DNA of 64,000 nucleotides. Source: an uncultured Pontibacter sp. GTDB lineage: Bacteria; Bacteroidota; Bacteroidia; Cytophagales; Hymenobacteraceae. Positions 1-64,000 of the stretch are shown here, one piece after another. The stretch covers positions 124,001 to 188,000 of the forward strand of contig NZ_CANLZM010000003.1 in NCBI RefSeq assembly GCF_947495565.1, in the 5' to 3' direction. Below the pieces are notes generated by a model that did not search any database, had not been told where the DNA came from, and worked only from the letters and a program-made list of their open reading frames with translations. The stretch's first letter is position 1. Each line of letters opens with the position of its first letter. The translations under genes and the position numbers were made by a program.

Positions 1-634
1 TGCGCGGAAACCACTGCGCCATCTCGTAGAGGTAGTTGTCATCCTCCGGGAAATACTCGTAGCCAGAGCGGCCGCCCAATGTTTTCTGGTTGTTGATGTT
101 ATGTTTCCAGTCGATGCTGAAGGTAATGCTTTGCTTTGGCTTAAGCGGGGAAGGAAGGTCGATACGCATCATGGTGTTGTTGATGGTATACTGCAGCGCC
201 TTGCCGCCACGGTCGGCCACTTTGCTAATCTTAAAGCCGCCGTCAAACTTCTCGCGCGTCATGTACTCCACGGCACGCAGTGGAATCTCTTGTCGCAGCT
301 CCGCCGTCTGTGTCAGGTTGCTCATCGAGTTCGGCTCGAAGATGTTCTGATCCAGCTGCACCCACAGGTAAGAGAGTACGTCTGGCGAGTTGTTGGTGTA
401 GGTAATTGTTTCGGAGCCGGTGATGGCTTGGTTTTCGTCGTCGAGCTCCACTTTTATAGTATAGTCAGCACGCTGCTGCCAGTACTGGTGGCCTGGAGCG
501 CCCGAAGCGGTGCGGTACGTGTTAGGGGTTGGCAGCTCTTGCCCCAGCTGGGCAAACTTGGTATCCTGTGCCAGTGCCGCTAAAGGGCCTGCCACTAAGC
601 TAACCAGAGCCAATCCTGCTAAAATGTTTCTCAT
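1..634 (-). CDS. M1 family metallopeptidase, N-terminal part (runs off the window)
   Basis: The reverse strand reads open from ATG at 634 to the window edge, giving 211 residues. It starts with a signal peptide (MRNILAGLALVSLVAGPLAA) followed by the beta-sandwich N-terminal domain of M1 aminopeptidases, recognised from YWQQRADYTIKVELDD, ITGSETITYTNNSPD and YLWVQLDQN. The zinc site (HEXXH) would lie beyond the edge, so catalysis cannot be checked. Proteins of this kind in Bacteroidota are secreted or periplasmic peptidases. It lies 61 bp downstream of the HupE/UreJ-like gene on the same strand, so the two are probably co-transcribed. Family assignment rests on the N-terminal domain only. Confidence 0.8.
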   Translation of the reverse strand, partial: MRNILAGLALVSLVAGPLAALAQDTKFAQLGQELPTPNTYRTASGAPGHQYWQQRADYTIKVELDDENQAITGSETITYTNNSPDVLSYLWVQLDQNIFEPNSMSNLTQTAELRQEIPLRAVEYMTREKFDGGFKISKVADRGGKALQYTINNTMMRIDLPSPLKPKQSITFSIDWKHNINNQKTLGGRSGYEYFPEDDNYLYEMAQWFPR

Positions 635-695
635 GTGGTTTTAGTTAGGATAGATAAAGTAAGGGTTAAAGTAAAATTTACCTTTCTAGCTTAAG

Positions 696-1289
696 CTAGA
701 AGATGTTGGTTTCTATCATTAGAATTAAGGAAATGCCGGCTGCAGCGCTGGAAAGCACCAGGATCCAATCGCGCTTTTTTGCCCGAAACAGGTTCATTAT
801 CAGGAATCCTACTATCAGAAGTATACTTACGATCAGCAGCTGCCCCAGCTCTATGCCAATATTAAAGGCCAGCAGCTGCTGCCAGATATTACCGTTGCGG
901 CCCAGCATCTGGCGCAGGAAATTGGAGAAGCCCATGCCATGAATCAGGCCAAATAAAATCGCCAACAGGTTGTGCATCGACAGGATAGTTCCCTGCTTGC
1001 TTGCTGCGCCGTTCAGCTTAAAGAAGTTAGTGACGCATGTAAAAAGTATGGTTACCGGTATCAGGAACTCAATCAAGGATGAGTCAAACTTAATGATGTT
1101 GAAGGTGGCAAGTGCCAGTGTAATGCTGTGGCCGATGGTAAAGCTGGTAACCAGTGCAATTGCTTTCTTCCAGTCCTGTAAGGTATAAATGGCGCTCAGG
1201 GCCAGCAGGAACAGCATGTGATCATAGGCTTTAAAATCAAATATGTGATTGAAGCCCAGTTCTATGTAAGTATTGAATACAGATGACAC
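696..1289 (-). CDS. HupE/UreJ-family membrane protein
   Basis: A 197-residue hydrophobic protein with about six membrane segments. The first part carries FNHIFDFKAYDHMLFLLAL, the His/Asp signature of HupE/UreJ_2 proteins (GxxHIxxGxDHxLF-like, here without the first Gly pattern), and a second conserved stretch reads LFGLIHGMGFSNFL. HupE/UreJ proteins are associated with nickel or cobalt handling, but this Bacteroidota branch has no hydrogenase or urease genes nearby, so metal transport is not supported here. The gene precedes the M1 peptidase on the same strand. Function beyond integral membrane protein is unknown. Confidence 0.75.
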   Translation of the reverse strand: MSSVFNTYIELGFNHIFDFKAYDHMLFLLALSAIYTLQDWKKAIALVTSFTIGHSITLALATFNIIKFDSSLIEFLIPVTILFTCVTNFFKLNGAASKQGTILSMHNLLAILFGLIHGMGFSNFLRQMLGRNGNIWQQLLAFNIGIELGQLLIVSILLIVGFLIMNLFRAKKRDWILVLSSAAAGISLILMIETNIF

Positions 1290-1541
1290 TGCGTAAGTAT
1301 ATTAGGATGTAGATATAGCTAAGTTGCAAATTACGCATCTGCGGCTAAACATGCAATGTTCTGACAGGCTTGTGCAGCAGTTGCAGCAGGTATATCGACG
1401 AATAGAGGTATTAGCTCTATAAGTTTAGACGTTTAGTGGCTGCTTTCAGCATGAGCTATGCTTCAAGTTGTTGCCAAGTTTATACTTTAGCTGCTGCTGA
1501 TTTCAGTTTGAACCAAGCTATACTCTCTAACCTTTGTTGAT

Positions 1542-1850
1542 CCACGGCTTTACAACCTGCTTGATTCATCTCTGGCTTTGGTTCCCTCAAGGCCGGGAGG
1601 CCTCGTCTTCCCGCATCGCGCTGGGACCTTTTCCTTTGCTCCTACGTCGCAATGCCTCGCTATCGCTCGTCACCGGAAAAACTCCATAGGCGCTCAACGG
1701 AAAGACTGGGAATTATTTCGATAGCCACCGCTGACGGAGTTTGAACCGAACTCCCTCTCCTGTTTTGGGGGTAGGGGTCCTCGATAAAAGGAGAGGGCTG
1801 GGGTAAGGTAAGAATTCCCCTCCTTGGGCAAGGAGGGGTTAGGGGTGGTT
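1542..1850. repeat. Mosaic intergenic repeat, family A copy 1
   Basis: This fills most of the 776-bp gene-free stretch 1290-2065. Four modules recur at 21707-22080: (1) from CCACGGCTTTACA through GGGAGGCCTCGTC (1542-1609); (2) from GCATCGCGCTG through CGCTGACGGAG (1612-1739); (3) CCCTCTCCTG...AGGAGAGGGCTG, which can fold as a stem-loop (1750-1800); (4) AATTCCCCTCC...AGGGGTGGTT, a second stem-loop (1813-1850). Modules 3 and 4 are in the opposite order in the other copy. No open frame of note. I saw nothing else in 1290-1541 or 1851-2065 apart from AT-rich promoter-like sequence before the lactonase gene. Confidence 0.8.
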
Positions 1851-2065
1851 CGACCCGGTGATGCAGAAACTCACAACCTTATACTTTGAAATGTGCAGGG
1901 AATGATAGTCATTACCGAGCAGACCCCGTTCCTGAGCAAAGGCTGAATCAACATAAAATAACATCAGCAAAGGCATTGACTTAAACTACTATGCCCGTAA
2001 CTATACTTCCTTGGTAAGAATTTATACCTTTAGCTTCTATTCAGACTATCCCCCAAAACTATATT

Positions 2066-3262
2066 ATGTATAAGATATTTAACCAAATCCGCCAGAAACT
2101 GGTAAACAGAGCAGCGCTGGTTTTTGCTTTAGCTTTGGCAGGTTGCAATACCGCCACAGAGCAGCAGGAGGCAGTAGCTACCACTACATCAGAATCAGAC
2201 AGTATGAAAACAACTTTGCTATACGTGGGCACTTACGCCGACCCGAACGAGGAGAGCATTTTTCTGTACAGCTTGAACTCTAAAACCGGCGAGTTAACGC
2301 GCGTGAGTGGTTTTAAAGCAGGAGAAAACCCTTCTTACTTAACATTGGATGCTTCGGGTGAGTATTTGTATGCCGTAAATGAAACGCAGGAGTTTGAAGT
2401 AAAGGAAAGCGGTGCGGTGAGTGCGTTTGCGATAGAGGATGAAGGAGATAAACTGCGCCTGCTGAACAGAATGCCATCTGAGGGCGGTGCGCCTTGCTAC
2501 ATTGCCATGGTCGGTAATACAGTGCTGGTGGCCAATTATGTAGGAGGCAATGTGGCGGCGTTGCCGGTGCAGGAAAACGGGCAACTGGGCCAGCCCAACG
2601 TGGTGCAGCACCAAGGCTCCGGACCAAACCAAAACCGGCAGGAGGGGCCGCACGCCCATTATATTGCACCCTCTCCGGATGGCAAGTATAGTTTTGCCGT
2701 AGATTTAGGCGCTGATAAGGTTTTAGGGTATAAAGTGGAAAACGGGCAGCTGGTAAAGAATAGCCCGGACGTAGCTTATGCCGCTGCAGCTGGGTCAGGG
2801 CCGCGCCACATGGTTTTCCACCCGAATGGCAAGTATGCTTTTCTGCTGCACGAGCTCAATTCTACCATGACAACGCTTGCCTACGATGCAGCGAAAGGCA
2901 CTTTTTCGGAAGTGCAAACCATCACCACGCTGCCTTCTGATTTTAAGGAAAACAACCAGCCTGCCGCCGTTAAGGTTTCTCCGGATGGCAGGTTCCTTTA
3001 CGGCTCCAACCGTGGGCACAACAGCATTGTGGTTTACGCTATTGAGGAAGGCACAGGCAAGCTTTCGTTGGCGCAGCACGTAAGCACCGGCGGCGATTGG
3101 CCACGCGATTTTTCTATAGACCCATCCGGAAATATATTGCTGATTGCCAATGAGCGCTCAAACAGTATTACCTCTTTTAAAGTAGACAAAGCCACCGGCA
3201 AACTTACCGCTACCAGTAACACGGCGCAGGTGCAGAAGCCGGTTAATATTGTTTTCCGCTAA
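2066..3262 (+). CDS. Lactonase family lipoprotein (6-phosphogluconolactonase-like beta-propeller)
   Basis: A 398-residue protein with a lipoprotein signal peptide (FALALAGC, Cys at about 27) and a seven-bladed beta-propeller of the lactonase/YbhE family (PF10282). Typical features are YVGTYADPNEESIFLYSLN, NPSYLTLDASGEYLYAVNE, GPRHMVFHPNGKYAF and GDWPRDFSIDPSGNILLIANE, with repeated blade motifs of the form hP-G-hhh-AN. Cytosolic YbhE hydrolyses 6-phosphogluconolactone, but the lipid anchor puts this one in the envelope, so the natural substrate is more likely an external lactone or sugar derivative. The gene stands alone and ends just before a strong bidirectional terminator. Family call is firm, substrate unknown. 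Confidence 0.85.
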   Translation: MYKIFNQIRQKLVNRAALVFALALAGCNTATEQQEAVATTTSESDSMKTTLLYVGTYADPNEESIFLYSLNSKTGELTRVSGFKAGENPSYLTLDASGEYLYAVNETQEFEVKESGAVSAFAIEDEGDKLRLLNRMPSEGGAPCYIAMVGNTVLVANYVGGNVAALPVQENGQLGQPNVVQHQGSGPNQNRQEGPHAHYIAPSPDGKYSFAVDLGADKVLGYKVENGQLVKNSPDVAYAAAAGSGPRHMVFHPNGKYAFLLHELNSTMTTLAYDAAKGTFSEVQTITTLPSDFKENNQPAAVKVSPDGRFLYGSNRGHNSIVVYAIEEGTGKLSLAQHVSTGGDWPRDFSIDPSGNILLIANERSNSITSFKVDKATGKLTATSNTAQVQKPVNIVFR

Positions 3263-3274
3263 GGGAGGCATGTA

Positions 3275-3317
3275 TAAACAGGAAAGGCCAGCTAATGCAG
3301 CTGGCCTTTCCTGTTTA
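3275..3317. terminator. Bidirectional hairpin terminator
   Basis: A perfect 19-bp stem (3275-3293 with 3299-3317) around a 5-nt loop, lying between the convergent stop codons of the lactonase gene (3262) and the small secreted protein gene (3318). The stem contains GGAAAGGCCAGCT and its complement. The right arm touches the stop codon at 3318. Confidence 0.9.
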
Positions 3318-3725
3318 TTATTCCGTAACCCGCTCCAGCGTGGTAGTGGTTTTGCCGTCTTGTGTGGCGTGTATCATTTTATCTTTTCCTTGCCAAGAGA
3401 CCAGTGCTGTGTCTGTGTGTGTGCCATAACGGATGCTGAGAACCTGAGTTACGGAGTCGTATAGGTAACCGCCGTGCAGGCCACGGCCATCAGCAGCTAA
3501 CTCCATCCTAAACTGCCCTGACTCTTCGAAAACAAACCGCATGGAGCTTTGGCTTAGGGTATTTTTGATGTCGCTTTTGGTTTTTGCCCCTTCATCATTA
3601 CCAATCTGCATATCCACTAATTTCCAGCTGCCAACTATAGAGTAGGCCTCCTGCTGCTTATCAGCAGTAAAACTTACAAGCGTACAAAGTATAAATAAGG
3701 AGATCAGCAGGAAAAGTAGTTTCAT
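3318..3725 (-). CDS. Small secreted lipocalin-like protein
   Basis: A 135-residue protein with a signal peptide (MKLLFLLISLFILCTLVSFTA). The mature part begins with YSIVGSWKLVDMQIG, the GSW/GxW start typical of lipocalin-like (PF13648-type) beta-barrel proteins of Bacteroidota, followed by alternating beta-strand stretches (MRFVFEESGQFRMEL, VLSIRYGTHTDTALVSW, KTTTTLERV). No catalytic motif is visible. It is monocistronic, converging on the lactonase gene. The lipocalin-like call rests on fold-level motifs and is tentative. It may be a periplasmic binding or stress protein. Confidence 0.55.
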   Translation of the reverse strand: MKLLFLLISLFILCTLVSFTADKQQEAYSIVGSWKLVDMQIGNDEGAKTKSDIKNTLSQSSMRFVFEESGQFRMELAADGRGLHGGYLYDSVTQVLSIRYGTHTDTALVSWQGKDKMIHATQDGKTTTTLERVTE

Positions 3726-3955
3726 AAGGTAGGGTATACTGGGAATTTCGTGCTCTGCAAGTCAGGTTATAAGTTGCAGCCGCAGGCAAACAAGCAAGCA
3801 TTTATAATTGATTCTGCTAAAACACTTACGTAAGTATAACTGAGATTGACGTAGATTATTGGCCTTTATTTAAAAGAAGAATTTACGTAGGGTGTCACTA
3901 AATATGGCGGTTATTTTCTTAAAACTGTAGGGATGCAGCAAAATAAGATCATGCT

Positions 3956-4184
3956 ATGATACAGATACTTCCTGAATTACGGGCGATATGCTGGCCGTGC
4001 GTGTGAGCGGTGAGCTAACCAATGAAGATTTCGACCTTTACCGTAAGGAGATCCGCGATAGAATGAAAAAGTATGGCAGAAGTGGGCGGCCAAGCTCATC
4101 AGTCCGGTAAAAAATAAAGGCGTGCGCTACTTCGACCTGCACGAGCGGAAGCAGGCCATGCAGTGGGTGCGGGAGGGGGAATAA
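3956..4184 (+). pseudogene. Decayed SpoIIAA-like (STAS-fold) gene
   Basis: The stretch between two reverse-strand genes holds remnants of a small SpoIIAA-like protein (PF11964 type) split over frames. It opens with ATG giving MIQILPEL, shifts frame into DMLAVRVSGELTNEDFDLYR and EIRDRMKKYGR, then shifts again into WAAKLISPVKNKGVRYFDLH and ERKQAMQWVREGE before TAA. These pieces match the start and the end of the family in order. The middle (the central strand and helix region, roughly 40 residues) is missing, so there is at least one frameshift and one internal deletion. The rest of 3726-4194 is AT-rich and shows nothing else. Confidence 0.75.
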
Positions 4185-4194
4185 ATTGGCATGA

Positions 4195-5043
4195 CTACTG
4201 TGTCAGTGCCTCGGCCCTTGCCTTCTGGAAGAACAGCAGGTGATACTCCAGTGAGTTGCCCCAGTACTCCCACGTGTGCGCGCCTGGTCGCTCTATGTAT
4301 TCATGCGGTACATTTTCGTACACCAAGCGGCGGTGCAGCTCCCGGTTGTCCTCTATCAGAAAGTCTTTTACCCCGCAGTCAATTATAAGCCTGAGGCCGC
4401 TTTTCTTAAGAAGTGGCGTTAAGTAAACGATAGAGCTTTGGCGAAACAGTTCCTGGTTCTGAGGTTTCGGACCGAGTACGGCTTCGATACTTTGCAAAAA
4501 CTTTTCCTGCTCAATACCTGCTACGTTCACGGCGCCGCTCATGCTGCCGGCGGCTAAGTATAATTCAGGGTTCCGGGCTGAAATATATAAAGCCCCATGT
4601 CCGCCCATGCTCAGGCCAGAAATAAACCGTCCGCTCTTGTTGTTGATAGTTTTATACTTGCGATCCACCTCCTGCAGCAGTTCCTGTGTAAGGTATGTTT
4701 CGTACTGGATCGATTTATCCACGGGGCTATCATAATACCAGCTGCTGTAGCCGCCTTCCGGCGTTACAATGATAAAATCATACTTATCGGCCATCTGCTG
4801 GAGCAAATTGTTTTGGCGCGGAGACTTCAGCCAATTGCTAAAATTGCCGCTATAGCCATGCAGCAAGTATAAAACAGGATAGGGGCCGTTTTTCTTCTTC
4901 TGATAATCTGTTGGCGTCACCACGCCCGCCTTCAGCATTTTCTGCATCGATGGGCTCTGAATTGTAAGCGTGTCTACTTTGGCCTGGGCAGTAAGTATGG
5001 TGAAAGTAAAGAAGAGGAGCAGGGTGAAGCGGATATATTTCAT
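4195..5043 (-). CDS. Secreted esterase, alpha/beta hydrolase (esterase D / PF00756 type)
   Basis: A 282-residue protein with a signal peptide (MKYIRFTLLLFFTFTILTAQA). The alpha/beta hydrolase core shows YPVLYLLHGYSGNFSNW (oxyanion region), the nucleophile elbow GLSMGGHG with Ser145, the acid IIDCGVKDF (Asp224) and RPGAHTWEYW with His253, so the catalytic triad is complete. This is the putative-esterase family that includes acetylxylan, feruloyl and tributyrin esterases and S-formylglutathione hydrolase. The signal peptide argues for a periplasmic or external ester substrate, and the exact substrate cannot be told. It stands alone and is transcribed in the same direction as clpB but separated from it by a terminator. 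Confidence 0.8.
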   Translation of the reverse strand: MKYIRFTLLLFFTFTILTAQAKVDTLTIQSPSMQKMLKAGVVTPTDYQKKKNGPYPVLYLLHGYSGNFSNWLKSPRQNNLLQQMADKYDFIIVTPEGGYSSWYYDSPVDKSIQYETYLTQELLQEVDRKYKTINNKSGRFISGLSMGGHGALYISARNPELYLAAGSMSGAVNVAGIEQEKFLQSIEAVLGPKPQNQELFRQSSIVYLTPLLKKSGLRLIIDCGVKDFLIEDNRELHRRLVYENVPHEYIERPGAHTWEYWGNSLEYHLLFFQKARAEALTQ

Positions 5044-5135
5044 ACGGTTTGATTGGTGATGCTACGGCAAAGTATGAAATTTCAGGTGCTGTTTCAAGTT
5101 TCGGGATTGCGGAAGTATAGATGGTCTTATTCACG

Positions 5136-5179
5136 CAAGCTGAAAGCTTGACTTATACTTTACCATGAGCTGGAAGCTC
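5136..5179. repeat. Paired small palindromes (GAGCT..AGCTC type)
   Basis: Two short hairpins in tandem: CAAGCTGAAAGCTTG at 5136-5150 and GAGCTGGAAGCTC at 5167-5179, with a TATACTT between them. The style resembles the GAGCTTGTAGCTC palindromes at 17.0 and 18.2 kb, although sequence outside the palindromes does not match. It lies between clpB and the esterase gene. Confidence 0.45.
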
Positions 5180-5197
5180 GCGAGAGTATGATAAAAC

Positions 5198-5227
5198 AAA
5201 AAGCCCCACCAGGCGGCGGGGCTTTTT
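5198..5227 (-). terminator. Terminator of clpB
   Basis: An A-rich/T-rich flanked GC hairpin (AAAAAGCCCC ... GGGGCTTTTT) directly downstream of the clpB stop codon on the reverse strand. It ends in a T run in both directions. Confidence 0.85.
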
Positions 5228-5257
5228 CTCAACTAAACTTTAATCTTTATGCTACTC

Positions 5258-7876
5258 TTATTTCTCCGTCGGTAACTCGACGTCGATATTATTGAAACGA
5301 ATCTCTCCGCTGTCTAGTACAGCCTCTACCACAGAATCTTTGTTAATCTTGCCAGACAGTATCTCTTTAGACAGTTCGTTCAGCACCTGGCGCTGAATCA
5401 CGCGCTTCAGCGGGCGTGCACCAAACTGCGGGTCGAAGCCCCGTTCGCCCAGGTAATCCAGCACCTCGTCAGTGGCAACCAGCTGTATACCTGCTTCTTC
5501 CAGGCGTTGCTGAATTTGACGGAACTGGATGCTCACAATCTTGCGGATGTCGCCACGGCTGAGCGGACGGAACATTACCAGCTCATCGATACGGTTCAGA
5601 AACTCCGGCCTCACCGACTTTTTCAGCAGGTCAAACACTTCCTCTTTCGTCTGCTCCACTACCTCGTCGTGGTTCAGCGGCGTCATCTTCTCAAAATTGC
5701 TTTGGATGATATGCGAACCGATGTTCGAGGTCATGATGATGATGGTATTCTTAAAGTTCACCACACGGCCTTTGCTATCCGTTAGTCGGCCATCGTCGAG
5801 CACCTGCAGCAGGATGTTGAACACGTCTGGGTGCGCTTTTTCGATCTCATCCAGTAGCACCACAGAGTATGGCTTGCGGCGCACGGCCTCAGTTAGCTGG
5901 CCACCTTCTTCGTAGCCCACGTAGCCTGGAGGCGCTCCCACCATACGGCTCACGGCGTGGCGCTCCTGGTACTCACTCATATCGATGCGCACCATAGCGT
6001 TATCATCGTTAAAAAGGTAATCTGCCAGCGCTTTGGCAAGCTCGGTTTTACCCACACCCGTCGTACCCAGGAATATGAACGAACCGATTGGGCGTTTCGG
6101 GTCCTGCATACCAGCACGGCTGCGGCGCACGGCATCCGAAATGGCTCCGATCGCCTCTTCCTGACCAGCTACGCGCTTACCAAGTTCTTTTTCCAGGTTC
6201 AGGAGCTTTTCGCGATCGCTTTGCAGCATTTTGCTTACTGGTATGCCGGTCCACTTGGCAACAATTTCGGCGATGTCTTCTGAGGTAACTTCTTCCTTCA
6301 GCATCGGGTTTTCGCCTTGCATCTGGTGCACCTGCTCTTGCAGCTGCTTCAGGTGGGCCTCGGCTTCCTGAATCTTGCCGTAACGCAGTTCTGCCACACG
6401 GCCATAATCACCGGCGCGTTCAGCCTGCTCCGCTTCCAGCTTATAGTTCTCGACGTTCTCTTTTTCCTTCTGGATGCCCTCGATGATCTGTTTTTCGTTC
6501 TGCCATTTGGCTTTCAGGTCGTCGCGCTTTCCGCTTAGGTCGGCAATTTCTTTTGAGAGAACAGTTTCCTTATCCTTATCATTTTCACGGCGGATGGCCT
6601 CACGCTCAATCTCCAGTTGCATGATGCGGCGCTGCAACTCGTCCAGTTCTACCGGCAAGGAGTCAATCTCGATGCGCAGTTTCGCTGCCGCCTCGTCCAT
6701 TAGGTCAATAGCTTTGTCAGGCAAGAAACGGTCGGTGATGTAACGGTTCGATAACTCCACAGCGGCAATAATGGCATCATCTTTAATGCGCACGCCGTGG
6801 TGTACTTCATACTTGTCTTTGATTCCGCGAAGTATGGAAATGGCATCCGGCACGTTAGGCTCATCCACCATCACCGCCTGGAAACGACGTTCCAGCGCTT
6901 TATCCTTCTCGATATATTTCTGGTATTCTTTTAGAGTCGTGGCACCGATGGCGTGCAGCTCGCCGCGCGCCAAGGCTGGTTTCAGTAGGTTGGCAGCATC
7001 CATGGCGCTCTCGCCGCCCGCACCAGCGCCAATCAAAGTATGAATCTCGTCGATGAAAAGGATGATCTCACCTTCGGCGTCGGTTACTTCTTTAATTACA
7101 GCCTTCAGGCGCTCCTCAAACTCGCCTTTATACTTAGCGCCTGCCACCAGCAGACCCATGTCCAGGCTCATCAGCGTCTTGTTTTTCAGGTTTTCCGGAA
7201 TGTCGCCGGAAACCATGCGCTGAGCCAAACCTTCCACGATGGCGGTTTTACCCACGCCTGGCTCACCGAGCAGCACTGGGTTGTTCTTGGTACGGCGGCT
7301 CAGGATTTGCAGCACACGGCGGATTTCTTCATCGCGGCCAATCACCGGGTCGATCTTGCCGGAACGGGCCAGTTCGTTCAGATTTTTGGCGTAGCGCTTT
7401 AGTGAGTTATACTTGGCTTCCGCGTTCTGGTCGGTTACTTTGGCGCCGCCGCGCAACTCCTTGATCGCCTTCTTCAGGTCTTTCTCATTAAACCCGACAT
7501 CCTTCATCAGGCCAGCTACTTTATCGCGGCCGGCCAGCAGGCCCAGCAGCATGTGCTCAATGGCGACATACTCATCGCCAAACTCCTTTAGGTAAGACGT
7601 AGCTTTTTGCAGCGCCGCCGCCGCGTCGTTCGCTAAGTATGGGCTGCCGCCGCTCACTTTTGGATAAGCCGCCACTATCTCGTCCAGTTTTGTGTGCAGG
7701 ATGTTACCGTTGATGTTCAGCTTCTGGAGCAGGAAGTTGGTTACGTTCTCGTCTGTCTCCAGTATCGCCTTTAGTATATGCCCGGTCTCGATGGCCTGCT
7801 GCTGGTTGCCGCCTGCTACCTCGGTGGCCTTCTGGATGGCCTCCTGGGCTTTGATGGTATAGTTATTAAAATTCAT
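5258..7876 (-). CDS. clpB: ATP-dependent disaggregase ClpB
   Basis: An 872-residue Hsp100 chaperone that, with DnaK, extracts and refolds aggregated proteins in the cytoplasm. Order of domains: Clp N-terminal double repeat (1-145), AAA+ module 1 with Walker A GEPGVGKT near residue 205 and Walker [14 protein letters not shown], the long coiled-coil middle domain (about 405-525) that marks ClpB rather than ClpA/ClpC, AAA+ module 2 with GTTGVGKT near 605 and [13 protein letters not shown], and the D2-small domain ending [15 protein letters not shown]. Length is normal for the family. There is no P-element (IGF/L) loop for ClpP. Monocistronic, with a terminator. A heat-shock promoter was not recognised. 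Confidence 0.97.
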
Positions 7877-8010
7877 ATCGCTTTACCTGTTTTTCCCTTA
7901 GTTTTAATTCTACGAGCTTTATAGCAAAGGATACACCATTGGTATTTTTGGGCGGTTTTTATGTAATTTTGGCAGGCTATGGAGAAGAGTTTAGAAGGAA
8001 CTCGGACTTT

Positions 8011-8052
8011 TTGTCTGAATCAGGATTTGCAGGATTATTGGATGGACAGGAT
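8011..8052 (+). repeat. Left 42-bp inverted repeat of the GxxExxY element
   Basis: Begins TTGTCTGAATCAGGATTTGC and ends GGATGGACAGGAT. It is the inverted partner of 8533-8574 with 2 mismatches in 42. It lies 34 bp beyond the stop codon of the GxxExxY gene. Confidence 0.9.
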
Positions 8053-8085
8053 GCTCTTGGATTAGTAGATGAGAGGATGAAAAAA

Positions 8086-8475
8086 TTATGTTAAGGATTT
8101 ATACTTGCTATTGAATACTTTCTTGTATTGGAGGCTGAGGCTACCGAAATTTATGAGCAATCCCACTGGCAAGTTATAAGCGACGGTATAATTCTTAGCC
8201 TGTGCTAAATGAATGTCTTCAAGATTAATCATCGCCTTAAGTTCTATCACAATGTTGTCTTCAACTATAAAATCTGCTCTCCTGCTACCAACCTCAATGT
8301 TATTGTAGTAAATCGTTTGCTCTTTCTCCCGCACAAATTCTAGCTCGGCCTGCTGCAATTCTATTGCTAAGCACCGCTGGTAAATCACCTCCTGAAATCC
8401 ATTGCCTAAGGTATTATGCACCTTCATGGCACAGCCAATAATCTTGTATGTTATTTCATCTAGCTGCTTCATCAA
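8086..8475 (-). CDS. GxxExxY protein, PD-(D/E)XK nuclease fold
   Basis: A 129-residue protein of the GxxExxY family (TIGR04256, PDDEXK_3 fold). The name-giving motif is GFQEVIY (Gly26, Glu29, Tyr32), and a nuclease-like core follows: RRADFIVEDNIVIELKA, with Asp68, Glu78 and Lys80 placed as in PD-(D/E)XK sites. Function is not established for the family, and the residues suggest a metal-dependent nuclease. The gene is enclosed by two 42-bp near-perfect inverted repeats (8011-8052 and 8533-8574), as expected of a small mobilised unit. The right repeat forms the stop codon of endonuclease V. No RBS is seen, as usual in this phylum. Confidence 0.85.
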   Translation of the reverse strand: MMKQLDEITYKIIGCAMKVHNTLGNGFQEVIYQRCLAIELQQAELEFVREKEQTIYYNNIEVGSRRADFIVEDNIVIELKAMINLEDIHLAQAKNYTVAYNLPVGLLINFGSLSLQYKKVFNSKYKSLT

Positions 8476-8532
8476 GGTTTCAACTTTTTAATCCTTAAAA
8501 TTTACTTAAGCTGAGTTTACTCATGCTGAAAA

Positions 8533-8574
8533 ATCCTGTCCATCCTAAAATCCTGCAAATCCTGATTCAGACAA
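8533..8574 (-). repeat. Right 42-bp inverted repeat of the GxxExxY element
   Basis: On the reverse strand it reads TTGTCTGAATCAGGATTTGC ... GGATGGACAGGAT, matching 8011-8052 at 40 of 42 positions. It overlaps the last codons of the endonuclease V gene: the last full codon before the stop and the stop itself (GTC TGA) lie in the repeat. No target duplication was found outside the repeats. Confidence 0.9.
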
Positions 8575-9250
8575 GTTTCTTAAATACCGCCGCATAGTGG
8601 TCAGCTAATCGTGTGGGTTCGGGGAGTTTGTGTTTCAGGGCGCAATGCATGGCAATATCGGTTGCAGCGTCTAAATCCATGAGGTGGCCCGGCGAGACGA
8701 ACACAGGTTTGATATTATCCTTAGTACGGACTACGTTGGCAATGACTTCATCTTTGTAAACCAGCGGAGCAATAGAACCTTTGGCGGCGGCAGGTTCGGT
8801 ATACTTGCCTACCAGTACTTTCTTGGCCACGCCCATGGTTGGCTTGTTGAGTTGCAGGCCCAGGTGCGTGGCAATGCCCAGGCGGCGCGGGTGCGAAATG
8901 CCATGGCCATCTACCATAATCAGGTCGGGCTTTTGCTGCAGCTTTTCGTAGGCCTTTAGCAAATTCGGGGCTTCGCGAAAAGACAGGAAGCCGGGAATAT
9001 ACGGGAGGTCAACCGGGCCATGGTGCCATACTTTCTCCGCTACCTCCAGCGCAGGGTACGTCAGAAGTATGAATACAGACAGAATCGTGTCTTCGCCGAT
9101 AAACGAGGAATCACAGCCTGCGATATACTTTAGCTCGAAATCCGGTTTTTGCAGTATAATGCTTGCCTGCATTTGCCGCTGCTGTGCAGTAAGTTCCTGT
9201 AGCACTTTTGAGTCAGGTGGCGGCGCATCGTATCGTCTGTAGTAAGCCAT
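8567..9250 (-). CDS. nfi: Endonuclease V (deoxyinosine 3'-endonuclease)
   Basis: A 227-residue DNA repair enzyme that cuts the second phosphodiester bond 3' of deoxyinosine. Family motifs are present in order: YIAGCDSSF with metal ligand Asp47, PYIPGFLSFREAP with Glu93, and DLIMVDGHGISHPRRLG with Asp114, followed by THLGLQLNKPTMGVAKKVLVG and the C-terminal SPGHLMDLDAA. Length is normal. The extreme C-terminus (FKKLV, stop) runs into the inverted repeat at 8533-8574, so the original end of the protein may have been replaced when the repeat arrived. Start ATG at 9250 is the only good candidate before the conserved core. Confidence 0.93.
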   Translation of the reverse strand: MAYYRRYDAPPPDSKVLQELTAQQRQMQASIILQKPDFELKYIAGCDSSFIGEDTILSVFILLTYPALEVAEKVWHHGPVDLPYIPGFLSFREAPNLLKAYEKLQQKPDLIMVDGHGISHPRRLGIATHLGLQLNKPTMGVAKKVLVGKYTEPAAAKGSIAPLVYKDEVIANVVRTKDNIKPVFVSPGHLMDLDAATDIAMHCALKHKLPEPTRLADHYAAVFKKLV

Positions 9251-9375
9251 GGGTAGTTAGAGAGTTGAATATAAGGTTAAATGATTCGTTGCTATTACGG
9301 CGACCAGTGCAAAAAGCTACCTAACCAGCCTGACTCAAATGCCTCAACCCTACAATTCCCTAACTCCCAAACTTT

Positions 9376-10032
9376 CTACGCGCTGCAAGGCGTGCGGAGG
9401 TCGGCGAAGAGTAGCAGCCAGCGGCCATTGCGGAAACCGAAGTGAAAGCGATAAGCGGTAGCTGTATGCAATACTGTGGCTTGCACCTGCTCCTGCAGCT
9501 GCTGTACTTGTTGGGCCTGTTGCTCGCTTAGGTTGGCGTATTGCCACATAGTTGTGGTCTGAAAACTGGAGGTGCTGAAGGTGTAAAAGCAGCCATCTTC
9601 GGCAAAACCAGTTGCGCCACGGTCCATGTCGGCACAATCAAAAGCTGGAAACGCCTCCCGGTGCTGCAACTCGCATACTTTTACCTCCTGGTTTATACTT
9701 GTAAATGGCCGCTGCTGATAGTTCCGCTGTACCTCCTGTATACTTTTAAAGTGGCTGTAAGCGGGCATTGCGCCGGGTTGCTCTATTAGCCAGATACCTG
9801 ATTGGGCATCTACAAAATCGTTTAGCGCTGCCGTGTCGCCAGCTTGTAGCGCGTTAAAGAACCGGTTAAATTCTTCTGCAAAAGAGGCTGAGTCAGGTGC
9901 TGCTGGCCGGGCCTCTTCCTGTGCGGCCTGAAGGGAATCTACCCGTTGGCTGCCTAACATACCCGGCCTGCTGTCGGGGCCGCAGGAGGTGCACATAACC
10001 AGCACAGCAAGTATAGCAAAAGTAAAACGCAT
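9376..10032 (-). CDS. Hypothetical lipoprotein
   Basis: A 218-residue protein with a clear lipoprotein signal (MRFTFAILAVLVMCTSC, Cys17). The mature part has an acidic, Ala-rich linker, then a mixed alpha/beta region containing FNRFFNALQAGDTAALNDFV, which resembles the start of an NTF2/SnoaL-like or DUF4864-like fold, and FHFGFRNGRWLLLFADLRTP at the end. No catalytic residues are recognised. It stands alone, divergent from the hydrolase gene at 10167. I do not recognise the family with confidence. Confidence 0.55.
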   Translation of the reverse strand: MRFTFAILAVLVMCTSCGPDSRPGMLGSQRVDSLQAAQEEARPAAPDSASFAEEFNRFFNALQAGDTAALNDFVDAQSGIWLIEQPGAMPAYSHFKSIQEVQRNYQQRPFTSINQEVKVCELQHREAFPAFDCADMDRGATGFAEDGCFYTFSTSSFQTTTMWQYANLSEQQAQQVQQLQEQVQATVLHTATAYRFHFGFRNGRWLLLFADLRTPCSA

Positions 10033-10166
10033 AGTAGAAAGTAAGCTTTAAACACAGATACGGCATTGGGTAGCCATGGAGTTATACTTGTGAACTTTGA
10101 ATATGGCGGTTCGTAAAGTTAAGTATACATATTATCAATTACTTATACTGATAACCTACATAAACT

Positions 10167-10850
10167 ATGACGAATTATACTTTTAACGAAAGCATCAGGA
10201 TTGAGCTGCAGGACGCATCGCTTACCGGTGATCTGGCTATTCCGGAGAGTGCAGCGGGCCTCATTGTTTTCTCTCATGGCAGTGGCAGTAGCCGCCTCAG
10301 CAGCCGCAATCGTTTTGTGGCCAAACACCTGCAGCAATCGGGTTTCGCCACACTGCTCTTCGACCTGCTTACCGGGTCGGAGGATAAAGAATACAACAAC
10401 CGTTTTGATATACCTAAGCTAACCCGGCGACTGATCGAGACAACCTACTGGTTGCAGCAAGACCCGCGCACACGCGATCTGAACCTCGCCTTCTTTGGGG
10501 CAAGTACGGGCGCTGCCTCGGCCATAGGAGCCGCCGCTGCCGAAGGCCCTCAAATTATAAAGGCCGTGGTAAGCCGTGGCGGAAGGCCAGACTTAGCTGA
10601 TACCGTGTTGATGGACCTGCAGGTGCCTACGCTGCTGATAGTAGGCGGCAAAGATGAGGCTGTGCTGGAGATGAACATACAGGCGCAGAACCAGATGCAG
10701 TGCATAAAAGATTTAGAGATAGTGCCGGATGCCACCCATTTGTTTGCAGAACCAGGGGCCCTGGAACTGGTAGCCCGCCTTGCCACCGATTGGTTCCGGA
10801 AGTACGTGAAGCCCGAAAAGCAACAGCCCCTGCACCAAAATCGGCCTTAG
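10167..10850 (+). CDS. Dienelactone-hydrolase-like alpha/beta hydrolase
   Basis: A 227-residue cytoplasmic alpha/beta hydrolase. Visible motifs: GLIVFSHGSGSSRLSSRNR (oxyanion loop), nucleophile elbow FFGASTGAAS with Ser in GAST, the acid in LLIVGGKDEAV, and His in PDATHLFAEPGAL. It belongs to the group found fused to, or next to, phosphoribosyltransferases, and here a phosphoribosyltransferase gene follows 142 bp downstream on the same strand. The substrate is unknown. The -7-like AT-rich region before 10167 carries several AAGTATA/TATACTT motifs. Confidence 0.8.
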   Translation: MTNYTFNESIRIELQDASLTGDLAIPESAAGLIVFSHGSGSSRLSSRNRFVAKHLQQSGFATLLFDLLTGSEDKEYNNRFDIPKLTRRLIETTYWLQQDPRTRDLNLAFFGASTGAASAIGAAAAEGPQIIKAVVSRGGRPDLADTVLMDLQVPTLLIVGGKDEAVLEMNIQAQNQMQCIKDLEIVPDATHLFAEPGALELVARLATDWFRKYVKPEKQQPLHQNRP

Positions 10851-10992
10851 CGAAAGTATAAACGAGTTTTAGGATGATCACATGAAATCCAAGCCCTAGA
10901 ACGCACTCAATTTATACTTCTGCGCATCCTCGTACTTATGCAACTGCTGATTCAGAATACTCACCCATACACTTGTAATAAAATGTAAAGCT

Positions 10993-11613
10993 ATGGACAT
11001 GATTCGAAACAGGGCGGAGGCTGCGCAGCTGCTAACTGAGCGACTCCAGAAGTATAAAGGAGAACAAGGTGTGGTGCTGGCCATACCCCGGGGCGGTGTG
11101 CCTGTCGCGGCGCCAATTGCCAAAACGCTGGGCATGCCGCTGGAGGTGACAGTCTCTAAAAAAATAGGGCACCCCATGAACCCGGAGTTCGCGGTTGGTG
11201 CTGTAAGTATAGATAGCGTAACATATGACAAAAGGCCTGATGTGCCGGAGGAGTATATTCAGGCAGAGGTAGAGCGGATTCGGCAGAGCATTCAGCAGAA
11301 GTATGCGCTCTTTATGGGCAACCGCCGGCACATTCCTCTAAAAGGCCGTGTCGTGATTATTGTGGATGATGGTATTGCAACAGGCAAAACCTTGGAGGCT
11401 ACCGTAATGCTGGTAAAAAAAGAACAGCCCCGTAAAATTGTGGTAGCCGTGCCAGTTGCACCGCCTGCCGCCGCCAAGCATTTTTCTGGACTTGTGGATG
11501 ATTTTGTGTGCCTGCTCACACCTCCGTTTTTTCAGGCAGTGGGCCAGTTTTACGAAGAGTTCACCCAAACTTCCGACGAAGAAGTGATACAACTGCTACG
11601 GGACCAAGTATAG
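10993..11613 (+). CDS. Phosphoribosyltransferase family protein
   Basis: A 206-residue type I phosphoribosyltransferase-fold protein. The PRPP loop reads VVIIVDDGIATGKT (about residues 117-130), and earlier GVVLAIPRGGVPVAAPIA and KKIGHPMNPEFAVGAVS match the ComF-unrelated group whose members occur as a fusion with dienelactone hydrolase (as in mycobacteria). The fused partner is encoded immediately upstream here as a separate gene, which suggests the two proteins act together. The reaction is not known. The TAG stop at 11611-11613 abuts the stop codon of the convergent gene with no spacer. Confidence 0.85.
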   Translation: MDMIRNRAEAAQLLTERLQKYKGEQGVVLAIPRGGVPVAAPIAKTLGMPLEVTVSKKIGHPMNPEFAVGAVSIDSVTYDKRPDVPEEYIQAEVERIRQSIQQKYALFMGNRRHIPLKGRVVIIVDDGIATGKTLEATVMLVKKEQPRKIVVAVPVAPPAAAKHFSGLVDDFVCLLTPPFFQAVGQFYEEFTQTSDEEVIQLLRDQV

Positions 11614-12948
11614 CTACCGCTCAAGAATAAATTTTGAGTGATATACCTTATCTCCGGAAGTAACGCGCACCAAGTATAAACCGGCCCCCTGTAGTTGGTT
11701 TGTCAGGATTTGAGTACGAAAAGCTCCGTTGCTTCCCTGTACGTTTTCCATTTTGTGCACCAGCTTTCCATCGAAAGTATACACACGCACTTCCGCTTCT
11801 TCTGCCGGATGGTTGTGGTGCAGGTGCAGGCTAACGTTTTGGCCTCTGCTACTCGTCGGAAAGACCATTAAGGCTTGTTCCCGCTCTTTTACCTGCACCT
11901 GCACAACCTTAGAAAAGCTGCTAGTGCCATCTGTATCAACCTGCTTTAACCTGTAGTAGAGCGTGCCTGCCATGGCAGCAGCGTCTGTGTAAGTATAACT
12001 CTGTGCCATAGAAGTCGTGCCGGCCCCGGTTACCCGTCCTATCTCCTGAAAATCGTTTCCGTTCAGCGAGCGCTGCACCTCAAAGTAGGCATTATCTTTT
12101 TCTGAAGCTGTTTGCCAACTCAAGGTAACATTCTGGTTTGGGTTGCTGCTGGCGCTGAAGGCGGCAAGTTCTACAGGGAGTGGAGTGATTACTATAGCCA
12201 TCGCATCAAACCAGCGCTGAGCCATTTTCTCTTCTCCGCTGCTATTCGGATGTATGCCGTCCCAAGTGTCAGCACCAGGCACCGGATCAAAGTTGGCATT
12301 TTGGTTCACAACTATAACCGGAGATTGTTCTGTATTTAAGCGGTTGGCCAAGGGAGGTATTTGTGCATTAAAATCGTTGAGCCTGTCAATGGTATTCTGG
12401 CCGACTTTCTGTAGCCATATTGGTATGAGCTGGGCCATCAGAATGGTTACGTTAGGGTTCTTTTTTCTGATCTCCCGTACAACGCTCTCTAGCTCTGCAA
12501 TTGTTTCTGCTACAGGCTGCTCCTGCATGACATCGTTAGAGCCCAGATGCAGCAGTACAATATCCGGCGAGTAATTTTTTAGCCATTCTTTCAGTCTGTT
12601 TTGTTTGTTATTGCCCTGGCCGTTCAGTATCTCATCTGTGCGCCAGCCCCAATGGCCTTCGTTACGGTTTGTGAAAGTTTTACCTTTATACACTTCTCCT
12701 CTCAAGGAGGGCGCTCCGTCCTTGTTCACATCATGCGATCCAACAAATTCAACGTCTACTTCAGCGTCGACAAGCTTTTTCCAGAGTCTGTACTTGTATC
12801 CCGGGTGTTCCGAATCTCCTTGCGTAATAGAATTGCCAAGTGGCATGACCTTAAGCTGTGCTGCAGCAGGCATACAAAAAGTGATCAGGAATAAAACGGA
12901 GAGAAAGAGCAAAAGGTGAAGGCGAGGGAAAGTATAAATTGCACTCAT
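11614..12948 (-). CDS. Secreted SGNH/GDSL hydrolase with T9SS sorting domain
   Basis: A 444-residue protein: signal peptide (to about residue 31), SGNH hydrolase domain (about 33-220) with LKVMPLGNSITQGD (block I Ser40), LLHLGSNDV (block III Asn) and DTWDGIHPNSSG (block V Asp/His), then a fibronectin-like stretch (VNLSWQTASEKDNAYFEVQR-type) and a C-terminal type IX secretion sorting domain (about 365-444) ending YHSKFILER. The enzyme probably de-esterifies polysaccharide or lipid outside the cell, with T9SS placing it on the surface. It converges with the phosphoribosyltransferase gene, stop to stop. No terminator is seen between them. Confidence 0.87.
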   Translation of the reverse strand: MSAIYTFPRLHLLLFLSVLFLITFCMPAAAQLKVMPLGNSITQGDSEHPGYKYRLWKKLVDAEVDVEFVGSHDVNKDGAPSLRGEVYKGKTFTNRNEGHWGWRTDEILNGQGNNKQNRLKEWLKNYSPDIVLLHLGSNDVMQEQPVAETIAELESVVREIRKKNPNVTILMAQLIPIWLQKVGQNTIDRLNDFNAQIPPLANRLNTEQSPVIVVNQNANFDPVPGADTWDGIHPNSSGEEKMAQRWFDAMAIVITPLPVELAAFSASSNPNQNVTLSWQTASEKDNAYFEVQRSLNGNDFQEIGRVTGAGTTSMAQSYTYTDAAAMAGTLYYRLKQVDTDGTSSFSKVVQVQVKEREQALMVFPTSSRGQNVSLHLHHNHPAEEAEVRVYTFDGKLVHKMENVQGSNGAFRTQILTNQLQGAGLYLVRVTSGDKVYHSKFILER

Positions 12949-13436
12949 ATTCAGCGGAATAATAGTAAGAAGTACTAAGCTATCTCAGACGGTAGCAGGT
13001 GATGGTGGTTACACTGTCCGCTGCAATAAACTGTGGGTATAGGGCAGGAGTGAGGGAGTGGCCATATCTGGTAAGTAAACTAAAACAGCTATGGTAAAAG
13101 AGGCTTCTGTTTGCACTCTAAGCAGCATTTACTACATTGTAAAGTTTAAACTGGAATATGTTAGCGCAGCTAAAAACTTATTGCTCAGGTATATTTAAAA
13201 TCTGCCTTAGTATGGTGCTGCTATCAAACGACGCTAGTTTTAATATCCTGAGTAAGCCTACCCAAGTATAATTTATCTTGGAAATGAGTTATCTGGAAAA
13301 GCAGTTGAATGTACTTTGCCGTAAAGCAAGTATGTAGGTTTGGAGGGAGAAGCAGCCGCCTATTAGCTTTTAGCAGGATTTCAGGGGAAGCGCTGCATAT
13401 ACTTGCCTGCAACCTCGGCAATATCAAAAAGACTCT

Positions 13437-13444
13437 TATATTTG
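13437..13444 (+). promoter_or_regulatory. Candidate -7 element before icd
   Basis: TATATTTG fits the Bacteroidota TAnnTTTG -7 consensus and lies 60 bp before the icd start. A good TTTG -33 element is not visible. It sits in the 556-bp gene-free region 12949-13504, in which I see nothing else: a 67-codon reverse frame at 13224-13427 has no family features. Confidence 0.45.
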
Positions 13445-13492
13445 CTATTATAACCTATATTCACTTCCCTTGTTGGGAGTAGTATAATTTAA

Positions 13493-15733
<2,241 letters not shown>

Positions 15734-15750
15734 GCTGAATTATAAAGTAT

Positions 15751-15786
15751 AAAAAAGAAAGGCTGCCTGATTGGGCAGCCTTTTTT
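15751..15786 (+). terminator. Terminator of icd
   Basis: Stem AAAGGCTGCC / GGCAGCCTTT (15758-15767 with 15774-15783) followed by a T run, 25-50 bp after the icd stop. The A run on the left could also serve transcripts from the convergent DUF4062 gene. Confidence 0.9.
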
Positions 15787-15812
15787 GGTTGAAGAATCTA
15801 GAACATTTAATA

Positions 15813-16958
15813 TCAAAATGGCAGATCCGTCAGACTTTGAGATAGTTTGCTTTCGAGGCAATTTAACAACCTTTCTTTATCCGTCTCATTAGTTACAAAT
15901 GGAAGTACTTTCTGCTGCAAATCCCTATTTAATGCTCTATAATCAAATTTTTTGATTTTTAATTTATCAGAAATAGTCATCAATTCTTGATCCAAATCTG
16001 AGATTATTTTATTATCAACTGCATTATATCTTTTTAGCCAATCTAAATTTTTGTATGATTCTTCAACTTTAGTAATTGAGCAAATCAGCGCTTTGTTATA
16101 AATTACTTCAGCAGCTTTCCTTAAATTGATTTGGCCTACCTCTTCATCACTTATTGTTTCAACGAACGCAATATTGTTTGCAAATTTTTCACAAAAGAAA
16201 TCTAATAATATTGTGAATTGGTTGTCAATAACTTCCTCATACTTGCCTTTATCATTCCCTAAGATCTCTTTTCCTACAGAATTGAGCATCTCATTCATCA
16301 TTAGTGTCACTTTTTTAAGTTCTGAAACTGTATCTAGTACTTTGCTCTCCTCAGAAGCCTTTTTTAAAGATTCTAAGTGGAGGTAGAACATACCTGAAAA
16401 TTGAATTCTTATATAGCTTTCGATCTCCTCTACCTTTTCAAAGGTTTTAATAGGCTTTGTTCTAACCATATCAATAAATTTGAAAACATTGACATGGTCA
16501 ACATGGGCAAATTTAAATTTTTTTCTTCCGGGAGGTTCGGTTTCTAGTGGTTTTAGATATAGATTATCAAAAAACTCTTGATTCTCTTTATAAGTCTGAT
16601 ATTCGGAGTAAACATTTCTGTCAACAAAAATTAGGATGGGAATATTTTTAATTGCCGCTGTTTCAAATTCCTTTCTAGTAATAGAGATATAGTCTTCGTC
16701 ATACTTTCTTCTCTCTTCATCAATCTTTGTTTGTGATGATGGGGAGCCGTACCTTCCTCCTATAATTAATACCATTACGTGACACAAACCCACTTCATAA
16801 TATGCGGACAAATCTAATTCCTTACCATGTTGATAAGTTACTTTGTCGCTTTCAAATAAGATTGGCTCAAACCCATAGTTATTAATAAACTTCTCAAGTC
16901 TCTCCCTTACATGCCTTAAATCATAATAAGTGGAACTAACAAAAATTCTAGGTATCAT
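15813..16958 (-). CDS. DUF4062 domain protein, AT-rich, probably acquired
   Basis: I take ATG at 16958 (MIPRIFVSSTYYDLRHVRER) as the start; a GTG at 16979 would add seven residues. The 381-residue protein starts with a DUF4062 domain (about 1-90): IFVSSTYYDLRHVRERLEKF and VMVLIIGGRYGSP are diagnostic of this Rossmann-like, TIR/SIR2-resembling fold. The remainder is helical and acidic-basic mixed with no recognised domain. Base composition is clearly AT-richer than the neighbours, Ile/Lys/Asn-rich, and no AAGTATA motif occurs inside it, all pointing to recent gain. DUF4062 proteins are often encoded near defence or signalling NTPases; here it stands alone. Role unknown. Confidence 0.8.
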   Translation of the reverse strand: MIPRIFVSSTYYDLRHVRERLEKFINNYGFEPILFESDKVTYQHGKELDLSAYYEVGLCHVMVLIIGGRYGSPSSQTKIDEERRKYDEDYISITRKEFETAAIKNIPILIFVDRNVYSEYQTYKENQEFFDNLYLKPLETEPPGRKKFKFAHVDHVNVFKFIDMVRTKPIKTFEKVEEIESYIRIQFSGMFYLHLESLKKASEESKVLDTVSELKKVTLMMNEMLNSVGKEILGNDKGKYEEVIDNQFTILLDFFCEKFANNIAFVETISDEEVGQINLRKAAEVIYNKALICSITKVEESYKNLDWLKRYNAVDNKIISDLDQELMTISDKLKIKKFDYRALNRDLQQKVLPFVTNETDKERLLNCLESKLSQSLTDLPF

Positions 16959-17031
16959 ATTATACTTAAGGTTAAACACTTAGATTACAATATAGCAAAT
17001 TTTATTTGTTACTTATTAATACACAAGCATT

Positions 17032-17128
17032 CCTCCGCTGGCGCGAGCTTGCAGCTCGTGACTTTCTTTCCAGGCAGCTATACCCCATTTAGTAACAGTA
17101 CGAGCTACAAGCTCGAACTAGCAGAGGT
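17032..17128. repeat. Palindromic intergenic repeat, family B copy 1
   Basis: An about 97-bp element with imperfect terminal inverted arms (17032-17060 with 17100-17128); each arm has an inner palindrome, GCGAGCTTGCAGCTCGT on the left and ACGAGCTACAAGCTCG on the right. A second, more diverged copy in the same orientation is at 18213-18313, beyond the NmrA-like gene. It is non-coding and MITE- or REP-like. Confidence 0.75.
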
Positions 17129-17228
17129 GTCTCAGATTCGTTCCAGTTATAAACTGGCTGGATAAGCAGATTTAAGCCGCAACCTTTCCTACAAAAGCCT
17201 GTTACAAACCAAAGGTAAATAAACAGCT

Positions 17229-18140
17229 ATGGAAAGTAACAATACTTCAAAAAAGCCAACTATAGTGCTGGCAGGAGCCACCGGGCATTTGGGTGGTCTT
17301 ATAGCTCGGGCACTGCTTGAGAGAGGGGCCAACGTGAGAGCTTTGGCCAGGAACAGTAGCGCCAGTGATAAGATTGCGGGTTTGTGGGAGTTGGGCGCTA
17401 CTGTTGTAGAAGTAGATTTCCATAATGCTGCTGAACTGGCTAAAGCCTGCGAGGGCGCCACCTGTGTGGTTTCGGCCTTATCGGGGCTGCACTATGTAAT
17501 GGTAGGAATACAGACCTTGCTGTTGAATGCAGCTGTGGCTGCCGGAGTGCAACGCTTCATTCCTTCTGACTTTGCCATTGACATTACCAGGCTGCCTTAT
17601 GGCAGTAACCGCAACCTGGATTTCCGGAAAGAATTCAAAGAGCGATTAGATAAAGCGCCCATTGCGGCCACTTCCATACTTAATGGCATGTTCACAGATC
17701 TGCTGACCGGAGAGGCACCTATTGTCCTTTTCTCCTTAAAAAGAGTGATGTACTATGGCAGTGCAGATCAACCGATGGATTTCACGACCATTCACAATAC
17801 AGCTGACTATACCGCCGCCGCCGCCATGGATCCATCCACACCGCGTTACCTGCGCATCGCCGGCGATGTGCTTGATGCTCATGGGTTGAAAGATGCTGCC
17901 AGTAAAGCGACAGGAGAAGAATTTAAACTGTTCCGGGTTGGTGGACTAGGGTTACTAAATACTATCATTAAGATCACCAAAGCAGTTACGCCTAGTAACA
18001 ATGAAGTCTTCCCGGCCTGGCAGGGGATGCAGTATATGCGCGACATGTTCAGCGGATTGCCAAAGCTGGAGCCCTTGGATAACGACCGCTACCCTGAGAT
18101 AAAATGGACCAGCGTGGCTGAAGTGCTGGCGAAGAAATAA
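17229..18140 (+). CDS. NmrA-like NAD(P)-binding protein
   Basis: A 303-residue atypical short-chain dehydrogenase of the NmrA/isoflavone-reductase-like group. The N-terminal Rossmann dinucleotide loop reads IVLAGATGHLGGLIARALLE, then VRALARNSS and CVVSALSGLHYVMVGIQTLL follow the usual pattern. The catalytic Tyr-x-x-x-Lys of classical SDRs is not evident, as is common in NmrA-like proteins, so it may be a redox sensor or a reductase of unknown substrate. It is monocistronic and bracketed by the two family B repeats at 17032-17128 and 18213-18313. Confidence 0.82.
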   Translation: MESNNTSKKPTIVLAGATGHLGGLIARALLERGANVRALARNSSASDKIAGLWELGATVVEVDFHNAAELAKACEGATCVVSALSGLHYVMVGIQTLLLNAAVAAGVQRFIPSDFAIDITRLPYGSNRNLDFRKEFKERLDKAPIAATSILNGMFTDLLTGEAPIVLFSLKRVMYYGSADQPMDFTTIHNTADYTAAAAMDPSTPRYLRIAGDVLDAHGLKDAASKATGEEFKLFRVGGLGLLNTIIKITKAVTPSNNEVFPAWQGMQYMRDMFSGLPKLEPLDNDRYPEIKWTSVAEVLAKK

Positions 18141-18212
18141 AAGTTATACTTTCACTACACCTAAGGCTATAAGTTAAGATATCTTAAATTGGCCAGTAGT
18201 ACCAGGAAGAGT

Positions 18213-18313
18213 AAGTCCGTTGGCGCTCGTTTGTAGTTCTTGCTTTAGCCCTTTCACGCAGCTATACATTCATAAAATAACAATACGAGCTACAAGCTCA
18301 TACTAGCGGAGCT
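18213..18313. repeat. Palindromic intergenic repeat, family B copy 2
   Basis: Diverged second copy of the element at 17032-17128, same orientation: CCGTTGGCGCTCGTTTGTAG on the left, the shared middle GCAGCTATAC, and TACGAGCTACAAGCTC ... ACTAGCGGAG on the right. Confidence 0.7.
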
Positions 18314-18351
18314 TTTACAAACAAAGTGCTATCATCATTGCTAACCCGCTC

Positions 18352-18450
18352 TTTCGGATTTGCAATCAGAAAGTACACTAACCGCGGATTTATAATCCGT
18401 AATAGCAAAGGCAGATGCCACTGACAAGCAGACGGATTGCAAATCCGCAG
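18352..18450. repeat. Cluster of GGATT..AATCC palindromes, family C
   Basis: Three small palindromes in about 100 bp: TTTCGGATTTGCAATCAGAAA, shortened here to its core CGGATTTGCAATC (18355-18367), GCGGATTTATAATCCG, and CGGATTGCAAATCCG. The first and third cores are inverted relative to each other and could fold into one long stem. With repeat B copy 2 and the M16 terminator it fills the 407-bp gap 18141-18547, which holds no gene. Confidence 0.65.
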
Positions 18451-18503
18451 TTAACTGAATTCCGAATTTCAAAACCAGAACAGTGTAAACAGGAAAGTAT
18501 AGA

Positions 18504-18538
18504 CAAAAAAATCCCCCTCCTGTTTTTAGGAGGGGGAT
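18504..18538 (-). terminator. Terminator of the M16 peptidase gene
   Basis: An 11-bp stem ATCCCCCTCCT / AGGAGGGGGAT (18511-18521 with 18528-18538), followed on the reverse strand by seven T residues, 10 bp after the stop codon of the reverse-strand gene. Its sequence resembles the C-rich modules of repeat family A. Confidence 0.8.
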
Positions 18539-18547
18539 AGGGGGAGG

Positions 18548-21502
18548 TTAATATCCAAACAACTCTTCTAGCTTCAGCTGCTTCACTTTGCCATACTTCT
18601 CAAGTGCCTTAAAGTTCAGCTTGTCTTTAGAGCCGATCACAAGTATAGCTTGCGGCTGTCCTTTTACATACTTCTGCTGGAACTCCTTTAGCTGGTCAAA
18701 AGTCATGCTGTTGGCGCTCTGGTATACATCCTGACGAATGTCATAGTTTAGACCTAGCTTCTTAGCGCGCTCGTAATCGAACAAAATACCGGCTTTGGTG
18801 ATGCGCTCCGTCGAGATGCTGTTGCGCAAAGAGGCGCGTGCATTCTGGAAGTTCGCATCAGCCAGCGGCATATCAGTCAGTAAAGTCTGCATACCCGCCA
18901 TAGCCTCTTCCAGCTTATCAGACTGTGCTCCGATATAAGACATCAGGTAGTTTGCACGCTCCTTCTTTGAGGCTGGTGCATAGAAAGAGTAAGTAGAGTA
19001 GGCCAACGCTTTAGACTCACGCAGGTCCTGGAACACGATACCGCCCATATACTCATTATACAACCTCACCACCGGCACAATATCCTTGCTGTAAGGCACA
19101 GATTTGCTCAGGAACAGCATTTCAGCCTGCACCATGTCGTAATCAGCCCAGTATACGGTTGGCTCTCTAAAGTCGAGTTCTGCGTATACTTTCTCGGCTG
19201 GCACCGGCTTAAGCGATGCAGGTACTTTATGGCCTTCGTTCAGGGTAGCTGCCAGAGCCTCTGTTTCACGTGGACCATAGTATAACACGCGGTGCTCGAA
19301 GGACGGGATGCTCTTGATGATGCTAACCAGTTCCTGCGGTTTCACGGCTTTCAGCTCTTTCTCGCTTAGCAGCGTGTTGAAAGGGTTCTTTTTGCCATAC
19401 TTAGCATAGTTTACCATTGCCTGCTGCAAAATCACGCCTTTGTTCTTCTTGGCGTCTTCGCGGGCTTTTAATGTGCCGGCCACCATATCATTTAACGCTT
19501 GCTGGTTTGGCTTAGCGTTGGCTAACACGCTCTCGAACAGGTTAAGGCCCTGCTCAAAATTCTCGTCCAGACCGGTCAGGCTTACATACACCTGGTCAGC
19601 GCTAGAGAAAACGTCGAATGAAGTGCCTAACTTAAAAAACTCCTTCTGCAGTTCTTCTGCCGTATACTTGTCGGTGCCCAGGTACTTCAGGTAATTCACG
19701 GCCATGCCAAGTTTCTGGTCGTTGTTGGTGCCCATGTCCAGGATGTAGTACAGCTGGAACAGGCCGTTGTCTTTGTTCTTAGTATACAGCAGCGGAATGT
19801 CCTGCTTCAGCTTCACTTCCGTAATATCTTTGCTGTAGTCTATAAATACTGGCTCCAGCGGCTGCACCTCTTTGGCCATAAATTCCTTGTAGTATTCCGA
19901 TTGCACATCGCGGTTTACGGCCACTGGCGTGATGGCTGGTTTCTCTACTTTCTGGGCGTTCGGGTCTTTGCCGTTGCGCTTGTAAACCAGTACGTAATTG
20001 TTGTTGAAGTACTTATTAGCCACATCCATTACTTCCTGCTTCGTGATGCTGGCAAACTCCTCCTGGCGGCTTACATACTTCTGCCACGGTATATCATAAA
20101 TAAAGGCGCTTACAAAGGCATCGGCACGGTTTCCGTTGTCTTCATAGGCTTTCATGGTGTTGATCTTGTCGTTGTTCACTACTGCCTGTATCAGCGATTC
20201 ATCAAAAGTGCCTTTCTTGATCAGGTCGAGTTGCTTGAGCAGCAAGTCACGTACCTGGTCCAGCGACTGGCCCTGGCGCGGCATGCCCGTCATCCGGAAG
20301 GTGCCGTAATCTTTCATCGGGGTATCGTAGGCGTAAGCCTGCAATACTTTCTGCTGCTGGTTCAGGTTCAGGTCCACCAGGCCAGCCTGCCCGTTGTAAA
20401 GCAGGTTGCTGATCATCTGCACTACCAAGGCCTCACGCTCATTTATACCCGGCGTGCGGTAAGCAATAGATACGTTCTCTGCATCCGGGCCTAGCACTTC
20501 TTTTACGATCGGCTTCTGAATAGGCTGCTCCTGGGCCACGGTAAAGTTTGGCACCTGGCTTTTGTTAATTCCTCCCCAGTATTTATCAATCAGGCGGATG
20601 GTCTGGTCAAAGTCGATGTCGCCGGACATAGCGATGGCCATGTTGTTGGGCACGTAATATTTATTATAATACTTTTTGATCTCAGTGATAGACGGGTTTT
20701 TCAGGTGCTCAATAGTACCGATGGTGGTTTGCGTGCCGTACTGGTGGGTCGGGAACAGTTCGGTATTGATAACCTCGGCTACTTTGCGGCCATCGCTGTC
20801 CAGGGAGCGGTTCTTCTCTTCGTAAACGGCTTCCAACTCAGTGTGGAAAATGCGGGGAACCATGTCACCGAAACGATCCGCCTCCAGTTCAATCCAGCGC
20901 TCCAGCTGGTTGCTCGGAATGTCATTGGTATACACCGTCTGGTCTACCCAGGTATAGGCATTGGTGCCTTTCGCTCCGATAGCGCCCAGTATTTTATCGT
21001 ACTCGTTGGCAACGGCATAAGTAGCAGCTACGCCTGATACAGAGTCGATCTGGGCATAAATCTTTTTGCGGGCAGCTTCGTCTTCGGTAGCGCGGTATTT
21101 TTCGTAAAGCGCTTCTATTTTGTCGAGCTCTGCTTTTTCTTTCTCCCAGTTTTGGGTGCCAAGCTCTGAGGTTCCTTTAAACACCATGTGCTCCAGGTAG
21201 TGCGCCAGGCCTGTAGCGTCGGCAGGGTCGTTTTTAGAGCCGGCGCGCACGGCAATAAAGGTTTGGATGCGCGGCGCCTCCTCATAATCCGACAGGTATA
21301 CTTTCAGGCCGTTGCTCAAAGTATAGATACGGGCGTTCAGCGGGTCGTTTGGCGCTGTTTCGTAGGTATAATCTTTTAGGGCAGCCGGAGAAGTGGCGGT
21401 TGCCTCTGTGGTGGATTGGGATTGGTATGCTTCGTTTTTGCACTGCGTAAACGTTAAGCCTAACGCAAGCAAGAGCAAAGAGTAGCCTTTTTTTATAGCC
21501 AT
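18548..21502 (-). CDS. M16 family metallopeptidase lipoprotein (pitrilysin/insulinase-like)
   Basis: A 984-residue envelope protease with a lipoprotein signal (TFTQC, Cys21). The N-terminal M16 half carries the inverted zinc motif HYLEH (His101, Glu104, His105) in GLAHYLEHMVFKGT, with the downstream Glu in ELEAVYEEKNRSLD. A second, non-catalytic M16 half follows (about 550-984, with QLYYILDMGTNNDQK and YMGGIVFQDLRESKALAYS). This two-half single-chain layout is usual in Bacteroidota and suggests degradation of peptides in the periplasm. It is monocistronic with its own terminator. Confidence 0.92.
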   Translation of the reverse strand: MAIKKGYSLLLLALGLTFTQCKNEAYQSQSTTEATATSPAALKDYTYETAPNDPLNARIYTLSNGLKVYLSDYEEAPRIQTFIAVRAGSKNDPADATGLAHYLEHMVFKGTSELGTQNWEKEKAELDKIEALYEKYRATEDEAARKKIYAQIDSVSGVAATYAVANEYDKILGAIGAKGTNAYTWVDQTVYTNDIPSNQLERWIELEADRFGDMVPRIFHTELEAVYEEKNRSLDSDGRKVAEVINTELFPTHQYGTQTTIGTIEHLKNPSITEIKKYYNKYYVPNNMAIAMSGDIDFDQTIRLIDKYWGGINKSQVPNFTVAQEQPIQKPIVKEVLGPDAENVSIAYRTPGINEREALVVQMISNLLYNGQAGLVDLNLNQQQKVLQAYAYDTPMKDYGTFRMTGMPRQGQSLDQVRDLLLKQLDLIKKGTFDESLIQAVVNNDKINTMKAYEDNGNRADAFVSAFIYDIPWQKYVSRQEEFASITKQEVMDVANKYFNNNYVLVYKRNGKDPNAQKVEKPAITPVAVNRDVQSEYYKEFMAKEVQPLEPVFIDYSKDITEVKLKQDIPLLYTKNKDNGLFQLYYILDMGTNNDQKLGMAVNYLKYLGTDKYTAEELQKEFFKLGTSFDVFSSADQVYVSLTGLDENFEQGLNLFESVLANAKPNQQALNDMVAGTLKAREDAKKNKGVILQQAMVNYAKYGKKNPFNTLLSEKELKAVKPQELVSIIKSIPSFEHRVLYYGPRETEALAATLNEGHKVPASLKPVPAEKVYAELDFREPTVYWADYDMVQAEMLFLSKSVPYSKDIVPVVRLYNEYMGGIVFQDLRESKALAYSTYSFYAPASKKERANYLMSYIGAQSDKLEEAMAGMQTLLTDMPLADANFQNARASLRNSISTERITKAGILFDYERAKKLGLNYDIRQDVYQSANSMTFDQLKEFQQKYVKGQPQAILVIGSKDKLNFKALEKYGKVKQLKLEELFGY

Positions 21503-21706
21503 AGTTTTGATGTTTGTTATTGCATTATAAAGATAGCAGGAAAACTTTTAATTCACGCGAACGCTGTGGTGCTTCTTTATTTTCTGCTGATGCTGCGTAG
21601 CTGCGATCCATCCTCTGACTGGCGTAAGCGTCAGCTTGTGCCTTTGATACCTTAGCCCTTGCTTCTAGCGAATCGATGCAAGCTATACTTTCTAGCCATA
21701 GCTTAT

Positions 21707-22080
21707 CCACGGCTTTACATCCTGCTCGTTTCACCTCTGGCTTTGGCTCCCTCATAGCTGGGAGGCCTCGTCCTGGGGGAAGGGGCCCTCGATAAGGGCA
21801 TCGCGCTGTCTACATTTCCTTTGCTCCTTCATCGCAATTTCGCTGAAGCGAAACTGGAAATATAGAAGGCGCTCAACCCAAGTACTGGGATCAGTTCGAT
21901 AGCTGCGGCTGACGGAGCTTCAGCAGAATTCCCCTCCTTAGACTAGTGAGAACGAGAGTTCGAAACTAGCGAGCGTAGCTCTGAGGGGCAGGGGTGGTTG
22001 GATCAGGCGCTGCAGGTACTCCCTCTCCTGTTTCGGGGTAGGGGCCCACGATAAAAGGAGAGGGCTGCGGTGAGGTGAAA
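21707..22080. repeat. Mosaic intergenic repeat, family A copy 2
   Basis: Second copy of the element at 1542-1850. Shared parts: CCACGGCTTTACA ... GGGAGGCCTCGTC (from 21707), GCATCGCGCTG ... GCTGACGGAG (21798-21917), AATTCCCCTCC ... AGGGGTGGTT (21927-21991, here with an insertion of about 40 bp), and CTCCCTCTCCTG ... AGGAGAGGGCTG (22018-22068). The last two are swapped in order compared with copy 1. It fills the 605-bp gap between the M16 gene and dnaX. A 76-codon reverse frame at 21525-21755 runs into it and shows no protein family. Confidence 0.8.
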
Positions 22081-22107
22081 GTCCCTGTTTACTAGGAGCG
22101 GACAGTA

Positions 22108-24006
22108 TTAAAAATCTGCGTCCAGGCCGAAGCGTTGTTTCAGGTCGATGATGACAGGGTACTTTTCGGCCAGATAGTTAAACTTGTCTGCAGAAGTATA
22201 AAGTTTGCGGCCTTCGTCCTGTGCCTCCACTACCTCAGCCCTGAGTTTTATACTTCGGTTGCCAAGTTCAAGCTTCAACTCACGCAGAATATCCGGGCGA
22301 AGGGCTGTAAACTGATCCAACATCACGTGGTTCTCCAGGTGAAGTATAATTTCGTTCTCCGGCCCAATGTGGTACTGGCGGTTGAGGAGCGTAAACTCCA
22401 TCATGTTTTCAGATTTCTTGCGGCGAAGAATAGCATGCCATACAGTTTTCAGCTTTGCCTCATCCACGGGCACCACAGCGCCGTAAGTGGCATCTTCCTC
22501 CTCTTCTGCTACGGCTACCTCAGCTACCGCAACTGGCGCATTCTGTAAGTCTTTCAGGCTGGGCAGCTTGCTCAGTTTTTTCTGCGGAGGCAGTTGCAAA
22601 CCGGCGCGTGGTTTATCCGGTCCGCGCTCAGGGCCAGTGCCTGGAGGTGTTTGTGGCGTGCCCGGTGCAATGTGCGCATCTTTGGTTACGTGTTGCGGCT
22701 TTGAGGATTCCTGCAATCCTTCGGAGGGTACATGCATTGGCGTGTGCGGCTGCTGCAAACGCTCCGACGGCACACTGCCCGGCGATGGCTGCTGCATCTG
22801 GGCCGATGGCGGCACAGACGGCGTAGTAGCACCTGCTGAACCGGTAGCGGCTGGTGCCGGCGCTGCTACCTTAGCTTTTTTTGATACGTCGCCTTCCTGT
22901 GCAAAACTGAGCGCAGCGTTCAGGTGCGCCATTTTCATGAGGCACAGCTCCACGTGCAGGCGCTGGTTTTTGCTGCTCTTGTAATTGGTGTCGCAGGTGC
23001 TAACCAGGTTAAGGCCCGACAGCAGAAACGACACAGAGGCCTTCTGCGACTGCTCGGCATACTTTGCCTTTATGTTATCCGATACCTCCAGCAGCTGCAC
23101 CGTTTGCGGGTCTTTGCATACCAGCAGGCTACGGAAATGCTCGCCAATGCCAATCAGAAAGTTGTGCGCATCAAACCCGTTTTTCAGGATTTCATCAAAC
23201 AGCAACAATGAGCCCGATAGGTTCTGCGTGAGCAGGTGGTCTGTCAGCCTAAAGTAGTAGTCGTAGTCCAGGATGTGCAGGTTCTCAACCGTGGATTTAT
23301 ACGTCACGTTGCTGCCCGAGAAAGTCACCATCTGATCGAAAATCGACAGAGCGTCGCGCAGGGCTCCATCGGCTTTCTGTGAGATCAGGTGCAGGGCATC
23401 CGGCTCGGCCTGTATACTTTCTTTTTGGGCTATGCTGCCCAGGTGGCGTACCATGTCCTCAATCCGGATTCGGTTGAAATCAAAGATCTGACAACGCGAA
23501 AGTATGGTCGGGATGATTTTGTGGCGCTCCGTGGTGGCAAGTATAAATATGGCATAGGATGGCGGCTCCTCCAGCGTCTTCAGAAAGGCATTGAAGGCTT
23601 GGTTCGAGAGCATGTGCACCTCATCTATGATGTAGATTTTATACTTTCCGGTTTGCGGGGCGTAGCGCACCTGCTCCACCAGGTTCCGGATATCCTCTAC
23701 CGAGTTGTTGGAAGCGGCATCGAGCTCATGTATGTTAAAGGAGCTATTGGAGTTAAAGCTGCGGCACGATTCGCATTCGTTGCAGGCCTCAATTTCCGGG
23801 GTGATGTTCTGGCAGTTAATGGTTTTGGCCAAAATGCGGGCACAGGTGGTTTTACCCACACCCCGTGGGCCGCAAAACAGAAAGGCCTGCGCCAAATGCT
23901 TGCTGCTAATGGCGTTTTTAAGGGTATTGGTTATATGGTGCTGTCCCACCACGCTATCGAATGTGGTAGGGCGGTATTTACGCGCTGATACTACAAAATT
24001 TTCCAT
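22108..24006 (-). CDS. dnaX: DNA polymerase III subunit gamma/tau
   Basis: Clamp-loader ATPase of the replisome. I choose ATG at 24006 (MENFVVSARKYRPTTFDSVVGQ), the standard family start, over a TTG six codons earlier; this gives 632 residues. Domains: AAA+ module with Walker A FCGPRGVGKTTCARILAKT, four-cysteine zinc module (CQN...CNECESC), Walker B IIDEVHMLS, arginine-finger region SRCQIFDFNRI, then collar domain III (to about 375). A Pro/Gln/Ser-rich linker (about 385-490) leads to a tau-like C-terminal domain. A slippery A-run for making a short gamma form was not noticed. Confidence 0.95.
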   Translation of the reverse strand: MENFVVSARKYRPTTFDSVVGQHHITNTLKNAISSKHLAQAFLFCGPRGVGKTTCARILAKTINCQNITPEIEACNECESCRSFNSNSSFNIHELDAASNNSVEDIRNLVEQVRYAPQTGKYKIYIIDEVHMLSNQAFNAFLKTLEEPPSYAIFILATTERHKIIPTILSRCQIFDFNRIRIEDMVRHLGSIAQKESIQAEPDALHLISQKADGALRDALSIFDQMVTFSGSNVTYKSTVENLHILDYDYYFRLTDHLLTQNLSGSLLLFDEILKNGFDAHNFLIGIGEHFRSLLVCKDPQTVQLLEVSDNIKAKYAEQSQKASVSFLLSGLNLVSTCDTNYKSSKNQRLHVELCLMKMAHLNAALSFAQEGDVSKKAKVAAPAPAATGSAGATTPSVPPSAQMQQPSPGSVPSERLQQPHTPMHVPSEGLQESSKPQHVTKDAHIAPGTPQTPPGTGPERGPDKPRAGLQLPPQKKLSKLPSLKDLQNAPVAVAEVAVAEEEEDATYGAVVPVDEAKLKTVWHAILRRKKSENMMEFTLLNRQYHIGPENEIILHLENHVMLDQFTALRPDILRELKLELGNRSIKLRAEVVEAQDEGRKLYTSADKFNYLAEKYPVIIDLKQRFGLDADF

Positions 24007-24239
24007 TACTACAAAGATAATCAAACTGAAGGTGAGATGGGAGTGCTTTTTATCCAGTGCTTTTCCAGATACTTATCCACCAGCAGCTATACTTTAGCCT
24101 GTATACTTACAACAGCATTTTTATAAAAATTAATGCCCTTCACTTAGATAAAGTATACATTTAAATTTTAACTTGCTGTACTATTACCTGTTGCTATACG
24201 CTCTAACATAGAGGAATGCATTGCCTTGTGCTGGCAATC

Positions 24240-24247
24240 TATATTTG
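24240..24247 (+). promoter_or_regulatory. Candidate -7 element before the small secreted protein gene
   Basis: TATATTTG (TAnnTTTG consensus), 31 bp before the ATG at 24279, with TTG at 24221-24223, 16 bp upstream, as a weak -33 element. Confidence 0.45.
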
Positions 24248-24278
24248 CTCTAAAATCTGCTAAAAAAAATATCCAGCT

Positions 24279-24806
24279 ATGAAAACGCTGAAAACGACCT
24301 TATTGAGCCTCACTGCTTCATCTTTCTTCTTGTTTACCCCAGCTCTGGCACAGAATGCGGCCTACAAAGGGTTGCCGCTGCTAAAGGCAAACGCCAGCAA
24401 TGTAAACGTGCGGATTGGAAACGCGTTTGTGAAAGGCCTCTGGACCATTAAGCCAGAATATACTCCTAATGCGCTGCGCATACAGGTAAGTGACCAAAAA
24501 GAGAAAGTTATATTTTACACCGATATCGACTCCGCTGCATTTGATGTGCGTCCAGACCGATCCGATAAGTTTTACGTGCTCCTCAATAAGCAGCACTATG
24601 TACTGGCGGAAGTAAAAGGTTTTACGCTGGAGGATGAAATAAACGTACAACCCGAAAACAAGCTGCTGAACATCGACAAACCGCGCAGCAAAACCTTTGG
24701 CGCCCTCTGGGAAAAACACCACATAGGGGAGGTGGTAAACGACATAAACAACTATGCCGATAAAGCCTCCGGCGCCCTTAACTGGGTAAAAGAGAAAGTC
24801 TTCTAA
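24279..24806 (+). CDS. Secreted protein of one unnamed domain, shared with the protein at 36676
   Basis: A 175-residue protein with a signal peptide ending ALA-QN. After it, residues about 26-120 align with residues 21-117 of the transglutaminase-like protein encoded at 36676: shared pieces are YKGxPxxKA, (R/K)IGxxxVKGxW, FYTxxDSxxFxV, FYVxLNxxxYxLxExxG. I count roughly 40 percent identity by eye. The domain has no name that I know. Here it stands without the transglutaminase part, followed only by a short helical tail (IGEVVNDINNYADKASGALN). Probably periplasmic and beta-rich; function unknown. A TATATTTG element precedes it. Confidence 0.7.
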   Translation: MKTLKTTLLSLTASSFFLFTPALAQNAAYKGLPLLKANASNVNVRIGNAFVKGLWTIKPEYTPNALRIQVSDQKEKVIFYTDIDSAAFDVRPDRSDKFYVLLNKQHYVLAEVKGFTLEDEINVQPENKLLNIDKPRSKTFGALWEKHHIGEVVNDINNYADKASGALNWVKEKVF

Positions 24807-24823
24807 ATTGCGCCAAATTATTC

Positions 24824-25861
24824 TTAAACAGTATACAGCGTAGCTACCACCACTGCAAAGCCGCACACAAACAGCAGGAAACTGTAAGCAAAAAACAGCA
24901 GGAAAAACTTAGAAATGGTTCGCCAGCGCGAGTTGCCGTAAATGTTGCGCATCGACCGGTATATATACCAAAGAATCGTCATGCTACCCAGAAAAGAAAG
25001 CCAATCCGACAGAAAAGGCATTATCCAGCTAAGTATGATTAGCAGCGAGATAAAAAGGAACAGGAAAGAATGAACGTGAACAGAGTAGATCAGGTGTTCG
25101 ACATATAGTTTCGATGATCGCCAGTGCACAAACTTGAGGATCAGGGCAAACAGCGGCAGAAGTATAAACATGATCTTCGGCAGGTGACTTACCAGTTTGT
25201 TTTTAAACAACTCGCTGCTGAGATCATCATCCGCTACTTGCTTAAATTTAGTTTTTAAGGCATAAAATACTCCGCTCTCCTCAGTCTCCACAGCTTTTTG
25301 CTCCGCCTCGGTAACAGGCTTTGTATAAATAACTGCCTCATTGGGTTTTATCTGACTTGTATCAAGGGCTGCCTCAGTCTTATCAAGTATAGTGTAAGTA
25401 TAAGCTGCTGTTTTCTCTGATATTTCTCCGGCGGCTACATCTTTGTTTAATTTGTTCTTTGCCAAACTAACGGCCTTTTGTATGTTCTCCGTTTCGGTGG
25501 CTGGTTTTTCAGCCGTTGCATTTTCGTCTATAATTTCCCGTTTGTTGATGTTGGTATTTGCCGTAAACAGGAAGAAAAACAAAATGCTGATGAAGATATA
25601 CATACTCACCGGGTTCAGGTGAGAGGCTCTTTTGCCAGCAAAATATTCTTTGGTAAGGTAGCCGGGTTTAGTAAAAAGGGGAACTATGCTGTTAAAAAGC
25701 TTAGACTCGAAATGAAAGTAATGACCTACGCTGTGCAGGGCCAGGTGCAGAAAGTTCTCATGCATTTCCAGGTTTTCCTGGCCACAGTTCGGGCAAAACT
25801 TATCGTGTACCGTGGTGCCGCAGTTGAGACAGTTTTTTTCGGAACGGTAATGCTTCTTCAT
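24824..25861 (-). CDS. DUF3667 membrane protein with zinc ribbon
   Basis: A 345-residue protein. The N-terminus has a zinc ribbon, CLNCGTTVHDKFCPNCGQEN (Cys11, 14, 23, 26), followed by the DUF3667 signature FLHLALHSVGHYFHFESKLF and TKPGYLTKEYFAGKRASHLN. One membrane segment follows (SMYIFISILFFFLF), then a charged periplasmic or cytosolic loop of about 110 residues, then four more membrane helices at the C-terminus. The role of DUF3667 is unknown. It converges with the small secreted protein gene (17 bp between stops). Confidence 0.88.
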   Translation of the reverse strand: MKKHYRSEKNCLNCGTTVHDKFCPNCGQENLEMHENFLHLALHSVGHYFHFESKLFNSIVPLFTKPGYLTKEYFAGKRASHLNPVSMYIFISILFFFLFTANTNINKREIIDENATAEKPATETENIQKAVSLAKNKLNKDVAAGEISEKTAAYTYTILDKTEAALDTSQIKPNEAVIYTKPVTEAEQKAVETEESGVFYALKTKFKQVADDDLSSELFKNKLVSHLPKIMFILLPLFALILKFVHWRSSKLYVEHLIYSVHVHSFLFLFISLLIILSWIMPFLSDWLSFLGSMTILWYIYRSMRNIYGNSRWRTISKFFLLFFAYSFLLFVCGFAVVVATLYTV

Positions 25862-26504
25862 ACAAATTTTGGGCTTGGCTCTTACATTGCAAAAGCACCT
25901 ACCAAGCCCCTACAATGCATACTACACATATACAGCCCTAAAATAGATAAAATCTTGTATTTTTTGTTGGCGCAATACCACTTTTATTTCTTTGGGATGA
26001 AAAAGGCAGCTCCTGTCAATATCAATTAGCTAATATTCTCCGAGAGGCTGTTCCTAAAGTATAAAATTGCCTGGGCTGCATCAATTATCTCTTTAATACT
26101 ATACTTCTTTAGCGGCTATACGCAGAGGTAGCTTTACAAAATTACCTAACTAATTTCATCAAGTATAAGCTTTCGCCAAATATAAAAACGATTTGAGTAA
26201 GAGCTTTAAAAATATGTAGACTGCAAGTGTGGTATAAGTTGTAGTATTTTTATGAAGTTTAAATGTGATGACATTGAGTTTTACGCATTATGTTTTAGTA
26301 GAAATTAATTTTATTGCTTATAAATCAATTAATTAAATGATTTGTATTTATATATATCTATATTTTTAAACTAATGGTAAGGTTTTGCTAAAATATTAAT
26401 AATACAATGAGAATATTGTTCGCTATTACCATAACTATATTGTAATATAGGGCGTACAAAGTTGACTTATTCCTTAATAACTTTATCACTTTCAAAGACA
26501 AATC
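25862..26504. other. AT-rich gene-free region
   Basis: About 640 bp between divergent genes with no plausible coding frame or RNA gene. It is strongly AT-rich, especially 26200-26460, and probably holds the promoters of the DUF3667 and M36 genes. No repeat from the other families in this window was found in it. Confidence 0.5.
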
Positions 26505-29500
26505 ATGGGTAAAAATCTACGCGCTTACACGCGGCTGGCTATTGTTGTAGCCATGCTGTTCGGCAGCACTGTTTCTTATGGACAAGGAGCAGGCAAGGCC
26601 GAGAAAAAACAAATTCCACAGGTAGCGCTTGATCATATCAAGAAGAACAAGCAAAAGATGCAGGTTACAGATCAGGACATAGCTGAACTGGAACTCAGCA
26701 GCGAAACACGAAGCAAAAAAAGCGGGGTGAGGCACCTTTACATCAAGCAGCTCCATCAGGGTATTGAGGTGCACGGTTCTGTTACAAACATCAGCATTAC
26801 AAAAGAAGATAAAGTTATAACAATGGGCAACCGCTTCCATAAGGAGGTAGGTAAAAAAGTAAAAAGCAATAAGGCTAACCTGGATGCGGCAGGTGCAGTG
26901 GCGGCGGCAGCCAGCTACCTGAACGTAACCCTTAAAGAGCCGCTTAAGGTGCAGGAAAAAAGCTCTGAGCCAAACAAAGCAGTTACATTCTCCAAAGGAG
27001 GCATTTCGCTGGAGCCAATCACCGCAAAGCTGGTTTATCAGCCTATGGAAGACGGCAGCCTGAAACTTGCCTGGGAAGTAGCTATTTACATGCTGGATGC
27101 GCAGAACTACTGGCTGCTCCGGCTAGATGCTAACTCAGGCGAGGTGCTGGATAAGGACAACCTGGTAACGCATTGCAATTTTGAGAACGACGGAGCGGGA
27201 GGTAGCGTGCTCCACGAAAACCACAGCCACGAGCCTGCCGCTCCCTTTGCTCCTGAGACAGTTGTAGCAGCCACATTACTTACAGCAAACTATTACAATG
27301 TATACCCGATGCCAGCCGAAAGCCCTAGCCATGGTGGCAGAGTGCAAGTAAGCAATGCCGCTGCTGATGCGGTTGCCTCTCCATCGGGCTGGCACAAGGT
27401 TGGTGCAAACGCCTACACAACTACAAGAGGCAATAACGTATTTGCCTACGAAGACCCAAATAACACAGGCTATGTAGGAGCAGCCCAGGAAGTTTATGGT
27501 TATAGCCCAGAGGGAGGTTCAGAGCTTGTTTTCGACTTTCCGGTAGATTTTACCAAAGAGCCGGTAACCTACCGCGATGCCGCCATTGCCAACTTGTTTT
27601 ACTGGAACAACCTGACCCACGACGTTTGGTATCAGTATGGGTTTGACGAAGAAAGCGGCAATTTTCAGGCAGATAACTTTGGCAGAGGCGGTACCGCCGG
27701 CGACCATGTAATGGCTGAGGCGCAGGATAGCCGTAACATAGTTGCCACCAGAAATAACGCCAACTTCTCAACCACGCCAGAGGGGCAGCGGCCAAGAATG
27801 CAAATGTATTTGTGGAGCGGCCTTCCGGATCAGGATATGTTCAGAATCTCTTCTCCTGCAAGTATGGCAGGCAGCTATGCAGCTGTGCAGGCGTCGTTTA
27901 GTATACAACTCACCTCCACACCGTTAACAGGCAAACTTGTGCTGGTAAACGATGGCTCTGCGGCTCCTGCCGAAGGTTGCGGTGCACTTGCCAATGCAAA
28001 CGAAGTAGCTGGCAATATTGCCGTTATTTACAGAGGCAGCTGTGGCTTTGCCGTGAAGGTGGAAAATGCCCAGGCAGCCGGCGCAATCGCTGTGATCGTT
28101 ATAAACAACGTACCAGGGCCGCCATCAACAATGGGAGGCGTGCCTGCTGTGCCTATTACCATTCCGGCTGTTATGGTAAGCAACGAAACGGGGGCAAACA
28201 TTAGAACACAGCTTGACAACAACCAGGAGGTAAGCGTAGTGCTGAAAGACGATGGCTCTGGCCCTGAGATAGATGGTGATTTTGACAACGGTATTATTGT
28301 GCACGAATACGGACATGGCATTTCTAATCGCTTAACAGGTGGCCGTCTGGTAGTAAACTGCCTTGGCAACGCCGAGCAGATGGGCGAGGGCTGGAGCGAC
28401 TGGTTTGGCCTGATGATGACCATGAAACCAGGTGACACAGGTGAAAAACGCCGTGGAATTGGTACATACGCCAATCATCAGCCAACCACAGGCCAGGGTA
28501 TCAGACCGGCACCATACTCTACTGATTTCAGTGTGAACGGCTATACTTATGCAGCCACTAACAACACAGCTATCAGCCAGCCGCACGGTATCGGGTTTGT
28601 CTGGTCAACTATGCTGTGGGATATGACCTGGGCTATGATAGACCAGTATGGCTATGACGAGGATATCTACAACGGAACGGGCGGTAATAACATAGCCATG
28701 CAACTGGTGATTGATGGTTTAAAGCTGCAGAGCTGCAGACCTGGCTTTATTGACGGCCGAGATGCTATTCTGCTGGCAGACCAGCTGAACTATGGTGGCG
28801 CTAACCAGGAACTCCTCTGGAAGGTATTTGCTAAAAGAGGCCTTGGTTTCAGTGCTAGCCAGGGAACAAACACCAGCAGGCTAGACCAGGTAGAAGCGTT
28901 TGATGTGCCTCCGCTATATGCTTGCTCAAAGCCAGAGATAAAAGTAACGCCAACATCCAACGTGTATACCGGTGCTGCTCCCACAACTATCTTCTTAGGT
29001 TACGGACCGCAAAGCGTAATGCTGGAAGCAAGCGGTAGCGTAAATTATAGCTGGAGCCCGGCAGCAGGCCTGAGCGATGCCAATATTACAAACCCTGTGT
29101 TTACCCCGACAGCAGCGGGAACCTATACTTTAACGGTTACCGGTACCGACAATGTTGGCTGTACCAAATCAAACACAGTTACCATAGAGGTGATTGATGT
29201 GCGTTGCGGCAACAGCAAGAAAGACAAAGTGCTGGTTTGCAAAGATGGTGTAGCAGTGTGTGTAAGCCCTAACGCTGTACCTGCTCTCATAACTTCTGCC
29301 AAAGGTAAATTAGGAGACTGCGGTCTTGTGGCAACGTCTTCATCAGCTGCAGTTACCTTAGATAATCTGGGCAAGGATGGAAAACTAGCTTTAAGAGCTG
29401 TGCCTAACCCTGTAGACGCCAAAACTGATATTGACTTTACGCTGACAGACGATGCTAACTATAGGTTGGATATTGTGGACATGAGAGGAAAGTCGGTTGC

Positions 29501-29642
29501 TGTGCTGGCTGAAGGTGCTGGCAAGGCAGGAGAACATCATAGCTATCAGTTTGAGAGAGGTAAACTGGCGGCAGGTGTATATATTGCCAGACTAACAACT
29601 GACAAAGAGGTGACCTTTACCCGTATTGTGGTAAACAGATAA
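26505..29642 (+). CDS. Secreted M36 (fungalysin-type) metallopeptidase with PA, PKD and T9SS domains
   Basis: A 1045-residue extracellular protease. Order: signal peptide (to about 27), FTP propeptide (about 35-130, containing GVRHLYIKQLHQGIEVHGSV), catalytic M36 domain interrupted by a PA insert (about 465-570, ACGALANANEV...AVIYRGSCGFAVKVENAQAA-like), zinc motif HEYGH near residue 600 in GIIVHEYGHGISNRLTGG, third ligand Glu in MGEGWSDWFGL, a PKD-like domain (about 815-895, NYSWSPAAGLSDANITNPVF), and a T9SS sorting domain at the end (PNPVDAKTDIDFTL ... IARLTTDKEVTFTRIVV). It is monocistronic with a strong terminator. Confidence 0.94.
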   Translation: MGKNLRAYTRLAIVVAMLFGSTVSYGQGAGKAEKKQIPQVALDHIKKNKQKMQVTDQDIAELELSSETRSKKSGVRHLYIKQLHQGIEVHGSVTNISITKEDKVITMGNRFHKEVGKKVKSNKANLDAAGAVAAAASYLNVTLKEPLKVQEKSSEPNKAVTFSKGGISLEPITAKLVYQPMEDGSLKLAWEVAIYMLDAQNYWLLRLDANSGEVLDKDNLVTHCNFENDGAGGSVLHENHSHEPAAPFAPETVVAATLLTANYYNVYPMPAESPSHGGRVQVSNAAADAVASPSGWHKVGANAYTTTRGNNVFAYEDPNNTGYVGAAQEVYGYSPEGGSELVFDFPVDFTKEPVTYRDAAIANLFYWNNLTHDVWYQYGFDEESGNFQADNFGRGGTAGDHVMAEAQDSRNIVATRNNANFSTTPEGQRPRMQMYLWSGLPDQDMFRISSPASMAGSYAAVQASFSIQLTSTPLTGKLVLVNDGSAAPAEGCGALANANEVAGNIAVIYRGSCGFAVKVENAQAAGAIAVIVINNVPGPPSTMGGVPAVPITIPAVMVSNETGANIRTQLDNNQEVSVVLKDDGSGPEIDGDFDNGIIVHEYGHGISNRLTGGRLVVNCLGNAEQMGEGWSDWFGLMMTMKPGDTGEKRRGIGTYANHQPTTGQGIRPAPYSTDFSVNGYTYAATNNTAISQPHGIGFVWSTMLWDMTWAMIDQYGYDEDIYNGTGGNNIAMQLVIDGLKLQSCRPGFIDGRDAILLADQLNYGGANQELLWKVFAKRGLGFSASQGTNTSRLDQVEAFDVPPLYACSKPEIKVTPTSNVYTGAAPTTIFLGYGPQSVMLEASGSVNYSWSPAAGLSDANITNPVFTPTAAGTYTLTVTGTDNVGCTKSNTVTIEVIDVRCGNSKKDKVLVCKDGVAVCVSPNAVPALITSAKGKLGDCGLVATSSSAAVTLDNLGKDGKLALRAVPNPVDAKTDIDFTLTDDANYRLDIVDMRGKSVAVLAEGAGKAGEHHSYQFERGKLAAGVYIARLTTDKEVTFTRIVVNR

Positions 29643-29660
29643 CACAACTGTTTAGCAACA

Positions 29661-29696
29661 AGAAAGGGCCGGCAGAGTATTCTGCCGGCCCTTTCT
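29661..29696. terminator. Bidirectional terminator
   Basis: A perfect 16-bp stem (29661-29676 with 29681-29696, core AAAGGGCCGGCAGA) and a 4-nt loop between the convergent M36 and cfa genes. The cfa stop codon follows two bases later. Confidence 0.9.
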
Positions 29697-29697
29697 A

Positions 29698-30819
29698 TTA
29701 TCGAACTGCTTCATATCCGCCTATAACTCCTTTTTTAGAGAGTACCAGTTGCCAAAGGTGGTTATTACGGGCTCGGAACGAGCCGGCGCTGGAGAGCAGG
29801 TAGTACTTCCACATGCGGTAAAAACGCTTACCATACTCATCCTGCAGCTGCTCCCAGTTATTGTCGAAGTTGCTGAACCAGGCCATAAGAGTAGGGTCAT
29901 AATAAGGGCCGAAGTTGTGCCAGTCCTCCACCATAAAAACGTGCTCCATGGCAGTGCCCAATTGTTTGATGGAAGGTATAAGACAGTTCGGGAAAATATA
30001 AGTGTCAGTAAAAGGGTCTGCTGATACTTTTGAGAAGTTGTGGCCTATGGTGTGCAGCAGAAAAAGGCCTTCGTCTTTAAGGCAGTGGGCGGCGGTTTTC
30101 ATAAAAGTTCTGTGGTTCCGATAGCCGACATGCTCCACCATACCCACCGAAACCACATGATCAAAAGTTTCATTCACCTCACGGTAATCCTGCAGTCTTA
30201 TCTCTACAGGCAAGCCCTGGCAAAGTTGCCGGGCTAGCAAAGCCTGCTCCTTTGAAACAGTTACCCCCACTACTTCAGCGCCATACTTTGCTGCGGCGTA
30301 ACCTGCAAAGCTGCCCCAGCCGCACCCGATATCCAATACCCGCTGGCCCGGCTGTATCCGCAGTTTCCGGCAGATAAGGTCTAACTTGTTTTCCTGCGCC
30401 TGGTCCAGGTTTTCTGCACCGCGCCAGTAGCCGCAACTATAGGTCATGCGCTTGTCGAGCATCAGCTGGTAAAGCTTGTTTCCGATGTCGTAGTGGCGCT
30501 GTGAGTTACGGGCGGCATTGCCTTTGCCCTGCATGTTCAGGAGTTTGGCCAGCAGCACCTGCAGCACTGATCTCCACCCAAGTTTGGCTTGTTTATATAA
30601 ATCTGCTCGCAGAACCCTGAATACAAACCCATCTATACTTTCACAGTCCCACCAGCCGTCCATGTAAGACTCGCCAAGCCCCAGAGTTCCTTCGGTGAGT
30701 ATGCGTTTATAAAACCTGCTGTCGTGCACCTGCAGGTCCCATGGGGCAGACCTGTTTATTTTAACGTCTGCTATGGCTAATGCTTCTGCAACCTGCTGCC
30801 GTAAGTTTTGAGAACTCAT
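29698..30819 (-). CDS. cfa: Cyclopropane-fatty-acyl-phospholipid synthase
   Basis: A 373-residue SAM-dependent enzyme that adds a methylene bridge to unsaturated acyl chains of membrane phospholipids. The SAM site is VLDIGCGWGSFAGYAAAKYG, and the family features GESYMDGWWDCE, YDIGNKLYQLMLDKRMTYSC and HCLKDEGLFLLHTIG are present. Length is normal. Expression commonly rises in stationary phase. Monocistronic; the 413-bp gap upstream (30820-31232) holds no gene or clear structure. Confidence 0.93.
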   Translation of the reverse strand: MSSQNLRQQVAEALAIADVKINRSAPWDLQVHDSRFYKRILTEGTLGLGESYMDGWWDCESIDGFVFRVLRADLYKQAKLGWRSVLQVLLAKLLNMQGKGNAARNSQRHYDIGNKLYQLMLDKRMTYSCGYWRGAENLDQAQENKLDLICRKLRIQPGQRVLDIGCGWGSFAGYAAAKYGAEVVGVTVSKEQALLARQLCQGLPVEIRLQDYREVNETFDHVVSVGMVEHVGYRNHRTFMKTAAHCLKDEGLFLLHTIGHNFSKVSADPFTDTYIFPNCLIPSIKQLGTAMEHVFMVEDWHNFGPYYDPTLMAWFSNFDNNWEQLQDEYGKRFYRMWKYYLLSSAGSFRARNNHLWQLVLSKKGVIGGYEAVR

Positions 30820-31232
30820 TGTTCAGAGGGTTAAGTATGCCGAATTGTATTATGTGTATTTATAGTTGTTTTATACTAGAACGCGAGCAGCAGATAATTG
30901 TTAAAAACTTGGGTGAATACGTAGCCAGGCAGAATGGTGAATTTTTAAGGATCCTGATGTTTTGTTTTTTATGGGTTTTGTCTTATGGGAGCCTATATTG
31001 TAAACGTTGAAAGTATGATTTTATACTTTAGTTAAACTGATCTTAAAGAACTTCTGCTCACTAAGACGTACTTTTAGAGGAGTGGCATCAAAACTCCATC
31101 CCTGCCCCTGCGGAAGGAGAGTTCCTGCTTGATTGGAGCACCCTATTTAATGATGGACTTAAAAGGAGGTGAACCTGAAAGAAGTAAGCTATTGCGGCTG
31201 CGCTTTAATTAAAGTATAGCTGAGCAGAACTG

Positions 31233-32585
31233 CTAGAAGTATAGCTTGAATACTGTGCCTACACCTTCCTTGCTCTCCACCTGAATGCTGCCTTTATGCA
31301 GCAGCATGATGTGTTTGGCCAAGCTTAATCCTATACCGGAGCCATCTTTATGCGAGGTGAAAAATGGTATAAATATACTTTCCTGCAGTTCTTCGGGTAT
31401 GCCGATGCCGTTATCCTGCACCTCTAGTAATGTTTTACCGTTTTCGTGGCCGGCGGTAAGCGTTACTTTAGCATCAGGGCGGCCTGAAACAGCACGCTTG
31501 GCATTCAGGATTAGGTTAATAAGTACCTGCTCCAGTAAGTTTACATCGCCGTAGAGGGTGAGGCTTGGCGGTGTTACCTGGCAGTGTAGCTGCACGCCCT
31601 GCTCCTCCAGCTGCGGGCGCATCAGGCCGTTTATACTTTTAAAAAGCTCCTGCACATAAACCGTGGTCAGCATCAGCTCCTGCGATTTGTTCAGGTTGCG
31701 GTAAAAGTGGGCAAAGCGTAATAATCCTTCACTCCGCTTTTTTATAATAGAGATACCTTCTTCCGTGTCCTGCAGCAGCTCCGGGTCAATGTAGCTTTCC
31801 TGTTCATACTTCTCCCGCTCTTGGTGCAGGTGGCGGCCCAGTGTGTCGGCCAAAGAGGCGATAGGAGCCACGGAGTTCATAATTTCATGCGTCATCACGC
31901 GCAGCAGCTTTTGCCAGGCCTCTGTCTCGGTGGCATCTACAGTGGCACTCACGTTTTTAAAGGCAATCAGCAGCAGTTGGCGACGCTGTAGGGTAAAGGC
32001 AGTAGCAGAAACAAGCAGCTGCGAGGTGCCTTCCTGCAACTTTAGCTTAAGCAGGTGGTTATCGCCGGCCTTTATACTTTGCAAAGTTTTGTGCAGGAGC
32101 GGGTAGCGAGGCGCTAAACCGTTTATGCTTTTAAGGTAGGGCAGGTGCAGTATTTTCTTGAAGGCATCGTTTACCCACTCCACTTCCCCGGTTTCCTCCT
32201 CCACAGCTATTATACCTGTATCAATCATCTGCAGGATGGTCTGCATATACTGGAACTGCGCCTCCTGCTCCATGTGGAGTTGCTTATAGGTATTGTTGAT
32301 CAGGTTGAAGGCGTAATGCAGCTGCCGCAGTGAGCTGTTGGTGGTGTGCTCGTTAAACCGTTGCGAAAAGTCCCGCTGTTTAACGGCCTCCAGAAAACGG
32401 GCTAATTCGTTGTTGCTACGGGTTACATACTTGGCCATTTCCCACAGCTGCGCCAGCATTACAAGTATACCCGACCCAACCTGCAGCCACGTAAACCGCA
32501 CCAGGTAATGCACAGTGAGGTACATCATGCCCAGCAAAAGTATAAACCGGAGCAGTAGCCCAAACTCAAGGCGCCTAAATATCAT
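31233..32585 (-). CDS. Sensor histidine kinase, NtrY-like
   Basis: A 450-residue kinase: two membrane helices at the N-terminus (about 10-50) with almost no periplasmic loop, so it probably senses a membrane or cytoplasmic cue. A PAS domain follows (about 105-215, containing IDTGIIAVEEETGEVEWVN), then the H-box VMTHEIMNSVAPIASLADTL (phospho-accepting His near 231), N-box LEQVLINLILNAKRA, and G-boxes DNGIGIPEE and GSGIGLSLAKH. It overlaps the end of the response regulator gene by 11 bp, so the pair is translationally coupled. Its target is probably the divergent permease gene at 34258. Confidence 0.92.
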   Translation of the reverse strand: MIFRRLEFGLLLRFILLLGMMYLTVHYLVRFTWLQVGSGILVMLAQLWEMAKYVTRSNNELARFLEAVKQRDFSQRFNEHTTNSSLRQLHYAFNLINNTYKQLHMEQEAQFQYMQTILQMIDTGIIAVEEETGEVEWVNDAFKKILHLPYLKSINGLAPRYPLLHKTLQSIKAGDNHLLKLKLQEGTSQLLVSATAFTLQRRQLLLIAFKNVSATVDATETEAWQKLLRVMTHEIMNSVAPIASLADTLGRHLHQEREKYEQESYIDPELLQDTEEGISIIKKRSEGLLRFAHFYRNLNKSQELMLTTVYVQELFKSINGLMRPQLEEQGVQLHCQVTPPSLTLYGDVNLLEQVLINLILNAKRAVSGRPDAKVTLTAGHENGKTLLEVQDNGIGIPEELQESIFIPFFTSHKDGSGIGLSLAKHIMLLHKGSIQVESKEGVGTVFKLYF

Positions 32586-33951
32586 GCTTGTTCAGTCGGC
32601 GGTAAAGGGCGGTGCGGGTAAGGCCGAGTTCCTTAGCGGTTCGGGAGATATTGCCTTTATTCTTTTCCAGCGCCCGGATAATGGTTTCGCGCTCAATCTC
32701 GCTTAGCGGCACTGGCGTATCGGGAATGTAGGCTGCGGCTGGTGCTGCAGGCACCGTCTCCATAGGCGAGAAACTGAAGTCCTGCGGTTGTAGCACACTG
32801 CTTTCGGCAAGTATAATGGCACGCTCCACGGCATGCTGCAGCTCGCGCACGTTGCCTGGCCAGCTGTGCTGCCGTAGCTTCTGCAGGGTTTCGGGTGCAA
32901 AATCGGGAGTGGCCTTGTGATTTTTCCGGGCATAGATGGCAGCAAAGTGCCGTGCCAGCAACTCCACATCGCCATGGCGCTGGCGCAGCGGCGGAAGCGT
33001 AACCTCAACAGTGTTGATGCGGTAAATCAGGTCTTTCCGAAACTGGTTGCGGGCCGCCAGCTCATAAATAGGCTCGTTGGTGGCCGATATCAAACGAATG
33101 TCTACAGGTGTGGGGGTGTTTGAGCCAAGCGGAGTTACCTGCCGGTTCTGGAGCACCGTAAGCAATTTGGCTTGCATAGCCGGCGAAATATTGCCTATCT
33201 CATCTAAGAAAAGCGTGCCGCCGCTGGCTGCCTCAAACCGTCCGGGGCGGTCTTCGCGGGCATCGGTAAAGGCACCCTTTTTATAGCCAAACAACTCGCT
33301 CTCGAACAAAGAGCCCGTAAGTGCCCCCATGTCTACGCTTACAAAAGGTTTGCTGGCCCTAAACGACTTCTCGTGCAGGGCTTTTGCCACCAGTTCTTTA
33401 CCGGTGCCGTTTTCGCCAAGTATAAGTACGTTGGCCTCGGTGGGCGCAATTTTCTCTATCTTGTAAAGTATCTCTTTTATCGCCTCACTCTCGCCAAGTA
33501 TAGTAGTGCTGGTATTTTTTGGGATAGCTGCCGCAGCTGTGCCTCCTTTCGCTTTTTGTCGCCGCTTCTCCAGTGTTTGGTGCAGCGTTTCCACTAATTT
33601 GTCGTTGTGCCATGGCTTTACAATAAAATCAGCTGCGCCTTCTTTCAGAGACTTTACGGCAAGTTCTACATCGCCATAGGCGGTAATAAGTATAACCGAG
33701 GCATCTTTATCCTTCTCCAGTATCTGCCGCAGCCAGAAAAGCCCTTCATTGCCTGTGTTCAGGGCGCTTTTAAAATTCATGTCCAGAAAAATAACATCAA
33801 ACTTCTGGCGCTCCAGCAGGCCGGGCAGCAGGTCAGGGTTCTTTTCGGTTACAACTTCTTTTACTTCCGTTTTGAGCAGCATCTTCAGGGCGAACAGCAC
33901 GTCCGTCTCATCATCTACCACCAGCACGCGGGCATTTTTTACAGTGGCCAT
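32575..33951 (-). CDS. Sigma-54-dependent response regulator, NtrC family
   Basis: A 458-residue regulator: receiver domain with phospho-acceptor Asp57 (FDVIFLDMNF) and conserved VVDDETD, AAA+ domain with Walker A GENGTGKELVAKALH (near 179) and Walker B GGTLFLDEIG, and a C-terminal Fis-type HTH (NISRTAKELGLTRTALYRRL). The sigma-54 contact loop reads GAFTDA rather than the usual GAFTGA; the variant occurs in related Bacteroidota regulators, so activity is plausible but the change deserves note. It is encoded first in the operon, ahead of its kinase, and divergent from the permease gene at 34258. Confidence 0.93.
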   Translation of the reverse strand: MATVKNARVLVVDDETDVLFALKMLLKTEVKEVVTEKNPDLLPGLLERQKFDVIFLDMNFKSALNTGNEGLFWLRQILEKDKDASVILITAYGDVELAVKSLKEGAADFIVKPWHNDKLVETLHQTLEKRRQKAKGGTAAAAIPKNTSTTILGESEAIKEILYKIEKIAPTEANVLILGENGTGKELVAKALHEKSFRASKPFVSVDMGALTGSLFESELFGYKKGAFTDAREDRPGRFEAASGGTLFLDEIGNISPAMQAKLLTVLQNRQVTPLGSNTPTPVDIRLISATNEPIYELAARNQFRKDLIYRINTVEVTLPPLRQRHGDVELLARHFAAIYARKNHKATPDFAPETLQKLRQHSWPGNVRELQHAVERAIILAESSVLQPQDFSFSPMETVPAAPAAAYIPDTPVPLSEIERETIIRALEKNKGNISRTAKELGLTRTALYRRLNKHDI

Positions 33952-34257
33952 AGTACAGCAAAATCTGTTTAAAGAACCGAATATAACAATTTCTTGTGAT
34001 AAAATTAAAAATAGAAGAAACGGTATGTTGTAGTGAAGTATAACCTGTGTTTATACCTGTAGCGGAAGCGCACAGGTGTGGCGCAGGCAAGTGTATCGAA
34101 AACGTACACATCTAGGCTGTGTGCTGTTTGCAATTATCTGTTTTATAGGATTTTATGTTTTTGGCATCTTAATTTCTTGCAGCCTTGAGGTACATCAGAG
34201 GAAAACATTAAAAATTTTTCGCAGCTATACTTTTACATCGCTACAAAGCCTACAACT
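33952..34257 (+). promoter_or_regulatory. Divergent regulatory region of the two-component pair and the permease
   Basis: 306 bp between the divergent regulator and permease genes, with no coding frame of note. I looked for a -24/-12 sigma-54 promoter facing the permease. TTGGCAT near 34160 followed by TTGCA is the best pairing, but its spacing is four bases too long, so I do not call it. Confidence 0.4.
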
Positions 34258-36624
34258 ATGATTAAGAACTATTTTAAAATGGCCTACCGCAACCTGATGC
34301 GGCACAAGGTCTTCTCGCTCATCAACATATCAGGCCTGGCACTGGGCATGACCTGCAGCATTCTTATCCTGCTGTGGGTGCAGGACGAGCTGAGTGTCAA
34401 CCGTTTTCATGCAGACGTTGACAACCTGTACCGAGTGATGGAAGTGCAGAGTTACCCGGGTGCTGATGACCTGACAGTGGATGCTACGCCGGGTCCTTTG
34501 GCCGAGGCGCTGGAACGGGATGTGCCGGAGGTGGTTCATGCCGTTCGCTCCACTACCTGGGACTGGAAACAGCTTTTCGCCTATAACGACAAAGTACTGA
34601 AGGTAAACGGAAGGTATACTGACCCGGAGTTCTTTGAGGTATTCACATTCCCGCTTTTACATGGCGATACTAAAAATGTGCTGGCTGAACCTAATTCTGT
34701 GGTGATCTCAGAAACAGTGGCGAACCAGTTTTTCAACTCTCCCGAGGAGGCAATGGGTAAGCTGTTCAAGGTTAATAACACCAAAAGCTACAAGGTAACT
34801 GGCGTGATGCAGGATGTGCCGAAGAACTCCACTATGCAGTTCGATTATGTGATGCCGGTGGGTGACTGGATCAACAATCCCGGAGGTGAATGGCTAAAGG
34901 AGTGGGGAAATAACGCCTTGCGCACCTTCCTGCAGCTGCAGCCAGGCACCGATATTGCCGCCTTCAACGAGAAGGTAAAGCCAATGATACAGAAGTATCA
35001 CCCGGGCTCGAACACTGAAGTATTTGTGCAGCCTGTTAGCGAGATGTATTTGTTTGGCGATTTTACGGGAAGCAAAGCCACGGGCGGAAACGTAGAGAAC
35101 GTGCGCCTCTTCGCGGTGGTAGCTGTGTTCATCCTGATCATTGCCTGCATCAACTTTATGAACCTGGCCACTGCCCGCTCGGCCAAACGCGCCAAAGAGG
35201 TGGGGGTGCGCAAAGCCATCGGGGCCAACAAATCAGCCCTTATCCAACAGTTTATGGTGGAATCGGTGCTGGTGGCATTCCTAGCGCTGTTCATTGCGGT
35301 AAACCTGATTGGCATCCTGCTGCCGCACTTCAACGACTTAACCGGGAAGTTTATAGAGCTCAACCTCTCTGATCCGTCGCTGCTCCTGATGCTGTTGGGG
35401 GTGGCTATACTTACAGGGGTTGTCTCTGGTAGCTACCCAGCCTTTTTCCTGTCCTCTTTCAATCCGGCGGTGGTGCTGAAAGGCACAGCAAAACTCAGCA
35501 AGAGCGTATCGGTGTTCCGTAAAGGCTTGGTGGTATTCCAGTTTATACTTTCTGCCTTGCTGATCATTAGTACCCTGGTGGTATACCTGCAACTGCACTT
35601 CATCCGCACAAAGAACATCGGCCTGAACAGAGAAAACGTGGTGCTGCTGCCACTGGAGGGAGAGCTCCTTGACCGTTACGATGTGATGAAGGAAGAGATG
35701 TTGAAGGTGCCGGGAGTAACAGGTCTTACGGCTGCCAACCAGAACCCGCTGATGGTCGGTAACTCTACGGGAGACATAGCGTGGGAGGGGAAGGACCCCA
35801 ATGCGGACATTCTGTTTAGCATCCTGAAAGTAGACTATGATTTCCTGGAGACCATGGGAGTGCAGATGAAAGAGGGCAGAAGCTTCTCGAAAGAGTTTGG
35901 CGCAGAAGAATCCAAAGTGATCATCAATGAGGAAGCTGCCCGGTTAATGCAGATGAAGGAGCCTGTAGGGCAGTGGCTTGGCCGTGGAGATGAACGCGCT
36001 GCAATTATCGGTGTGGTGAAAGACTTCAAAACCACCTCTATGCACGAGACGATGAAGCCGTTGGTGATGATGCTGGACATGAATGACGCCAATACGGTAT
36101 TTGTCCGCGTTACTTCCGGGCAAACAGCAGAGGTATTGTCTGCCATGGAAGGCATTGTGAAAAAGCACAACCCAGCCTTTCCGTTCGAATATCACTTCCT
36201 GGATGAGGACTTTGAGCGGATGTATAAAACAGAAGCCATTATGGGCCAGCTGACGAAGTACTTCGCGGGTATAGCCATCTTTATCTCCTGCCTTGGCTTG
36301 TTTGGTTTGGCCCTGTTCACGGCGGAGCAGCGCACCAAGGAGATCGGTATCCGCAAAGTGCTGGGCGCCTCCGTCTCCAGCATCGTGTACATGCTAAGCA
36401 AGAACTTCCTGAAACTGGTGCTGATCGCTAACCTGATCGCACTGCCGCTGGGTTGGTACTTTATGAGCGGCTGGCTGAACAACTATGCCGACCGGATGGA
36501 GCTGAGTTGGTGGATCTTTACCTTCGCTTTCATCTCAACCTTCCTTATTGCCATGCTTACCCTGAGCTTCCATGCCATTAAAACTGCCGTGGCCAACCCC
36601 GTAACATCGTTACGCTCTGAATAA
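34258..36624 (+). CDS. ABC transporter permease, MacB/FtsX type
   Basis: A 788-residue permease with the usual two MacB-type periplasmic core domains and FtsX regions: MAYRNLMRHKVFSLINISG with the first membrane helix (about 20-42), a large periplasmic domain to about 280, three or more helices (about 285-450, containing NFMNLATARSAKRAKEVGVR and KAIGANKSALIQQF), a second periplasmic domain, and the final helices with EQRTKEIGIRKVLGASVSSI. No ATP-binding partner is encoded next to it, so the ATPase must be elsewhere. It is divergent from an NtrC/NtrY pair, a common arrangement for these permeases in Bacteroidota and a hint at envelope-stress or antimicrobial export. Confidence 0.92.
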   Translation: MIKNYFKMAYRNLMRHKVFSLINISGLALGMTCSILILLWVQDELSVNRFHADVDNLYRVMEVQSYPGADDLTVDATPGPLAEALERDVPEVVHAVRSTTWDWKQLFAYNDKVLKVNGRYTDPEFFEVFTFPLLHGDTKNVLAEPNSVVISETVANQFFNSPEEAMGKLFKVNNTKSYKVTGVMQDVPKNSTMQFDYVMPVGDWINNPGGEWLKEWGNNALRTFLQLQPGTDIAAFNEKVKPMIQKYHPGSNTEVFVQPVSEMYLFGDFTGSKATGGNVENVRLFAVVAVFILIIACINFMNLATARSAKRAKEVGVRKAIGANKSALIQQFMVESVLVAFLALFIAVNLIGILLPHFNDLTGKFIELNLSDPSLLLMLLGVAILTGVVSGSYPAFFLSSFNPAVVLKGTAKLSKSVSVFRKGLVVFQFILSALLIISTLVVYLQLHFIRTKNIGLNRENVVLLPLEGELLDRYDVMKEEMLKVPGVTGLTAANQNPLMVGNSTGDIAWEGKDPNADILFSILKVDYDFLETMGVQMKEGRSFSKEFGAEESKVIINEEAARLMQMKEPVGQWLGRGDERAAIIGVVKDFKTTSMHETMKPLVMMLDMNDANTVFVRVTSGQTAEVLSAMEGIVKKHNPAFPFEYHFLDEDFERMYKTEAIMGQLTKYFAGIAIFISCLGLFGLALFTAEQRTKEIGIRKVLGASVSSIVYMLSKNFLKLVLIANLIALPLGWYFMSGWLNNYADRMELSWWIFTFAFISTFLIAMLTLSFHAIKTAVANPVTSLRSE

Positions 36625-36675
36625 GAGACATTCTCGGAATTTTGATTATACGAACCATTACTACAAAATAAAACC

Positions 36676-37806
36676 ATGAAAAAATCATTCTCATTACTAC
36701 TTGTGTGGTTAGTGCTGATAGCGCCGGCCTTCGCCCAAAATGTTTACAAGGGCTTCCCTGTTATAAAGGCAACTTCCAGCATGGCAGATTACAAGATTGG
36801 CAAGGAACTGGTAAAAGGGAACTGGAACATTTCGCCACGGCTTTCACCAGATGTGCTGAAAGTGCCGGTGCACAAGGCCAAAGAAAACTTTACCTTCTAC
36901 ACCAACACCGACTCGATCAGCTTTAAAGTACAGGCTGGCAAGTCGTACCGCTTCTACGTAAGCCTGAACGACACAGCTTATGCCCTGACAGAGTTACAGG
37001 GCTACGGCTTTGAGGCGGTTCAGTTTAATAAAGACCAGCGGGTGCCAGCTTATACCTTGATGTATGAGCAGAACCAAAACAACGCTTACCTACAGGAGCT
37101 ACGCAGCAAGTATAACCTGGATGCCATTGTGGCAGGTGCTGCCAATGATACTGAGAAGGCGCTGCGTATGGTAAACTGGGTGCACAAGCAGTGGCAGCAT
37201 AACGGAATGAACGAGCCAAGCCAGCCAGACGCGCTGACCATACTTGCTGAGGCCAAAGAAGGCAAGCAGTTCCGCTGCGTAGAGTATGGCATCGTAACAA
37301 CAGCCGCTTTAAATGCCATTGGCTTGCCAGCCCGCACCATGGGTCTGAAGATGAAGGAAGTGGAAACAATGGAGTTCGGGGCCGGCCACGTGCTGCTAGA
37401 AGTATACTTGCCGGACATGCAGAAGTGGGTAATGCTGGACGGGCAGTACGACGTGATGCCGGTGCTGAATAATGTGCCGCTTAGTGCTGTGGAGTTTCAG
37501 CAGGCCATCGCCAGGAACTACAGCAAACTGGAGATCAGAAGCCTGTCTGGAGCCAACAAAGCGCAGTACGTAAACTGGATATACCCATACCTGTACTACT
37601 TTGATGTGAAGTTTGATAACCGTGAGGGGGTGGCCTTCCAGAGAGAAACCGTGGACGGCAAGAGCTCGCTGATGCTGGTGCCGGTAGGGGCTAAAGTGCC
37701 TGAAGTGTTCCAGCGCAAGTATAAATTGGACAGGTTTAAGTATACCAGCTCGCTCGCAGACCTGTACCAGGCGCCAGTGCTGCCTGCCACCACTGCTTCT
37801 AAGTAA
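36676..37806 (+). CDS. Secreted transglutaminase-like protein with an unnamed N-terminal domain
   Basis: A 376-residue protein: signal peptide (ending AFA-QN), the unnamed domain shared with the protein at 24279 (about 21-117), and a transglutaminase-like cysteine-peptidase domain (about 150-270). The triad is visible: Cys201 in KQFRCVEYGIV, His238 in GAGHVLLEVYL and Asp255 in VMLDGQYD. Such domains cleave or cross-link peptides in the periplasm, and the substrate is unknown. It lies 51 bp after the permease gene on the same strand and may be co-transcribed with it. The strong hairpin at 37830 terminates it. Confidence 0.85.
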   Translation: MKKSFSLLLVWLVLIAPAFAQNVYKGFPVIKATSSMADYKIGKELVKGNWNISPRLSPDVLKVPVHKAKENFTFYTNTDSISFKVQAGKSYRFYVSLNDTAYALTELQGYGFEAVQFNKDQRVPAYTLMYEQNQNNAYLQELRSKYNLDAIVAGAANDTEKALRMVNWVHKQWQHNGMNEPSQPDALTILAEAKEGKQFRCVEYGIVTTAALNAIGLPARTMGLKMKEVETMEFGAGHVLLEVYLPDMQKWVMLDGQYDVMPVLNNVPLSAVEFQQAIARNYSKLEIRSLSGANKAQYVNWIYPYLYYFDVKFDNREGVAFQRETVDGKSSLMLVPVGAKVPEVFQRKYKLDRFKYTSSLADLYQAPVLPATTASK

Positions 37807-37829
37807 CTATAACGTATAAACCTGAAACT

Positions 37830-37874
37830 TTTTGGCTGTTGCCACACGTTAAATAAGCGTGGCAACAGCCAAAA
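37830..37874 (+). terminator. Terminator after the transglutaminase-like gene
   Basis: A 16-bp perfect stem (37830-37845 with 37859-37874, core TTTTGGCTGTTGCCAC) 23 bp after the stop codon. Confidence 0.85.
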
Positions 37875-37890
37875 TGCCACAAACTTTTCT

Positions 37891-37898
37891 TATATTTG
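37891..37898 (+). promoter_or_regulatory. -7 element of the tmRNA promoter
   Basis: TATATTTG matches TAnnTTTG, 50 bp before the mature tmRNA end, which leaves room for a 5' leader removed by processing. No clear TTTG -33 element. Confidence 0.55.
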
Positions 37899-37947
37899 TG
37901 GCATACTTCTTGAAGTGTAAACAATAAGAATTCGTTCTTTAACTTAT

Positions 37948-38314
37948 GGGGATGACCGGAATTGACAGCTTGCGCAGATTGCGTGTAAGCATGCCGGGTG
38001 ATGAACGTGCCACCTGTCAAAAATTCGTTCGAACAATAACTGGCGAATCTAATTACGCCATGGCTGCCTAGTCTAGGTACTAAGCACTAGCCATAGTCTC
38101 GTGCAGGCTTCGTGAATCTGCTTGCACATCAGAGGCTTCGACCCGATTTACTAGTTTGTGTAAAGGTGCGGTGCACAGGCGAAATTAAGCATCTAAGGAG
38201 TGCGCATTAGTTTGGTTTATACTAGCAAGCTCCCGACAATCCGAATGAACCTAAGCATGTAGAAGGCACGACGGTTTCCTTGTCTGGACCAGGGTTCGAA
38301 TCCCTGCATCTCCA
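37948..38314 (+). ncRNA. ssrA: Transfer-messenger RNA (tmRNA)
   Basis: One-piece tmRNA of about 367 nt that rescues stalled ribosomes with SmpB and tags the product for proteolysis. The 5' end GGGGATGACCGGAATTGACA pairs with the 3' end ...CATCTCCA as an acceptor stem (one G-U), and the T-arm GGTTCGAATCC is intact at 38293-38303. The tag frame reads ...TITGESNYAMAA with stop TAG at 38069-38071, so the tag is probably GESNYAMAA, close to other Cytophagales tags. The first tag codon cannot be fixed by eye. CCA is not encoded (ACTA follows). A terminator lies 85 bp on. Confidence 0.97.
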
Positions 38315-38398
38315 CTATTATATTAGCTATGTGCTTGTTTATTAGTTGTTTGCAGTTGTACTGCACAACAAAGTGCATAACATTCTTCCAAGCATAAC

Positions 38399-38428
38399 AA
38401 AAGCCTTATCAATATTGATAAGGCTTTT
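38399..38428 (+). terminator. Terminator of ssrA
   Basis: A perfect 30-nt palindrome with core AAGCCTTATC / GATAAGGCTT, ending in TTTT, 85 bp after the tmRNA 3' end. Confidence 0.9.
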
Positions 38429-38462
38429 GTGTTTCAAGTCAGTTACTGTTGTTCATCTACTT

Positions 38463-38497
38463 AAGCATAAACAGCTACTTAAAGAGTGGCTGTTTAT
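38463..38497. repeat. Left hairpin and direct repeat of the AT-rich islet
   Basis: AAGCATAAACAGCTACTT (38463-38480) is a direct repeat, one mismatch in 18, of 39241-39258. It forms a 13-bp hairpin (38467-38479 with 38485-38497). With the right copy it brackets the AT-rich gene between ssrA and the truncated xylE. Confidence 0.8.
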
Positions 38498-38589
38498 AAG
38501 GTACATCCTTTGAAATGTAAGGCTTTATGAATAGAGTAATATGGTTTCTAAATAACATTTAAATTATAAATTACTTGAAAAAATGAACT

Positions 38590-38928
38590 ATGGGTTGGCT
38601 TGATAGTAAACATAGGAGGTCGGAAGAAGAAGCGGAAACTCTACAAGTAGAAGAAATTGAAAAAATTCATAATAGACTCTCTGAAGTATATGCTGAGGTA
38701 GCAGGCAAAAAAGCGTTAAAATCTGTTTTAGATAAGAGAGGGTTTGATTTTGAAAACATTTTTGAGTTTGAGACCATGTATCTCTCTGATGAAACTCAAT
38801 ATACCGAATACACAACTGATAGGTATAGGTTAGCAAAGCCAATATTAGTTAGAGGTTATATCTATAAGATTATATACTTAAGTGATAAGCTTGTAAAAAA
38901 TATAGGCTGTATAGATACACAGTATTAA
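38590..38928 (+). CDS. Hypothetical AT-rich gene, first part of a frameshifted frame
   Basis: A 112-residue frame starting MGWLDSKHRRSEEEAETLQV, acidic and helical at first, then a mixed region ending YKIIYLSDKLVKN. The overlapping frame at 38889 continues in a way that looks like the same protein: reading -1 at AAAAAAT (38895-38901) gives LVK-KYRLYRYTVLKEPHLNKE and runs to 39242, about 217 residues in all. So this is either a gene broken by a one-base loss in an A-run or one using -1 frameshifting. No family recognised. Composition is much AT-richer than the neighbours. Confidence 0.6.
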   Translation: MGWLDSKHRRSEEEAETLQVEEIEKIHNRLSEVYAEVAGKKALKSVLDKRGFDFENIFEFETMYLSDETQYTEYTTDRYRLAKPILVRGYIYKIIYLSDKLVKNIGCIDTQY

Positions 38929-39242
38929 AAGAGCCTCATCTAAACAAAGAGGCAGAAATTTTGCTTTTAAATCACCTTAACTACAACCCTGCCTTTTTCA
39001 CAGTAGAATCCATCACAGATAATATTGTTATTGAAATCAAAAATCTATCTGATTTTGAGCATGATTCTTATCGTTTCACTGGGAAAAATAAGCAGTATAG
39101 TAACTATAAAGAACTTCTCGATGAATATGAAAAAAAGCATAATGAATTTGGGAGCAGTTTTGAGTTGGTTGAGCCAGTCCTATTTGCTGAAAATGATAAT
39201 GGTGAAATAAGAGAATCCTATATGGTAATATCTCCTAAATAA
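38889..39242 (+). pseudogene. Second part of the frameshifted AT-rich gene
   Basis: Open in the -1 frame from 38889. After the A-run it reads KYRLYRYTVLKEPHLNKEAE, ILLLNHLNYNPAFFTVESIT and so on to ESYMVISPK and TAA at 39240-39242. A TTG at 38961 is the only late start candidate, which makes independent translation less likely. The protein is acidic and beta-rich and could be an immunity-type or island-borne protein, but nothing specific is recognised. A 15-bp perfect hairpin follows at once (39244-39278). Confidence 0.55.
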
Positions 39243-39278
39243 GCACAAACAGCTACTTCAAAAAAGTAGCTGTTTGTG
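39241..39278. repeat. Right hairpin and direct repeat of the islet, fused to xylE
   Basis: AAGCACAAACAGCTACTT (39241-39258) repeats 38463-38480 and forms a perfect 15-bp stem with 39264-39278. On the reverse strand the broken xylE frame reads into it (last residues KHKQLLF), and its stop codon lies within the hairpin. It probably terminates the AT-rich gene and marks the breakpoint with the xylose operon. Confidence 0.85.
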
Positions 39279-40190
39279 TTTGCCGGCACCCATACTTTCA
39301 AATATTCTTGGGGCATAGTAGAGGGCCACATTGATACCTACAAACTGCTGAAAAACCGAAAGCAGTATACCGATGATGATAATAGTTCTGCCGTAAGAGA
39401 GGAGTTTGCCGGAATGGTGCTCCACAGTGCTTTTGATATCAGTAAATATCCTTTTGGCAGCCTCAGGCCCGTTTATCTTTTTCAGTATCTTCATTGCCTC
39501 TTCATCTCTGCCTGCCATACTTAAATAGCGTGGCGTTTCGGGCACAAAAAATAGCAGAATACCAAACAGCCCTGCCGGAATGGCCTCTGAAAGAAACATT
39601 CTGCGCCAGCCTACTTCGTTGATCCATTCAATAGATTGGCCGCTGGAAATTCCCCAATTTACAAAGTATACCACCAGCATACCGAAGATGATGGCAAACT
39701 GATTTAGTGAAACCAAACGGCCTCTCAGGTTGGCCGGAGCTATTTCGCCGATGTAAACCGGACTTACTGCAGAGGCCAAGCCTACGCCTATGCCTCCAAT
39801 TATCCTGTAGAAGTTAAACATGTAGAGCAAGCCCATCGTTGGCTCACTCTGGTTAAAGAACAGAGCCTCTGGGTAAGCAGACCCTAAGGCAGACAGAAAA
39901 AATAGCACTGGCGCTATAAGCAGCGTCTTCTTGCGGCCTAAACCAGACGCAAAGAAGCCTGAGATGGCTCCGCCTATAATGCAGCCGATTAAGGCGCTGG
40001 AGATTGTGGCTCCGTGCACCCAGGTGCTGAGCCCCAGCCCATCTATCAGGTAGTTCTGAACTGATTTCTCAGCGCCCGAGATAACCGCTGTGTCATACCC
40101 GAAAAGTAAGCCGCCTAAAGTAGCGATCAGGGTGATTCCGGCAATGTAGGGGAGGTTGTGCCCCGCTGTTTCTGTCTCGTTCTTACTCAT
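39258..40190 (-). pseudogene. xylE: D-xylose/proton symporter XylE, 3'-truncated
   Basis: Sugar-porter (MFS) protein starting LPYIAGITLIATLGGLLFGYD (sugar porter signature), with GRKKTLLIAPV, RIIGGIGVGLASAVSPVYIG (PESPR-like region VPETPRYL follows) and QQFVGINVALYYAPRIFESM. The family is about 470-490 residues with 12 helices; this frame stops at 310, after helix 7 or so, in the motif ALYYAPRIFESMGAG, where native protein gives way to KHKQLLF coded by the hairpin at 39241-39278. The last four to five helices are gone, so transport is not expected. It is the third gene of a degraded xylose operon (xylB-xylA-xylE). Confidence 0.88.
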
Positions 40191-40225
40191 GATGTTCAGG
40201 ATAAATGGTTAAAGAACTTTGTTTC

Positions 40226-41554
40226 TCAGATGTAGCGGTTGATCAGGTTCTCCAGGTACTCCTGGCGTCCGCTTCTCACCTCGGGCTCTCCCTTTTCGGC
40301 AGCATAATTGCGCAGGTCCTCCAGGCTCAGTTTGCCTTCCTCGTACTCTTTGCCTTTGCCGCTGTCAAAAGAGGCGTAGCGCTCCTCCCGAACCTTTTTA
40401 TAGTCTGAGTTCTCCAGGATGTTGTCTGCCGTGATCAGGGCGCGGGCAAAAGTGTCGGCACCACCGATGTGGGCGTAGAACAAGTCCGCTGGGTCTGTTG
40501 AGTTTCTTCTGATCTTTGCATCAAAGTTGATACCGCCACCCTGCACACCTCCTGCTTCCAAAAACACCAGCATGGCCTCTGTCAGCTCGGTGATGTTGTT
40601 CGGAAACTGGTCGGTATCCCAGCCGTTCTGGTAATCCCCGCGGTTGGCATCAATAGAGCCCAGCAAACCGGCATCGGCGGCTACCTGCAGTTCATGCTGA
40701 AACGTATGGCCTGCCAGCGTGGCGTGGTTTACCTCAATGTTGATCTTAAAGTCGTCCAGCAGGTCGTACTGGCGAAGGAAGCCAATCACAGTGGCCGCGT
40801 CGTAGTCGTACTGATGCGTGGTCGGCTCCATTGGCTTCGGTTCTATAAAGAACGTGCCTTTAAAGCCCTGCTTGCGAGCGTAGTCCTTGGCCGTGTGCAG
40901 AAACTTGGCGAAGTGTTCCTGCTCGCGCTTCATGTTTGTGTTCAGCAAGGTCATGTAGCCTTCGCGGCCACCCCAGAACACATAGTTCTCGCCGTTCAAG
41001 GCGATGGTGGCGTCGAGTGCGGCCTTCACCTGAGCTGCGGCGTGCGTCAGCACATGGAAGTCTGGGTTGGTGGAGGCACCATTCATGTAGCGGCTGTGCG
41101 AGAACACGTTGGCCGTGCCCCACAGCAGCTTTATGCCTGTTTCCTGCTGCTTCTGCTGTGCATACTCCACCATAGTCTGCAGCCTTCTCTCGTTCTCAGT
41201 AATGTCGTTGGTATAATCCACCACATCCACGTCATGGAAGCAGTAGTAAGGCATGCCGATCTTGGTGATGAACTCGAACGCAGCATCCATCTTATCCTTC
41301 GCCCGGGCAATAGGGTCAGACTTCGTGTTCCACGGGAAATGAAGTGTAGGCCCACCAAACGGATCAGAACCATCAGCATTAAAAGAGTGCCAGTAAGCCA
41401 CGGCAAAGCGCAGGTGCTCTTACTTCTTGCCCGCCACCACGCGGTTCTCATCGTACCAGCGGTACGCCAGCGGGTTGTCCGACTCAAGCCCTTCAAACTT
41501 TATCTTATCAATCCCTTTAAAATATTCTGTTTGTGTTAAGGTATGGCTTGCCAT
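40226..41554 (-). pseudogene. xylA: Xylose isomerase with in-frame stop
   Basis: From ATG at 41554 one frame of 443 codons encodes a complete class II xylose isomerase (D-xylose to D-xylulose), starting [20 protein letters not shown], except for TAA at 41420-41422 (codon 45). The interrupted site is VVAGKK[17 protein letters not shown], where relatives read GKKMx(E/D)[10 protein letters not shown], so one codon is lost and one has become a stop. The rest is intact, including the catalytic [26 protein letters not shown] and [17 protein letters not shown] at codon 52 could restart but would drop an essential conserved N-terminus. Sequencing error is the other explanation. Confidence 0.88.
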
Positions 41555-41577
41555 AAGGTCAAATGGTTATATGGATG

Positions 41578-42606
41578 TTAAACTTCGTGTAGTTGTTTTT
41601 CAAGCAGCGCTTTCCACTCCTGGTAAACCGGCTCGTACTGGCTTACCGCATTGGGCTCTACTATCTGTAGCTTTTCACTGTTGGTAAAGGCCTCCTCTTC
41701 AGATTTAAAAGCCCTTACGCCGATACCTGCACCCAGCGCCGCACCCACGCTGCCGTCGTTGCGGTAAAGCTCAACTGGCACGTGCGTGGCGTTCAAAAAG
41801 GCTTCTGTAAAAGTGTCGCTCAGGAAGAGGTTGGCTTTGCCTGCCCGAATAATATTAGGGTTCATGCCATTCTCGCGCATGATGTCAAGGCCGTAGCGGA
41901 AGGCGAAGGCTATGCCCTCCTGCACTGCCCGGAATAAATGTGCCTTGGTATGGGTGTTCAGGTCGATGTGGTGGAAATGCGTGCCGACAATTTTATTGTT
42001 AAGCATACGCTCGGCGCCGTTGCCAAACGGTAAAACACGCAGACCATTACTGCCTATGGCTATCTTTTCCGCCATCTCATTCATGTCGGCATAGGTAATG
42101 CCCGTACCTGCAATATCCTTTATCCAGCGGTTAATGCTACCTGTGCCGTTGATGCATAAAAGCACACCCAGGCGCTTCTGGTTTCGGGTGTAATTAACAT
42201 GGGCAAACGTGTTAACCCGCGATTGCGGATCAAAAACCAGTTTGTCGCTTATCCCATAAATTACCCCCGAAGTACCTGCCGTGGCAGCAACCTCACCGGG
42301 TTTTAGCACATTAAGCGAGAGCGCGTTGTTAGGCTGATCTCCGGATTTGTAGGTAACAGGTATGCCTGCCACCAGCCCGAGCGCATCTGCCACGCCTTTT
42401 TCTACGGTGCCGTGCTCTGAGAAAACAGGGTTGATTTGTGGGAAAAGCGATTTGTTGAAGTTGTAGTACTGAAGTATGTCCTTGGAAAGCTGCTCATCCT
42501 GAAAATCCCAAAATACACCTTCTGACAGGGAGGATATGCTGGTGGTGATGCTACCGGTAAGTCTCATGCCCACATAATCGCTGTAAAAAATGCAGTAATA
42601 AATCAT
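41578..42606 (-). pseudogene. xylB: Xylulokinase, 5'-truncated
   Basis: A frame of 342 residues corresponding to the last two thirds of xylulokinase (normally near 495). Recognisable text starts at SDYVGMRLTGSITTSISSLS and continues SGDQPNNALSLNVLKPGEVA, ATAGTSGVIYG and NDGSVGAALGAGIGVRAF. The N-terminal part of the FGGY fold, about 160 residues with the DIGTS-type phosphate loop, is absent, and nothing like it appears in the 559 bp upstream. The fragment cannot be an active kinase. It sits 23 bp ahead of xylA, as in an operon. Confidence 0.88.
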
Positions 42607-42715
42607 AACTGTTGGGGTAGTGCTACAGTTTTCTTAGTACTACTTACCCCTCCTCCAGACTCAAAGCTAACTTTGCGTTTGCATGAATGGTGTTGGATCT
42701 TGTCCGCAATCTACT

Positions 42716-42752
42716 TAAAAAGGGCTTTGCATTGCCGCAAAGTCCTTTTTAA
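42716..42752. terminator. Hairpin terminator 1 between xyl and glp
   Basis: Stem AAAAAGGGCTTTGC / GCAAAGTCCTTTTT (42717-42730 with 42737-42750) with A and T runs on either side, usable in both directions. Confidence 0.75.
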
Positions 42753-42778
42753 GCTATTTCAAGTATAAGCAGTTGCTG

Positions 42779-42816
42779 CAAAGGCCGCGTAGATTTTAGT
42801 ATCTGCGCGGCCTTTG
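42779..42816. terminator. Hairpin terminator 2 between xyl and glp
   Basis: An 11-bp stem CAAAGGCCGCG / CGCGGCCTTTG (42779-42789 with 42806-42816) with inner AGAT/ATCT pairs. Two terminators between two divergent operons suggest that a gene was lost here, in line with the missing start of xylB. Confidence 0.7.
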
Positions 42817-42863
42817 TATTTATAAACCATAGAAACTCTCTTTCCTGCATCTATGCCCTTAAG

Positions 42864-43141
42864 TTTCGAAAGCTGGTGTTTCGAAAGAAATAGAAATATC
42901 GCTTAGCTTGATTCTTCTCTGTATATATGTGTTGCTCCTGTATTGATATCACTGTTTCTTTTTTTGCTCTTTAAATGAAATAAATCAGGTGCTTAGCTGC
43001 AATAATTGTTGGCTAAAATAATCAGTTTACCAATGTTGTGCTGCATTCATACATGTGAGCAATCGCTTATTTATATATTTTTTATTATTTCGTTTCATTA
43101 TTAAATAATTATCTATACTTTTATTTCGAAACAGTTAGTAA
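42864..43141 (+). promoter_or_regulatory. Candidate operators (TTTCGAAA) of the glp operon
   Basis: The 8-bp palindrome TTTCGAAA occurs three times before glpD: 42864-42871, 42879-42886 (centres 15 bp apart) and 43134-43141 (25 bp before the start). A related ATTTCGTTTCATT lies at 43087-43099. DeoR-family repressors, including GlpR, bind TTCG-containing inverted sites, and a DeoR-type gene lies at 58135 in the same locus. The link is inference. The region is very AT-rich. Confidence 0.45.
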
Positions 43142-43165
43142 GTAATCAATTTATCTATTTGCCCT

Positions 43166-44812
43166 GTGAGTAATAAGAATACAAAGAGAAGCAACGTGTC
43201 GAATTTTAATCGCTCTCAATTAGTAAAGGAACTGGAGCGGGAGGAAAATGTGTGGGATGTTATTGTAATTGGAGGCGGGGCAACAGGGTTGGGTGTGGCT
43301 GTGGATGCGGCATCTAGGGGTTTCAAGACTGTGCTGCTGGAGCAGAGTGATTTTGCAAAAGGCACATCCAGCAGAAGCACAAAGCTGGTGCACGGAGGTG
43401 TGCGTTACCTGGCACAGGGCGATGTAAGCCTTGTTTATGAAGCGTTGCATGAAAGAGGCTTGTTGATAAAAAATGCGCCTCACCTGGTAAGCGAGCAGCC
43501 ATTTATTATCCCGAACTACAGCTGGTGGAACAAAATGTTTTACGGTTTAGGGTTAAAGGTGTATGACTGGATGGCGGGCAGGTATAGGCTGCAGAAAACC
43601 TCACTTCTGGATAAGGAAACAGTTGCCCGCCTTTTGCCAAACGTGCGGAAGAAAGGTCTGAAAGGTGGTGTAGAATATTTCGACGGACAGTTTGATGATG
43701 CAAGGTTGGCTGTAAATATAGCTCAGACATGTGTAGAGCAAGGCGGAGTGGTGCTGAACTATATGAAAGTGGATGGGTTGGTGAAAAACCACCAGGGAGA
43801 GGTGGCAGGAGTTTTGGCGCTTGATGTAGAGACTGGCCGCAAGTATAAATTACATGCCAAGGCGGTTGTAAACGCAACTGGCGTTTTTGTAAACAATGTA
43901 CTGCAAATGGATGCCCCTAGCCAGCAGCCGCTAGTGCGGCCAAGCCAAGGGGTGCACGTAGTGGTAAACCGCTCTTTCCTGGACGGGGAGAATGCTCTGA
44001 TGCTACCTAAAACCCCTGACGGACGCGTGCTGTTTGCTGTGCCATGGCACGGACACGTGCTGTTAGGAACAACAGATACACCACTTGAGAACCCTAGCTT
44101 AGAACCAACAGCGCTAGAGGCTGAAATAGACTTTATACTTCAAACGGCCGGGCAGTACCTGGAGCGCAAGCCAACCAGAAAAGATGTGTTAAGCGTATTT
44201 GCCGGGCTACGCCCGCTGGCGGCTCCTCTCAAGAATGCGAGCAGTACCAAAGAAATCTCTCGGAGCCATAAACTGCTGGTTGCCAAATCAGGCTTAATTA
44301 CCATAACAGGCGGTAAATGGACCACTTACCGAAAAATGGCAGAAGATACTATAGACAAAGCTATTGCTGTGGCAGGCTTGCCCAGGCGCTCCTGTGTAAC
44401 GGCAAACCTGCAGATTCACGGTGCTATAAATAAAAAAAACAATATATTCGGGTCTTTAAGCATCTACGGGGCTGATGCCGAGGAAATAAACCTGCTCATT
44501 GCAGACAACCCGGAATTAGGTGTAAAACTGCACAAAGAATATCCTTACATGTATGCAGAAGTAGTTTGGGCAGTGCGACACGAGATGGCCAGGACAGTAG
44601 AAGACGTGCTGGCTAGAAGGCTGCGCGTGCTGTTCCTGAATGCCAAAGCGGCGATAGAAATGGCGCCTCAGGTAGCTGCGCTTATGGCTGCCGAGTTAGG
44701 CACTGACGAAGAATGGCAGCAAAAGCAAGTCGATGTCTTTACAGCGCTCGCCAACAACTATCTCCTGGAGCCTCTCAAAAAGATGGCGCCTGCAGCAGTT
44801 AGCCAAGATTAA
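43166..44812 (+). CDS. glpD: Glycerol-3-phosphate dehydrogenase, aerobic type
   Basis: A 548-residue FAD enzyme that oxidises sn-glycerol 3-phosphate to dihydroxyacetone phosphate and passes electrons to quinones at the inner membrane. FAD site: [21 protein letters not shown]; then [38 protein letters not shown] and [15 protein letters not shown], all diagnostic. Translation starts at GTG 43166, as no ATG lies before the FAD motif. First gene of the glpD-glpK-glpF run (17 and 28 bp gaps), probably induced by glycerol or G3P through the sites upstream. Confidence 0.95.
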
Positions 44813-44829
44813 CCATACAATGCAAACCT

Positions 44830-46314
44830 ATGGAGAAATTTATACTTGCTTTTGATCAGGGTACTACCAGTTCCAGAGCCATTATATTTAATCATGCTGG
44901 TGCTATTGTGTCTGTTGCCCAGAAAGAGTTTACTCAACTATACCCTCAGCCAGGTTGGGTAGAGCACAACCCTAATGAAATATGGTCTACACAGGTAGGA
45001 GTAGCAGCAGAATCCATCTTGAAAGCAGGGCTTCAGGCAAAGGATATTCAGGCCATCGGAATCACCAACCAAAGAGAAACTACTGTTGTTTGGGATAGGC
45101 ATACAGGCGAGGTTGTACACAACGCCATTGTGTGGCAAGACCGACGTACTGCTGCATACTGCGATCAGCTGAAAGACCAGGGGCTGGAGCCGCTTATCAG
45201 AGAGAAAACAGGGCTGGTGCTCGATGCTTATTTCTCTGCCACCAAAATAAAATGGATTCTCGACAATGTGCCTGGAGCCAGAGAGAAAGCCGAATGCGGT
45301 AGTTTAATCTTCGGAACAATAGACACTTGGCTTATCTGGAAGATGACCGGCGGCAACAAGCATGTTACGGATGTTACCAACGCCTCCCGCACCTTGCTTT
45401 ACAACATCCATACCCTTGCATGGGACGAAGACCTGCTGCACCTTTTTGGCATCCCGGCCAGCATGCTCCCTCAGGTAAAAGCATCCAGCGAGGTAGTCGG
45501 CCATACATCCAATTCTCTTTTCTCCACTCAAATACCCATCGCAGGCATTGCCGGCGACCAACAGGCTGCCTTGTTCGGACAAATGTGCACTAAACCGGGT
45601 ATGGTGAAAAACACCTATGGTACAGGGTGTTTTATGCTGATGAACATCGGAGAGAAACCAATAATATCTGAGCACAGGCTGGTAACAACCGTTGCCTGGC
45701 AAATACAGGGCCAGGTGCATTACGCGCTGGAAGGAAGCATTTTTATAGCCGGCGCAGTAGTACAGTGGCTACGGGACGGGTTAGGTGTAATAGCAACTTC
45801 TGAGGAAGTAGAGCATTTGGCCAAAAAGGTAGCCGGAAGTGATGGCGTATACTTGGTGCCGGCATTTGTGGGCATGGGAGCGCCGCACTGGGACCAGCAT
45901 GCACGCGGCACCATGGTGGGCATAACCAGAGGGACAACCTCTGCGCATATAGCCAGGGCAGCATTAGAAAGTATAGCTTACCAGACCTACGAGGTGTTAA
46001 AAGCCATGGAGGCAGACGCCGGAATCACTATCAAAGAATTGCGGGCTGATGGCGGGGCTACCGAAAACGACTTGCTCATGCAGTTTCAAGCAGACATACT
46101 TGGAGCCCGGGTGATAAAACCAGAGGTAACAGAGGTTACAGCCATTGGTGCTGCTTATCTGGCAGGGTTGGCAACAGGCTATTGGGGCAGTGTTGAGGAG
46201 ATACAGCAGCAGTGGACTGTCAGTAAAAGTTTTCAGCCAAGTGCAAGCCTGTCTTCAGATGATCTTCTAAAAGGTTGGCACAAGGCCGTGAAGGCGGCAA
46301 AAGCCTGGGTGTAA
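44830..46314 (+). CDS. glpK: Glycerol kinase
   Basis: A 494-residue FGGY kinase that phosphorylates glycerol to G3P. The N-terminal phosphate loop [16 protein letters not shown], the [20 protein letters not shown] and [10 protein letters not shown] motifs, and the C-terminal FGGY signature [19 protein letters not shown] are all present. Length is normal. It follows glpD by 17 bp, and glpF follows. Confidence 0.97.
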
Positions 46315-46342
46315 TCATGGACGCTAAAGCTAAAGTATAAAT

Positions 46343-47074
46343 ATGTCAGCGTTTTCAGCCGAGTTTATTGGAACCATGCTTTTGATCCTGATGGGCAACG
46401 GTGTGGTAGCGAATGTTGTCTTGAAGGGCACCAAAGGGAGTAACGGCGGGTGGATTGTGATCACCACAGGCTGGGCGCTATCTGTGTTTACAGGGGTTGT
46501 TATTGCGGCGCCTTATAGCGGAGCCCACCTTAACCCTGCCGTGACATTGGCACTCGCACTGGCTGGCAAATTCAGTTGGCAGGGCGTTGGGTTGTATGTA
46601 CTGGCTCAGTTGCTGGGTGCCATGGTGGGTGCTTTGCTGGTGTGGCTGCTATACAGGCCTCATTTCGATGCTACCGAGGATGCGCCTTCGCAGCTCGCGG
46701 TGTTCTGCACAGGCCCTGCCATCAGACATCGGTTTTCAAATATATTCAGCGAGGCCCTGGGCACCTTTGTCTTGATCTTCGTGATCTTTTATTTCACAAA
46801 TCCAGAGTTGGGAGATCAGAAAACACCTATTGGCATGGGCTCATTAGGGGCAATTCCAGTGGCTTTTCTAGTATGGGCGATAGGTTTATCATTAGGCGGA
46901 ACAACCGGTTACGCCATTAATCCTGCCCGCGACCTTGGGCCGAGAATTATTCACTCGCTTATGCCTATTAAAAATAAATGTTCCAGTGACTGGAGCTATG
47001 CCTGGGTGCCGGTGGTGGGGCCTTTGCTGGGTGCAGGTATTGGCGCTGCGCTATATATGTTACTAAAAAGTTAA
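46343..47074 (+). CDS. glpF: Glycerol facilitator, MIP family aquaglyceroporin
   Basis: A 243-residue six-helix channel for glycerol in the inner membrane. Both NPA boxes are there: SGAHLNPAVTLALAL and TTGYAINPARDLGPRI. The Asp after the second NPAR is the mark of glycerol-conducting members. The start contains SAEFIGTMLLILMGNGVVAN. Third gene after glpK, 28 bp on. 210 bp separate it from glpT, with TATACTT near 47278, so a second promoter may lie there. Confidence 0.95.
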   Translation: MSAFSAEFIGTMLLILMGNGVVANVVLKGTKGSNGGWIVITTGWALSVFTGVVIAAPYSGAHLNPAVTLALALAGKFSWQGVGLYVLAQLLGAMVGALLVWLLYRPHFDATEDAPSQLAVFCTGPAIRHRFSNIFSEALGTFVLIFVIFYFTNPELGDQKTPIGMGSLGAIPVAFLVWAIGLSLGGTTGYAINPARDLGPRIIHSLMPIKNKCSSDWSYAWVPVVGPLLGAGIGAALYMLLKS

Positions 47075-47284
47075 GTCTGGGTTGGCAGTGCCAGTTTGTT
47101 TAAAGCTTTTATAGTTTTGTATCTGAAATAGGTTTTGGGTTAAATCGAAATGAATAATAACCTGCCGAAACTTATGTAATGGTAAGTATGAAAACTGAAA
47201 GCAACATGCAAGTGCCGCCTCTTTGCCAACTAGGCACCAGAAAGCTTACTTGTTTCATCATTTTACCATAATACTATACTTTAT

Positions 47285-48628
47285 ATGAAGCTTATTTCTC
47301 CTGCTCAGCATACAGATAGGTTGCCTTTAGAACGGATTGATCCGGAGTATAAACGCTTGCGGTTTCAGGTTTTCCTGGGGATTTTTATTGGGTATGCCGG
47401 CTATTACCTGGTGCGTAAAAACTTCTCACTTGTAATGCCCGACCTGATTGCGCAGGGGTATTCTAAATCAGATTTAGGTATTGCCTTGTCTGGTGTTTCT
47501 GTTGCCTATGGCTTAAGCAAGTTTCTGATGGGCAATGTTTCCGACAGAAGTAATGCACGGGTGTTTCTAAGTGTTGGCCTTCTGCTCTCGGCGCTCACCA
47601 TGATTATGATGGGCACAGTGCCAGTTGCTACCAGTTCTATTGCCATCATGTTTGTGCTGCTGTTCTTGAATGGTTGGTTTCAGGGTATGGGCTGGCCTCC
47701 TTGCGGGAGAGTAATGGTGCACTGGTTCTCCACAAAAGAGCGAGGCACGAAAATGTCGGTTTGGAACATTGCGCATAATATAGGAGGCGGTTTGGTGGGG
47801 CCTCTGGCAATAGCTGCCGTAGCGCTTTTTGGTACATGGGAGAGTAAGTTATACTTCCCTGGCATGATCGCCCTGCTCTCCGCCATGATCACATACATGT
47901 TAGTGCGGGATACGCCACAATCCTGCGGCCTGCCTACCATCGAAGAGTATAAAAACGACTACCCAAGCAATTATACATCAGATCATGAAAAGGAGCTGTC
48001 AGCGAAGGAGATCCTGTTTAAGTATGTATTAACCAGCCGTGTGCTGTGGTACATCGCATTTGCCAACGCCTTTGTATACTTAGTGCGCTACGGCATCCTG
48101 GACTGGGCACCAACCTACCTGGAAGAGGCGAAAGGCTTTTCTGTGAAAGAAACAGGCTGGGCATACTTTGCCTACGAGTATGCTGGCATACCTGGCACGC
48201 TGCTCTGCGGCTGGATCAGCGACAAGGTTTTCAGAGGCCGGCGCGCTCCTGCAACAATCATTTACATGGTGCTGGTGCTGGTGGCGGTTTTAGTGTACTG
48301 GAAAAACCCGGCAGGCAACATTTGGGTCGATAACATGGCCTTGATAGCCATAGGATTCCTGATTTACGGACCTGTTATGCTCATTGGCGTGCAGGCGCTG
48401 GATCTGGTGCCAAAGAAAGCTGCCGGCACAGCGGCGGGCCTTACAGGGTTATTCGGCTACATGGGCGGGGCTTTGTTTGCCAACATTGCTATGGGCTTTG
48501 TAGTGGACGCATGGGGCTGGGATGGTGGATTTATAGTGTTAGTGGCCGCCTGTGTGCTCGCTATTTTCTTTACTGCCCTCACCTGGAACAAGGAGACTAA
48601 ACATTACAACCTAAATAAAATCAGCTAA
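47285..48628 (+). CDS. glpT: Glycerol-3-phosphate transporter, MFS (OPA family)
   Basis: A 447-residue 12-helix antiporter exchanging G3P for phosphate. Family features: [68 protein letters not shown], and the [14 protein letters not shown] motif. It lies 16 bp before the SusC gene on the same strand, so uptake across both membranes is probably encoded by one transcript. The coupling to SusCD argues that the outer-membrane substrate yields G3P. Confidence 0.93.
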
Positions 48629-48644
48629 ATAAAGCTCTTGTCAC

Positions 48645-51600
48645 ATGAGAAAACATTTACCACTATCCTCAAAGGGGCGGCGCCAAATAAGTCGGGCAGC
48701 AATGCTCTCCTTGTGCCTCTGTTTAACAGGGCCCACGTTTACAACAGAATTAGCTGCAACTCCTTTGTCTGATAGGCTCGCGCAGGGCGAGAGAATAGAG
48801 GTTAGCGGAACCGTTTTGGATGATACGGATGGAATTCCACTACCCGGAGTGTCTATTGCTGCAAACGGCACCCCTGTAGGGGTAACCAATCAGGATGGTA
48901 AGTTTCAGCTCAGTGTTGAAAAGGGGGCAGTGCTTTCATTCTCCTACATTGGCTATAGGCCTGGGAGTGTAACTGTTAATCAGCCTAATGGTAACATTAG
49001 CGTTAGGCTAAAGACTGATAACCAGCAGCTTTCTGAGGTGGTAGTAACAGCTCTTGGCATTAAGCGTGAGGAGAAGGCGCTCGGTTATGCCACTACTACA
49101 GTGCAGGGTGAGGCATTAACGCAAGCAACGCCAAATAACTGGACCGATGCACTTTCTGGAAAAGTCGCAGGTTTGAACATGATCAAATCAGGAGGAGGCC
49201 CTGGTGGTTCTAACAAAATAATTCTGCGTGGCGAGAATTCTTTGGCTGGGGATAGTGAGGCTCTTATAGTAATTGACGGCGTTGTAACAGGAGGCAGTAA
49301 CCGTCAAACCGGTACAGGTAGTAGTGCCTATCTTCAATCGGAGTCACCTGTTGACTTCGGCTCCGGCCTGAACGACATTAACCCGGATGATATTGAATCT
49401 GTTTCTGTGTTGAAAGGCCCTGGAGCAACGGCGTTATATGGAGCAAGAGGAGCTAACGGTGCAATTATAATAACAACAAAGTCAGGAACAAAGAGGCAAA
49501 AGGGAATTGGAGTTACTATCAACTCAAACACTTCTATAGAAACAATTTCGAGATGGCCTGATTACCAATATGAGTTTGGGCAAGGTACAAATGGTGCCAA
49601 CTACTACTCATTTTTGAACACTGAGGACGGTGCCAGCACCCGAAGCACTAGTTCTGCCTGGGGGCCTAGGTTTGATGGTCAAATGTTCTACCAATACGAC
49701 CCAGAGACTCGTACCACAGGGGCTGTGAGAACACCATGGGTGCCTTACGAAAACAACCGGAAGGACTTCTTCCAGACAGGTAAAACATTCACTAACAGTG
49801 TTACTTTAGATGGTGCAAATGATAAAACATCGGTGCGCTTCTCATTAACGAACCTGAAGAATGATTGGATAATACCTAATACAGGCTATAACAGAAATAC
49901 TGTAGCACTGTCTGCAGGGCATAATGTTACAGATAAGCTAAGAATCTCAACCAAGGTTAACTATACCAATAAGTACACGGATAATCTTCCTTCAACGGGT
50001 TACAACAACCAGTCTTTGATGTACTGGCTGATGTTTCAAGTACCTAATGCTGACTTAAATTGGCTAAAACAATACTGGGAGCCAGGGCAAGAAGGGATTG
50101 TACAAAATTACCCATTCAGTAGCTTAGTGGACAATCCTTACCTGATCACTTATGAAATGCTGAATAAATCAAACCGAAACACAGTAACTGGTAATGTTCA
50201 GGCTACTTATGACTTTAATCAGGATCTGAGTTTAATGGTAAGAACGGCCATTGATTTTTCTTATGAAGCACGATCTCAGCAGCGCCCTAAAGACACAGAG
50301 AAGTTCAAGGAAGGTATGTTTTGGACGCAGAACATATTCTCGCAAGAGCTGAACAGTGATTTCCTGCTCCGGTACGGAAAAGCGATAGGCGATAAGTTCG
50401 ACTTTAGTATTTCTGCAGGAGGTAGCAGAATGACTAACCGCTATAACAGGGATCAAACAAGAGCAAACCGTTTATTGTACCCTAATGTGTTCAATTTTGC
50501 AAACAGTGCCGATGTTTTACTAGCTTATCCATACCGTAGTGAGTATGCTGTTAACTCCTTGTACGCATTAGGAACCTTTAGCTATAATGAATGGCTTTTC
50601 CTTGACCTGACTGCTAGGCAAGACTGGACGAGTACATTGGCTACTCCTGGAATAGATAGGAGTCTTGGCTTCTTTTACCCTTCTGCTAGTGTAAGCACCA
50701 TTGTTTCAGAGCTAGTACGAATGCCCTCTTTTATCACCTTTGCTAAACTAAGAGGATCTTTTGCTGAAGTGGGCAGTGGTACTACCAGACCTTACCAGAC
50801 AGCTTTTACCTATGCCACACAAGTGGGTTTCCCGGGAGGCTTGTCTAACCCTAGTGCGATAGCTAACCCTAACTTAAGGCCTCTGCGCACGCAAAGTTTA
50901 GAGTTCGGTGCCGATTTACGCTTCTTTAACAACAGGTTGGGAGTGGATGTGTCGGTATACCAGAACAATACCTTTGATCAAATACTGAGTGTACCCATTG
51001 ACAGGGCTTCTGGCTATAGTGCCGCCATCCTGAACGCAGGGGAAGTGCAGAATAAAGGTATAGAGGTACAGGCAAACGCTTCCCCTTTCAAAAATAAAGA
51101 AGGACTTACATGGAAGGTCACAGGTACTTTTTCCGCAAACCGGAATAAAGTAGTTGAGCTTGCTGACAGCCTAGACACCTACCAGATGCAGCGCGGTCCT
51201 GGTGGCCGTGGGTCAGTAGAAGCCCGGCCGGGTGCTACTATGGGGGATATTTATGGCCGCGGCTACCTGAGGTCTCCAGACGGACAAATTATCTATGAAA
51301 ACGGATACCCTGTGCTAGGTGATGAAATGATCCTTTTAGGTAATACAATGCCAAAGTGGAAGGCAGGCATAGGTAATCAGTTTAACTTCAAACAATTCGG
51401 CTTCAATATTTTATTTGATGGATCTTTCGGAGCAAAAGCATATTCACTTACGCATGCTGTGTTAGCTGATGCAGGAAAGCTTGAAAAGACAATACCTGGG
51501 CGCTACAATGGCATTATCGGTAACGGGGTAATAGCAAATGGAGACGGGTCTTACCGCCCTAACGATGTCATTGCAGAAGATATCTGGACTTATTACAACA

Positions 51601-51887
51601 GGCATTTTGGTCGTGATAATGTGGAGGGAAACCTATTTAGTACCGACTATATCAAACTACGTGAAGTACGCCTCGACTACCGCTTGCCTTCTAATCTGCT
51701 AAGCCGCCTGAAGCTACAGAAGGCATCAATTGGAGTGTATGGCCGCGACTTATTTATGTGGACCCACTGGCCTGCCTTTGACCCAGAGTTTGGCACCCTG
51801 AATGATGGTACTATCGATGCCGGTTTTGAGCTTGGTCAGTTCCCGGCAACCAGAACTATGGGGGTAAATTTAACTATTGGAATCTAA
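48645..51887 (+). CDS. SusC/RagA-type TonB-linked outer membrane transporter
   Basis: A 1080-residue TonB-dependent porin with signal peptide, a CarboxypepD-like beta domain (about 50-125: VSGTVLDDTDGIPLPGVSIA ... LSFSYIGYRP), TonB-box region and plug (LSEVVVTALGIKREEKALGY, ALSGKVAGLNMIKSGGGPGG, VLKGPGATALYGARGANGAI), then the barrel ending RTMGVNLTIGI. It partners the SusD lipoprotein encoded 27 bp downstream. None of the AAGTATA/TATACTT heptamers common elsewhere occurs in its 3.2 kb, which suggests recent gain or recombination. Substrate inferred from neighbours: glycerophosphodiesters or lipid breakdown products rather than glycans. Confidence 0.95.
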   Translation: MRKHLPLSSKGRRQISRAAMLSLCLCLTGPTFTTELAATPLSDRLAQGERIEVSGTVLDDTDGIPLPGVSIAANGTPVGVTNQDGKFQLSVEKGAVLSFSYIGYRPGSVTVNQPNGNISVRLKTDNQQLSEVVVTALGIKREEKALGYATTTVQGEALTQATPNNWTDALSGKVAGLNMIKSGGGPGGSNKIILRGENSLAGDSEALIVIDGVVTGGSNRQTGTGSSAYLQSESPVDFGSGLNDINPDDIESVSVLKGPGATALYGARGANGAIIITTKSGTKRQKGIGVTINSNTSIETISRWPDYQYEFGQGTNGANYYSFLNTEDGASTRSTSSAWGPRFDGQMFYQYDPETRTTGAVRTPWVPYENNRKDFFQTGKTFTNSVTLDGANDKTSVRFSLTNLKNDWIIPNTGYNRNTVALSAGHNVTDKLRISTKVNYTNKYTDNLPSTGYNNQSLMYWLMFQVPNADLNWLKQYWEPGQEGIVQNYPFSSLVDNPYLITYEMLNKSNRNTVTGNVQATYDFNQDLSLMVRTAIDFSYEARSQQRPKDTEKFKEGMFWTQNIFSQELNSDFLLRYGKAIGDKFDFSISAGGSRMTNRYNRDQTRANRLLYPNVFNFANSADVLLAYPYRSEYAVNSLYALGTFSYNEWLFLDLTARQDWTSTLATPGIDRSLGFFYPSASVSTIVSELVRMPSFITFAKLRGSFAEVGSGTTRPYQTAFTYATQVGFPGGLSNPSAIANPNLRPLRTQSLEFGADLRFFNNRLGVDVSVYQNNTFDQILSVPIDRASGYSAAILNAGEVQNKGIEVQANASPFKNKEGLTWKVTGTFSANRNKVVELADSLDTYQMQRGPGGRGSVEARPGATMGDIYGRGYLRSPDGQIIYENGYPVLGDEMILLGNTMPKWKAGIGNQFNFKQFGFNILFDGSFGAKAYSLTHAVLADAGKLEKTIPGRYNGIIGNGVIANGDGSYRPNDVIAEDIWTYYNRHFGRDNVEGNLFSTDYIKLREVRLDYRLPSNLLSRLKLQKASIGVYGRDLFMWTHWPAFDPEFGTLNDGTIDAGFELGQFPATRTMGVNLTIGI

Positions 51888-51914
51888 GACTTTAAGCACT
51901 TACAAGTTACAAGA

Positions 51915-53381
51915 ATGAAAAAGATAAAATTAATTGGCCTTTCTTTAGTAGCGGCTTTTAGTGTGTCGGTGATTTCCTCCTGTACAGATGGGTTCGAGGA
52001 GATGAACGTGAACCCTAACCAAAGTCCTAAGGCGCTCCCTGAAAGCCTTCTTGCTCCATCCATCACGGAGCTGGTTAAGCGAAACATGAACAGAGCTATA
52101 CGGCTTACAAATGAGCTAATGCAGGTTCATGTAACTTTGGTGAATTCAGATGAAATTCATCGGTATGAAATCCGTACTGCAGAAGCTGATTATATGTGGA
52201 ACAACTGGTATACAGAGTTATCCAATATAAGGGACATTTATACATCCGGTGAAGAAACTGCAAACAAGACCTATATGGGTATCTCTCTCATACTTGATGC
52301 TTGGGTGATGTCTTTGCTGACAGATACTTTTGGAGATGTACCTTATAAAGATGCTATTAAGGGAAGAGCAGGGCTTTACATGCCTGCTTTTGATAAGCAA
52401 GAGGATATTTACGCTGACCTTTTTCAGAAGCTTGACTCTGCTAACGTTTTACTGGCTGAGGGAGGTAATCTAGCTGTTGCACAGGCAGAGCAGGACCCTT
52501 TATACCAGGGTAATGCGCTATTATGGAGAAAGTTTGGAAACTCTCTTTACCTGCGCCTCCTACTGCGTGTTTCAGGAAAACCCGATGCGATTGCAGGAGG
52601 AAAGACTGCTGCTGAAAAGATAAGGGAAATAGTAGATGAGCGGCCCGGGGATTATCCGATCATGACGAGTATTGAAGAATCTGCGACTCTGAAGTTCACA
52701 GGGGTTGTGCCCTATCAATCTGAGTTCCATAATTGGCGCGCTTACGATTTTAATGGGGATAACTCTTTAAGTCAGTTCTTTGTCAATAACCTTGTGCAGT
52801 GGGGGGATCCTCGGCTTGAGCTGTGGGCCACTACTTGGGAGGGTATTTACTCAGGAGTGCCGAGCGGGTATGCTGTAACCAATTTGCCGGAAGGCCAATC
52901 AAGGTATAAGCCGGAGCTTGCCAGGGAATCCCGTCTTGGCAATATTCTTAATTACCCTGAACTGCAGTTCATTCTGGCTGAGGCAGCCCTTAAAGAGTAT
53001 ACTTCAGGAGATGCGCAAATGCATTATGAGAAAGGTGTGGTTTCCGCCATTACATTATGGGACGTTGAGGTGCCGGAAGGGCATTTAGAAAAGGATGAAG
53101 TTAAGTGGGGATCAGACTACAGCTTTGATTCAAAAATGGAGCTGATTCACTTGCAGAAGTACTATACTTTATTCTTTACTGATTTCCAGCAGTGGTTTGA
53201 GCATAGAAGAACCGGGCATCCTGTGTTGCCAAAAGGGCCGGGCCTGAGAAATGATGGCATGATGCCTGCCAGAATTAACTATCCGCTCTATGTGCAGTCC
53301 TTGAATCAAGCCAGTTATCAGGCTGCTGTGGCAGAACAGGGCCCTGACAACATCAACACAAAAGTTTGGTGGCAAGAATAA
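51915..53381 (+). CDS. SusD/RagB-type nutrient-binding lipoprotein
   Basis: A 488-residue surface lipoprotein with lipobox VISSC (Cys about 23) followed by TDGFEEMNVNPNQSPKALPE, typical of the SusD-like_2 group. Family pieces: YADLFQKLDSANVLL, KFGNSLYLRLLLRVSG, YPELQFILAEAALKEYTSGD and QKYYTLFFTDFQQWFEHRRT. It caps the SusC barrel and hands over substrate. Second gene of the susCD pair. Confidence 0.94.
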   Translation: MKKIKLIGLSLVAAFSVSVISSCTDGFEEMNVNPNQSPKALPESLLAPSITELVKRNMNRAIRLTNELMQVHVTLVNSDEIHRYEIRTAEADYMWNNWYTELSNIRDIYTSGEETANKTYMGISLILDAWVMSLLTDTFGDVPYKDAIKGRAGLYMPAFDKQEDIYADLFQKLDSANVLLAEGGNLAVAQAEQDPLYQGNALLWRKFGNSLYLRLLLRVSGKPDAIAGGKTAAEKIREIVDERPGDYPIMTSIEESATLKFTGVVPYQSEFHNWRAYDFNGDNSLSQFFVNNLVQWGDPRLELWATTWEGIYSGVPSGYAVTNLPEGQSRYKPELARESRLGNILNYPELQFILAEAALKEYTSGDAQMHYEKGVVSAITLWDVEVPEGHLEKDEVKWGSDYSFDSKMELIHLQKYYTLFFTDFQQWFEHRRTGHPVLPKGPGLRNDGMMPARINYPLYVQSLNQASYQAAVAEQGPDNINTKVWWQE

Positions 53382-53469
53382 GGAGCGGCAGGGCTAAACA
53401 TACACCGGTTTATATAAAAGCTCTATCTGTATGAAGATCTTTATACAATCAATAGTAATGGATATCAAT

Positions 53470-54750
53470 ATGAAAATTAAATTATATTCTTATTTGGCTT
53501 TGCTGTTAAGCGTCTTTGCTCTTACAGCCTGCTTGGAGGAAGACACAAATAATGCTATTGGCACCCCAAGTCCCATTATATCCATCGAGGATATTAGGTC
53601 TTTTTACAAAGGCAATGATGTTAAATTAACACGGGATAAACTACTTGGGGCGCAACAGGTAATAGGTGTGGTTATTTCTGATGCAACTGGCCAGAACGTG
53701 CCGGGTGGGAGCAACAGTGTTGTTATCCAAAACCATAGACGGGGGCAGATACGTGGTATACTTTTGAACTTTGATGGTGCGGCTAACCTGCCTTACAATG
53801 TGGGAGACTCTGTAGTGGTGCAAATAACTGGCACTACCCTCACAAAGAGCAGCGGGATGCTACAAATAAGTGGCCTTTCTGCCGGTGACATTGTTAAAGT
53901 TGCTGAAGATTCGAAAGTGCACCTGCGTGAGGTCACCTTAGAAGATTTAGCAATGAAAGCGGATGAGTACGAAGGAACTCTTGTGCGTGTTGTAGCCGGT
54001 AATATTTCTCCATTACCAGCGCCAACAGCCACTTTTAGTGGGGATAAAATAATGTCAGACGGGAGCAATAATGTGTATCTGCACACAGAGCCCAATGCGG
54101 CTTTTTCCAACCGCAGAGTTTACGCAAGCGCAAGCTATACAGGGATACCTGTTGCCTTCACCAGCCCATCCGGTACGGGAGAGGAGGCTTTGATGCAGTT
54201 CTGGATTCGAACGATAGATGATGTGAAAGACCCTAGTGGCCCTATTTATACAGGGTTTCCTGAAAGCTTCGAGGCTGTTCCACAGGAAACGAAGCCAAGC
54301 TATAACATGACTACGATAGATAACAATATCGTTGTAGCCTCAGGTGAGTGGAAACTATATCAAGCTATACTTGGAAACACACCAGGCCGAGACAGATTTA
54401 CGGGAAGCCAAGGGGTTAGAATGCAGCAGCAACTCGACTATGATACTTATACCCAGATGAATTTTGATATGCCGGATGGTGCATCAAAAGTTACTATGCT
54501 CTACGGTTCCTACTATAATGATGCCTCTAGTAGTTGGCGATTAGAGTATTCGCAAGATGAGGGTACCACCTGGACGCAAATAGGGGAAACTGTAACGGAT
54601 GCTAGTAAAGAAGCAAAAACAGCTGTTTTCTTAATGGATATATCTGGACCCGTAAGATTTAGAGTGGTTAAGCTTGGTTTAGGCACAACCACAGCAACAG
54701 TACAAAATGGCCGCCTGTGCTTTGATGATATTGCAGTTTACTCAAACTAA
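53470..54750 (+). CDS. DUF5689 lipoprotein
   Basis: I take Met at 53470 (MKIKLYSYLALLLSVFALTAC) as the start because it gives a standard lipoprotein signal with lipobox LTAC; the frame is open to an ATG at 53431. The 426-residue protein has a DUF5689 domain (about 40-230, OB-like: SPIISIEDIRSFYKGNDVKL, QVIGVVISDATGQNVPGGSN, GDSVVVQITGTTL), then a jelly-roll-like domain (about 240-426: FPESFEAV, WRLEYSQDEGTTWTQIGET, GRLCFDDIAVYSN). DUF5689 proteins often accompany SusCD pairs; a substrate-binding or accessory surface role is likely. Placed 49-88 bp after susD. Confidence 0.85.
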   Translation: MKIKLYSYLALLLSVFALTACLEEDTNNAIGTPSPIISIEDIRSFYKGNDVKLTRDKLLGAQQVIGVVISDATGQNVPGGSNSVVIQNHRRGQIRGILLNFDGAANLPYNVGDSVVVQITGTTLTKSSGMLQISGLSAGDIVKVAEDSKVHLREVTLEDLAMKADEYEGTLVRVVAGNISPLPAPTATFSGDKIMSDGSNNVYLHTEPNAAFSNRRVYASASYTGIPVAFTSPSGTGEEALMQFWIRTIDDVKDPSGPIYTGFPESFEAVPQETKPSYNMTTIDNNIVVASGEWKLYQAILGNTPGRDRFTGSQGVRMQQQLDYDTYTQMNFDMPDGASKVTMLYGSYYNDASSSWRLEYSQDEGTTWTQIGETVTDASKEAKTAVFLMDISGPVRFRVVKLGLGTTTATVQNGRLCFDDIAVYSN

Positions 54751-54957
54751 ATTTATAATTAAGGGGGCGCCGGTATTAAACTAGGTGCCTCTTAGTTTTT
54801 TGTAGAATTACATCACTGCAGTCTTTACCGGTAACGCGCTTCGCTTCAACAACGAAACTATGGTCTTGCTGAAAGACCACATACTTTTCAGCGATTACAT
54901 AAACTTTTTTAAGGAACTTAAAACCATTCAAGGTTTATAAAACGATCAGGTTAATCC

Positions 54958-56379
54958 ATGAAAAGAAGAGAATTTATTGCTCGTGTCAGCCTCTTGGCCG
55001 GAGGGCTTTGGGTAGGAGGCCGCTCAGCATTTGGCCTGGCTGCTACCTCTACTAAAAAAATAAAAGGCACTGTTACGGCGCAGGGTAAAAAGCTGGGGCA
55101 GGTTGTCGTGTCGGATGGGTATAGCGTGGTGCAAACCGACAGAAAAGGGCGCTATGCATTGCCACATAACGAGCAGGCGCAGTTCGTGTTTGTATCGGTG
55201 CCGGCAGGGTACGAACTACCTAACGAGAACGGCATTGCCCGCCATTACCAGGTGCTTAAAGCAGGGCAGGAGAAGTATGATTTTGAACTGAAACCACTGG
55301 CGCAGGACGATAACCAGCATAAGTTTATCATCTGGGCCGATCCGCAGGTGAGAAACAAGCAGGACGTGGAGCAAATGATGACCCAGTCGGTGCCTGACGT
55401 GCAGCAACTGTTGCAGTCGTTTGGGGCCGGAGCGTTGGTGCACGGTATTACCGTAGGCGATATTGTCTGGGACAAGCACGAGCTTTTTAACGATTACAAC
55501 CAGGCAGTTGCGGCCACAGGCATTCCATACTTTCAGGTGCTGGGCAACCACGACATGGATTATAACAAAGGCGGCGATGATGCCTCTGATGATACCTTTC
55601 AGGCAACCTATGGCCCAACCTATTACTCGTTTAACCGCGGCAAAGCCCACTATGTGGTGCTGGATGATGTCCGCTATTTAGGCACAGACAGAAACTATGA
55701 CGGGCATCTGCCGGAGGTGCAGCTGGCGTGGTTGGCAAAAGACCTGGAGCAGGTGCCAAAAGACCACTTGGTTATACTTTGCCTGCACATACCTGTGCAC
55801 AATGGCGTGAAGAACAGCCAGGAGTTATATGCTTTACTGAAAGACCGCCAGGTACACATCATGTCGGGACACACGCATTATAACCGCAATGTTATCACAG
55901 ATAATGTGTACGAGCACGTGCACGGCACACTTTGCGGCGCCTGGTGGACCGGCCCGATCTGCGGAGACGGTGCGCCGCGCGGCTACGGCGTGTATGAGGT
56001 AAACGGCAATGAACTTAGCTGGCAGTACAAATCCACGGGGTATGACCTGAAGCACCAGATTAGCCTGCACCTCGACGAAACCAGCGGGCAGAAGAACCTG
56101 GTTGCCAATGTATGGAACTGGGACCCCGCCTGGAAAGTAGAGTGGTGGGCCGATGGCAAAGCCATGGGTGAACTGAGCAACTTTAAAGGCTTAGACCCAC
56201 AAGCCAGCGCACTATACCTCGGCGATAAACTGCCACAGCCACGCGCTTTTGCAGAGCCTGTAGAAACAAACCACTTATTTAAGGTGGCGCTGCCTGCTGG
56301 AGCAAAACACGTTAAAGTGCAGGCTACCGATCGCTTCGGGCGCAAGTATGAGCAAGCCGCTGATGTAAGGATTTCATAA
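54958..56379 (+). CDS. Tat-exported calcineurin-like phosphoesterase
   Basis: A 473-residue metallophosphoesterase. The start MKRREFIARVSLLAGGLW is a twin-arginine signal, implying folding with metals before export to the periplasm. An N-terminal MetallophosN-like beta domain (about 35-120) precedes the catalytic core with IWADPQ, TVGDIVWDK, VLGNHDMDYN, LCLHIPVH and MSGHTHYNRN, the full two-metal site, then a MetallophosC-like domain. It lies 207 bp after the DUF5689 gene and 24 bp before glpQ. In this context it may cleave phosphomonoesters or diesters from imported lipid headgroups. Confidence 0.92.
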   Translation: MKRREFIARVSLLAGGLWVGGRSAFGLAATSTKKIKGTVTAQGKKLGQVVVSDGYSVVQTDRKGRYALPHNEQAQFVFVSVPAGYELPNENGIARHYQVLKAGQEKYDFELKPLAQDDNQHKFIIWADPQVRNKQDVEQMMTQSVPDVQQLLQSFGAGALVHGITVGDIVWDKHELFNDYNQAVAATGIPYFQVLGNHDMDYNKGGDDASDDTFQATYGPTYYSFNRGKAHYVVLDDVRYLGTDRNYDGHLPEVQLAWLAKDLEQVPKDHLVILCLHIPVHNGVKNSQELYALLKDRQVHIMSGHTHYNRNVITDNVYEHVHGTLCGAWWTGPICGDGAPRGYGVYEVNGNELSWQYKSTGYDLKHQISLHLDETSGQKNLVANVWNWDPAWKVEWWADGKAMGELSNFKGLDPQASALYLGDKLPQPRAFAEPVETNHLFKVALPAGAKHVKVQATDRFGRKYEQAADVRIS

Positions 56380-56403
56380 AGTTTAGAAGTATAAACTCAT
56401 TTG

Positions 56404-57315
56404 ATGAAGAGATTTTTAAGTATAGCTTTTGCTGCCCTTATACTTGCCAGCGGCTGCAAGAGTAGCGAACGAACAGCGCAGCAGAATATGCCGCTGCCAG
56501 CTTTTGATACGGAAGGCCATCGCGGTGCCCGCGGGCTGATGCCGGAGAACACAGTGCCGGCCATGCTCCGAGCCATAGACCTGGGCGTGACAACTGTTGA
56601 AATGGATTGCCACATAACACAGGATAATCAGGTGGTTGTGACGCATGATCCATACATCAACCATTTATATGCACGGACACCAGACGGCAGCGACTTTACC
56701 AAGGAAGAGAGCGAGCAATACGCCGTCTATAAAATGAAGTATGAGCAAGTGCGCCAGTTTGATGTTGGTTCTAAACCGTATGGTCTTTATCCGCGGCAGC
56801 ATAAAATGAAGGCGCAAATCCCTTTGCTGGCAGATCTCATCGATTCTGTGCAGACGCACCTGAAGGTGAATAACCTGCCACAGGTTTTTTATAACATTGA
56901 GATCAAATCAAAAGAAGGTAAAGATAACGAGCTTCACCCGGAGCCAGCAAGGTTTACAGAGCTGGTGGTAGAGGTGGTGGAGCAGAAAGGAATTACGCCA
57001 TGGGTAATTATTCAGTCGTTTGATAAGCGTGCTCTGCAGGCGCTGCACCGCCAATATCCGCACATCAGGGCTTCGCTGCTGGTTAGCAACCAAGATTCTT
57101 TTGAGGAGAATATACAGCAGCTAGGTTTTACGCCAGCTATTTACAGCCCCAATGCCAAGCTCGTAACCGAAGAACTGGTGAAGAAATGCCACGACCGCCA
57201 GATGAAAATAATCCCCTGGACGGTAAACTCCGCAGAAGAAATAGCCAAACTTAAAGCATTAGGCGTGGACGGCATCATATCGGACTACCCTGACCTGTTT
57301 GCGCAAAAGCTTTAG
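56404..57315 (+). CDS. glpQ: Glycerophosphodiester phosphodiesterase lipoprotein
   Basis: I use ATG at 56404 rather than the TTG one codon before. The 304-residue (303 with this start) protein has lipobox LASGC (Cys18) and a GDPD TIM barrel: DTEGHRGARGLMPENT with the general acid-base His39 and Glu48, TTVEMDCHITQDNQVVVTHD with metal ligands, YNIEIKSKEG, VIIQSFDKRALQAL and IPWTVNSAEEIAKLKALGVD. It splits glycerophosphodiesters to G3P and an alcohol in the periplasm, feeding GlpT. Closely packed with its neighbours. Confidence 0.95.
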   Translation: MKRFLSIAFAALILASGCKSSERTAQQNMPLPAFDTEGHRGARGLMPENTVPAMLRAIDLGVTTVEMDCHITQDNQVVVTHDPYINHLYARTPDGSDFTKEESEQYAVYKMKYEQVRQFDVGSKPYGLYPRQHKMKAQIPLLADLIDSVQTHLKVNNLPQVFYNIEIKSKEGKDNELHPEPARFTELVVEVVEQKGITPWVIIQSFDKRALQALHRQYPHIRASLLVSNQDSFEENIQQLGFTPAIYSPNAKLVTEELVKKCHDRQMKIIPWTVNSAEEIAKLKALGVDGIISDYPDLFAQKL

Positions 57316-57355
57316 TTCCTGCCTCAGAAAGTATAAATTGAAGATCAGTTAAAGT

Positions 57356-58060
57356 ATGAATTCCATAACCAGAACAGTTAGGGGCTGCTTTGCCCTTGTA
57401 GGCCTTTTAGCGTTGCCTCAGGTAGTAGTAGCGCAGGAGATAGAAGCCGCCTGGGACAGCACGTATCGGCCCGCTACCTACCAGGTGCAAGTAGATCAGT
57501 TTCGAGCGTACCCAAACTCCCGCAAAGACATCATTTTTCTGGGCAATAGCCTTACGGCACATCCAAACTGGAGCGAACTTCTGGAGTTAAAACATGCCAA
57601 AAACAGAGGCATATCTGGCGATATCACGTTTGGCGTGCTGGAGCGCTTAAATGAAGTAACAGAGGGCAAACCATCTAAAGTGTTTTTGCTGATCGGCATT
57701 AACGATATTTCCCGGAACATCCCTGACAGCCTGATTCTGGAGAACTATAAGAAGATTGTAAAAAGGGTTAAAGCTGAGTCGCCGGCAACTAAACTTTACA
57801 TCCAGACGCTGCTGCCAACCAACAACACGTTTACAAAGTTTAAGAGGCATTATAATAGAGAGGAGCACGTTTTCTGGCTGAACAAAGAACTAAAGCAGCT
57901 GGCGGCAGCGGAAAATATCACCTTAATTGATCTTTATCCTGAGTTTACAGATAGCGAAGGTAAATTAAGGGAGGCCTACACCCACGACGGCTTGCACCTG
58001 ACTTATGAAGGATACCAAAAGTGGGCTGAGATTCTTCGAAAAGGCAAATACCTGAAGTAG
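57356..58060 (+). CDS. Secreted SGNH/GDSL lipase-like hydrolase
   Basis: A 234-residue hydrolase with signal peptide (to about VVVA-Q) and the SGNH blocks: IIFLGNSLTAHPNW (Ser65), RGISGDITFGVLERL (Gly), FLLIGINDISRNIP (Asn) and AYTHDGLHLTYEGYQKW (Asp/His). Members include GDSL lysophospholipases and platelet-activating-factor acetylhydrolase-like enzymes, which fits release of glycerophosphodiesters from lysolipids in this locus; other esters are possible. It is 40 bp after glpQ and ends the run at a strong hairpin. Confidence 0.9.
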   Translation: MNSITRTVRGCFALVGLLALPQVVVAQEIEAAWDSTYRPATYQVQVDQFRAYPNSRKDIIFLGNSLTAHPNWSELLELKHAKNRGISGDITFGVLERLNEVTEGKPSKVFLLIGINDISRNIPDSLILENYKKIVKRVKAESPATKLYIQTLLPTNNTFTKFKRHYNREEHVFWLNKELKQLAAAENITLIDLYPEFTDSEGKLREAYTHDGLHLTYEGYQKWAEILRKGKYLK

Positions 58061-58066
58061 TTTAGG

Positions 58067-58120
58067 AAGTATAAAGTATAAAAGGCTGCACCATCTGCAA
58101 GCCTTTTATACTTTATACTT
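58067..58120. terminator. Bidirectional terminator made of AAGTATA/TATACTT arms
   Basis: A 24-bp stem with one bulge (58067-58090 with 58096-58120) between the convergent SGNH and DeoR genes. Each arm holds two tandem AAGTATA or TATACTT motifs plus AAAAGGC/GCCTTTT. Confidence 0.85.
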
Positions 58121-58134
58121 TAAAAGCAAAGGTG

Positions 58135-58899
58135 CTATACAATCGTGACTTTGATGCCCATCCCTTCCAGCGCCTTTACAACATATTCTGAAATGCCTTT
58201 GTCTGTGATGATATGGTCTACATCATCAAATCCGCAAATTTTTCCAAAGCCCCTTTTCCCGAATTTAGTGGAATCGGCTAAGACAATTGTTTTCTGAGAC
58301 ACCTTAATCATTTGCCGGTTTAGGTGCGCCTCCATAACATTAGTGGTTGTTAAGCCAAACTCCAGGTCAATGCCATCCACACCCAAAAACAACTTACTAA
58401 AAGAGAAGTCGGATAAAATACTTTCGGCGTAAGGGCCGGTTACAGACGAGGAGCTTTTCCGGAGAAGCCCGCCTAATTGCATCACCTCAACTTCAGGGTG
58501 CCTGATCAGTTCTAAAGCGACATTAAGTGCAGAGGTTGTTACGATCAGGTGACCCTGTGGCTGTATACTTTTAGCCAGCGCCAGCACAGTAGTGCCCGAA
58601 GCAATAAGAACGGAATCGTTAGGCAGTACCAGCGATGCCGCTTTAGCGCCAATCAGCATTTTTTCGGTAGACTGGATCTTTTCTTTCTCGTTTACAGACC
58701 GGTCTATAGTATAAGGGTTGTGCAAGGTGGCACCGCCATGCGTCCGGAACAAAAGCCCTTTGTCCTCCAGAAGCTTCAGGTCTTTGCGGATGGTAACAGA
58801 AGAAACATCCAGATCCTCGCATAAGTCCGTAACGTTGATTTTCCCCTCTTTCTGAAGCTTGCTTATAATCTGCTGATGTCTTTCAGCTATGTTAACCAT
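58135..58899 (-). CDS. DeoR/GlpR family transcriptional regulator
   Basis: Start chosen at ATG 58899 (MVNIAERHQQIISKLQKEGK), the usual family start; an upstream ATG would add 15 residues. The 254-residue protein has a DeoR helix-turn-helix (INVTDLCEDLDVSSVTIRKD LK region, about 15-50), RTHGGATL linker and the DeoR sensor domain (IGAKAASLVLPNDSVLIASG ... FLGVDGIDLEFGLTTTN, LADSTKFG) that binds sugar phosphates. In this locus a G3P- or sugar-phosphate-responsive repressor is expected. It is divergent from the symporter gene. The TTTCGAAA sites before glpD are its candidate targets. Confidence 0.93.
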   Translation of the reverse strand: MVNIAERHQQIISKLQKEGKINVTDLCEDLDVSSVTIRKDLKLLEDKGLLFRTHGGATLHNPYTIDRSVNEKEKIQSTEKMLIGAKAASLVLPNDSVLIASGTTVLALAKSIQPQGHLIVTTSALNVALELIRHPEVEVMQLGGLLRKSSSSVTGPYAESILSDFSFSKLFLGVDGIDLEFGLTTTNVMEAHLNRQMIKVSQKTIVLADSTKFGKRGFGKICGFDDVDHIITDKGISEYVVKALEGMGIKVTIV

Positions 58900-59142
58900 A
58901 TAGGATATTCTTTTTGGCAGAAATTTAGTTTGAAAATAAAACATTAATCGTTCTGCCCATAATTAAATGTTGATAATCTGATAGTCGAGCTAAAATTTAT
59001 TTCATGTTCAGAGTATCTATTTAACCAGCACAGAACAAGTAGCGCTTCATGCTTTATAAGGTGGGGGTTTGATAAAATAAAGCTGAAGTATGTATAAATC
59101 AGAACTAATATTATATATTAGCTATCTTAAAATAGTTTATAC

Positions 59143-60720
59143 ATGAATTTTTCTACACTCGACTTTATTGTATTTATAGGCTACTGCCTGCTCATTATTG
59201 TTTTCGGTATCTGGATATCCCGGGAGAAAAAAGGGCATGTTAAAAACTCCACCGACTACTTTTTGGCCAGTAAATCACTGCCATGGTGGGCAATCGGGGC
59301 TTCGCTTATCGCGTCTAATATTTCGGCCGAGCAATTTATCGGTATGTCAGGCTCCGGCTTTGCCATAGGTTTGGGCATTGCCAGCTACGAGTTTATGGCG
59401 GCAGCCACTCTTATACTTGTGGCAAAGTTTTTCCTCCCGATCTATATTAAGGAAGGGATTTTTACTATGCCGCAGTTCCTGAAGCTGCGTTACGATGACC
59501 GTATCCGCACCAGCCTGGCCATCTTCTGGATCATGCTGTACATCTTCGTGAACCTGACAACAGTACTTTACCTTTCGGCGCTGGCATTGAGCGTAGTGTT
59601 AGGCATTAGTACCACTGCTGCAATTGTTGGTTTGGCTGTGGTGGCGGTGTCCTACTCCATCTACGGCGGTCTAAAAGCCGTGGCCTGGACGGACGTAATT
59701 CAGGTGGTGTTTCTGATACTTGGCGGCTTGGTAACTACATACTTGGCCCTGGATGCTGTGAGTGGGGGAGAAGGCCCTGTGAAAGGTATGGGTATGCTGT
59801 TTGCACAAGCCCCGGAGAAGTTCGATATGATTCTATCCGAAGAGAATCCGTTTTACAAAGACCTGCCAGGTATGACAGTGTTGTTTGGCGGTATGTGGAT
59901 AGCTAACATAAGCTACTGGGGTTTTAACCAGTACATTGTGCAGCGTGCATTGGCCGCTAAAAGTGTGAAAGAAGTGCAGTGGGGCTTGGTTTTCGCCGCT
60001 TTCCTGAAGCTGTTGATTCCGTTGGTAGTGGTAATTCCGGGTATTGCGGCTTTTGCGTTAAATGCTGAGATCAGCCGTTACGATGAAGCATACCCTTGGC
60101 TGCTTGGCAACCTGGTGCCTACCGGCTTAAAAGGCTTGGCTTTTGCTGCGCTTATTGCCGCTGCCCTGTCATCCCTGAGCTCTATGATGAACTCCACGGC
60201 TACTATCTTCACCATGGATATTTATAAGTCGCACCTGAAGAAGGATGCCACGGAGAACCAAATGGTAATGACAGGCCGCCTTGTAAGCCTTATAGCGATA
60301 ATTATTGCGGTGCTGGTGGCAGAGCCATTGCTTGGTGGAGAGGAGCAGATCTTCCAGTTTATCCAAAAATACACAGGTTATGTTAGCCCGGGCATTGTGG
60401 TGCTGTTCCTGTTCGGCCTGTTCTGGAAACGGGCTACTTCCAATGCTGCTTTGGCAACTGCCATTGCGTCTGTTCCTTTCAGTATCATCATCGACGTGAT
60501 GTTCCCAACCATGCCGTTCCTGGACCAGATGGGGATTGTATTCCTGCTGCTCTCTGCGCTGATGGTAGGCTACTCGCTGTTCGAGAACAACGTAAGGGGC
60601 AAGTATCCGGAAAACACCGTGCACATTGATAAAGGTCTCTTTAAGACGGATAGCATCTTTAATGTCACAGCTACCGCTATCATCTTTGTGTTGGCAGCTG
60701 TTTACATTATTTTCTGGTAG
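59143..60720 (+). CDS. Sodium:solute symporter (SSS family)
   Basis: A 525-residue, about 14-helix sodium symporter of the vSGLT type: STDYFLASKSLPWWAIGASL, IASNISAEQFIGMSGSG, PIYIKEGIFTMPQFLKLRYD, AIVGLAVVAVSYSIYGGLKA (SSS signature region), SYWGFNQYIVQRALAAKS and ALIAAALSSLSSMMNSTATI. vSGLT-like proteins carry sugars or polyols such as inositol. It is divergent from the DeoR gene, so it likely imports a sugar or alcohol released in this locus, for instance the headgroup of phosphatidylinositol or a glycosylglycerol. The substrate is inference. Confidence 0.92.
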   Translation: MNFSTLDFIVFIGYCLLIIVFGIWISREKKGHVKNSTDYFLASKSLPWWAIGASLIASNISAEQFIGMSGSGFAIGLGIASYEFMAAATLILVAKFFLPIYIKEGIFTMPQFLKLRYDDRIRTSLAIFWIMLYIFVNLTTVLYLSALALSVVLGISTTAAIVGLAVVAVSYSIYGGLKAVAWTDVIQVVFLILGGLVTTYLALDAVSGGEGPVKGMGMLFAQAPEKFDMILSEENPFYKDLPGMTVLFGGMWIANISYWGFNQYIVQRALAAKSVKEVQWGLVFAAFLKLLIPLVVVIPGIAAFALNAEISRYDEAYPWLLGNLVPTGLKGLAFAALIAAALSSLSSMMNSTATIFTMDIYKSHLKKDATENQMVMTGRLVSLIAIIIAVLVAEPLLGGEEQIFQFIQKYTGYVSPGIVVLFLFGLFWKRATSNAALATAIASVPFSIIIDVMFPTMPFLDQMGIVFLLLSALMVGYSLFENNVRGKYPENTVHIDKGLFKTDSIFNVTATAIIFVLAAVYIIFW

Positions 60721-60749
60721 AAAGTAAGTATAAATTTGATCTGAAGGAG

Positions 60750-61949
60750 TTACATCCTGCGCCTGCGCATTTCTTTTTGTAACAGCGATAGCTCTCTTCC
60801 CATTTGCCCTGCGATAGAAGTGTTCTCCTCTGCCCGCCGAATCAGGTATGGCACAGCAGTAACCACTTCTCCGTAGGGCAAATACTTGGATACATTATAG
60901 CCGGCATCAGCCAGGTTAAAGGTAAGGTTATCACTCATGCCGTATAGTTGCGAGAAATGAATGCGCTGCCTGTGGTTTTTAATAGGGTCCTGCTGAATTC
61001 GCTCGGTTAAGTAGGTAATGCTTTTTTCGTTATGAGTGGCGGCGCAAAGCTCCAGGCGGTGTAAGTGTGCAAGGCAAATGTCTATAGCCTGGTTAAAGCT
61101 CTGGTCTGTGTCCTCTTTTTTAATGAAGACAGGGCAAGGGCAGCCGTTTTCTTCTGCGCGTTGCTGCTCTTTTTCGAGGTAGGCGCCACGCACAAGCTTG
61201 ATTCCTAGTATCACCGGTTCGCCTTCAAAGCGCTGCAGGCAGCCCCGGAGGTAGGCAACGCGGTCGGTGCGGTACATTTGTAAGGTGTTGAAAAGTACGG
61301 CCCGTTCTTTATTAAATCGCCTCATCATTTCTTCAGCCAGTTCATCAACAGGGTTCTGCAGGCAGCATTCTTCGGCATCAAGGTAAACTTTAATACCTGC
61401 CTGTGCTGCGGATTGGCATATACTTTCCAGGCGCTCCTTGGTTCTGGCAAAGGATTTTTGCTCTTCCTCATTCAACTCCTGGCTGTGGTGCAGCTTCTCA
61501 AAAATATGACTGTGGCCAATGCCGGTTGGTTTTACGCTAATGTAAGAGAAGCCTTTCGTGTCGCGGCCGGTCTCTATGTTTCGCAGCACCTCGTCCCGTA
61601 CATAATCAAACCCGGCTTCTGTATCCTGCGCTTCGGCAGCATAGTCTAACACAGTATGTACTCGGGCGGCAGACAATTTTTGCACTACCTTTTGCGCCTC
61701 TTCCAATGTTTCGCCTCCACAAAAATGTCGGTAAAGCGTGCCCTTTATTAAAGGTGCGATAGGCAGGCCTAAACGTAAGGCAGCAATAGTAGCCAAGCCG
61801 CCCGCCTTTACAAGCGCCGGCTTTCCCATCATGGTAAACAGCCAGTAGGCCAGCCTCATTTCCTCATTGGTTTTGTTGCAGAAGGTTACCTGCAGGTTTT
61901 CCGGATCAAAGCGTCCGGGTGTATGTGAAGTGGCAACAGTTTGTTCCAT
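60750..61949 (-). CDS. Proline dehydrogenase
   Basis: A 399-residue monofunctional PRODH that oxidises proline to pyrroline-5-carboxylate with FAD, passing electrons to the quinone pool. The barrel shows VYLDAEECCLQNPVDELA, LGIKLVRGAYLEKEQQRAEE, CAATHNEKSITYLTERIQQD, and the C-terminal YGMSDNLTFNLADAGYNVSK with KYLPYGEVVTAVPYLIRRAEEN typical of Bacteroidota enzymes. Length is normal. It converges with the symporter gene (29 bp between stops). The 380-bp gap upstream (61950-62329) holds nothing I recognise. Confidence 0.93.
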   Translation of the reverse strand: MEQTVATSHTPGRFDPENLQVTFCNKTNEEMRLAYWLFTMMGKPALVKAGGLATIAALRLGLPIAPLIKGTLYRHFCGGETLEEAQKVVQKLSAARVHTVLDYAAEAQDTEAGFDYVRDEVLRNIETGRDTKGFSYISVKPTGIGHSHIFEKLHHSQELNEEEQKSFARTKERLESICQSAAQAGIKVYLDAEECCLQNPVDELAEEMMRRFNKERAVLFNTLQMYRTDRVAYLRGCLQRFEGEPVILGIKLVRGAYLEKEQQRAEENGCPCPVFIKKEDTDQSFNQAIDICLAHLHRLELCAATHNEKSITYLTERIQQDPIKNHRQRIHFSQLYGMSDNLTFNLADAGYNVSKYLPYGEVVTAVPYLIRRAEENTSIAGQMGRELSLLQKEMRRRRM

Positions 61950-62329
61950 AGTTGTAGGTATTAAGTTGTTTCTATTCCCAGGCTTTGGCTATACCTGTGT
62001 TCGTAAACCTGCTGAATAAGTTGTTGCTGTGATAAAGAGTAAATTGTATTATTTTTACTTTTGAGTGCTAAATGGGTTAAATATGGATTGAGATTCTGTA
62101 CATAAGCTAGGAAGCCTTATGCATTACCTGGCTGATGATCAATGTTGATAAACTATTTTGGAGACTCGTAAATTAGGGAATCATACTTTGAGAAAGGCAT
62201 ATAAATTGCTTTTAAGCAAAGTTCTATACAAGCTGCTTAAGTATGATATCTTTTTTATCTAACTAAACTATTCTAATACTTAATATCGTTATAAGGATAA
62301 ACTTCAGCATCACAGTTTATTTTGGTTTA

Positions 62330-62557
62330 ATGGTTAGAGGATTCATATTAGCGCTGCTGCTGGTTGGCGGTATTACTTGCGCCTTCCCAACAGAGGCTGC
62401 TCCTGGAGAAGGGCCAAAGCTGCAAAAGCTTTTCCAGAAAAAAGGCGGTAAGAGCAAGAAGTTATTCAAAAAGAAAAAGAAGACGGTTAACTACCACCGC
62501 GCCGCAGCTAAAAAGCAGCGGAAGGCAAAATGGCAGCGCTATACTATGGTGCAGTAG
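62330..62557 (+). CDS. Tiny secreted lysine-rich protein
   Basis: A 75-residue protein with a signal peptide (MVRGFILALLLVGGITCAFPTEA, possibly cleaved after PTEA) followed by an extremely basic tail: LQKLFQKKGGKSKKLFKKKK and HRAAAKKQRKAKWQRY. No family is recognised. It could bind nucleic acid, LPS or act as a small structural envelope protein. It is 41 bp before the DUF4112 gene on the same strand and may be co-transcribed. A second frame here, 62364-62651, is a shadow. Confidence 0.6.
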   Translation: MVRGFILALLLVGGITCAFPTEAAPGEGPKLQKLFQKKGGKSKKLFKKKKKTVNYHRAAAKKQRKAKWQRYTMVQ

Positions 62558-62598
62558 CAGCAGGCGTACTTTTAACGGCGCTTACCGTATAAGCGCGT

Positions 62599-63096
62599 AT
62601 GGCAACACACGATACGCACTACACACGCACCCCACGTTCCGAAAAGCTTAAATGGGTAGACCATATCGCCCATCTAATGGACAACCAGTTTCGGTTGCCC
62701 GGTACAAGTTTCCGTTTTGGTTTAGATCCTATTCTTGGGTTGCTGCCCTTTGCCGGCGATCTTGCCTCTTTCGGTGTGTCTGCAGTATTAATCCTGACAA
62801 TGGCACGCCACGGGGCCAGCGGCAAACTGGTTGCCCTGATGATGCTAAATATAGGCCTGGACGTACTCATTGGCAGCATTCCCATACTTGGCAACATCTT
62901 CGACTTTGCCTTTAAGGCCAACGAGCGCAATGTGCGCCTGCTGCGCCGCCACTACGAGGAGGGCAAATACCAAGGCAGCGGCAAAGGTATTATGGCTGGT
63001 GTGTTAATAGGGCTTGTGCTGATGCTGGTATTCCTGATATGGGCGCTGTGGCAAATTGGCGAGTGGCTGTGGCAGCTGATAGCCTCATACTTCTAA
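62599..63096 (+). CDS. DUF4112 membrane protein
   Basis: A 165-residue protein with DUF4112: LKWVDHIAHLMDNQFRLPGT, FRFGLDPILGLLPFAGDLAS, MMLNIGLDVLIGSIPILGNI and FDFAFKANERNVRLL. These give a helical hairpin region and one or two membrane helices, with another near the C-terminus (VLIGLVLMLVFLIWALWQIG). The function is unknown. Its last 12 bases overlap the end of the convergent uvsE gene. Confidence 0.92.
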   Translation: MATHDTHYTRTPRSEKLKWVDHIAHLMDNQFRLPGTSFRFGLDPILGLLPFAGDLASFGVSAVLILTMARHGASGKLVALMMLNIGLDVLIGSIPILGNIFDFAFKANERNVRLLRRHYEEGKYQGSGKGIMAGVLIGLVLMLVFLIWALWQIGEWLWQLIASYF

Positions 63097-63984
63097 ACGG
63101 CCAAGGCTTTTGGCTACATCCCGGGCTTTCAGGGCACTTTCCTGCTTGTCTTTTATCTCCAGCATGATGTCCATATCGAGGCCCTCGGTTTCGGCCAGAA
63201 AATCGTGGAAGAGCTGTTCTTGTATACTTTGCACGTGCTTGCCGCGGCGCTCGTTGGGTGCCTGAGAGCTATAGTCCATCATCAGGATGCCGTCTCTGTC
63301 TGGTTGCCAGGTGGTAGCGGCCATTTCTACGGCCTCGCGCATGGGTTCTCCGTTGTTCACGCACTCGTGGTGCAGGTTATCGAAAATAATAGGCATTCCA
63401 GTTAGTTCGTGCAGCTGCAGGCAATCTTGCAAAGTATAGGTGCGGTCATCGTTCTCTACGCAAAGCCGGGTTTTTACGGCATCAGGCAACATGGTATGGT
63501 ATACTTCTGCAAAGCGTTGTATGGCTGAGGCCTTATCACCGTAGGCGCCACCGCCGTGTATCTGTAGTTTGGCGGTAGTGTCCAGCTCCATCAAATCAAG
63601 TACGGTGCCCTGGTAGACTAACTCGGCAATGCTGTTGTGCACTGTTTTCTCGTTTGGCGAGTTGAGTACCACAAACTGATCCGGGTGCATGGAGATGCGC
63701 ATATTATTATTTTTGATGTAGCTGCCCAATCTCCGGAAAGTCATTTTGAAGTGCTCCTGCCAGTTATACTTGTTTATCTCGTGCGAGGCAAATGGCACCA
63801 GGTCAGAGGTGAGCCTGAAAAACAGCAGCCCGTGCTGTACATTGTACTCCAGTATGCGGCGCAGGCAGGCCAAGTTTTGCTCTACGGTCTCTATCAGGCG
63901 CTCCTCAGAATACGAAGCAAGTCTAAATGTGCGGGAGGAGCTGCAGTCGAGCTCGTTATTGATGCAGGGGTATCCTATTTTCAT
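63085..63984 (-). CDS. uvsE: UV-damage endonuclease (UvdE type)
   Basis: A 299-residue TIM-barrel metal enzyme that nicks DNA 5' of UV photoproducts for alternative excision repair. Motifs: MKIGYPCINNELDC start, FRLTSDLVPFASH, RISMHPDQFVVLNSPNEKTV, LQIHGGGAYGDKASAIQRF, RLCVENDDRTYTLQD (metal ligands Glu/Asp), PIIFDNLHHECVN and ILMMDYSSQ. Length is normal. The end overlaps the DUF4112 gene by 12 bp on the opposite strand. The start, ATG at 63984, is 16 bp from the window edge. Confidence 0.94.
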   Translation of the reverse strand: MKIGYPCINNELDCSSSRTFRLASYSEERLIETVEQNLACLRRILEYNVQHGLLFFRLTSDLVPFASHEINKYNWQEHFKMTFRRLGSYIKNNNMRISMHPDQFVVLNSPNEKTVHNSIAELVYQGTVLDLMELDTTAKLQIHGGGAYGDKASAIQRFAEVYHTMLPDAVKTRLCVENDDRTYTLQDCLQLHELTGMPIIFDNLHHECVNNGEPMREAVEMAATTWQPDRDGILMMDYSSQAPNERRGKHVQSIQEQLFHDFLAETEGLDMDIMLEIKDKQESALKARDVAKSLGRLEV

Positions 63985-64000
63985 AGTTTCAGGTAGTGAT

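Follow-up and report, generated by a model that had tools for sequence, protein, structure and literature searches.

Iterated self tags that occur in dialects are found in two pilus-competent bacterial families and, as HIPs, in cyanobacteria. The uptake signal sequences of Pasteurellaceae are short words with many copies and lineage variants, and they belong to a pilus-based uptake system with a demonstrated uptake bias. The DNA uptake sequences (DUS) of Neisseriaceae are present in thousands of copies and in several dialects congruent with phylogeny, with a constant core and variable letters, and some family members have no abundant word (Frye et al. 2013, PMC3630211, available part). In cyanobacteria, HIP1 and most of the alternate HIPs are palindromes rich in GC, and they have a methyltransferase to match (Elhai 2015, PMC4390886, available part). 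In the phylum Bacteroidota, the available part of a paper on transformation in Riemerella anatipestifer (PMC8459023) describes the use of ComEC and an essential transformation protein that has the domain DUF5689; it describes no type IV pilus part and does not mention an uptake sequence (term search). As far as this part of the source goes, pilus-independent uptake is therefore possible in Bacteroidota.

The 64-kb stretch of Pontibacter DNA analyzed here (the window) has 122 exact AAGTATA/TATACTT sites, and the whole 4.52-Mb genome (G000) has 8,095 copies, compared with 436 of the reversed word; enrichment in this genome is approximately 14- to 17-fold. A sequence-only reading of the window had claimed such an over-representation. 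The excess is confirmed and is larger than that reading could tell, extending far beyond the window, and the local tallies given there (8 sites in 9601-11000 and 13 in 31201-34260) are exact. G028, a congener without the AAGTATAR dialect, has 786 copies in 5.8 Mb. The counts expected on both strands under Markov orders 0 to 5 are 9.8, 8.2, 13.4, 26.4, 60.0, and 103.0 in the window, and 67.7, 56.0, 89.2, 163.6, 391.4, and 683.5 in a 464-kb portion of this genome, where 820 were observed. The order-5 model, proposed in the sequence-only reading as a refuting check, thus nearly reaches the count, but its training hexamers AAGTAT and AGTATA are inflated by the motif itself, and it is therefore no independent null. 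The independent nulls, namely the reversed word and congeners without the dialect, fail to predict the count.

The word is sharply defined. In the 464 kb, AAGTATA occurs 820 times vs 60 expected and AAGTATG 336 times vs 59, and the remaining single-letter variants are at 0.8- to 2.8-fold expectation (lowest neighbor ratio 0.83). The flanks hold hardly any information past 1–2 bases per side. Full palindromes (AAGTATACTT) number 213 genome-wide vs 1 for the reversed control; they account for 426 of the 8,095 sites, and the word is mostly non-palindromic. Site density is uneven along the window (Table 1), with 21, 24, 20, 25, 11, and 15 sites per 10-kb bin and 6 in the final 4 kb. Spacing in G000 is clustered (CV 1.30), with 13 gaps longer than 3.2 kb vs 2.8 expected. 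This clustering is partly owed to islands.

Table 1 Sites of AAGTATA/TATACTT and structures built from them in the 64-kb window
Feature	Positions	Sites or strand	Context or method
AAGTATA/TATACTT sites, 122 exact	1..64000	59 +, 63 -	exact word search
Full palindrome AAGTATACTT, two overlapping sites	819..828	819 (+), 822 (-)	
Full palindrome AAGTATACTT	37400..37409	37400 (+), 37403 (-)	
Cluster, 8 sites	9694..10919	9694-, 9739-, 10009+, 10083-, 10121+, 10176-, 10854+, 10913-	
Cluster, 13 sites	31212..34232	31212+, 31237+, 31374-, 31632-, 32073-, 32463+, 32538+, 32809+, 33418+, 33496+, 33688+, 34036+, 34226-	
Inverted pair of double sites	58067..58120	58067+, 58074+, 58107-, 58114-	hairpin by sequence and fold
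ATA-CTT site	35406..35412	-	ORF 34258-36624
ATA-CTT site	35544..35550	-	ORF 34258-36624
ATA-CTT site	44134..44140	-	ORF 43166-44812
ATA-CTT site	44841..44847	-	ORF 44830-46314
ATA-CTT site	55773..55779	-	ORF 54958-56379
ATA-CTT site	56439..56445	-	ORF 56401-57315
ATA-CTT site	59412..59418	-	ORF 59143-60720

Density is 1.40/kb in coding vs 4.06/kb in intergenic DNA, and convergent gaps are the densest (5.75/kb vs 3.34 in divergent and 3.98 in tandem gaps). Dyads in the AAGTATA-to-TATACTT order and in the opposite order number 7 vs 2 in convergent gaps, 3 and 4 in divergent gaps, and 7 and 7 in tandem gaps. The inverted pair of double sites lies between the convergent ORFs 57356-58060 (+) and 58135-58944 (-); positions 58056-58130 folded as RNA give a strong hairpin (-34.3 kcal/mol), which is predicted to be terminator-like. 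As the sequence-only reading had stated, the word occurs on both strands, inside and between genes; it is a DNA-level, orientation-neutral word found in all six codon frames. The seven Ile-Leu examples named there were all found at most 3 bases from the positions given, and all seven are in-frame ATA-CTT. The codons ATA and CTT, which it had called rare, are not very rare (2,176 and 2,046 of 133,624 codons), while the suspected codon-pair excess is real, with 128 copies in that phase vs 9.2 expected by synonymous shuffling. Counts are 2.9- to 21-fold above synonymous shuffling in all six phases, which rules out codon usage, also dismissed in that reading, or protein content as the cause.

Among 50 congeners, the main dialect is AAGTATAR in 21, AGGTATAR in 12, and AACTATAR in 4 species; two have an even AG/AC mix, one probably has ATATATAR, and 10 have little or no motif, as called from 20–64-kb samples. 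TATA is constant across the dialects, and species differ in the two letters NN. Judged by these genome comparisons, AAGTATAR is a local dialect of a genus-wide motif, A-NN-TATA-R, which is new here; no description of AAGTATA as a whole word was found in the open-licence PMC literature. AG and AC genomes have more of the dipeptides that match their dialect, and the word imprints proteins through them. Among 291 genomes from the order, strong enrichment of ARSTATAR is confined to Pontibacter (four of six sampled members).

The phylogeny is an unrooted tree of 4 to 10 clpB-neighbor genes, read without support values; G081 (one of the 50 genomes) and three outgroup loci, with fewer than 4 of the 10 genes, were left out. 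The AGGTATAR dialect corresponds to one 12-species clade, another clade contains graded AAGTATAR/AACTATAR mixtures, and the AC-bearing species fall in one clade. The dialects largely appear to match phylogeny, and the gradation of the AG/AC mixtures resembles a switch that is still under way. A tree of clpB only, which suggested two origins of AACTATAR, was rejected as unreliable, with two outgroup loci placed inside the genus. The clpB of G065 is nearest to that of G067 (0.894, vs 0.851 for G080 and 0.852 for G088), and its neighbor genes are nearer to those of G088 (0.728) and G080 (0.675) than to those of G067 (0.659), which suggests that clpB was probably exchanged. In 22.6 kb of Rhabdobacter roseus, a dispersed word, ARGTACCY, has its first five letters (ARGTA) in common with the Pontibacter tag, and A or C is preferred just before it, as for that tag; the tag family may therefore be wider than Pontibacter. 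The repeat in L068 was discarded, being mostly a tandem array.

Sites of the motif outlast words of the same composition. Between G067 and G079, 149/178 coding and 101/118 intergenic sites are retained, vs 617/964 and 443/608 for 103 pooled filtered anagrams; at gene edges, which were set apart, the numbers are 6/7 vs 37/48. Retention in an earlier set of 40 anagrams, chosen without filtering (716/972), is above that of the 103 filtered anagrams and below that of the motif (256/303). Given this longer persistence, mutation pressure by itself is a less likely cause than a bias in fixation or repair. In-place conversion was rejected as the main dialect route: of 114 aligned G067 AAGTATA sites (an indel is present in 3 of the 114), only 6 have AACTATA in G065. 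In the other direction, 120 of 150 gapless aligned G065 AACTATA sites differ from G067 by 2–5 letters and 4 by 6, part of which is ordinary divergence at an alignment identity of 77.7 percent. A new dialect mostly does not arise by conversion of old sites in place.

The Pontibacter tag is like the Pasteurellaceae uptake signal sequences in being short, with many copies and variants, and its sequence is different. It shares with Neisseriaceae DUS (PMC3630211, available part) the copy number, the phylogenetic dialects, the core with variable letters, the word-poor members, and the formation of inverted repeats (dyads) from copies of the word, but it has 8 letters and is TA-rich, compared with 10–12 letters for DUS, and belongs to a different phylum. 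Its density is approximately twice that of neisserial DUS (approximately 1,900 copies), which we count against an uptake function.

Our tentative reading is that AAGTATAR is a self-DNA tag working like a DNA uptake sequence, a class of which it is, by likeness, a putative member. A tag-reading protein would give tagged segments an advantage in uptake, recombination, or being kept, and the tag would accumulate through a weak directional, drive-like bias; a changed reader specificity would start a new dialect, and the old one would decay. The likeliest setting of such a reader would be natural transformation, in which the tag would label DNA as self in the way that DUS do in Neisseriaceae. A DNA uptake signal had been suggested in the sequence-only reading, and by pattern (dialects, both orientations) it appears to fit best among the roles. 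The interpretation given there is supported in part, as a DNA-level signal whose pattern best fits an uptake-type role; the existence of other dialects could not be seen from the window.

ComEC is present in 50/50 Pontibacter genomes and explains nothing alone because it is equally present in motif-poor species. No convincing PilB/PilT-type ATPase was found by a PF00437 profile search of the 50 genomes; all 50 have a weak match, 3 of these barely over the cut-off, and the listed matches span 38–66 of 370 positions. The putative reader would need to work without type IV pili. In contrast to DUS, neither a PF00437-type pilus ATPase nor a receptor was found for the tag. The search for a receptor gave DUF5689 in only 22 of 50 genomes, where it does not follow the motif, and no obvious candidate in the comEC neighborhood of 20 of the 50. 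A three-gene operon next to clpB, which we take to be YceI-like and which is present there in 19 of the 50 genomes, was rejected since it does not follow the motif. Compared by ComEC and DUF5689 with Riemerella anatipestifer (PMC8459023, available part), Pontibacter has ComEC in common, and DUF5689 is inconsistent. It is possible, but rather doubtful, that Bacteroidota own a pilus-independent, sequence-specific self-DNA recognition with dialect switching inside a genus.

Mobile DNA gives a mixed picture. Two islands with recombinase-like ORFs are little enriched: one is AT-rich and has 19 sites vs 8.6 expected, and the other, 50 kb long and mixed in composition, has 13 vs 8.4; the G000 sample outside the islands and a prophage-like stretch has 784 vs 47. 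The prophage-like stretch itself is still enriched (14 vs 1.3), which is unexpected for a pure uptake tag and counts against the uptake reading. A search of the prophage terminase against viral contigs found no relative, and a motif-pair scan of viral contigs gave at most 5.9-fold enrichment among the matches listed (80 loci of at least 120 stretches).

It is unlikely that the words are HIP-like, that is, all or part of a DNA methyltransferase target that piles up via methylation-linked repair or another methylation-dependent function, a mechanism put forward for cyanobacterial HIP1 and the alternate HIPs. The approximately 1,800 copies per Mb in G000 are inside the HIP range of 1,000–2,000 per Mb, and HIPs too give way to other words in some related genomes (Elhai 2015, PMC4390886, available part). 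Unlike those mostly palindromic, GC-rich words, AAGTATAR, AACTATAR, and AGGTATAR lack symmetry and are rich in AT, and palindromes make up only the small share of sites given above. Moreover, none of the four methyltransferase families searched (PF01555, PF02086, PF07669, and PF20473) tracks the motif in the 50 genomes. PF01555 has no match in 19/50, among them the motif-rich G049, G062, G066, G067, G070, G072, and G080; PF02086 has matches in just 13/50; and PF07669 (47/50) and PF20473 (40/50, 35 over cut-off) are patchy by kind and strength.

The word is rather improbable as the binding site of an abundant chromosome-organizing or other genome-wide DNA-binding protein, with density selected and not position. 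The high density, orientation neutrality, and intergenic excess would suit such a protein, as would positions that turn over while density stays high, whereas the clustered spacing (partly due to islands) is not the even one expected, and 10 of 50 species have little or no motif. We give a low probability to a Chi-type recombination or repair signal, in which the word would modulate a recombination nuclease and protect or recombine self DNA. The word is short, sharp, and over-represented, and a lack of enrichment in recent islands could follow from this role as well, but strand counts by region show no polarity. The splits in four 200-kb regions are 249/240, 291/293, 200/185, and 338/312; in G000, two 200-kb stretches give 205/167 and 155/171, and the sign of the split flips among 50-kb blocks. 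No replication-type strand bias was found in these totals or blocks, and the repair motif of the sequence-only reading, taken as Chi-like with replication polarity, is unsupported. If the word were a conserved recombination signal, switching dialect or losing it inside one genus would also come at a cost.

A similarly low probability applies to neutral, functionless mutation pressure directed at the motif by a context-dependent mutator or repair enzyme. It accounts for all frames, both strands, and the dipeptide bias, but the word is lost more slowly than others of the same composition, so that it would also need to be less mutable. None of the single-step source words is strongly depleted, and most G065 AACTATA sites are several letters away from G067, in part through ordinary divergence. 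That the excess is an artefact, whether of composition, of codon usage, or of a single repeated element, is hardly credible: the near match of the order-5 model holds the motif's own hexamers, and the reversed word, anagrams, synonymous shuffling, congeners, and nearly information-free flanks all contradict it.

Pontibacter is a further, unrelated case of iterated tags: a single genus has three clear words, probably a fourth, and some mixed genomes. It offers a natural series for asking whether uptake bias, methylation, or recombination makes such words accumulate. If the uptake reading is true, it would point, for Bacteroidota, to a gene-transfer barrier between species and to receptors of a new class.

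The excess of AAGTATA/TATACTT that the sequence-only reading counted by eye in the window is real and arises at the level of DNA; it is genus-wide in scope but not present in every species, and takes the form of dialects. In a 464-kb sample of the window's own genome (G000; the window plus 400 kb from two other contigs), AAGTATA occurs 820 times against 60 expected and AAGTATG 336 times against 59, under an order-2 background with AAGTAT masked; each remaining one-letter variant stands at 0.8- to 2.8-fold. The following base is A in 57, G in 20, C in 15 and T in 6 percent of cases, T being avoided. A is favoured before the word (43 percent), and the flanks carry almost no information past one or two bases. 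Codon use had been judged insufficient as a cause, and this was confirmed, as all six coding phases lie 2.9- to 21-fold above synonymous shuffling. With simple longest-ORF calls, genes hold 561 sites (1.40 per kb) and intergenic DNA 254 (4.06 per kb), convergent gaps being the densest (5.75 per kb). The strands are balanced, without a consistent polarity, and spacing is irregular, with an excess of both short and very long gaps. AAGTATA...TATACTT dyads and the opposite order number 7 versus 2 in convergent gaps, 3 and 4 in divergent gaps, and 7 and 7 in tandem gaps, all small numbers.

Coordinates of word sites and associated features (starts in nucleotides unless kb is given)
Feature	Location	Coordinates	Remark
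AAGTATA	Window, 0-13 kb	819, 1295, 2684, 3687, 3832, 4556, 4865, 5113, 10009, 10121, 10854, 11050, 11205, 11606, 11672, 11775, 11991, 12930	
AAGTATA	Window, 13-27 kb	13264, 14351, 15745, 18495, 18641, 21319, 22194, 22342, 23539, 24151, 25160, 25385, 25396, 26057, 26161	
AAGTATA	Window, 31-40 kb	31212, 31237, 32463, 32538, 32809, 33418, 33496, 33688, 34036, 37108, 37400, 37717, 37738, 38684, 39664	
AAGTATA	Window, 42-64 kb	42761, 43841, 45969, 46333, 56387, 56418, 57329, 58067, 58074, 60726, 63432	
TATACTT	Window, 0-11 kb	822, 1481, 1880, 2002, 4653, 5154, 7129, 7408, 8100, 8800, 9124, 9694, 9739, 10083, 10176, 10913	
TATACTT	Window, 13-27 kb	13398, 15089, 16961, 18145, 19185, 19663, 21297, 21684, 22249, 23413, 23640, 24088, 24102, 26100	
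TATACTT	Window, 28-46 kb	28542, 29124, 30634, 31022, 31374, 31632, 32073, 34226, 35406, 35544, 37403, 38873, 43114, 44134, 44841, 45848	
TATACTT	Window, 47-64 kb	47275, 47850, 48075, 52998, 53163, 53757, 54366, 55773, 56439, 58107, 58114, 58564, 59412, 61419, 63223, 63500, 63765	
Dyad	Window	58067-58120	Strong terminator-like hairpin (predicted fold)
Two ORFs short at one end	Window	39258-42606	310 and 342 aa; presumably sugar transporter and xylulokinase-like; possibly interrupted genes of a xylose-type cluster
DUF5689 protein	Window	53431-54750	Adjoins SusC-like ORF and SusD protein
Prophage-like stretch	G000, contig C2	126-151 kb	Loci L018-L021 together with the AT-rich island; terminase about 33 percent identical to best phage matches
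AT-rich island	G000, contig C2	159-188 kb	Follows the prophage-like stretch; integrase-like ORFs and one we take to be DndC-like
Three-gene operon	Locus L130	5908-8460	Presumably YceI-like; with equivalents, adjoins clpB in 19 of 50 genus genomes (patchy); middle protein 76-100 percent identical to that of G067
Tandem repeat	Locus L068	around 3791-3993	Period of about 16 bases, with AGGTTCA in the unit

Dialects were called by k-mer ranking without preset words and by counts of A-NN-TATA-R, in the window for G000 and, for each of the other 49 genomes of the genus, in 20 kb around clpB, with a second 20 kb for seven of them. Whole-genome ratios of AAGTATA to its reversed control agree with the resulting groups, the assignments themselves being based on these small samples. 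In the ATATATAR genome (45 copies versus 0.6 expected in 40 kb), the register is less certain because the word is nearly self-similar. Among the ten poor genomes, all except G028, G069 and G085 have one or more of these words in slight excess, never above 13 copies. A second word can be mildly over-represented in other genomes as well, examples being AGGTATAR in G000 (14 versus 3.6) and AACTATAR in G043, G058, G079 and G084 (5 to 15 copies).

Main words in the 50 genus genomes
Main word	Genomes	Handles	Whole-genome AAGTATA/control
AAGTATAR (AG)	21	G000, G008, G023, G043, G049, G052, G055, G058, G060, G062, G064, G066, G067, G070, G074, G075, G076, G077, G079, G084, G092	8.8 to 38
AGGTATAR (GG)	12	G038, G046, G061, G063, G068, G073, G078, G082, G083, G089, G091, G094	2.4 to 2.8
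AACTATAR (AC)	4	G065, G072, G080, G088	4.3 to 4.5
Even AG/AC mixture	2	G018, G033	12 and 18
ATATATAR	1	G002	
Little or no word	10	G013, G028, G069, G071, G081, G085, G086, G087, G090, G093	

Across all 50 genomes, the AAGTATA ratio spans 0.8 to 38. The sequence AAGTATACTT has 213 copies in the G000 genome (reversed control, 1), and among 60 family genomes (15 of the genus, G000 included, and 45 from five other genera) it exceeds 23 copies only in genus members, though not in all of them. A survey of ARSTATAR in 291 genomes of the order, which is blind to dialects of other form, found it clearly above control only in Pontibacter, in four of the six members sampled: G000, G008, G018 (16,572 versus 1,046) and G023. 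It was not clearly raised in G002 (1.2-fold) and G013 (2.0-fold), and the top ratio outside the genus, about 2.4, belonged to G130, a genome of 1.2 Mb.

Similar words were sought outside the genus among the 80 Bacteroidota loci that the clpB search gave, using the 71 that reach 10 kb. A 22.6-kb locus of Rhabdobacter roseus (L060, NZ_JACHGF010000006.1) contains dispersed ARGTACCY on both strands at about 3.7 per kb: AAGTACC 57 times versus 2.4 expected, and AGGTACC 41 times strand-wise versus 2.4, at 26 distinct places, 15 of which are the palindrome AGGTACCT, each counted twice. A or C is favoured just before these ARGTACC words. Their resemblance to AAGTATA and AGGTATA, through a common ARGTA, is no more than suggestive. 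A Spirosoma terrae locus (L075) has the palindrome CTACGTAG at six places (12 strand-wise versus 0.3 expected) and TACGTA 52 times strand-wise versus 8.9, and possibly bears another iterated word.

The word also marks proteins. Dipeptides in AG (302,071 residues), AC and GG genomes were compared with those of motif-poor congeners (80,463 residues), each set comprising the loci sampled for that group. Among 302 dipeptides, KY (rank 3), SI (11), IL (17) and YT (37) are raised in AG genomes; VY is not (272). AC genomes show raised NY (4), TI (6), IV (20) and YS (29). In GG genomes, YT ranks 26, and RY (99) and GI (220) are out of line with the dialect. These ranks are noisy, since pairs with no link to the motif, SQ and DQ among them, also come out high.

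In an unrooted neighbour-gene tree, built from 4 to 10 genes for each of 49 of the 50 genomes and taken without branch support, the 12 AGGTATAR species cluster together, as do eight AC-bearing species, in which AC is minor (G043, G058), half (G018, G033) or dominant (the four AACTATAR genomes). The clpB tree departs from it for G065. The clpB of G065 (locus L141, contig C11) most resembles that of G067 (0.894), but by neighbour genes G088 and G080 are closer to it; from these sequences, exchange between species of different dialect is probable. AACTATA sites of G065 mostly lie opposite words at least two changes away in G067, and the new dialect was therefore largely written afresh. AACTATA is common to G065 and G080 at 56 of 110 aligned places, and 13 of 58 G067 AAGTATA sites are kept in G080, a pattern that a single origin of the AC word in G065 and G080 would produce.

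Retention was assessed in G067 and G079, which by clpB are more alike than any other two genomes sharing a dialect; they are 93.6 percent identical over 126 kb, and AAGTATA is kept at 256 of 303 aligned sites. Compared with 103 anagrams of the same composition, the word is retained at 149/178 versus 617/964 sites in genes, 101/118 versus 443/608 between genes, and 6/7 versus 37/48 on gene edges. The ratio of the main word to the anagram mean is 9.3 to 18.2 in genes and 16.1 to 32.2 between them in four 200-kb regions. A weak directional bias sized for a 10- to 20-fold excess predicts a relative loss of about 0.15 to 0.25; the estimated loss is about 0.4 of the comparison rate, so this model fits only qualitatively.

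ORFs in mobile DNA were labelled by reading their translations, not by database matches. The AT-rich island of G000, with integrase-like and defence-like ORFs, has 19 sites versus 8.6 expected (order 1). The prophage-like stretch has 14 versus 1.3 (order 1) and is thus enriched despite its low density (0.56 per kb). Outside C2 126-188 kb, the 464-kb sample has 784 versus 47; C2 151-159 kb was excluded from all three counts. The final 50 kb of the G079 sample are mixed in composition and carry recombinase-like and restriction-like ORFs; they hold 13 sites versus 8.4 expected, and the first 150 kb hold 372 versus 11.9. In Neisseriaceae, mobile elements are detected by atypical distribution of the DNA uptake sequence (DUS) (PMC7371117).

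Candidate readers of the word were sought in the 50 genus genomes. Among methyltransferase families, PF07669 (some match in 47, strong ones scattered), PF01555 (31), PF20473 (40, with 35 over the cut-off) and PF02086 (13) do not track the motif distribution. DUF5689, a domain also carried by a Riemerella protein that transformation requires (PMC8459023), is patchy (22/50) and bears no relation to the motif. The profile search of these genomes found no convincing pilus ATPase. ComEC is present in all 50, with one internal stop each in the motif-bearing G046 and G075. Since the pilus machinery test was negative and the likeness to uptake is by analogy, we do not claim the word as a member of the DUS class. 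Riemerella, also of the Bacteroidota, transforms using ComEC, DprA, ComF, RecA and proteins unlike the well-known machinery (PMC8459023), so uptake may proceed without pili. By analogy, the Pontibacter word appears to behave most like a DUS.
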